A DNA stretch of 24,397 bases from a virus, in IMG/VR virus record IMGVR_UViG_3300028920_000261, positions 1 to 24,397 of that record, one strand, 5' to 3'. Positions 1 to 24,397 of this stretch are shown here, piece by piece. Within the stretch, counting starts at the first letter, position 1. Every line of letters begins with the position of its first letter. Both the position numbers and the translations under genes were made by a program. The notes under the pieces were generated by a model that had not been told where the DNA came from, ran no database searches, and was given only the letters and a program-made list of their open reading frames with translations.

Positions 1-502
1 TTTTACAAATTGGTTTTAAACCATTTATATGATTTTTATAACCAGTCTTTTGATTTACAGTATAATTTTCAACATTAACCTCTATACCATTATGTATACG
101 TTTTTGTTTTATTGGATAGTAAGAAGATGTTTTTTTGCAATATATACTTATTATTTCAAAATTTTTTAATGGCATATACTTAGATATTATACCGCCTGTT
201 GCTGTATTTTTTTTCCATATCCAGTCATATTTAAAATTTTTTAGATTACTTAATCTTAATTTACTTGAAAAAGGTTCACTACCAAATAAAGCTATTGGAG
301 TATTATCATAAATAATTTTATTAATCTCATTCCACATTTTATCTAAAGGAATGACTGAATCCAATTTACAACTTGTAATACCATAAGGAGGATCTGTTAA
401 AATTAAATTAAACTTAATATTTTTTTCAGATAAGTAATTCATTACCCCTAAACAGTCACCATGATATAAAATTCCATTTTTAGTTTTTAAATATCCCTTC
501 AT
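1..502 (-). CDS. DNA methyltransferase, DPPYG type (N6-adenine/N4-cytosine family), 3' end outside the window
   Basis: This open frame starts at ATG 502 and runs off the left edge with no stop, giving at least 167 residues. The catalytic motif DPPYG (motif IV) sits near residue 39 and is followed by an LFGSEPFSS block and a DWIWKKN block, the layout of the beta-class PF01555 methyltransferases common in phages. In that class motif IV comes first and the AdoMet-binding FxGxG motif comes near the C-terminus, so the latter would lie beyond the window. DPPY usually marks adenine-N6 methylation, so it probably modifies phage DNA against host restriction; the target site cannot be read from sequence. 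It lies 10 bases after the 66-residue zinc protein, with a weak GGAAG upstream. It contains no GGCC, unlike the tail genes. Confidence 0.88.
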   Translation of the reverse strand, partial: MKGYLKTKNGILYHGDCLGVMNYLSEKNIKFNLILTDPPYGITSCKLDSVIPLDKMWNEINKIIYDNTPIALFGSEPFSSKLRLSNLKNFKYDWIWKKNTATGGIISKYMPLKNFEIISIYCKKTSSYYPIKQKRIHNGIEVNVENYTVNQKTGYKNHINGLKPICK

Positions 503-512
503 TTAACTTCCA

Positions 513-713
513 CTATTTACGTTTTTTAAGTTTTATTTTATTAACCTTGATTCTTTTGTGTCTCTCACAAACATATATTTTATCACATGACAATTTATTT
601 TTTCTCTCAACACCTGCTTTATTTAACTCTACTTGTTCACCACAATAATAACAATTAGTATACTTTAATTTTACCTCTGTTTCATCATTGCCATTTAAAC
701 TTAAAAATCTCAT
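513..713 (-). CDS. small zinc-binding protein, 66 aa, unknown function
   Basis: A 66-residue protein with a CYYC pair at about residues 21-24, then a lone Cys near 43 and a CERH group near 49-52. This could bind one zinc ion, as in short zinc-ribbon or treble-clef proteins. The tail is strongly basic and ends KLKKRK, which suggests nucleic-acid contact. Its ATG overlaps the stop of the upstream 201-residue gene in an ATGA junction, so translation is probably coupled. It sits just before the DPPYG methyltransferase. No family is recognised. The role is inferred only from cysteines and charge. Confidence 0.7.
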   Translation of the reverse strand: MRFLSLNGNDETEVKLKYTNCYYCGEQVELNKAGVERKNKLSCDKIYVCERHKRIKVNKIKLKKRK

Positions 714-1315
714 GATATAACCCCTGTGCCTGTACCACTACCCCCCGATGGTGGACTACTACCGCCACCGCTTATTGCAACTGTACCAGTACCCTCACTT
801 AATATTGTTTCGGCCTGTCCTTCTCCAATTGCTTTAGCAAATTCAGGCCATTTATTTCCAAGTAAACCAAAACCACTACCCGATGATTCTATTGAACTGG
901 ATAAAGCATTACCGTCAACTAATATTGAACCAATTATGATTGTTCCTGTACCACTAAAAACAGGTGAATGAGTAGAATCTAAACTTGCATTACTTAATTC
1001 ATTTATAAAAGTTGATTCCAAAGCATCACATAAATCAGAAAGTTTATTTCCTTGAGTACCAAAATAAGATACGGCCTTAGAAAAAATTAAACTGGAAAGA
1101 TTACCAACTGAAAAACCTACAACCCCTACACCAACCCCAACCCCTGCACCTGCAACTAAACCAGTATCATTAGTTGTAAAACCCTTACCAACTAAATAAT
1201 TTACTGTTCCGAATCCTACAGCATCGGTAAAATCTTTTAATCTATTACCAGTAAAACCCAAACTGGATAAATTAGATTCTAAAGTTGACGACCATGAAGC
1301 ACCTGACAAGGCCAT
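710..1315 (-). CDS. glycine-rich virion-type protein with three internal repeats
   Basis: A 201-residue protein that starts ATG GCC at 1315. It is built from three related units of about 50-60 residues, at roughly residues 11-62, 72-132 and 136-184. Each unit has a core of the form G-x-x-G-N-(K/R)-x-x-x-(F/L) followed by a short helix with an Ala-Val/Ile-Gly turn, then a glycine/threonine/valine-rich strand segment such as GTGTVAISGG. No cysteine pattern, signal peptide or catalytic motif is visible. This composition suits a small structural or baseplate-associated protein, and it is the only virion-like gene inside an otherwise enzymatic cassette. It keeps a moderate number of GGCC sites, like the structural genes. 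The exact role is unknown. Confidence 0.75.
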   Translation of the reverse strand: MALSGASWSSTLESNLSSLGFTGNRLKDFTDAVGFGTVNYLVGKGFTTNDTGLVAGAGVGVGVGVVGFSVGNLSSLIFSKAVSYFGTQGNKLSDLCDALESTFINELSNASLDSTHSPVFSGTGTIIIGSILVDGNALSSSIESSGSGFGLLGNKWPEFAKAIGEGQAETILSEGTGTVAISGGGSSPPSGGSGTGTGVIS

Positions 1316-1341
1316 TTAAATTACCTTTTTTTTAATTATGT

Positions 1342-1860
1342 TTATAGTAAGGTTCCATCAAAATTTACTCTCATTAATTTTTCGTAACATTTTTTAATTA
1401 TATGGGTATCCCATAAAGCATTATGTTTACTAACTGATTTATTAATCCCTAAAAATTCTTCTCTATCAATGTCTGGATTAATGCCTCTAAATTTAAATAA
1501 TGTACATAAATCAAAAGGGATATAATAAATATTTCTAGGCAAATTGAAAGCACCGCCAAATATTTCATTGAATAAAACCCAATCATAAGATATACAATCA
1601 CCCCATATTTCCACTCTTACATAACTGGATAACCAGTTTAATAAATTTTTTCTTAATTCAGGCATTGACATTATATGTTTATGTTTTAAATTCCCTATAA
1701 CGTTTTTTATAATCCAATCATCACATTGACATTTTTTATAATCATTTAATTCTGCATAAAATCTTTGGCCTGTTTCATCTATCAAAGCAACACTAATCAA
1801 AGATGTTTGTTGGTGTAATCCAGTAAATTCCGTATCCATGAATAATTTTGTTATTTCCAT
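1342..1860 (-). CDS. DEDDh 3'-5' exoribonuclease (Rv2179c-like)
   Basis: A 172-residue protein with an RNase H-like DEDD exonuclease layout. Asp9 and Glu11 form the Exo I motif (MDTEFTG), Asp93 lies in Exo II (YDWVLF), and His146 with Asp151 form Exo III (HNALWDT), giving the DEDDh set. The early RFYAELNDY segment matches the PF16473 family founded by mycobacterial Rv2179c, which removes 3' overhang nucleotides from RNA. Length is normal for the family and all catalytic residues seem present. In a phage it could trim host or phage RNA or degrade DNA ends; which one is not shown. It is flanked by a zinc protein (11 bases upstream) and the repeat protein downstream. No strong SD is visible; ATG 1860 is kept because Met8 would remove the first strand. 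Confidence 0.85.
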   Translation of the reverse strand: MEITKLFMDTEFTGLHQQTSLISVALIDETGQRFYAELNDYKKCQCDDWIIKNVIGNLKHKHIMSMPELRKNLLNWLSSYVRVEIWGDCISYDWVLFNEIFGGAFNLPRNIYYIPFDLCTLFKFRGINPDIDREEFLGINKSVSKHNALWDTHIIKKCYEKLMRVNFDGTLL

Positions 1861-1870
1861 ATATAATATC

Positions 1871-2170
1871 TTATTTTAATGTTTCCAATTTATCCCATAA
1901 TGCTTTTAGTTCTTCACCTGCATGATTCTGTAAACATTCTTTACAAAAATCTCTTTTAATAACTTCATTGCCTATACTTAATCTAACTATATACGCCCTT
2001 GGTAAAGTGTCTTTAATCTCTGGAACAGACACTTTTTTTACTGCACCTGTAGTATCATCCTGTACCCTTGTAAAACTCATTTTAGGTTTACCATCATCAT
2101 CTAAAACAGGTTGAGTAGGAGGATTTATAAAAGTATGTTTATGACATATATCACATTTCCAATTTATCAT
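1871..2170 (-). CDS. small zinc-finger protein, 99 aa
   Basis: A 99-residue protein with two Cys pairs, CDIC at about residues 6-9 and CKEC near 76-79, separated by a long polar segment. This is a plausible single zinc site of the rubredoxin-knuckle type. The rest is polar, with a C-terminal helix. Its ATG shares one base with the stop of the TSPPY methyltransferase (TAATG), so it is probably translated by re-initiation after that enzyme. The coupling and the zinc site suggest a partner or regulator of the methyltransferase, but this is inference. No family is recognised. Confidence 0.7.
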   Translation of the reverse strand: MINWKCDICHKHTFINPPTQPVLDDDGKPKMSFTRVQDDTTGAVKKVSVPEIKDTLPRAYIVRLSIGNEVIKRDFCKECLQNHAGEELKALWDKLETLK

Positions 2171-4014
2171 TATGACCTCTTTTTAAGTTTTACTTTACGT
2201 TTTATCACTTTAACAAAAATTAATAAATTTTGATCTGATTTACTAAATTTTGAATATTTAATTTTTGCTTGGCCTGTAATGGTTGCATTAATTAATTTAA
2301 AACCTATTGACTCTATTGCATTAATCCATTTTAGTTTTAGTTTATTATCTTTTTCTGTTTGTAATGCTAATATACCATCTTTAACTAAATACTTATAAAC
2401 ATTTTTAAATACAGGTTTAGTAACTCTTTCATGATATTCATCATAATCAATACAATCTTGAATAACTTTATTATGAAAACCATTATCTTCAAATTTAAAA
2501 TATGGTGGACTTGTATAACATAAATCAAATTTTTTAACTAAGTCTGGATAAAACTTCATTGAATCACCTAAACGTAACTCTACTTTAGTTTTTTTATCTC
2601 CATATTTATTAACGGCCTTTTGTACATAAGGTAAAAGATAACCTTTCATTGCATCTTTATTTATTTCAATTCCTACATAGTTTTTTTTCATTTTTTTAGC
2701 GTGTAAAGGGCTTTCGCCCCAACCTAAAAATGGATCAATCCAACCTAGCTTACAATTAATAATTAAATCTTTATTTATTTTCCAATGGCCTGCTGTTGCA
2801 AATTTATTTTTTAAAAACATAGGAGGATGGTCTAAATTTTTTAATTTACCAATAGCATTTGGAACATTAAACCAGTTATTTATTTTATTTCCATTAGCTG
2901 ACGATTCGTGCCTTGCACTACTTGCACGACTTGCATCACTTATACAACTTGCATGACTTGCACCACTTGCACGACTTGTATCACTTGCACTACTTGCACT
3001 ACTTGCATGACTTGCACCACTTGCACGACTTGCATTACTTGCACGACTTGCATCACTTGCAATACTTGCACGACTTGCAATACTTGCAATACTTGCAATA
3101 CTTGCATGACGTGCATCACTTATACAACTTGCATTACTTGCATTACCTGCAATACTTGCACGACTTGCATAACTTATACAACTTGCACAACTTGCATGAC
3201 TTGCAATAATAACTTTAGTATTTGTAATTATACTACCATTAGTCTTATATCCATAAAGTAATTCATTATTACCTTTTAATTTACCTTCTTTTAATAATTT
3301 TTTTTCATTATTTTTATATGGATCTGTCCTTACATGAGAAATTAAATCAAACAACCATTTTCTTGATGGTATAACTTTAATGTTTAATTTTTTAACCCAT
3401 TTTTTTACAGTATACTGTTTATTTCTCTGACTAAATATTTCCTTTTTTACTTTATTTATTCCTGACTGGAAATAATCTAATAATTCTTTTTTATAAGGAT
3501 ATACTGTTGTATGTTTACAATGATCTATAATTAATTCTGCATCTTCAACTACACACTTATTATTAAAATCAATATAACCATTTTGACCTACATATTTCCA
3601 TGCATATGTGGCCCTTGAGGTACAATCTAACCAAGTACATTTACCATCTTTATAAAAAAATTGTGAATCATTCCTTCTATAGTCAATTGAATATAATCTT
3701 AATTGCCTAAGTTGTTTTACATTACCCTCTATATAACCTTTTAATTCTTTAATTAATAATTTTTTATCTTTATATTTACTTTGATTATGTCTATAAAATT
3801 CTTTTAAAATTACAGCAATTACTTTCATTCTATATGTTGGTATATCTAAATTTACACGTTTATTTTTTTGATAACCTAACATATAATTACAAGTATTCCA
3901 CCAATTCATATTAATAATATCTCTTACAATATAAGGAACACTTTCTTTATCTACTAAAAAATCTTTATCTTCAAAAAGTTTATTTAGTAATCTTGTAGAA
4001 TGTTTTATACTCAT
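2170..4014 (-). CDS. DNA methyltransferase (TSPPY) with a tripeptide-repeat insert
   Basis: A 614-residue protein in three parts. Residues 1-268 form a basic, lysine-rich region with no recognised fold, a possible target-recognition region. Residues about 270-368 are 33 consecutive x-Ala-Ser triplets. Residues about 375-614 hold a class I AdoMet methyltransferase: motif I DPFLGWG near 425, an acidic strand end YVGIEIN, a GDS motif, and catalytic motif IV YTSPPYF near 498-504, so motif I precedes motif IV. (S/T)SPPY is frequent in N4-cytosine enzymes, while D/N-PPY is more usual for N6-adenine, so m4C is somewhat favoured. The catalytic and AdoMet motifs are intact. The repeat sits between the two functional regions and keeps frame. 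The gene precedes a zinc protein with a one-base overlap. Confidence 0.88.
   Translation of the reverse strand: MSIKHSTRLLNKLFEDKDFLVDKESVPYIVRDIINMNWWNTCNYMLGYQKNKRVNLDIPTYRMKVIAVILKEFYRHNQSKYKDKKLLIKELKGYIEGNVKQLRQLRLYSIDYRRNDSQFFYKDGKCTWLDCTSRATYAWKYVGQNGYIDFNNKCVVEDAELIIDHCKHTTVYPYKKELLDYFQSGINKVKKEIFSQRNKQYTVKKWVKKLNIKVIPSRKWLFDLISHVRTDPYKNNEKKLLKEGKLKGNNELLYGYKTNGSIITNTKVIIASHASCASCISYASRASIAGNASNASCISDARHASIASIASIASRASIASDASRASNASRASGASHASSASSASDTSRASGASHASCISDASRASSARHESSANGNKINNWFNVPNAIGKLKNLDHPPMFLKNKFATAGHWKINKDLIINCKLGWIDPFLGWGESPLHAKKMKKNYVGIEINKDAMKGYLLPYVQKAVNKYGDKKTKVELRLGDSMKFYPDLVKKFDLCYTSPPYFKFEDNGFHNKVIQDCIDYDEYHERVTKPVFKNVYKYLVKDGILALQTEKDNKLKLKWINAIESIGFKLINATITGQAKIKYSKFSKSDQNLLIFVKVIKRKVKLKKRS
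2911..3207 (-). repeat. 33 x 9-bp tandem array encoding (x-Ala-Ser)n
   Basis: On the coding strand the array reads as 33 units of consensus NNT-GCA-AGT with no gap. A few units vary: GCA to ATA (three Cys-Ile-Ser units), one ACA, and AGT to GGT, CGT or AGG once each. The variable codon is always NNT: Ile 6, Arg 6, His 4, Cys 4, Asp 4, Asn 3, Ser 3, Gly 2, Tyr 1. Short runs such as Arg-Gly-His recur, which suggests expansion by block duplication. The array leaves long meaningless open frames on the plus strand. It is not a CRISPR array, since the units are only 9 bp and there are no spacers. Confidence 0.95.
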
Positions 4015-4051
4015 GATATAAAATTCCGTTTTTATATTTTATGTTTATAAA

Positions 4052-4264
4052 TTAATCGCAATAATTACATTCACCAATTAAATTTAATTTTTCATTACAA
4101 CTAGGGCATATACCTTTAAACTCATATAAGTTATCCATAAACTCATTTGTAATTTTTTCTTTAGCATTAAATGTCAGTATCAAATGTCTTTTTAATGTTT
4201 TTTCCATTAAATATTCAATTTGTTCTTCATCTAATATAAAATTAAATTTATCTTTATTATTCAT
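4052..4264 (-). CDS. small C-terminal zinc-ribbon protein, 70 aa
   Basis: A 70-residue protein with an N-terminal helical half and a C-terminal zinc ribbon made of CPSC and CNYC pairs about 12 residues apart; the protein ends two residues after the second pair. The spacing fits a compact rubredoxin-like knuckle pair. It starts at ATG 4264, seven bases after the stop of the nuclease gene, with AGG upstream. No enzyme motif is visible. It is the third small zinc protein in this cassette, each beside a DNA/RNA enzyme. It lacks GGCC sites. Confidence 0.7.
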   Translation of the reverse strand: MNNKDKFNFILDEEQIEYLMEKTLKRHLILTFNAKEKITNEFMDNLYEFKGICPSCNEKLNLIGECNYCD

Positions 4265-4271
4265 GTTTTAC

Positions 4272-4853
4272 CTACACCAATTCTTTTTCTAATAAATCGA
4301 ATAATTTAAATCTCTCATCAATTATAATTAAATTTAATGTTTCTTTTGCTAATATATGTTTTTTTTGTATATTACGGTGTGGTTTTAATTCAATCCATAT
4401 CTTTTTATGTGGTAAGTAAAAATCAGGTGTATATAAACTACCATCACTTAACTCAAATGTTTTATATTCATATTTCCATTTTACATTAATAGCGTCTAAA
4501 AACTTTGCAAAATTACATTCAAACATTGAACGCATACGATAACCTTTATAATGAACAAGAGTACCATATCTAGGTTTCCATTTATCGCTATGTGCAGTGG
4601 CATAACCATTTTGTCGTACTACATTTATCATTTTTTCTCTATATTCAGAATTTTTCCAATTATTCTTATTTCTATCTATTAATTTCTTTTTTTGGTCATC
4701 CCTAAATGTTTTATTTTTCCATAATTTTGTAAATGTTTTAGTACCAATTTTACTTTGGTTTTTATTTTGACATAATTTTGAACAGAACTTTTTATATACA
4801 TTTTTATTTCTAATAGTAGGTTCTGTTTCCTTACCACAAATCAAACATTTCAT
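4272..4853 (-). CDS. PD-(D/E)XK nuclease with N-terminal zinc finger, probable free-standing homing endonuclease
   Basis: A 193-residue protein. Residues 3-29 hold a zinc finger (CLIC then CSKLC). Residues about 35-82 are basic helices with KLWKNK and NWKNSEYREKM segments that resemble the NUMOD-type DNA-binding repeats of homing nucleases. Residues 105-160 form a nuclease core: RSMFE with Glu112, then a YTPDF motif with Asp144 and IELK with Glu155 and Lys157, which is the PD-(D/E)XK signature; a downstream helix and strand follow. Family knowledge links this architecture to mobile, free-standing phage endonucleases; a repair or resolvase role is the alternative. It sits directly after the spike gene, with AGGA from the spike's last codons as its RBS. 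It has no GGCC, unlike its tail neighbours, consistent with recent arrival. Confidence 0.75.
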   Translation of the reverse strand: MKCLICGKETEPTIRNKNVYKKFCSKLCQNKNQSKIGTKTFTKLWKNKTFRDDQKKKLIDRNKNNWKNSEYREKMINVVRQNGYATAHSDKWKPRYGTLVHYKGYRMRSMFECNFAKFLDAINVKWKYEYKTFELSDGSLYTPDFYLPHKKIWIELKPHRNIQKKHILAKETLNLIIIDERFKLFDLLEKELV

Positions 4854-4859
4854 ATTTAT

Positions 4860-5729
4860 CTATCCTGCTAAAACTGAAGGTACACCAGTTGTTAAATTTC
4901 CCGTGATTAAATCTGTAAATTTTTCCGTTTCAGTTGTTAAAACTTGCCCTGTACTACCATTTAACTCTATAGTTGCACCTGTAACCTCTACTTTACTGGA
5001 AGCTGTTACTTTTGCATTGGCACAAGTTAACTCACAATCGCCTGTCACATTAATAACTTTATTACCACCCACTGTTTCAGTATAATTATTATCAACGGTC
5101 AACCCATAATCATTTAAAATTTGTTCCACTTTGTTTCTTATTATATGTTCTAACCAGTCACCATTAGTATCAATTTTAAAATTACTACCGTTATTATGGG
5201 TATATGTTATTTCATCGTTTTGATCGTCAAATAAAATTTTATGCCCTGATATCGTTTGAATCAAAACATGTTTGTTATCTTTTTCATCATTTAAAAATAT
5301 TTTGTGACCTTTACCAGTAACCAAACTAAAAAATTCTTTATCCTCTGTATCGTCCATTAACCAGTAATGACCACTATTTGATTTATAACCCATACGGTAA
5401 GGATAATTTTCTTTGAATATATCATCTATATCGGCCGCATCTGAATAAATCATACACCGCCAACGTGGTTCGGGTAACTCAATATCAGTTGTATCAAAAG
5501 TACCATCGTCTGATTCAATTTCTATTTCAATTTCATCATCAACTTTAGGTACTACAAAAAAACCTGCACCCTCTTTACTGGCCCATTGAAAACAAGGATA
5601 TGCAGGCAAAGGATATTCACCTTTAAATAACGTAGGTGCTTCAAAAAAAACTGCACCCCTTAAACCTACACCTAAGTTATCATCTACATTTCTTGTTACA
5701 ACTGCGTTATGTATCTCTTTTTTAGACAT
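4860..5729 (-). CDS. baseplate spike protein (gpV / T4 gp5-like)
   Basis: A 289-residue protein with an N-terminal OB-like beta-barrel (residues about 5-130), a middle section with repeated G-H-K-I strand motifs (GKGHKIFLND then SGHKILFDD) typical of VgrG/gp5 spikes, and a C-terminal repetitive beta region (TETVGGNKVINVTG, then VTGATIELNG) expected to form the trimeric beta-helix needle. No lysozyme domain or PAAR tip is visible, so a separate tip protein may exist or be absent. It would pierce the outer cell layer when the sheath contracts. Its ATG overlaps the hub gene stop by one base (TAATG). Position after the gpD-like hub is standard for P2/Mu-like tails. Confidence 0.88.
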   Translation of the reverse strand: MSKKEIHNAVVTRNVDDNLGVGLRGAVFFEAPTLFKGEYPLPAYPCFQWASKEGAGFFVVPKVDDEIEIEIESDDGTFDTTDIELPEPRWRCMIYSDAADIDDIFKENYPYRMGYKSNSGHYWLMDDTEDKEFFSLVTGKGHKIFLNDEKDNKHVLIQTISGHKILFDDQNDEITYTHNNGSNFKIDTNGDWLEHIIRNKVEQILNDYGLTVDNNYTETVGGNKVINVTGDCELTCANAKVTASSKVEVTGATIELNGSTGQVLTTETEKFTDLITGNLTTGVPSVLAG

Positions 5730-7105
5730 TATAAACCTGCTATGTTTTTTAATTTTTTTCCAATAGCTGTCAATGGTATTTTTGGTGATGGTTGTACAAC
5801 TATATCACTAATCATTTTCCTTGCACTAAAATTAGTTTTATAACCTTCATCTTTACTTAATGTATGAACTACCCTAGTTAAAAAATACTTACCTGAAAAT
5901 TGTTCACTAACACCTTCAAATTTATGTATTTGCCTTGCCTGTAATGCCTCAACACCGATTAAAGTACCTTCGGCCGTTATGAAATTTTCTTTTTGACGTT
6001 TAATAAATTCTTCAATAGATTTTCTGGCCTCTGCTTCATTTTTAAATCTTTTATGCCTTGGGAATCTAAACGATTGGCCGTGTGCTTTAAATGCAACTTG
6101 GATACCATCACTATTAGGTTGTTTTTTACCACCATTAGGGCCTATATTACCACCTGTAAACCTTGTTTCATTTAATTCTACTAATCTTTTTTGTTCTTTA
6201 TTTCTAAACTTATCTACAAACTGTAATTTACTACCACCCACTTCTTTATTTTTTAAAACAAATATTTCAAAGTCAGTACCTTGTTCAAATGTATTTTTCT
6301 TTGGTGAGAAACTTAATAATGTATTTTGATAAGCTAAGTCACCTTCGTTATAAGCAAACAAAAATGTTTCTTTCTGTTTTTCAAAACCTGCTGGCCTAAA
6401 GAATAAAATAAATTTTCCAAGTTTAGGTTCAAATTTACAAAAAAGATCAAAACCATTTATATCTGCAACTTTTTTTAAAAACTCATAATCACTTAAACCC
6501 TTTTTTTGTACTCTATCAAAAACACCACTTGTTTTTTGAATGTTACTAAATGACCTTGGGTCATTTTTACTAATTATAAATCCATTTCTTGAACCTATAA
6601 TACTTGCTATTTGTGAATCTCTGAATCCTTTATAACTAACACCATCTTTAGGCCTACTTCTTGACATTCGATTCATAAGATCATAACAAATTAATTGTAA
6701 AGTTGGTGGGCCTGATTCTGGAAAGTCAGATTCAATTGACACTATTTCAGCGGCCCCCACTGTCATTAAACTATTTCCATAACCTAATTTTAATTCAATT
6801 ATTGTACCCTCTGAAAATAATTTACTATCAATTAAACTATTAACACTACCACCACCAAATTTATCTATTTGACTTGTAAACGTCATAGTTAATTTATCAA
6901 ACTGTTCGGCATTATCTTCATATTCAATTGAATCAATAAATTGTTTTAAATTATCATTTAATAAAACTGGACTAGCACCACGACCACCTCTAATTAACAA
7001 TTCATAGGATGGTGCAAATGGGTCACGTTGTGGCCTTTGACTCGCACCAATTTTCTTAGTTGCTTTACTACTAAGACCTTTTGTATTTATTAAACTTACT
7101 GGCAT
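5729..7105 (-). CDS. baseplate hub protein (phage late control gpD / T4 gp27-like)
   Basis: A 458-residue protein of usual length for the gpD/gp27 hub family. It begins with a basic leader, then a beta-rich domain with SIEYEDNAEQFDKLTMTF and LGYG segments, followed by SIESDFP and LICYDLMNRMSR, the tube-like fold of gp27. The middle holds the KKVADINGFDLF stretch seen in gpD proteins (helix preceding a beta domain), and the C-terminus has a long strand ending FSARKM. It forms the trimeric hub joining tube and spike. It precedes the spike with a one-base overlap and follows the LysM protein by 7 bases, the normal order. It is rich in GGCC. Confidence 0.88.
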   Translation of the reverse strand: MPVSLINTKGLSSKATKKIGASQRPQRDPFAPSYELLIRGGRGASPVLLNDNLKQFIDSIEYEDNAEQFDKLTMTFTSQIDKFGGGSVNSLIDSKLFSEGTIIELKLGYGNSLMTVGAAEIVSIESDFPESGPPTLQLICYDLMNRMSRSRPKDGVSYKGFRDSQIASIIGSRNGFIISKNDPRSFSNIQKTSGVFDRVQKKGLSDYEFLKKVADINGFDLFCKFEPKLGKFILFFRPAGFEKQKETFLFAYNEGDLAYQNTLLSFSPKKNTFEQGTDFEIFVLKNKEVGGSKLQFVDKFRNKEQKRLVELNETRFTGGNIGPNGGKKQPNSDGIQVAFKAHGQSFRFPRHKRFKNEAEARKSIEEFIKRQKENFITAEGTLIGVEALQARQIHKFEGVSEQFSGKYFLTRVVHTLSKDEGYKTNFSARKMISDIVVQPSPKIPLTAIGKKLKNIAGL

Positions 7106-7112
7106 AAATCAC

Positions 7113-7994
7113 CTATATAAAAATAGTAGTGGTACTATGTCTTAACTCTAAAAATTCATTTCTTAACGCATAATTTTCAGGTGTTGACTTCATTGGAATA
7201 CTTCTAGGTGTAACCGCTATTTCATTTATTTCTATCGGGTCTAATAAAATAACATCGTCACCTGCTTTTAAGTTTACTTTATCAGGTTGGGTATTTCTTA
7301 ATAAATCGCCTAATATTGCACTTCCATATTGTCTTTGTGCAATTGATTCAAAAGTATCACCTTCTTTTGCTTTTATTGTTTTATCTAAAGTATGAATCGA
7401 AAAAAACGGTATATTAATTTTACTTTTAATTTGTGATGCGATACCTGCGGCACTACCTATAATACCTGCGGCAAATTTTATTTGACTGGCCAAAGAAGTT
7501 GATGCGGCCTCTGTACCTATTAAAGTATCATCTAACTTTTGTAAAGCTATGTTTATTACTGCACCACGAATTGAACCATCATTTCTTAATTCATCATATT
7601 CATAATCTATTTGACGAATAAAACATGTAAATTGAATTTCTGTTCCATAAGTAAATAAAAATTTAGGTGGTCTTTTTAAATCCGATTTACGTTTTTTAAA
7701 ACTTTTTAAAGTTTCTATTTGTTGCTTTATATTTTTAAATGAGTTTAAAGCAAATAAACGGGCCTTAAATGAAACTATTTCACCATCACCAAATAACCAT
7801 TGATAATTCGGTTCTGACTTGTTAACAGTTGTTGACTCGCCTAAATTTGCATTACCACCCCTTTCACTATAATTTTCCGCAGGAAACTGGCCCGAAAATT
7901 GTAAATCTTCATAACCAACATCATCACCAACTAAAGACCATGTTTTATTATCTGAAAAACCAAATAACTCACCAACTACTTCTAAAAATGCCAT
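7113..7994 (-). CDS. LysM-containing baseplate protein (gp53 / Afp7-like)
   Basis: A 293-residue protein. The N-terminal 155 residues form a beta-rich domain with FGDGEIVSFKARLFA and CFIRQIDYEYDE segments that resemble tube-binding baseplate proteins of contractile injection systems. Residues about 207-252 are a LysM domain (VKAKEGDTF-like start at IKAKEGDTFESIA, then RQYG and LKAGDDVILLD). Proteins of this type clamp the tube to the hub in phages and in Afp/PVC particles; the LysM acts structurally and need not bind peptidoglycan. RBS GGAGG lies 8 bases before ATG 7994. The gene sits between the tape measure and the hub, as expected. Confidence 0.87.
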   Translation of the reverse strand: MAFLEVVGELFGFSDNKTWSLVGDDVGYEDLQFSGQFPAENYSERGGNANLGESTTVNKSEPNYQWLFGDGEIVSFKARLFALNSFKNIKQQIETLKSFKKRKSDLKRPPKFLFTYGTEIQFTCFIRQIDYEYDELRNDGSIRGAVINIALQKLDDTLIGTEAASTSLASQIKFAAGIIGSAAGIASQIKSKINIPFFSIHTLDKTIKAKEGDTFESIAQRQYGSAILGDLLRNTQPDKVNLKAGDDVILLDPIEINEIAVTPRSIPMKSTPENYALRNEFLELRHSTTTIFI

Positions 7995-8009
7995 TTGTTA
8001 AACCTCCAG

Positions 8010-10382
8010 TTAAAAACTTGCACCATTTTGCACCATCCTTCTTTTTGTTATAGGGTCGAGTAAACGGCCATTCCTTTCCGAGTTTTCAACTTTTGATTTA
8101 CTAACACTTAATAATAAATCACTTCCTTTTAACTTAAACTGACCATTAAGATTTACACTCACATTACTATTTTGTGATTGTGGAGCTAATGGAGTTATTA
8201 CATTTTTCATTGCACTGGCATTTTGTTGGGCCGATGGTGGTTGGGTAATTACATTTTGTGTTAATGATTCTTTTTGCAATTTCTGATTCTCTTGTGCAAA
8301 TTGATTACCAGTATCTTTTGCAATTTCTGTTTTATTACCTGTTCCAAATGCCATTGCCATTTTATCATCAAAAGAAAATTTTAAATCTTCTTTAATCGCA
8401 CCAACATCAAGGCCCGCAAACTCTAAGGCCTTGGCCCCTAAAGTTGAATTTACAATTGTGCTTAATATCCCATTGATAAGATTAAATGCACCTCTTATTG
8501 GTAATGTTAATACATCAAAAATTACTTTTCCTACACCTGATAAAAAACTCATAAATTTATTAAAAGGTTCGGCCAAAGCAAAATAAATCATATCACCAAC
8601 ACCAACCACTACATCCCAAAAACCTTTAAGTAAACTTTTACCAAGTAATAAAATATCATCAAAGTTACCTTGAAACATATTATATATTGCTTTACCTATA
8701 ATCATGAATTCATCTCTGAAAACATACATTATACCAATGATAGCCCATAATGGTGCTGATAACGCACCAATGGCCGTTCCAATTAAACCAAATAATCCTG
8801 ATATACCTGTTAAGATCGGGCCAACTACTATACCAAATGCTAACATACCTGCAAAAACAGGTGCTAAAGCGGCCCCCCAAGCTATAACTTTTGCAACTAT
8901 TTTACCAATTTCTTTTGCAGTCATTTGAGTATCACCAAACATAGGTTTTATAAATTCTTTAATTGATTCAAAAACATCTAATGCAGTTTTTTTTATTTCT
9001 TCAAAACCTTCTACAAAACCACTGGCAAACTCTTTCATGACTGGTATTAAATGTATAAATTGATTTTCATTATCTTTTAGACCTTTTAATAAAACATCTG
9101 TTTCTTTTGCATTAGCACTTAATAACTGGAATCCAGTTGTCATTACACTTAAAAAATCTGAGGCAATAAATACAGCATCTTTAAATGATTTTGTAAGTAA
9201 ACTACCTATTTCAATATTTAATCCTGTTACTGCACTACCTAATAATTTAAATGCACCTGCTAAATTATCGAGTTTTATTTTTGCCATTTTTCTTGTTGTA
9301 CCTGCGGCCCCTGCAATTTGTAATCTTACTGCTAATAAAAACGGTATCGTTTTTCCAACTTGTAAATCAATTTCTGTACCTGTTTTTTTTGCACCTAATT
9401 TTAATGCGTCTAAATTTTTATTTGTTATTAAAGTTGTTTTCTTCATTTGCCCTGTAAACGCACCCAATGCAGTTGTACCCCTTAAACCTAAAATTTCAGC
9501 GGCCTGTTTAACTGCCTCTAATGGATTTTTTGCTTTTGATGTTGCTATGGAAATATTGGACATTATCTCTTCCATAGGTTTTAATCTTTTTTGACCATCC
9601 ACCATCCTAAATAACGCTTTGTCCATACCATCTTTACCACCAAATAATTCTAAGGCCTTTTTTGATGGTTTACTTAATTGTAATAAAGCGTTTTTTAATG
9701 CTGTACCTGCAAGTGAACCTTTAACACCTGCGTTTGCAAGTATACCTAAACTTGATGCAGTCTCTTCTACACTTAACCCTGCTGTCCTTGCAGTTGCACC
9801 AACAAATTTCATACCCTCGGCCAATGAAGTAAAATCAGTATTTGTTAATGAAGTTGTTAATGCTAAAGCATCTGCAACACGGGCCGCCTCTTTTGCTTCT
9901 AACCCAAATGCACCTAATTGATTAGCAACTACATCGGCCGATTCTTTTAAATCTACACCTGCGGCCGAAGCCGCATTTAAAACCGCAGGTAAAGCCGCAA
10001 TAGATTGTTTTGAAGTGAACCCTGCTTGTGCTAATGATTCGGCCGCTTCACCTGCTTGTACGGCCGTAAATTCTGTAGTTGCACCTAATTGTTTTGTTAT
10101 TGCATTTAAGGCCCTCATTTCATCTTTAGTTGCAAGCATTTTAGATTGCACCGATGACATTTGTGCTTCAAAATTCATGGCCTCATTAGTTGCATAAGCT
10201 AAACCGCCTGCTATTGGTGCAGTTGCCAACGTTGCACCCCTTAAACCTACACCGATTTTACTTATACTTTCATTTGCTTTTTGAATCGAGTTTTTTAAAT
10301 TTTTAAAACCCCTCTGGGCCTTTGATAAACCTTGAGTTGCATTATCTTTAAATTGTAATAAAGCATTAAATTTGAAGGTCAT
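8010..10382 (-). CDS. tail tape measure protein
   Basis: A 790-residue alanine-rich protein. Residues about 60-260 match the TP901-type tape measure core (helices with LGATTEFTAVQAGEAAESLA and GLSVEETASSLGILANAGV). Residues about 490-560 are a long hydrophobic stretch with likely membrane-spanning helices, a usual tape-measure feature linked to DNA entry. The C-terminus is polar and glutamine-rich. By the rule of about 0.15 nm per residue the tail would be near 118 nm long. RBS AAGG precedes ATG 10382. It follows the chaperone frames, as in most tailed phages. It has the densest GGCC content of the window, mostly at Ala codons. Confidence 0.95.
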   Translation of the reverse strand: MTFKFNALLQFKDNATQGLSKAQRGFKNLKNSIQKANESISKIGVGLRGATLATAPIAGGLAYATNEAMNFEAQMSSVQSKMLATKDEMRALNAITKQLGATTEFTAVQAGEAAESLAQAGFTSKQSIAALPAVLNAASAAGVDLKESADVVANQLGAFGLEAKEAARVADALALTTSLTNTDFTSLAEGMKFVGATARTAGLSVEETASSLGILANAGVKGSLAGTALKNALLQLSKPSKKALELFGGKDGMDKALFRMVDGQKRLKPMEEIMSNISIATSKAKNPLEAVKQAAEILGLRGTTALGAFTGQMKKTTLITNKNLDALKLGAKKTGTEIDLQVGKTIPFLLAVRLQIAGAAGTTRKMAKIKLDNLAGAFKLLGSAVTGLNIEIGSLLTKSFKDAVFIASDFLSVMTTGFQLLSANAKETDVLLKGLKDNENQFIHLIPVMKEFASGFVEGFEEIKKTALDVFESIKEFIKPMFGDTQMTAKEIGKIVAKVIAWGAALAPVFAGMLAFGIVVGPILTGISGLFGLIGTAIGALSAPLWAIIGIMYVFRDEFMIIGKAIYNMFQGNFDDILLLGKSLLKGFWDVVVGVGDMIYFALAEPFNKFMSFLSGVGKVIFDVLTLPIRGAFNLINGILSTIVNSTLGAKALEFAGLDVGAIKEDLKFSFDDKMAMAFGTGNKTEIAKDTGNQFAQENQKLQKESLTQNVITQPPSAQQNASAMKNVITPLAPQSQNSNVSVNLNGQFKLKGSDLLLSVSKSKVENSERNGRLLDPITKRRMVQNGASF

Positions 10383-10391
10383 AGTTCATCC

Positions 10392-10634
10392 TTAAACTTT
10401 ACCTATAAACTTTCTTTTACTCGCAGGCCTTTTATTATGGGCCGATTGAGTTTGTTTTTTTATAGCGTTATTTTCATCAACCTTTTGTTTACTTAATCTT
10501 TTTAAAAACCATAAAAACTTTTTACGTTTCATGTTTTCAGTTTGGTTCAAAGTAATACCGCCCTTGGTATGATACAACAAATTAAATTGGCCCTCCCATA
10601 TATCCTTAATAGGTGTTATAGGGAGGAACTCCCG
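10392..10634 (-). CDS. frameshift extension of the tail assembly chaperone (T-like part)
   Basis: This frame is open from the slippery site at 10640-10634 to the stop at 10392 and adds 80 residues to the chaperone after a -1 shift, giving a fusion of about 352 residues. The added part begins REFLPITPIKDIW, contains LLYHTKGGITL and a basic helix KRKKFLWFLKRL, and ends with a lysine-rich tail. The Gly-Gly-Ile-Thr-Leu then helix pattern is like the extensions of other phage tail chaperones. A free 62-residue product could start at TTG 10580, but no good SD precedes it and the upstream part of the frame codes sensibly, so a frameshift origin is preferred. It lies 10 bases before the tape measure gene. 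Confidence 0.75.
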   Translation of the reverse strand, partial: REFLPITPIKDIWEGQFNLLYHTKGGITLNQTENMKRKKFLWFLKRLSKQKVDENNAIKKQTQSAHNKRPASKRKFIGKV

Positions 10635-10640
10635 AAAAAA
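10592..10640 (-). promoter_or_regulatory. programmed -1 ribosomal frameshift site: slippery heptamer plus stem-loop
   Basis: On the coding strand the zero-frame codons ATT TTT TTC give the heptamer T TTT TTC (10640-10634). A spacer of seven bases (GGGAGTT) follows, then CCTCCC-TATA (10626-10617) can pair with TATA-T-GGGAGG (10602-10592) with one bulged T, and an inner CCT/AGG helix closes an ATTA loop. The zero-frame stop TAA (10618-10616) lies inside the stem. A rival short hairpin GGGAG-TTC-CTCCC would begin right after the heptamer, so the two structures exclude each other. Confidence 0.72.
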
Positions 10641-11449
10641 ATTTCATATCTCCATTCTAAAACTTTTTCCGATTGATTACCACAATGAGGACATTCAATT
10701 TCAGTCACCATTGAAGGGCCTGCATTATTTTCAGTTATTAATGATAATATTTTTTCAATATCTGCTTTTTTTAATTTATCTATAACTGTTTTTTTATCTA
10801 TAAAATCGGATATAACACCTTTGGAATCTAAAAATTCGACTATTGAACTATAAAACATTCTTTTCTTTAAAGAAGTATCGCTAAACTTATTACCAACTGT
10901 AATACCCTCTAAAGAATTCCATTGTGTAATATCTATATTAAAACCTGTAATTATTTTACTTATTTCATTATGTTTAAAATGAATCGGTTTTTTTAAATTA
11001 TACTCATGTTTTCTTTCATGTTTATCTGATTTACAACTAACATCTAAAGAATATAAATTACAAATATAATCTTTTATTTCTTTTTGACATACAGGACAAT
11101 TTAAATTTACTTTTAACTCTTCACTTAATTCTTCTACACGCAAATAAATATACATATACATTATATTTGTATATTCCAATTGACTTAATAGAAATGTTTT
11201 TTCACTCTTATCTAATGACTGGAAATCCATACCACAAAAGTTATCTAATAATTTACATAACATTGCGTTTATAAAAACACCGATATTTTTACTATCTTTT
11301 AAAAGTTTTGATAGTTCTTCTTCAACTTTCATATCCCAATCTAAAAAAGAAAAGGATTGATCTTTTACTGGATTACCTTTAATGATTGGTGTTATTGGTA
11401 AGTTTGGCCCTAACTCTTTTAATGTTTGTGTAAAACTAAATTTACTCAT
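10616..11449 (-). CDS. tail/baseplate assembly chaperone with split zinc knuckles (G-like, T4 gp26-type)
   Basis: A 277-residue protein from ATG 11449; an in-frame ATG at 11470 is rejected because GGAG lies 8 bases before 11449. Two CPxC knuckles, CPVC near residues 118-121 and CPHC near 253-256, can form a split zinc ribbon; the region between is helical. Phage proteins with such CPxC pairs between tube and tape measure are usually named T4-type baseplate hub assembly chaperones; in this position lambda G or P2 E proteins coat the tape measure before tube assembly. The gene ends at a slippery site that should yield a minor, longer product. The order tube, chaperone, extension, tape measure is classical. 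Confidence 0.8.
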   Translation of the reverse strand: MSKFSFTQTLKELGPNLPITPIIKGNPVKDQSFSFLDWDMKVEEELSKLLKDSKNIGVFINAMLCKLLDNFCGMDFQSLDKSEKTFLLSQLEYTNIMYMYIYLRVEELSEELKVNLNCPVCQKEIKDYICNLYSLDVSCKSDKHERKHEYNLKKPIHFKHNEISKIITGFNIDITQWNSLEGITVGNKFSDTSLKKRMFYSSIVEFLDSKGVISDFIDKKTVIDKLKKADIEKILSLITENNAGPSMVTEIECPHCGNQSEKVLEWRYEIFFGSSSL

Positions 11450-11457
11450 AAAAAAAA

Positions 11458-11461
11458 CTCC
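11458..11461 (-). promoter_or_regulatory. RBS GGAG that sets the chaperone start at 11449
   Basis: GGAG followed by eight T and then ATG at 11449. It argues against the upstream in-frame ATG at 11470, which would place the SD inside the coding sequence. Confidence 0.75.
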
Positions 11462-11489
11462 AATTTCCAAATAGGATTGTAAGCATTTT

Positions 11490-11516
11490 AAAAGTTAGGC
11501 CAATTAAGGCCCAACT
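11490..11516 (-). terminator. weak rho-independent terminator after the tail tube gene
   Basis: On the coding strand AGTTGGGCC pairs with GGCCTAACT (nine pairs, one G-U) across a TTAATT loop, followed by a short TTT run. It begins four bases after the tube stop codon. The U-tract is short, so it likely attenuates rather than stops transcription, which would keep tube mRNA above chaperone and tape measure mRNA. It could also protect the 3' end of the tube mRNA. Confidence 0.55.
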
Positions 11517-11519
11517 AAT

Positions 11520-11963
11520 TTATATACTTTCTATTTTATCGGCCGAAAATGTCCATTCAATTAATGCACTATCGCCCTCATTATTCATATCTAAATCTGC
11601 ATCTTTTCTTTTTGTTATCCATAAACCTAATAACGTTCTAGTTGTTCCAACTGTTCCGTCAATGCGTCTTTTTATTAATGTGGCCGCTTTTTTATAAGTT
11701 GGATTTACATTTCCTATAGCTTCTCTTCTCCATGCCTCAAGTACAGCTAGTTCACTGGTATGATGTTCGTTAGTCATTGCAGTAAACTCTATTGGTGTAG
11801 AGTTACCACCACTAACTTTAGTTCTATCAGGCATGTCAACGGATTGTGTTTCTTCTTCTAAACCTGAAATTTCTGTAAAAATAATTGGTGGTAATCCTGC
11901 AATAACCAATTCATAGTTATTAACTGGTATATGGTTAGTCTCAATTGTTCCTTTCATGACCAT
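11520..11963 (-). CDS. tail tube protein
   Basis: A 147-residue protein from ATG 11963; AAGGAG sits 8 bases before it, so the in-frame ATG at 11984 is rejected. Its beta-rich pattern (NYELVIAGLPPIIFTEISGLEEE near the N-terminus, an acidic loop, then LEAWRREA, LLGLWITKRKDADLD and a final EWTFSADKIE strand) fits the gp19/Hcp-like tube family of contractile tails, in which hexamer rings stack inside the sheath. Position directly after the sheath and before the chaperone is the standard order. A terminator-like hairpin follows the stop. Length is normal for the family. Confidence 0.87.
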   Translation of the reverse strand: MVMKGTIETNHIPVNNYELVIAGLPPIIFTEISGLEEETQSVDMPDRTKVSGGNSTPIEFTAMTNEHHTSELAVLEAWRREAIGNVNPTYKKAATLIKRRIDGTVGTTRTLLGLWITKRKDADLDMNNEGDSALIEWTFSADKIESI

Positions 11964-11971
11964 TTTGAAAA

Positions 11972-11977
11972 CTCCTT
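11972..11977 (-). promoter_or_regulatory. RBS AAGGAG that sets the tail tube start at 11963
   Basis: A near-perfect Shine-Dalgarno (AAGGAG) eight bases before ATG GTC ATG. It lies inside the frame that would be coding if ATG 11984 were used, so the shorter start is preferred. Confidence 0.8.
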
Positions 11978-11997
11978 CTTTCAAAACAATTTATATA

Positions 11998-14649
11998 TTA
12001 TGCTAAACTTTCTGTTACCCCTAGTTTACCAATTGTAATAATAAACCTTTCAACGGTTCCAACAATTCTTAAACTTAATTCTGCGTTTAAGTCACCATTT
12101 GCCTCTGTTAAAGGTGTATTATTTTCATCATCAATCTTTAGATTGATAGCATCTTGTAAACTATCACCAACGATTGCACTTTTGGCCAATTCAGGTGTAA
12201 AGTATTGAATGAAACTTGATTTTAATTGTTCCCTTGTTTCTTTGTTATTTAATGCAAAGATAACATAATCAAAGTTTTCCAATAATACATTTTCAACATG
12301 GGATAGGTATTCTCTTTGATGTTTAAATTTAAATGCAGGGTCTAAACTTAATGTTCTATCACCCCAAATAACAACGTTACCTTCTTTAAATTTTAAAACA
12401 TTAATACCAATTGGATTTAAAAATTCTTCATCTTTTTGATTTTCAAAACCGTCTGGTAAAGCTAAAGCATTAGATATAATTGCATCAATACCTGCGGCCG
12501 CTTTATGATAACCATCATAATTTCTTGCATATTTGGCCTCAAGTCCATGTATTGCACCAGTTGCAGTTATAAGTTTTAAACCACCACCACTTTTTGAAAC
12601 TTTTATGTATGACGGCCATGCTATAACTGCAAAATCATTTCGGCCTAAAGTATCATTTACATATTCTTCCGCATCTAACTCTTCACTTATGTTATAAGGT
12701 ATCTCATATCTGTATTGCCAGTTTTGAGATTCTGCAAATGCAACACCTGCTTTTTGAACGGCCGTGCTTGTAACGCTTGGTGTTGCAAGTTTTACTAACC
12801 CTAAATTTTGACCTCTAAGATTTTTTAAAACTGAACTACTAGTATCATAGGCCGTTTCATAATCTAAATCATCAATGTTTGCAATACCATCATAACCACC
12901 TTCTAATTCTTGGATATATTCAACCCTGAATTTATCACCACTAGAAGCATCTGTAGTCATGTCATTACCAGTTTTAACTGTTATCGAATCAACTGTATTA
13001 GATTGTATTAAAAATTTGTGTCGTGGTTTATCAACGTTTGGATACACCATACCATCAACAAGGCCATTTACTTCAAATGGAGACATTTCAATAATGATTG
13101 TATCACCAACATCAAAAGTCTTAGTAGAGTCACCACTAATATCTTTTAATGTAAATCCGAATCCAAAATCATTTGGTGAAGTAAATGCTTGGCCAGTTGT
13201 TACTGTTAAACCAGTTGCAAAGGGCATTTTTGCACTTACATAATCAAAAACTTGATCTACACCGCCCGACAAGTTAGCACCACCAAAAGTTGGTTCATTA
13301 CCACCGCCTGCACTGGAAAGTAAAATTGCATTTCCGTCAAGGCCTGCATTATAAGCATAGGCTTCAATTGTACTTGCACTTGATTTTTCTGCAAAAATTA
13401 TTTTATAAAGTAAGGCGTGATCTGTAGAATTCAGATTACTTAAAAAAGTGATTAAATTATCTAAAGTTGCCTCTGCTGTACCACCAATTAAAACTTCATT
13501 GGTTGGGTCTGCAACAACTGTTTTAAATGTAATTGTAAAACCATTTATAACAATTGTGTCATTATCATCGGGTAAAGCACCAAAAGTTAATGTTTCAGTT
13601 GCTCGACTACCTGCAACACTGCATGTAAGTGTTACGGCATCTTTTACAACTTCGGCCCCTAAAGTTAAATTTTCCAACTCTGATACTGCAAAATTTACAC
13701 TGTTATTAAATAGATCATAAATTTTTGCACTTAATACAGTTGCAGTTAATGATTCGGACACACTTGAAATATTAGCAGGTCTTTTATCTGCACTTGGTAA
13801 ACCAGTTTCTAAATCCTCAACACTAATTAAATAATCTGACATTGAATCGGTGTTGATAATATCTACATAATAATTATCTGCATCTGGGTCACTACTTAAA
13901 TCTTCAAATGTTTTTTGTAATGTTGCTACACCACCTTCAATTAGATAAACGTCAACACTCCATTCAGTGCTTGGATTAGCTAATCCATTTCTAAATTTAA
14001 CACCAACTGATTTACCATCATTTGACATTTCAACTGAAAATAATGTATCTGCACTACCATCAATTTCTTGAACTAAATCAACATCACTAGCAAAAGTTAA
14101 AACCCCTGCACTTGTATTAGAAATAACTTGAAAAGATTTTCCTGCAACGGCTTTAAGTTTAACTAAAGCACCAACTAATTCATCATCCTCTAAATCACTT
14201 GGTACATTTGTTAATGTTAAAGTTGTGGCCGTAACGCTTGCATATTCATCAATCAATGGTTGTATTTTTTTACCTGCCCATCGGCCTGCGTTACCTGCAT
14301 AAACTTTAACAGAATCACTTTTTTGATCTAATCTATTTTTTAAAGTCAGACTTGCTTTTTTTTCTGAACCATCTGTTAAACGATTAAACCAAATTTCACC
14401 TGCACCACCTGACAACCTATAAAAATTTAAGGCCGCATCTGGTAATTGAGATTCAGAAATTATATTACCACCCTTAAATAAAAATTCAGTCCTGTTAGTT
14501 GCCCTAAAAAGTTTTCCAATAGGTCCTTTTTCCATTATTCCAGTGTATGCAGTTACACCAAGGGCCGCAGGTGTAATAGCTTTTTCACTTTCTTTTTCAA
14601 TTATTACTGTTCCTGCCCCTCTAGTTGGGCCATAGCGTCTTTGTGCCAT
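11998..14649 (-). CDS. tail sheath protein with inserted domains
   Basis: An 883-residue contractile sheath. The N-terminus (YGPTRGAGTVIIEKES) and the first 110 residues match the sheath N-terminal domain, and the last 250 residues, with INVLKFKEGNVVIWGDRTLS and a final VERFIITIGKLG, match the conserved C-terminal core that makes the handshake contacts between rings. Typical sheaths have 400-650 residues; the surplus lies in the middle. Residues about 338-466 form a self-contained beta domain with an ATLDNLITFL helix ending LSGGVDQ, and residues about 500-580 hold a VGD-type beta domain. These should decorate the outside of the tail. RBS GGAGG lies 9 bases before ATG 14649. Confidence 0.94.
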   Translation of the reverse strand: MAQRRYGPTRGAGTVIIEKESEKAITPAALGVTAYTGIMEKGPIGKLFRATNRTEFLFKGGNIISESQLPDAALNFYRLSGGAGEIWFNRLTDGSEKKASLTLKNRLDQKSDSVKVYAGNAGRWAGKKIQPLIDEYASVTATTLTLTNVPSDLEDDELVGALVKLKAVAGKSFQVISNTSAGVLTFASDVDLVQEIDGSADTLFSVEMSNDGKSVGVKFRNGLANPSTEWSVDVYLIEGGVATLQKTFEDLSSDPDADNYYVDIINTDSMSDYLISVEDLETGLPSADKRPANISSVSESLTATVLSAKIYDLFNNSVNFAVSELENLTLGAEVVKDAVTLTCSVAGSRATETLTFGALPDDNDTIVINGFTITFKTVVADPTNEVLIGGTAEATLDNLITFLSNLNSTDHALLYKIIFAEKSSASTIEAYAYNAGLDGNAILLSSAGGGNEPTFGGANLSGGVDQVFDYVSAKMPFATGLTVTTGQAFTSPNDFGFGFTLKDISGDSTKTFDVGDTIIIEMSPFEVNGLVDGMVYPNVDKPRHKFLIQSNTVDSITVKTGNDMTTDASSGDKFRVEYIQELEGGYDGIANIDDLDYETAYDTSSSVLKNLRGQNLGLVKLATPSVTSTAVQKAGVAFAESQNWQYRYEIPYNISEELDAEEYVNDTLGRNDFAVIAWPSYIKVSKSGGGLKLITATGAIHGLEAKYARNYDGYHKAAAGIDAIISNALALPDGFENQKDEEFLNPIGINVLKFKEGNVVIWGDRTLSLDPAFKFKHQREYLSHVENVLLENFDYVIFALNNKETREQLKSSFIQYFTPELAKSAIVGDSLQDAINLKIDDENNTPLTEANGDLNAELSLRIVGTVERFIITIGKLGVTESLA

Positions 14650-14669
14650 AAATTAATTCCTCCATGATA

Positions 14670-15992
14670 CTAATTTATTTTAACATTATATTCTTGATTG
14701 ACTCTCTGTACTAATGGAATGTCTTTTGAAATTTTGTCATAAAACAAAACACCTAAAACATCAAAAGAACCTATACTTAAATTCGTATCAGTAGAGTCAT
14801 TAACTTTTGAGTTGCCTATAGTGTCTAGGGATAAAACAGGTAGTAAATCCAATTTACAACCTGTACCCCACAATGTTAATTGTCTATTTAGGCCCAAAAA
14901 GCAATTTAAATCTTTCATTAATCTTAATTGATCTGTTTGATTATTTGTAAAAACTGAATAATTAAATCTATAACTTTTTTGTGTTGGTGAATATTGTTTT
15001 ACAGCTATATTATTTGATCTATCTCTTATGAAATCCTCTCCATAAGAATTTGTATCACTCATTATAAAACCGTTTTTTCTAATTTCATTTATTTGAGTAA
15101 ACACTAATGAAGGGTAAACAGGTATTTCAAAATAATCTTGACTTGTTTTTATGATTATCTCTGGAACATACTCGAATTCTATTTGTATAAATTTATTTGA
15201 ATCTACTGTTTGATTAAAATGGACTGTACCATATTCGTATGTAAAACCATCTTGTTTTAAAGCACCAAAAACATAATTATCAAATATGTTATTTAATTCT
15301 AAATTATCATCGGTTAAGTTTACAACTTTTGATATGCCTGTAACGTTATAACCTTTATTTTCTAAAACATCATTTAAATTTACACTACTCATACTTGAGT
15401 ATGTGGGAAACACTACAACCGAAGTTGATCTAAAATTTAAATTTAATGTTCTTATAACAGTGTCATAAATTAAATCTTCATAGTATTGTATGTTATATTC
15501 ACCTAATAATTTTATTTCTTTTATTTCAGGTGTTACTTCTTTATTAGTCGTTTTAACGTTTATAATAACACCAATTGATTTATTACCTATAGTTGCAATA
15601 GGGAATGTTTCAATGTTTTCTCTTATGTCCTGTTCACTTGACCAGTCTGATAAACCTGCTATGGCCCAATTAGCACCATCCCAAAAGTAATTATCACCTG
15701 TAGTTTTTAATTTAAATCCTAAACTTGTACCAACTGGAAGTGTATGTTCACCATAAGTTTCTATATATCTAACTTCAAATGATAACCATTTATTTAATCT
15801 ATTTGGTGTAATCAAAGGTGTTTCAACATAAATATCATTATCAGTTGGATAATTAGAACCTTCCAACTTTAATTGTAATTTTGGATTAACTTTATTTTCT
15901 GTATTTAATCTTATTTTATCTGAATCTGAAAAAATTAGATCATTTCTAATTTTATCGTCAAATACAAAATTTGTTATTAACCTGTTAATCAT
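14670..15992 (-). CDS. virion protein of the neck/tail region, 440 aa, function unknown
   Basis: A 440-residue beta-rich protein. Residues about 30-170 resemble a beta-sandwich module found in phage virion proteins, with FWDGANWA and an ENIETFP-like segment before the strand EIKEIKLLGEY. Residues 180-260 read like a small alpha/beta domain. The C-terminal third has a conserved-looking block YRFNYSVFTNNQTDQLRLM followed by the LNRQLTLWG strand. It lies between the tail-completion gene (one-base TAATG overlap) and the sheath, so it may belong to the neck or tail terminator region or to a fibre. No enzyme motif is seen, and the family is not recognised with confidence. Confidence 0.6.
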   Translation of the reverse strand: MINRLITNFVFDDKIRNDLIFSDSDKIRLNTENKVNPKLQLKLEGSNYPTDNDIYVETPLITPNRLNKWLSFEVRYIETYGEHTLPVGTSLGFKLKTTGDNYFWDGANWAIAGLSDWSSEQDIRENIETFPIATIGNKSIGVIINVKTTNKEVTPEIKEIKLLGEYNIQYYEDLIYDTVIRTLNLNFRSTSVVVFPTYSSMSSVNLNDVLENKGYNVTGISKVVNLTDDNLELNNIFDNYVFGALKQDGFTYEYGTVHFNQTVDSNKFIQIEFEYVPEIIIKTSQDYFEIPVYPSLVFTQINEIRKNGFIMSDTNSYGEDFIRDRSNNIAVKQYSPTQKSYRFNYSVFTNNQTDQLRLMKDLNCFLGLNRQLTLWGTGCKLDLLPVLSLDTIGNSKVNDSTDTNLSIGSFDVLGVLFYDKISKDIPLVQRVNQEYNVKIN

Positions 15993-16597
15993 TACTTTGC
16001 ACCTTGCCTTTTAAAAAATTTATCCAAGGCCTCTTTCCAATTTTTCCTTAATTCCCTTTCAACTTTTGGAGTTTCCCAAACTTCAATTAAAAATGGCCGT
16101 GGTGGTACATGATATATTTCTGCTTTATCTCTTTGTACACCATCATTATTTTTTAATTCACCTAGTTCATTTAACTTGGCCATAATAGCCTTACGCATTG
16201 CAGTTGTAACTTTTATATTATAACCTGTATGCATTAATTCTACTAATTTATGCATACTTATATTATTCCCATTTACACCGCCTGTAGTGTTTACATCTCT
16301 GATCACCCCAACTTCGGCCCTAAATGAATCATTTAATTTAAACTCTATAGCTTTAAATAAATTACTTTCTTTCAATAATGGTACATCTTTACCTTTATTT
16401 AAAGCTATTGTTAACGGTGAATTTTCTTGATATTTTTTATCTCTTATTGCATCTCTTATTTCTTTAGTCAGGTATAAGGAATTTTTTATAGTTGCTTTTT
16501 TTATTTCAATTTCTAAGTTACGATTCCAAAAATTTTTATTCAAAAACTTTTCAAATAATTTTACATCACCTGTTAATTGAATAAAACTTTTGGCCAT
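15992..16597 (-). CDS. tail completion / virion morphogenesis protein (gpS or HK97 gp10-like)
   Basis: A 201-residue mixed alpha/beta basic protein. It has an N-terminal helix with many Lys/Glu, a middle segment LVELMHTGYNI, and a C-terminal VPPRPFL motif followed by a long amphipathic helix. The PPRPF(L/I) motif before a terminal helix is a hallmark of the phage morphogenesis family that includes P2 gpS and HK97 gp10, which join completed tails to heads. ATG GCC start at 16597 with AAGGG 8 bases upstream. Next to the adaptor and closure genes the assignment fits well. Confidence 0.8.
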   Translation of the reverse strand: MAKSFIQLTGDVKLFEKFLNKNFWNRNLEIEIKKATIKNSLYLTKEIRDAIRDKKYQENSPLTIALNKGKDVPLLKESNLFKAIEFKLNDSFRAEVGVIRDVNTTGGVNGNNISMHKLVELMHTGYNIKVTTAMRKAIMAKLNELGELKNNDGVQRDKAEIYHVPPRPFLIEVWETPKVERELRKNWKEALDKFFKRQGAK

Positions 16598-16608
16598 GAC
16601 ATATTCCC

Positions 16609-17022
16609 TTACCCTACTGGATTCCTGTCACCAAAAAACATTCTAAATAGTGTAAATGTTCCAATTGATGAATAATGGGCCGCAGGGTCGCCCTGTGAAT
16701 GTAAAAAATATAAATCTGTATTTAACAAACCAACTTTAATAACCTTGTCACCTCTAACTAACTCAATACCTTTTGAGTTAACATCCTCATAACGCAAAAC
16801 GCAATACCCTCTAATTTTTTCATCTGTGCCTAATTGCGTATGATTCGGCACTTGTTCATTGTCACCAAACACTACTTGAGCAGGCAAACTTATTTCTGTT
16901 TTCCGTGCAACATAATTTTGTGGGTATCGTCTACCACTTGGGCCAGTAGAATAAGTTGTTTCCATATGATCGATTCTTTCAATAACTATATCTATCGGCT
17001 CAATTAATTTAACATTAGACAT
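16609..17022 (-). CDS. probable head closure/neck protein
   Basis: A 137-residue beta-rich protein with a central EISLPAQVVFGD segment and a GYCVLRYEDV strand. Small beta-barrel proteins between the adaptor and the tail-completion gene are usually head-closure (stopper) proteins; here size, order and beta pattern support that, but no motif clinches it. Its ATG lies inside the adaptor gene, an 8-base overlap, with AAGG upstream. Confidence in the exact role is moderate. Confidence 0.6.
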   Translation of the reverse strand: MSNVKLIEPIDIVIERIDHMETTYSTGPSGRRYPQNYVARKTEISLPAQVVFGDNEQVPNHTQLGTDEKIRGYCVLRYEDVNSKGIELVRGDKVIKVGLLNTDLYFLHSQGDPAAHYSSIGTFTLFRMFFGDRNPVG

Positions 17023-17995
17023 AATTTAAATTCCTTCTATCGTAAAATTTAATATCAGGACTGGAACCACCAATTCTTAAAGGTGATCTATACATAGTAA
17101 TTATTCTATCAACCTCTGGTATACTTGATATTGAACCTGTAGACGTTTGGCCCTTTAACTCAAAAAATTCTTCTTCATGTAAATCTACTTTTCTACGTTT
17201 TAATGGCCCTGTTACACCACTTGAAACAATACCATTTAAAGGATTATTCACTTCATTTAATGTTAAAAGCATTGTGGCCTTTTTTATTAAACTCGGTGTT
17301 GTACCATCTTCTTCTAAAAACCCGAAACTACCTTCTATAGTTGAATAAGCATTTTTATAAAATACTTTGTTAGTCATTACACCGCTATATATGGAGTTTC
17401 TTGTTTTACCAAAATTTAATTGTATATGGGGATTCCGTCTATCATCCTGTGGTGGTGTTCGACCTTTAAAAGCAACATAATCATAATCAGGCCCCTCAAC
17501 CAATTCAACATCTGTATTATTTATTAATAACTTTGTTATCTCAATTATGGGTATACTAAAAAAAAGTACAGGTGTATTATTACCCTGTATTTCAAACGTG
17601 CCTTGTCTACAATTAAAAAATTGATTAGTTTGTGAATCTATAAAATTCATTGATTGACTAATTAATTGTAGACCTCTTTTTTTATAAACTTTATCCGAAT
17701 GTAATAACTTAGCTGTACCATTTGCAATTAAATTTTCTGCACCTGTTTTTTCAATTCTTATTCTATCAGGTGTTGTTAAAACTTCTTTTATAATATCCGA
17801 TTCACCTGATTGAAAAATAACATCATTAATTAATGGTGTACCACTTGCCATAGTATATTCATAAGTATCACCATTAGCATCTACAGTTTTATTAGTAAGA
17901 GTGATATCACTGGAAACAACTAAAGTTGAATCTCCAATATATAACTCACTAATCAATTCATCATAAGTTATGTAATCACCAGTGTTATCACTCAT
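17015..17995 (-). CDS. head-tail adaptor protein (gp6/connector type)
   Basis: A 326-residue protein. An N-terminal helix-led section is followed by a beta insertion, and residues about 235-270 show an EGSFGFLEEDGTTPSLIKKA segment and a following LLTLN helix, the typical core of phage adaptor proteins that bind the portal ring. The C-terminal helix and the YRSPLRIGG segment end the protein. Length is above the simple adaptors because of beta insertions near residues 25-95. AAAAGG precedes ATG 17995. The order adaptor, closure, completion supports the call. No portal gene is present in the window. Confidence 0.75.
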   Translation of the reverse strand: MSDNTGDYITYDELISELYIGDSTLVVSSDITLTNKTVDANGDTYEYTMASGTPLINDVIFQSGESDIIKEVLTTPDRIRIEKTGAENLIANGTAKLLHSDKVYKKRGLQLISQSMNFIDSQTNQFFNCRQGTFEIQGNNTPVLFFSIPIIEITKLLINNTDVELVEGPDYDYVAFKGRTPPQDDRRNPHIQLNFGKTRNSIYSGVMTNKVFYKNAYSTIEGSFGFLEEDGTTPSLIKKATMLLTLNEVNNPLNGIVSSGVTGPLKRRKVDLHEEEFFELKGQTSTGSISSIPEVDRIITMYRSPLRIGGSSPDIKFYDRRNLNYV

Positions 17996-18007
17996 AATAC
18001 TTACCTT

Positions 18008-18937
18008 TTAATAAAAAACTTTTGAACTGGATTCCGAACTAGTTGTAAAATCTAATGATAATTTTCCGTGTGTATAGTATCTTAAATAAACATTACCATT
18101 AACTTCAATTTTTAAATCATTATTTACTAATCTAATTAAATCGGGTCTAGTCCAACATTTAGATTTAGAACTAGATGAACCATGTAAAGTATCACTACTA
18201 CCATATATATCTAAATCAAACATGTTGGCCGATATATAAGTAAAGTCAAAAACACTTTGGCCATTTTGATCTGAATCAGATATTTGGCATAACCCAGCTA
18301 ATCGTATTTGATCTTTAAATGCTTGTATATCATCGCCTCTTTGTTTCCATTGAGTATTAGATTCATACTGTAAAGCACCACCGCCACCATAGGGGCCATA
18401 AGAAAAACTTTCTAATAAATATATATCATCTGTATTTAAATTAGATTTTAATAAATTTGGGTTCCATGTTGTATTTGCATAACTTGTATCATTTTCAGTT
18501 GATAAAACATGATCGGGATTCCAAGCATTAACAAAACATTTCATATCTTTTGAATGTATATAATCTAATTTCCAATTAAAAACTTTACGACCATTTGTAG
18601 AAACACTACCATAATCATAACCGCTTTCATCCATGAAAATACCATGTACTGATAAATTTGTTTCCCACTCATTAACTTTAGTTTTCCAAGTTGTTTCAAC
18701 TAAGTTAGTTGAAACATAACCATATATCTCACATGCAGGATTTAAATTTTTTATTCTTGGTACAATAACACTTGTATTAGACCAGTCTCCATGACCAGTA
18801 TTTTGAATACCATCACCTAAAACTAAAACATCATACTGTGATAATTCTTGTGCAACTTTTTCATTATCCCAACCGTTAGTTGCACTATTAAAAGAATTCA
18901 ACCAACCATAATATACTAATAAATTTTTTGTTCTCAT
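18008..18937 (-). CDS. TIM-barrel glycosidase-like virion protein (GH114/spherulin-4-like)
   Basis: A 309-residue protein starting with LLVYYGW, the first strand of a TIM barrel. Strand ends DVLVLGDG and EIYGYVST follow, then GIFMDESGYDYG (residues 99-110) with acidic D103/E104, DMKCFVNAW, and YLLESF with E176. This series matches the GH114/spherulin-4-type barrels, in which an acidic pair at strand ends is catalytic. The C-terminal 40 residues (LKIEVNGNVYLRYY) form a beta tail. In a phage it is likely a fibre-linked enzyme for a surface polysaccharide or glycan; no signal peptide is visible. It lies amid fibre-like genes, between the helical protein and the adaptor. Catalytic activity is inferred. 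Confidence 0.72.
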   Translation of the reverse strand: MRTKNLLVYYGWLNSFNSATNGWDNEKVAQELSQYDVLVLGDGIQNTGHGDWSNTSVIVPRIKNLNPACEIYGYVSTNLVETTWKTKVNEWETNLSVHGIFMDESGYDYGSVSTNGRKVFNWKLDYIHSKDMKCFVNAWNPDHVLSTENDTSYANTTWNPNLLKSNLNTDDIYLLESFSYGPYGGGGALQYESNTQWKQRGDDIQAFKDQIRLAGLCQISDSDQNGQSVFDFTYISANMFDLDIYGSSDTLHGSSSSKSKCWTRPDLIRLVNNDLKIEVNGNVYLRYYTHGKLSLDFTTSSESSSKVFY

Positions 18938-18948
18938 TTATATACCTT

Positions 18949-19566
18949 TTATGTATCTAATCTTTTCCATTTTGATAATGTCGAATTATAATCTGCTTGC
19001 GTAACTGCACTATTTTCTATCATGTTTATAAATTGTTCAACTAATGTTACACCTAGTATTGCTTCACTAGCTGTATAATCGGCCCCAAATACTACCGTTG
19101 TACTACTTAAAGCACTAACCATTGCAGATAATTCAGTTGCAAAATATCCTTTATAAATACATTTAGCTTCTTTATATTTTGTTAAGGCATTATTGCAAAA
19201 CATTTTTGCCCTATAACCATAACTTTCAATACCTGCACTAATGGCCCCTGCTGTTCTTTGATCGTTACCATATAATGTATTTTGTATAGTTGTAAAATAA
19301 TCTGCAGTAGTCACTGCATTATTATCTATAAATTTATTAAAATTATCTATAAATGTATGAGCATTTATAATTTCATTTTTTGTTAATGCAACATCTGGAT
19401 CATAAATTATCGGGTCTGTATTTGCGGCCGCTGTAAAAGTTGGATCAGGACTAACTTCCGCCCAGTACAATTTATATAAGTCCATTGACTCTGACTTCAT
19501 TTCTATTAATGTATTAATAAATTTAACCATGCATACTTGTAATTCACTTGATAACATATTTGACAT
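18949..19566 (-). CDS. alpha-helical virion protein with internal duplication, unknown function
   Basis: A 205-residue protein from ATG 19566; GGAG lies 9 bases before this ATG, and the in-frame ATG at 19581 falls inside the upstream gene. It is nearly all helical and contains two similar segments: TKNEIINAHTFIDNFNKFID then NAVTTADYFTTI, and TASEAILGVTLVEQFINMIE then SAVTQADYNSTL. Both have the pattern helix, short turn with AVT-x-ADY, helix, so the protein probably arose by duplication. The neighbours are fibre/decoration-like proteins and a glycosidase-like protein, so a chaperone or fibre adaptor role is possible. No family is recognised. Confidence 0.7.
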   Translation of the reverse strand: MSNMLSSELQVCMVKFINTLIEMKSESMDLYKLYWAEVSPDPTFTAAANTDPIIYDPDVALTKNEIINAHTFIDNFNKFIDNNAVTTADYFTTIQNTLYGNDQRTAGAISAGIESYGYRAKMFCNNALTKYKEAKCIYKGYFATELSAMVSALSSTTVVFGADYTASEAILGVTLVEQFINMIENSAVTQADYNSTLSKWKRLDT

Positions 19567-19567
19567 T

Positions 19568-20401
19568 TTAAAAATCTCCATTGTAATTTTCTAGTGTATC
19601 TATTTTACTTGAATCTGTTATTCTAAACCATAAATGAACTAATGGGTCACTTGGTTGCTTACTAATACCCTTCTTTAAATATACTCCAATTTTATCACCT
19701 GCATTAAATGTTATATCTGTTAATTCACTTACATTACTATTATTTCCAGTTCTATAAGTAAAATTTCTACTTCTTAAAGATAAGTTATTATGATTTAACT
19801 CATAAATTAAAACATCATTATTACCTTGATTACTTAATGCTTTAAATATTTGTAAATAAAACCTTGTATCATTGTTTTTATTGCTAAAATTTAAAGCAAC
19901 TAATTTTACACCAAATGGCATCCTAAAACTAACTTGATCTGAAGGATGATCATCGGCTATAGTCCTTAACCACTTATCACTTGTTGTACCTGTTTGAGTA
20001 AATGCTAAACCCCATAACTGGCCAACAAAATCATCATCATCCTCTAATATGCTTACCTCTACTGTACCAGTAGGATTTTCAGTTACATTAACATTACCTT
20101 TAAAATTCCATTTATCAGGATACCGTACTTTTATAACACCATCTTCTTCTACAATCGGCCTATTTGGTATTTCTAAAAATCTATATCCTTCATCTGCATT
20201 TAAATCTGTAATGCCATCATTAACAACTAAACTACCTGATATTAAGTAAGGATTAATTTCATTCAATGCATCTTCAATTGCAAATAAATCATACTGTGCT
20301 CTACTTATTGTTATTTGGCCTAACAATGGTACAGTAAAACCAACTGATTTTAATGTTATATTTAAGATAGTTGTATTCTTTAAAATTTTAAAATCACTCA
20401 T
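19568..20401 (-). CDS. fibre/decoration-like virion protein, 277 aa
   Basis: A 277-residue protein. Residues 1-95 form a strand-rich base with one helix (AQYDLFAIEDALNEIN), 100-120 are a strand linker, and residues about 130-265 form a beta-sandwich with a MPFGVKLVALNFSNKN edge and a NAGDKIGVYLKKG strand. That sandwich pattern recurs in the next gene (PFGLLNGVLIKVWVG and PKDKQIAVRI), so the two look paralogous. Such sandwiches are common on phage fibres and head surfaces. Its stop overlaps the next gene's start region, and its own ATG overlaps the upstream stop in ATGA. No catalytic residues are visible. Confidence 0.65.
   Translation of the reverse strand: MSDFKILKNTTILNITLKSVGFTVPLLGQITISRAQYDLFAIEDALNEINPYLISGSLVVNDGITDLNADEGYRFLEIPNRPIVEEDGVIKVRYPDKWNFKGNVNVTENPTGTVEVSILEDDDDFVGQLWGLAFTQTGTTSDKWLRTIADDHPSDQVSFRMPFGVKLVALNFSNKNNDTRFYLQIFKALSNQGNNDVLIYELNHNNLSLRSRNFTYRTGNNSNVSELTDITFNAGDKIGVYLKKGISKQPSDPLVHLWFRITDSSKIDTLENYNGDF
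19576..19579 (-). promoter_or_regulatory. RBS GGAG that sets the start at 19566
   Basis: GGAG nine bases before ATG 19566, which begins one base after the stop of the upstream gene. The ATG at 19581 overlaps this SD region and is not favoured. Confidence 0.65.
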
Positions 20402-20826
20402 ACTAATGTACCATTTGTTATCAAGTAAACTTTTACGTTTTTTGCATTTCCACTTGTTATTCTTACAGCTATTTGTTTATCTTTTGGTATCGAAACACCT
20501 GTAACATTAAAACTTTTTGTACGGCCATCACCAACTACCATGCTTACCGTATGAATTAAATTTAAATTTATTTCATCACCATCATGAGTATAAATACCAA
20601 CACTACAATTACTCGTATTTTCTTTACCAACCCAAACTTTTATTAAAACCCCATTTAATAAACCAAATGGAACACCTACCACGTTACTATTTATACTACC
20701 ATTTTCTAACCATGTACCTGATGTTGCATTTCCTTCTTTAGTAAAAAATTGCTGTGGTTGACTTGTCGTGGCCGTTATTTGCCTTACTATTTCTTCAATA
20801 AATGCTAGTATCTCACAATTTAACAT
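20398..20826 (-). CDS. beta-sandwich virion protein, 142 aa
   Basis: A 142-residue protein with an N-terminal helix (EILAFIEEIVRQI) suited to trimerisation or attachment, followed by one beta-sandwich of about 110 residues with FTKEGNATSGTWL, VPFGLLNGVLIKVWVG and KQIAVRIT strands. It resembles the C-terminal sandwich of the downstream 277-residue protein. It overlaps the upstream gene by seven bases (GAGG before ATG) and the downstream gene by four (ATGA), so the three are probably translated together. The likely site is a fibre or capsid surface; this is inference. Confidence 0.65.
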   Translation of the reverse strand: MLNCEILAFIEEIVRQITATTSQPQQFFTKEGNATSGTWLENGSINSNVVGVPFGLLNGVLIKVWVGKENTSNCSVGIYTHDGDEINLNLIHTVSMVVGDGRTKSFNVTGVSIPKDKQIAVRITSGNAKNVKVYLITNGTLV

Positions 20827-21215
20827 GGCCCTACCTCACTGGTACTAAAAACATTGTCACATGTTTCAATAACACTTATTTCTGAAACGCTGGCCCTACC
20901 TATAGTAGTTGTTACTCTACTATCTTCACTGGAGTCATCATTATAAAAAATAGTTATTATTCCAGTTACAAATTGTATACTTGCATAACCAGTTGTTCTA
21001 GTGTATTGCCTCTCCATAACTTTATTTGTTCGTGCAATGTCTGAATAAAATTCTATTTTAGAAATCAGTCCGCTTGTCCTAGTTATGGTAGTAAAGCAAT
21101 CGGCAAAACTTGTTCTTTTATCTAGTTCATGCAAAATATCATTTAAATGTATACTTCTAAAAGTATATTTTTCTTCTGTTACATAAACTCTCTCTGCATC
21201 TGTATTTGCACCCAA
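20820..21215 (-). CDS. small beta-rich virion protein, 131 aa, TTG start
   Basis: A 131-residue protein starting at TTG 21215, with AAAAAGG seven bases upstream. Strand pairs ISKIEFYSDIARTNKVMERQYT and GYASIQFVTGIITIFYND resemble the beta-hairpin modules of phage tail-fibre or baseplate-wedge accessory proteins. It begins 17 bases after a terminator, so it is transcribed by read-through. No family is recognised; the fibre-like neighbours suggest a surface or fibre role. Confidence 0.6.
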   Translation of the reverse strand: MGANTDAERVYVTEEKYTFRSIHLNDILHELDKRTSFADCFTTITRTSGLISKIEFYSDIARTNKVMERQYTRTTGYASIQFVTGIITIFYNDDSSEDSRVTTTIGRASVSEISVIETCDNVFSTSEVGPC

Positions 21216-21231
21216 AACATAACCTTTTTAT

Positions 21232-21261
21232 AAAAAAAGAGTGAGATATAAAATCCCACCC
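21232..21261 (-). terminator. rho-independent terminator after the 437-residue virion gene
   Basis: On the coding strand GGGTGGGAT pairs with ATCTCACTC (nine pairs including two G-U) across a five-base loop, followed by seven T. It begins ten bases after the stop codon of the upstream gene. It should cut most transcripts and leave a fraction to read into the fibre and tail genes, a common way to keep a major virion protein in excess. Confidence 0.85.
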
Positions 21262-21271
21262 TTATAATTAT

Positions 21272-22585
21272 TTAAGCATTACTTAATGGTAATCTATAAT
21301 CAACTATCAATTCCTCCGAACTTCTAGGAGGCTTGTTAAGTCTATTATTATCATTTGGCAAAATCCATAGTGATAACCACTTGTAACCAGTGTTTGAAAT
21401 ATTATTTTCAAAAACTTGTTCTATCTCGCAATAGTCACCTGTACCATCGTCAAGACCGCCTGCTAATGGTGTTGAAACTAATGCACTTTGTACACCTGTA
21501 CCATCTCCACCGTATTGTGCAAGCACCATTCTTTTAGCATCTGCATCTGCATTAATAGCATCTACTACATCTTGTGCAGTAGAAATAATTGCACTACCAC
21601 CATCAGTTTCCAATGAAACATCAATTGTATGGCCACTGGAAAAGTTTTTAGTAACTGTAACTGATAAAGGACTAGTAGGTGCGGCAGGGTCAGTTAATAC
21701 TAATTTAGTTTTATTTCCATTAGTACCAAGTATTAATGATGTTAAAATAATTTGTGCGTTACCTGCACCATTAGTTAATGTTGCAAGCGTTCCACATGTT
21801 CCAAGTCTTAAACGTCTACCATCTAATAATAATTTACTTGTACCTTGTAAAAATAAATTATCAGTTTCAAAAACTGTATGGTCACAATCACCAACATCAA
21901 TAAACTCATTTTCAACTGGTCGATCTATAAAATCAATTTCTTCTTTGTTTCGTTTAATTGCCTGTGACATGGTGATACCTTTAATACAGGTATGGCATCC
22001 AGTCTTTGCAGTTAAATCAATGTTGCTATCTAAAACAATAGTTGATGCATTGTTTGTATCATCTGCGTTTTCATTTACTGCAACAACGTTGGCCTCACCT
22101 GCAACACCATCATCACAAATAATAGTTGCAACATCACCAACCCTCCAAAAACTTGTATCAGGTACATCATAAGTTGCCTGTCCTACAATTGGAGTATCTA
22201 ATTCAAAACCTGATATATTAACACAAACATCAAAAGGATTTTTTCCATTTGTGTAACTTCTATAGAGTCGGTCTATAGCTTCTTGACCATCATCAATATT
22301 TTTTGCAACTGCATACCAACCAGTTGCACCTGTAGGTAAAGCTGTAGACGTGTCTACACTTGTTGTAAAATTTAAAGCTGTATGTTTTTCAACGGCTTCA
22401 ACTACTAAATCAGTTGCCAAAACACCTAAAGGGCAACACTCACCATTTTTTAAAGCAACTATATCAACTAAGTCACCTACTTTAAAATAAGATGAAAAGT
22501 CAATCGTTTGGCGTTTGTTATCTTCACTTGAAGTAATCAATTCAACTGGACAAAATTGAGTCCTTATTAAATTAGTTTGGCCCAT
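21272..22585 (-). CDS. abundant virion/decoration-type protein with nested beta domains
   Basis: A 437-residue protein with a very strong RBS (GGGAGGG five bases before ATG 22585) and a terminator behind it. Two tandem domains begin with the same turn: FKVGDLVDIVALKNG (near residue 34) and WRVGDVATIICDDG (near 147). Residues 237-262 plus 384-433 match the small 113-residue protein upstream (FLQGTSKLLLDGRRL and RLNKPPRSSEELIVDY), and residues about 263-383 are a beta/alpha insert with TAQDVVDAIN and LAGGLDD. Cysteines are frequent (10 or more), unusual for the window. It could be a head fibre, decoration protein or major coat-associated protein; HK97-fold capsid identity is not evident. Confidence 0.7.
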   Translation of the reverse strand: MGQTNLIRTQFCPVELITSSEDNKRQTIDFSSYFKVGDLVDIVALKNGECCPLGVLATDLVVEAVEKHTALNFTTSVDTSTALPTGATGWYAVAKNIDDGQEAIDRLYRSYTNGKNPFDVCVNISGFELDTPIVGQATYDVPDTSFWRVGDVATIICDDGVAGEANVVAVNENADDTNNASTIVLDSNIDLTAKTGCHTCIKGITMSQAIKRNKEEIDFIDRPVENEFIDVGDCDHTVFETDNLFLQGTSKLLLDGRRLRLGTCGTLATLTNGAGNAQIILTSLILGTNGNKTKLVLTDPAAPTSPLSVTVTKNFSSGHTIDVSLETDGGSAIISTAQDVVDAINADADAKRMVLAQYGGDGTGVQSALVSTPLAGGLDDGTGDYCEIEQVFENNISNTGYKWLSLWILPNDNNRLNKPPRSSEELIVDYRLPLSNA

Positions 22586-22590
22586 AAAAA

Positions 22591-22597
22591 CCCTCCC
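22591..22597 (-). promoter_or_regulatory. strong RBS GGGAGGG of the 437-residue virion gene
   Basis: GGGAGGG followed by five T and ATG at 22585, the strongest purine-rich SD block in this region. With the terminator behind the gene it signals high expression. Confidence 0.75.
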
Positions 22598-22598
22598 T

Positions 22599-22940
22599 TT
22601 ATATTATTGGATTACACCCTCCTAAACCTGATTCTATCATATATGAAATCAATAAACTTTCCATACATTTAGGTGGTGCATTTAATCTATACGATTTACT
22701 TGGATCAATTAATATTGTAAAACCACTATTGTCAGGATAAACTTCAAAATCTTTATCAATATCCAATTGATTGCCATTTAAATGTATACCGCTAAGAAAG
22801 ACATTTAAAGAACCCTCTAAAAATGTTTCATTATTTGGTAATACATAATCTAAGTTTACACCATTTTTCAAACCTATTGGTACAACATTAGTTTTATATT
22901 TATCCGAGCTATCTTGTCTCTTTTGATCGAAGTGAGACAT
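22599..22940 (-). CDS. small virion-type beta protein, 113 aa
   Basis: A 113-residue protein whose residues about 35-105 form one beta domain: FLEGSLNVFLSGIHLNG, then DFEVYPDNSGFTILID, then RLNAPPKCMESLLISY. The same pattern, interrupted by an insert, closes the larger downstream protein, so the two share a domain. Comparable domains occur on phage capsid fibres and fibre-attachment proteins. It begins one base after the preceding stop with GGGGG upstream. No catalytic motif is seen. Confidence 0.7.
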   Translation of the reverse strand: MSHFDQKRQDSSDKYKTNVVPIGLKNGVNLDYVLPNNETFLEGSLNVFLSGIHLNGNQLDIDKDFEVYPDNSGFTILIDPSKSYRLNAPPKCMESLLISYMIESGLGGCNPII

Positions 22941-22941
22941 A

Positions 22942-23238
22942 TTATAACCCCCATGCCCATACTCTTACTTGAACATCATTAATTGATATACGTTTAAACC
23001 ATATACGACCTTCACTTAAACCATCCATAACTAAAGGGCCATCGGTACAAAATAATTCACCATCTAAAAAAGGTTTTCTAAATGAAAATGCAATACTATC
23101 AGTAGTGCTATCATTGGATATGATTACATGCGTTGCCTGAAAACCAAAATCAATATCATGTTCATTTGTAAAAATATCCGAGCTAACAACTAATCTTTGA
23201 TAGAAAAAATTTCTTCCAGTTGGTACTACTGTAACCAC
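22942..23238 (-). CDS. small beta protein ending in RVWAW, GTG start
   Basis: A 98-residue protein from GTG 23238, with GGGG 5 bases before it. A beta-sandwich-like order is seen: HVIISNDS, SIAFSFRKP, a DGEL turn, an IWFK strand and the final VQVRVWAWGL. Its paralogue is the next gene upstream (89 aa), which ends GTFRVWAY with the same turns. Such small proteins often decorate phage heads or bind fibres. It overlaps nothing; a 2-base gap follows. Confidence 0.65.
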   Translation of the reverse strand: MVTVVPTGRNFFYQRLVVSSDIFTNEHDIDFGFQATHVIISNDSTTDSIAFSFRKPFLDGELFCTDGPLVMDGLSEGRIWFKRISINDVQVRVWAWGL

Positions 23239-23254
23239 TGTTACCCCGATTTAG

Positions 23255-23524
23255 CTAATAGGCCCATACTCTAAATGTTCCTGTACCTTTTACAGCTATT
23301 TTTGATGTTTCTAAATCTGGAAATAAAAGATTTTCACCATCTTTTATTGTACCATCTTCATTTGAACCACTAGGGCCAACCAAACTATAAACCATGTCAC
23401 CACCACTAACGGCCAACCTAATATTTTTTGAACCTGATTCTAAATTCCATGCATTAGTACCATAACCTGCTGTTAAAGTACCTTCCCTATAAAAATATTG
23501 TGTTCTTGTTGCTTCAACGGCCAT
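23255..23524 (-). CDS. small beta protein ending in RVWAY, paralogue of its neighbour
   Basis: An 89-residue protein from ATG 23524; AAAGG eight bases upstream selects this ATG over the in-frame one at 23554, which lies inside the upstream gene. It shows strands NIRLAVSGGDMVYSLVG, a DGTI turn, SKIAVKGTG and the terminal FRVWAY. Its architecture parallels the 98-residue protein downstream, so a tandem duplication is likely. The location among head genes suggests a surface decoration role; this is inference. Confidence 0.65.
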   Translation of the reverse strand: MAVEATRTQYFYREGTLTAGYGTNAWNLESGSKNIRLAVSGGDMVYSLVGPSGSNEDGTIKDGENLLFPDLETSKIAVKGTGTFRVWAY

Positions 23525-23525
23525 A

Positions 23526-23912
23526 TTAATAACCTTTGTAATAAATGTTATCAAACATCTGTTTACCTATTTTTACCATGTCAATTCTACATAATATAGG
23601 TGGAGGTGGATTATTATAAGTGTATACTAATAACGATAATTGTATATTATCAGCATGACATATAATTTTTTCACCTAGTATTTTTTGTTCATTATCTTTA
23701 TGTTTATAAACTAACTCGGCATAAAATTTAATTTTTCTAAACTTTTTTGGACACGGCATTGTATGAAATTTTTTATTATGTAAAATCCCTATACCGCTTA
23801 TGTTATTTTGAAACTCTTTAACGTTGGCCCATTCATGCCATTGCTTAACATCATCATCTTTTGTTAAGTCAAATTGTAAAGTTGTTCCATCTTTAAAATT
23901 AATTTTTATCAA
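23526..23912 (-). CDS. hypothetical protein, 128 aa, TTG start
   Basis: A 128-residue protein taken from TTG 23912, because AAAAGGG lies seven bases before it while an in-frame TTG at 23939 has no SD. The N-terminal strand pair IKINFKDGTTLQFDL resembles an anti-parallel sheet, followed by a helix with HEWANVKEFQ, a CPKKFRKIKFYAEL strand and a proline run (PPPP). No family or catalytic motif is recognised. The stop is one base before the next start. Its place in the small-gene row implies a head-associated or unknown virion role. Confidence 0.6.
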   Translation of the reverse strand: MIKINFKDGTTLQFDLTKDDDVKQWHEWANVKEFQNNISGIGILHNKKFHTMPCPKKFRKIKFYAELVYKHKDNEQKILGEKIICHADNIQLSLLVYTYNNPPPPILCRIDMVKIGKQMFDNIYYKGY

Positions 23913-23919
23913 TGAAAAA

Positions 23920-23926
23920 CCCTTTT
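23920..23926 (-). promoter_or_regulatory. RBS AAAAGGG that favours the TTG start at 23912
   Basis: AAAAGGG lies seven bases before TTG 23912. The alternative TTG at 23939 has only CTTTAA upstream, so the shorter protein is preferred. Confidence 0.6.
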
Positions 23927-23970
23927 GTACTAATGCCAATTAAAGGTTTATAACCAAATTATTTTAAAAT

Positions 23971-24174
23971 TTAATCTTCTTTTTTTGCTAACACCCTAAC
24001 TTTTTTCATGATATATGAATATTTTTCTTTTAAATGTTCATATTCATCATGAGTTATAGTCAAAGGTTTTTTTGGTAAAAGGTGTAACGAACCTTTACAT
24101 GATCGTTTACAGCTTTCTTTAAAACCTTCAACATATATAGGAGCGTCACCATAGTAATTTATTAAGAGTTTCAT
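23971..24174 (-). CDS. hypothetical small protein, 67 aa
   Basis: A 67-residue basic protein with two cysteines in a CKRSCKG segment, a PKKPLTITHDEYEHLK turn-helix and a final MKKVRVLAKKED stretch. AAGG lies six bases before ATG 24174. The pattern of a short strand, then L-T-I-T-x-x-E helix, is seen in small phage head-assembly proteins, and the neighbouring 68-residue gene has a similar shape. No firm family. It is supported by SD, spacing and coding character. Confidence 0.55.
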   Translation of the reverse strand: MKLLINYYGDAPIYVEGFKESCKRSCKGSLHLLPKKPLTITHDEYEHLKEKYSYIMKKVRVLAKKED

Positions 24175-24182
24175 AACGATCC

Positions 24183-24389
24183 TTATTTTCTCAATTTTTT
24201 AACTTTTTTTTTAACAGATTTTTTTTTACTTGATGTTTCTTTTAATAAGGTCACTGAAAAATAATTATTACTCATCAACTCATCTACTATTCCACCTTTA
24301 ACAACAACTGGAACATCTTTTTTAAATTTAGTTTTTCTAATGGTGTATGATAGTGCCTTTCTTAAAATAACCTTAGCTGTTTTACTCAT
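24183..24389 (-). CDS. hypothetical small lysine-rich protein, 68 aa
   Basis: A 68-residue protein from ATG 24389, close to the right edge, so its RBS region is mostly cut. It has a central VPVVVKGGIVDELM segment and a strand FSVTLL, then a highly basic tail (KKKSVKKKVKKLRK), which suggests nucleic-acid or scaffold contact. It resembles the next gene in plan: short strands, one helix, a basic end. No family is recognised. Confidence 0.5.
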   Translation of the reverse strand: MSKTAKVILRKALSYTIRKTKFKKDVPVVVKGGIVDELMSNNYFSVTLLKETSSKKKSVKKKVKKLRK

Positions 24390-24397
24390 TTGTGCTT

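Follow-up and report, generated by a model that had tools for sequence, protein, structure and literature searches.

GGCC is favoured as a word in the window

The question raised by the DNA studied here is why an AT-rich phage genome should abound in one short palindrome, and whether the force behind this acts on the word or on codons. The stretch, hereafter the window, is IMG/VR virus record IMGVR_UViG_3300028920_000261 (24,397 bases, possibly a fragment). An earlier note had counted by hand about 105 GGCC sites and estimated that about 12 would be expected; the exact count over the whole window (1..24397) is 105, with the first site at 812 and the last at 23826, and base composition predicts 11.5. 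The base fractions on which that estimate was based, about 13% G and 17% C, were slightly off (11.6% and 18.7%, respectively), leaving the conclusion unaffected. Under a maximal-order (second-order) Markov model, the check that the note had proposed, 40.5 sites are expected (z 13.7), and GGCC ranks first among the 256 tetramers. No other word is thus as over-represented here as this palindrome, a property known from the highly iterated palindromes (HIPs) discussed below. General clustering of G and C can be discarded as the cause, as the note had argued, given that CCGG, GCGC and CGCG are each present in 0 copies.

Because GGC and GCC are themselves inflated, and the Markov model takes in their counts, it was complemented by a second null, in which synonymous codons were permuted across genes in 300 shuffles while every protein and every codon count was kept. 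This codon-aware null predicts 17.7 coding GGCC sites, with a maximum of 26 in the 300 trials, versus 102 observed, i.e. an excess of about sixfold over the prediction from proteins and codon usage. A codon or dipeptide bias, which according to the note might by itself have predicted about 100 sites, in fact accounts for about 18 and is rejected. All three codon phases are raised (observed/expected 29/5.0, 11/5.4 and 60/7.1), and the density is 4.2 sites per kb in non-coding DNA, which amounts to 721 bases only, versus 4.3 in coding DNA. Intergenic sites lie outside called genes at 10589..10592 and, as a pair starting at 11498 and 11508, within 11498..11511. When the window and its three GGCC-rich relatives were pooled, 40 non-coding sites were counted versus about 5 expected by composition, so that in the phages, where this was tested, the excess is independent of frame and common to coding and non-coding DNA, as for a HIP-like word. 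Furthermore, 67% of the alanines following a G-ending codon in the window are encoded by GCC, compared with 2-4% of those following a codon that ends in A or T although its amino acid also has a G-ending codon. The word itself, and not a codon, is therefore favoured in the window, as indicated by the codon phases, the non-coding DNA, the codon-aware null and the choice of alanine codons after G. The note's view of a force on the DNA word is borne out.

Genes of the window

The window carries a myophage tail module with tape measure, sheath and baseplate genes. The tail sheath gene (11998..14649, minus strand; PHROG 23 tail sheath, E 6e-26) served as the starting point for finding relatives, both enriched and not enriched, as well as a Bdellovibrionota assembly. 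Among named phages no near relative of the window was found, only one weak sheath match, to a Leptolyngbya phage. A 309-aa protein of the tail region (18008-18937) resembles by eye a glycoside-hydrolase-type barrel and has no match in the relatives compared.

Two genes of the window were considered as causes. A putative N6/N4 DNA methyltransferase (2170..4014, minus strand; PF01555, E 1e-8) has no homologue in G001, G002, G003, L006 or L007, and is probably not responsible since enriched relatives lack it. Likewise, a phage endonuclease-like gene (4272..4853, minus strand), with weak matches to PHROG endonucleases and Holliday junction resolvases, is not common to the GGCC-rich relatives, and was rejected because it has no homologue in them. 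Within the putative methyltransferase gene, positions 2913-3261 form a low-complexity repeat (SASRASNASCIS-like) in which other frames are open too.

Phage relatives with and without the excess

Sheath and capsid searches of IMG/VR yielded about 100 contigs, many of them distant. Only three records have the excess in common with the window, all of them its relatives: G002 (109 kb; 336 coding GGCC observed, 110 expected), G003 (99 kb; 292 and 98) and G385 (35 kb; 131 GGCC in total, 100 in coding DNA with 22 expected). The four enriched records hold 3.2 to 4.3 sites per kb although their G+C content spans 27 to 37%. The note had also considered that the count might be normal elsewhere in the genome; in the whole-genome relatives G002 and G003 the enrichment runs evenly along the length. 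The ratio had a median of 0.75 and a maximum of 1.51 over 129 other viral contigs for which enough sites were expected; control contigs with few expected sites reached up to 1.74, and in 2,228 palindrome-by-contig tests values above 2.1 were obtained only for GGCC in these phages.

Not all close relatives have the excess. G001 (106 kb), whose relationship to the window is about as close, has a near-normal count (72/52), and a close capsid relative of 7.7 kb (L186, IMGVR_UViG_3300022697_000151) has 0 GGCC versus 13.5 expected, which suggests that its host carries a GGCC-cutting enzyme. The existence of close relatives that are without the excess or avoid the word goes beyond the earlier note, as does the enrichment in a probable host class described below. 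G385 starts at the capsid gene, which in relatives adjoins the gene at the end of the window; the ends of the two do not overlap, and given this gene order G385 may be a neighbouring fragment of the window's lineage. Two of its genes, one encoding the large terminase, contain insertions that look intein-like by eye (L218:4002-6053 and 7890-9833).

The note had envisaged a methylation, packaging or recognition word. A binding, packaging or regulatory signal of the phage itself would fit the high density throughout the genome, in coding and non-coding DNA. However, the gaps between sites in the window are Poisson-like and fit an exponential, so that regular spacing was rejected, and the sites turn over between relatives. 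For G002 and G003, in which 79 of the 136 G002 proteins match G003 (50 of the 136 match G001), 45 GGCC sites are common to orthologous genes versus 24.5 expected; for the window and G002 the numbers are 7 versus 5.2. This conservation is weak, so conserved positions were dismissed as an explanation, and relatives with a homologous tail module are without the excess. It is the density of GGCC in the phages that matters, then, and not particular places, as follows from the turnover and the Poisson-like gaps. We regard a phage signal word as very improbable, and the packaging or fixed-signal part of the note's proposal falls with it; its methylation part is made plausible by a core C5 methyltransferase in the probable host class.

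A further possibility is that so many restriction sites are avoided that GGCC is simply what remains. Restriction-like words are indeed nearly fully avoided in the window (CCGG, GCGC and GCWGC). Avoidance is near complete for GATC, GGWCC, CTGAAG, TTCGAA and GATATC in G002 and for GATC, CCGG, GGWCC, TTTAAA, CTTAAG and AACGTT in G003; GTGCAC and others are strongly avoided as well. Avoidance of GGWCC extends to the window as well as to G002 and G003, while neither G001 nor L186 avoids this word. Nevertheless, a G-ending codon is followed by GCA in 23 cases in the window, so the words neighbouring GGCC have not evidently been emptied, and the bacterial class has a GGCC excess too. Such displacement is accordingly a most improbable source of the excess. 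The avoidance of many other sites by these same phages is as in restriction-site avoidance generally (PMC6286503), in which selection likewise acts on short palindromes, but for GGCC the sign is opposite.

A GGCC-rich bacterial class as probable host

When genomes were searched with an alignment of the sheath, a 56% match was obtained within a Bdellovibrio-assigned metagenome-assembled genome (MAG) of the Bdellovibrionota, outside the GGCC-rich class introduced below; the GGCC ratio of the sheath relative (1.29) is like that of this MAG (1.34). With the exception of this MAG, no full-length sheath relative was found in 369 genomes of the phylum, and none in the class. Spacer-like matches were only short, weak and of the kind typical of chance in AT-rich DNA, several of them, from different genomes, falling on the same stretch, and were rejected for identifying the host. 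The TnpB-like RNA-guided nuclease gene of G385 (L219:10867-12009; about 40% to plasmid TnpB proteins) was likewise uninformative as to the host, its matches being wide at about that level.

The main finding came from sampling genomes of this phylum. One class of the phylum, represented by 129 genomes (GC 34-45% in all but one stretch sampled), is GGCC-rich when samples of mostly 20 kb per genome are compared with the same codon-aware null as for the phages. The median ratio is 2.0 in the 27 class genomes sampled versus 1.05 in 33 genomes counted as being without the class's C5 methyltransferase (Mann-Whitney p 1e-8), one of which (G110) belongs to the class and is GGCC-rich, the enzyme having gone undetected in its assembly. 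In 20 of the 27, GGCC ranks first or second among the words, again as for a HIP-like palindrome; in one example (G040) 338 sites were counted with 135 expected. When genomes were grouped by class, GGCC was the best of all tetramers at separating the class from the rest of the phylum, and the second best was AGCC, the outer transition neighbour of GGCC, which is depleted in the class. The class is probably Bacteriovoracia, judging from the G+C content and from one genome (G059) that we take to resemble Halobacteriovorax marinus.

A C5 cytosine methyltransferase of about 370-425 aa is encoded by 124 of the 129 class genomes, whereas the remainder of the phylum yielded no more than four matches, all distant. 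The gene occupies conserved chromosomal positions and has no recurring nuclease-like neighbour (16 genomes), and hence behaves as a solitary core gene. Some enzyme-bearing members of the class have neutral ratios in the sampled stretch (G045, 1.06; G130, 1.05), and no difference in the recognition region of the enzyme separated neutral from GGCC-rich class genomes. The class forms a single clade, so that common ancestry alone could account for the association of enzyme and word. No link between Bdellovibrio-like bacteria and GGCC methylation was found in the literature searched.

The phages carry a word signature resembling that of the class: the GGCC excess is present in all four records, and the AGCC/GGCT depletion in the window, G385 and, in part, G002, where only CAGCC and GAGCC contribute to the depletion of AGCC, which might thus reflect no more than the usual avoidance of sites. 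On the basis of composition, and of one relative in a MAG from the same phylum outside the class, these phages are probably hosted by the GGCC-rich class.

Direction of the base changes in bacteria and phages

In the class, the alanine codons suggest how the word has been gained. After G, 55% are GCC, 10% GCT and 22% GCA; after C or T, 24% are GCC, 41% GCT and 24% GCA. The sum of GCC and GCT is 65% in both contexts, so the class excess comes from an exchange between T and C at the outer base, from GGCT to GGCC (odds ratio 9.2, versus 1.07 for genomes from outside the class). At the inner positions the shift is about 2-fold with respect to controls. Such a pattern resembles the outcome of directed repair or of altered mutation at GGCT/AGCC and not that of selection, since selection for the word would have lowered GCA and GCG too. 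At the outer position, moreover, the class shows the base pattern of very short patch repair, with a depleted T-containing neighbour and transitions only. Of the proteins known to carry out this kind of repair, Vsr (PF03852) was found in 5 of the 129 class genomes and DUF559 (PF04480) also in 5, and both repair enzymes were rejected as agents on account of this rarity.

The pattern in the phages is broader. The odds ratio for C:A at the outer base is 27 for the window with G385, 9 for G002 and 7.5 for G003, and inner positions are also strongly enriched. Since all positions contribute, and transversions as well as transitions, the phage pattern looks like what selection for the whole word would give, and it is on this fit of pattern that we speak of selection.

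These observations bear on whether bias alone could suffice, that is, whether T:G-specific mismatch repair of the very short patch type, or methyl-directed mismatch repair, would turn GGCT into GGCC in host and phage with no selection involved. The outer-base shift of the class at constant C+T and the depletion of AGCC/GGCT in the class and some phages speak for it, as does the repair ratchet model of Elhai 2015 (PMC4390886). It does not account for the displaced transversion neighbours and strongly enriched inner positions of the phages, however, and the rarity of Vsr and DUF559 also counts against it. Pure bias is thus possible but unlikely.

The explanation we favour, at roughly even chances, is that GGCC may be a HIP-like, probably methylated genome word of this Bdellovibrionota class, matched by the phages that would replicate there. 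The account would start from a class that, unlike the rest of its phylum, is GGCC-enriched and possesses a near-universal, apparently solitary C5 methyltransferase at a conserved place. This enzyme would methylate GGCC, and a repair or mutation bias, of which the pattern is seen in the bacteria, would convert GGCT/AGCC into GGCC. The phages go beyond this bias at every position, by transversions and transitions, and regardless of their G+C content have a host-like density of 3.2-4.3 sites per kb, probably having been selected to resemble host DNA at the presumably methylated GGCC; two of them also carry C5 methyltransferases of their own with a common recognition-like module. The window and the three other records would have the word because, as we propose, they replicate in the class. 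A bolder version, which we hold to be unlikely, is that the class recognizes its own DNA by how densely methylated GGCC occurs in it, and that the phages evolve hundreds of extra sites to attain host density. If so, identity would be signalled by the abundance of a word, not by its absence.

Comparison with known systems

In cyanobacteria, highly iterated palindromes comprise HIP1 (GCGATCGC) and the alternatives GGCGCC, rCCGGy and GCsGC, at densities of 0.5-2.5 per kb, which have been proposed to arise through a repair ratchet (Elhai 2015, PMC4390886). As in those genomes, one palindrome stands out and a solitary methyltransferase is associated with it (PMC4390886), although here the specificity of the enzyme is presumed. 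In contrast, the word is GGCC, which is neither GCGATCGC nor a described alternative HIP, and the bacteria are Bdellovibrionota; hence the term HIP-like and not HIP1. Also unlike HIPs, the phages here have the word and exceed it, at about 3-4 per kb versus 0.5-2.5 (PMC4390886).

A second parallel is Dcm/Vsr very short patch repair of Escherichia coli, or that by VsrA of Caulobacter (PMC12907096): the class likewise gains a site of cytosine-methylation type by transition and loses its T-containing neighbour. It differs in that few class genomes have Vsr or DUF559 genes, that the outer C is affected, and that the phage pattern extends beyond transitions.

There is still no agreement on what the over-represented palindromes of cyanobacteria, linked with solitary methyltransferases, are for. 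The question of function becomes testable now that such a word is seen in a second, unrelated class of bacteria and in phages, some close relatives of which are without the excess or avoid the word. The results further suggest that the host of an unclassified phage can be traced from a short word in which the phage DNA is enriched.

Cytosine methyltransferases of the phages

The word could alternatively be driven by the phages, in that their own C5 methyltransferase would methylate GGCC by means of a recognition-like module, so that carrying the word would be safe or even useful for them; any likeness to the bacterial class would then be coincidental. In agreement with this, a C5 cytosine methyltransferase is encoded by the GGCC-rich long records G002 and G003 and not by G001. 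None of 11 further records contains one above the family cut-off, and among seven additional records one does (G391), the only other searched record with the enzyme. The G002 and G003 enzymes have one recognition-like module in common, and searches of 80 relatives of the enzyme, of named phages, of plasmids and of the rest of IMG/VR did not turn it up again. On the other hand, G002 and G003 are sisters, so that their agreement comes close to one event, and the 60 kb of the window and G385 (both incomplete) contain no such gene. As a rule, no GGCC excess was detected in 65 contigs carrying relatives of the phage enzyme, and the C5 methyltransferase family was rejected as a general cause for this reason. 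The bacterial class would moreover be left unexplained. Given the carriers without excess and the sister relationship, the evidence for a phage enzyme as driver is weak, and we consider this origin of the word quite unlikely.

Multispecific C5 methyltransferases are known from SPbeta-type phages of Bacillus, where their described role is to protect existing sites and not to accumulate sites. The G002 and G003 enzymes likewise appear, from their sequences, to hold more than one recognition module, but the phages that encode them accumulate GGCC.

The methyltransferase gene of G003 (L009:1480-3288) is interrupted between the motifs QTVP and DGYT by about 200 codons. The insert holds an HNH-like reading frame in another frame, and looks like an intron or other inserted element.
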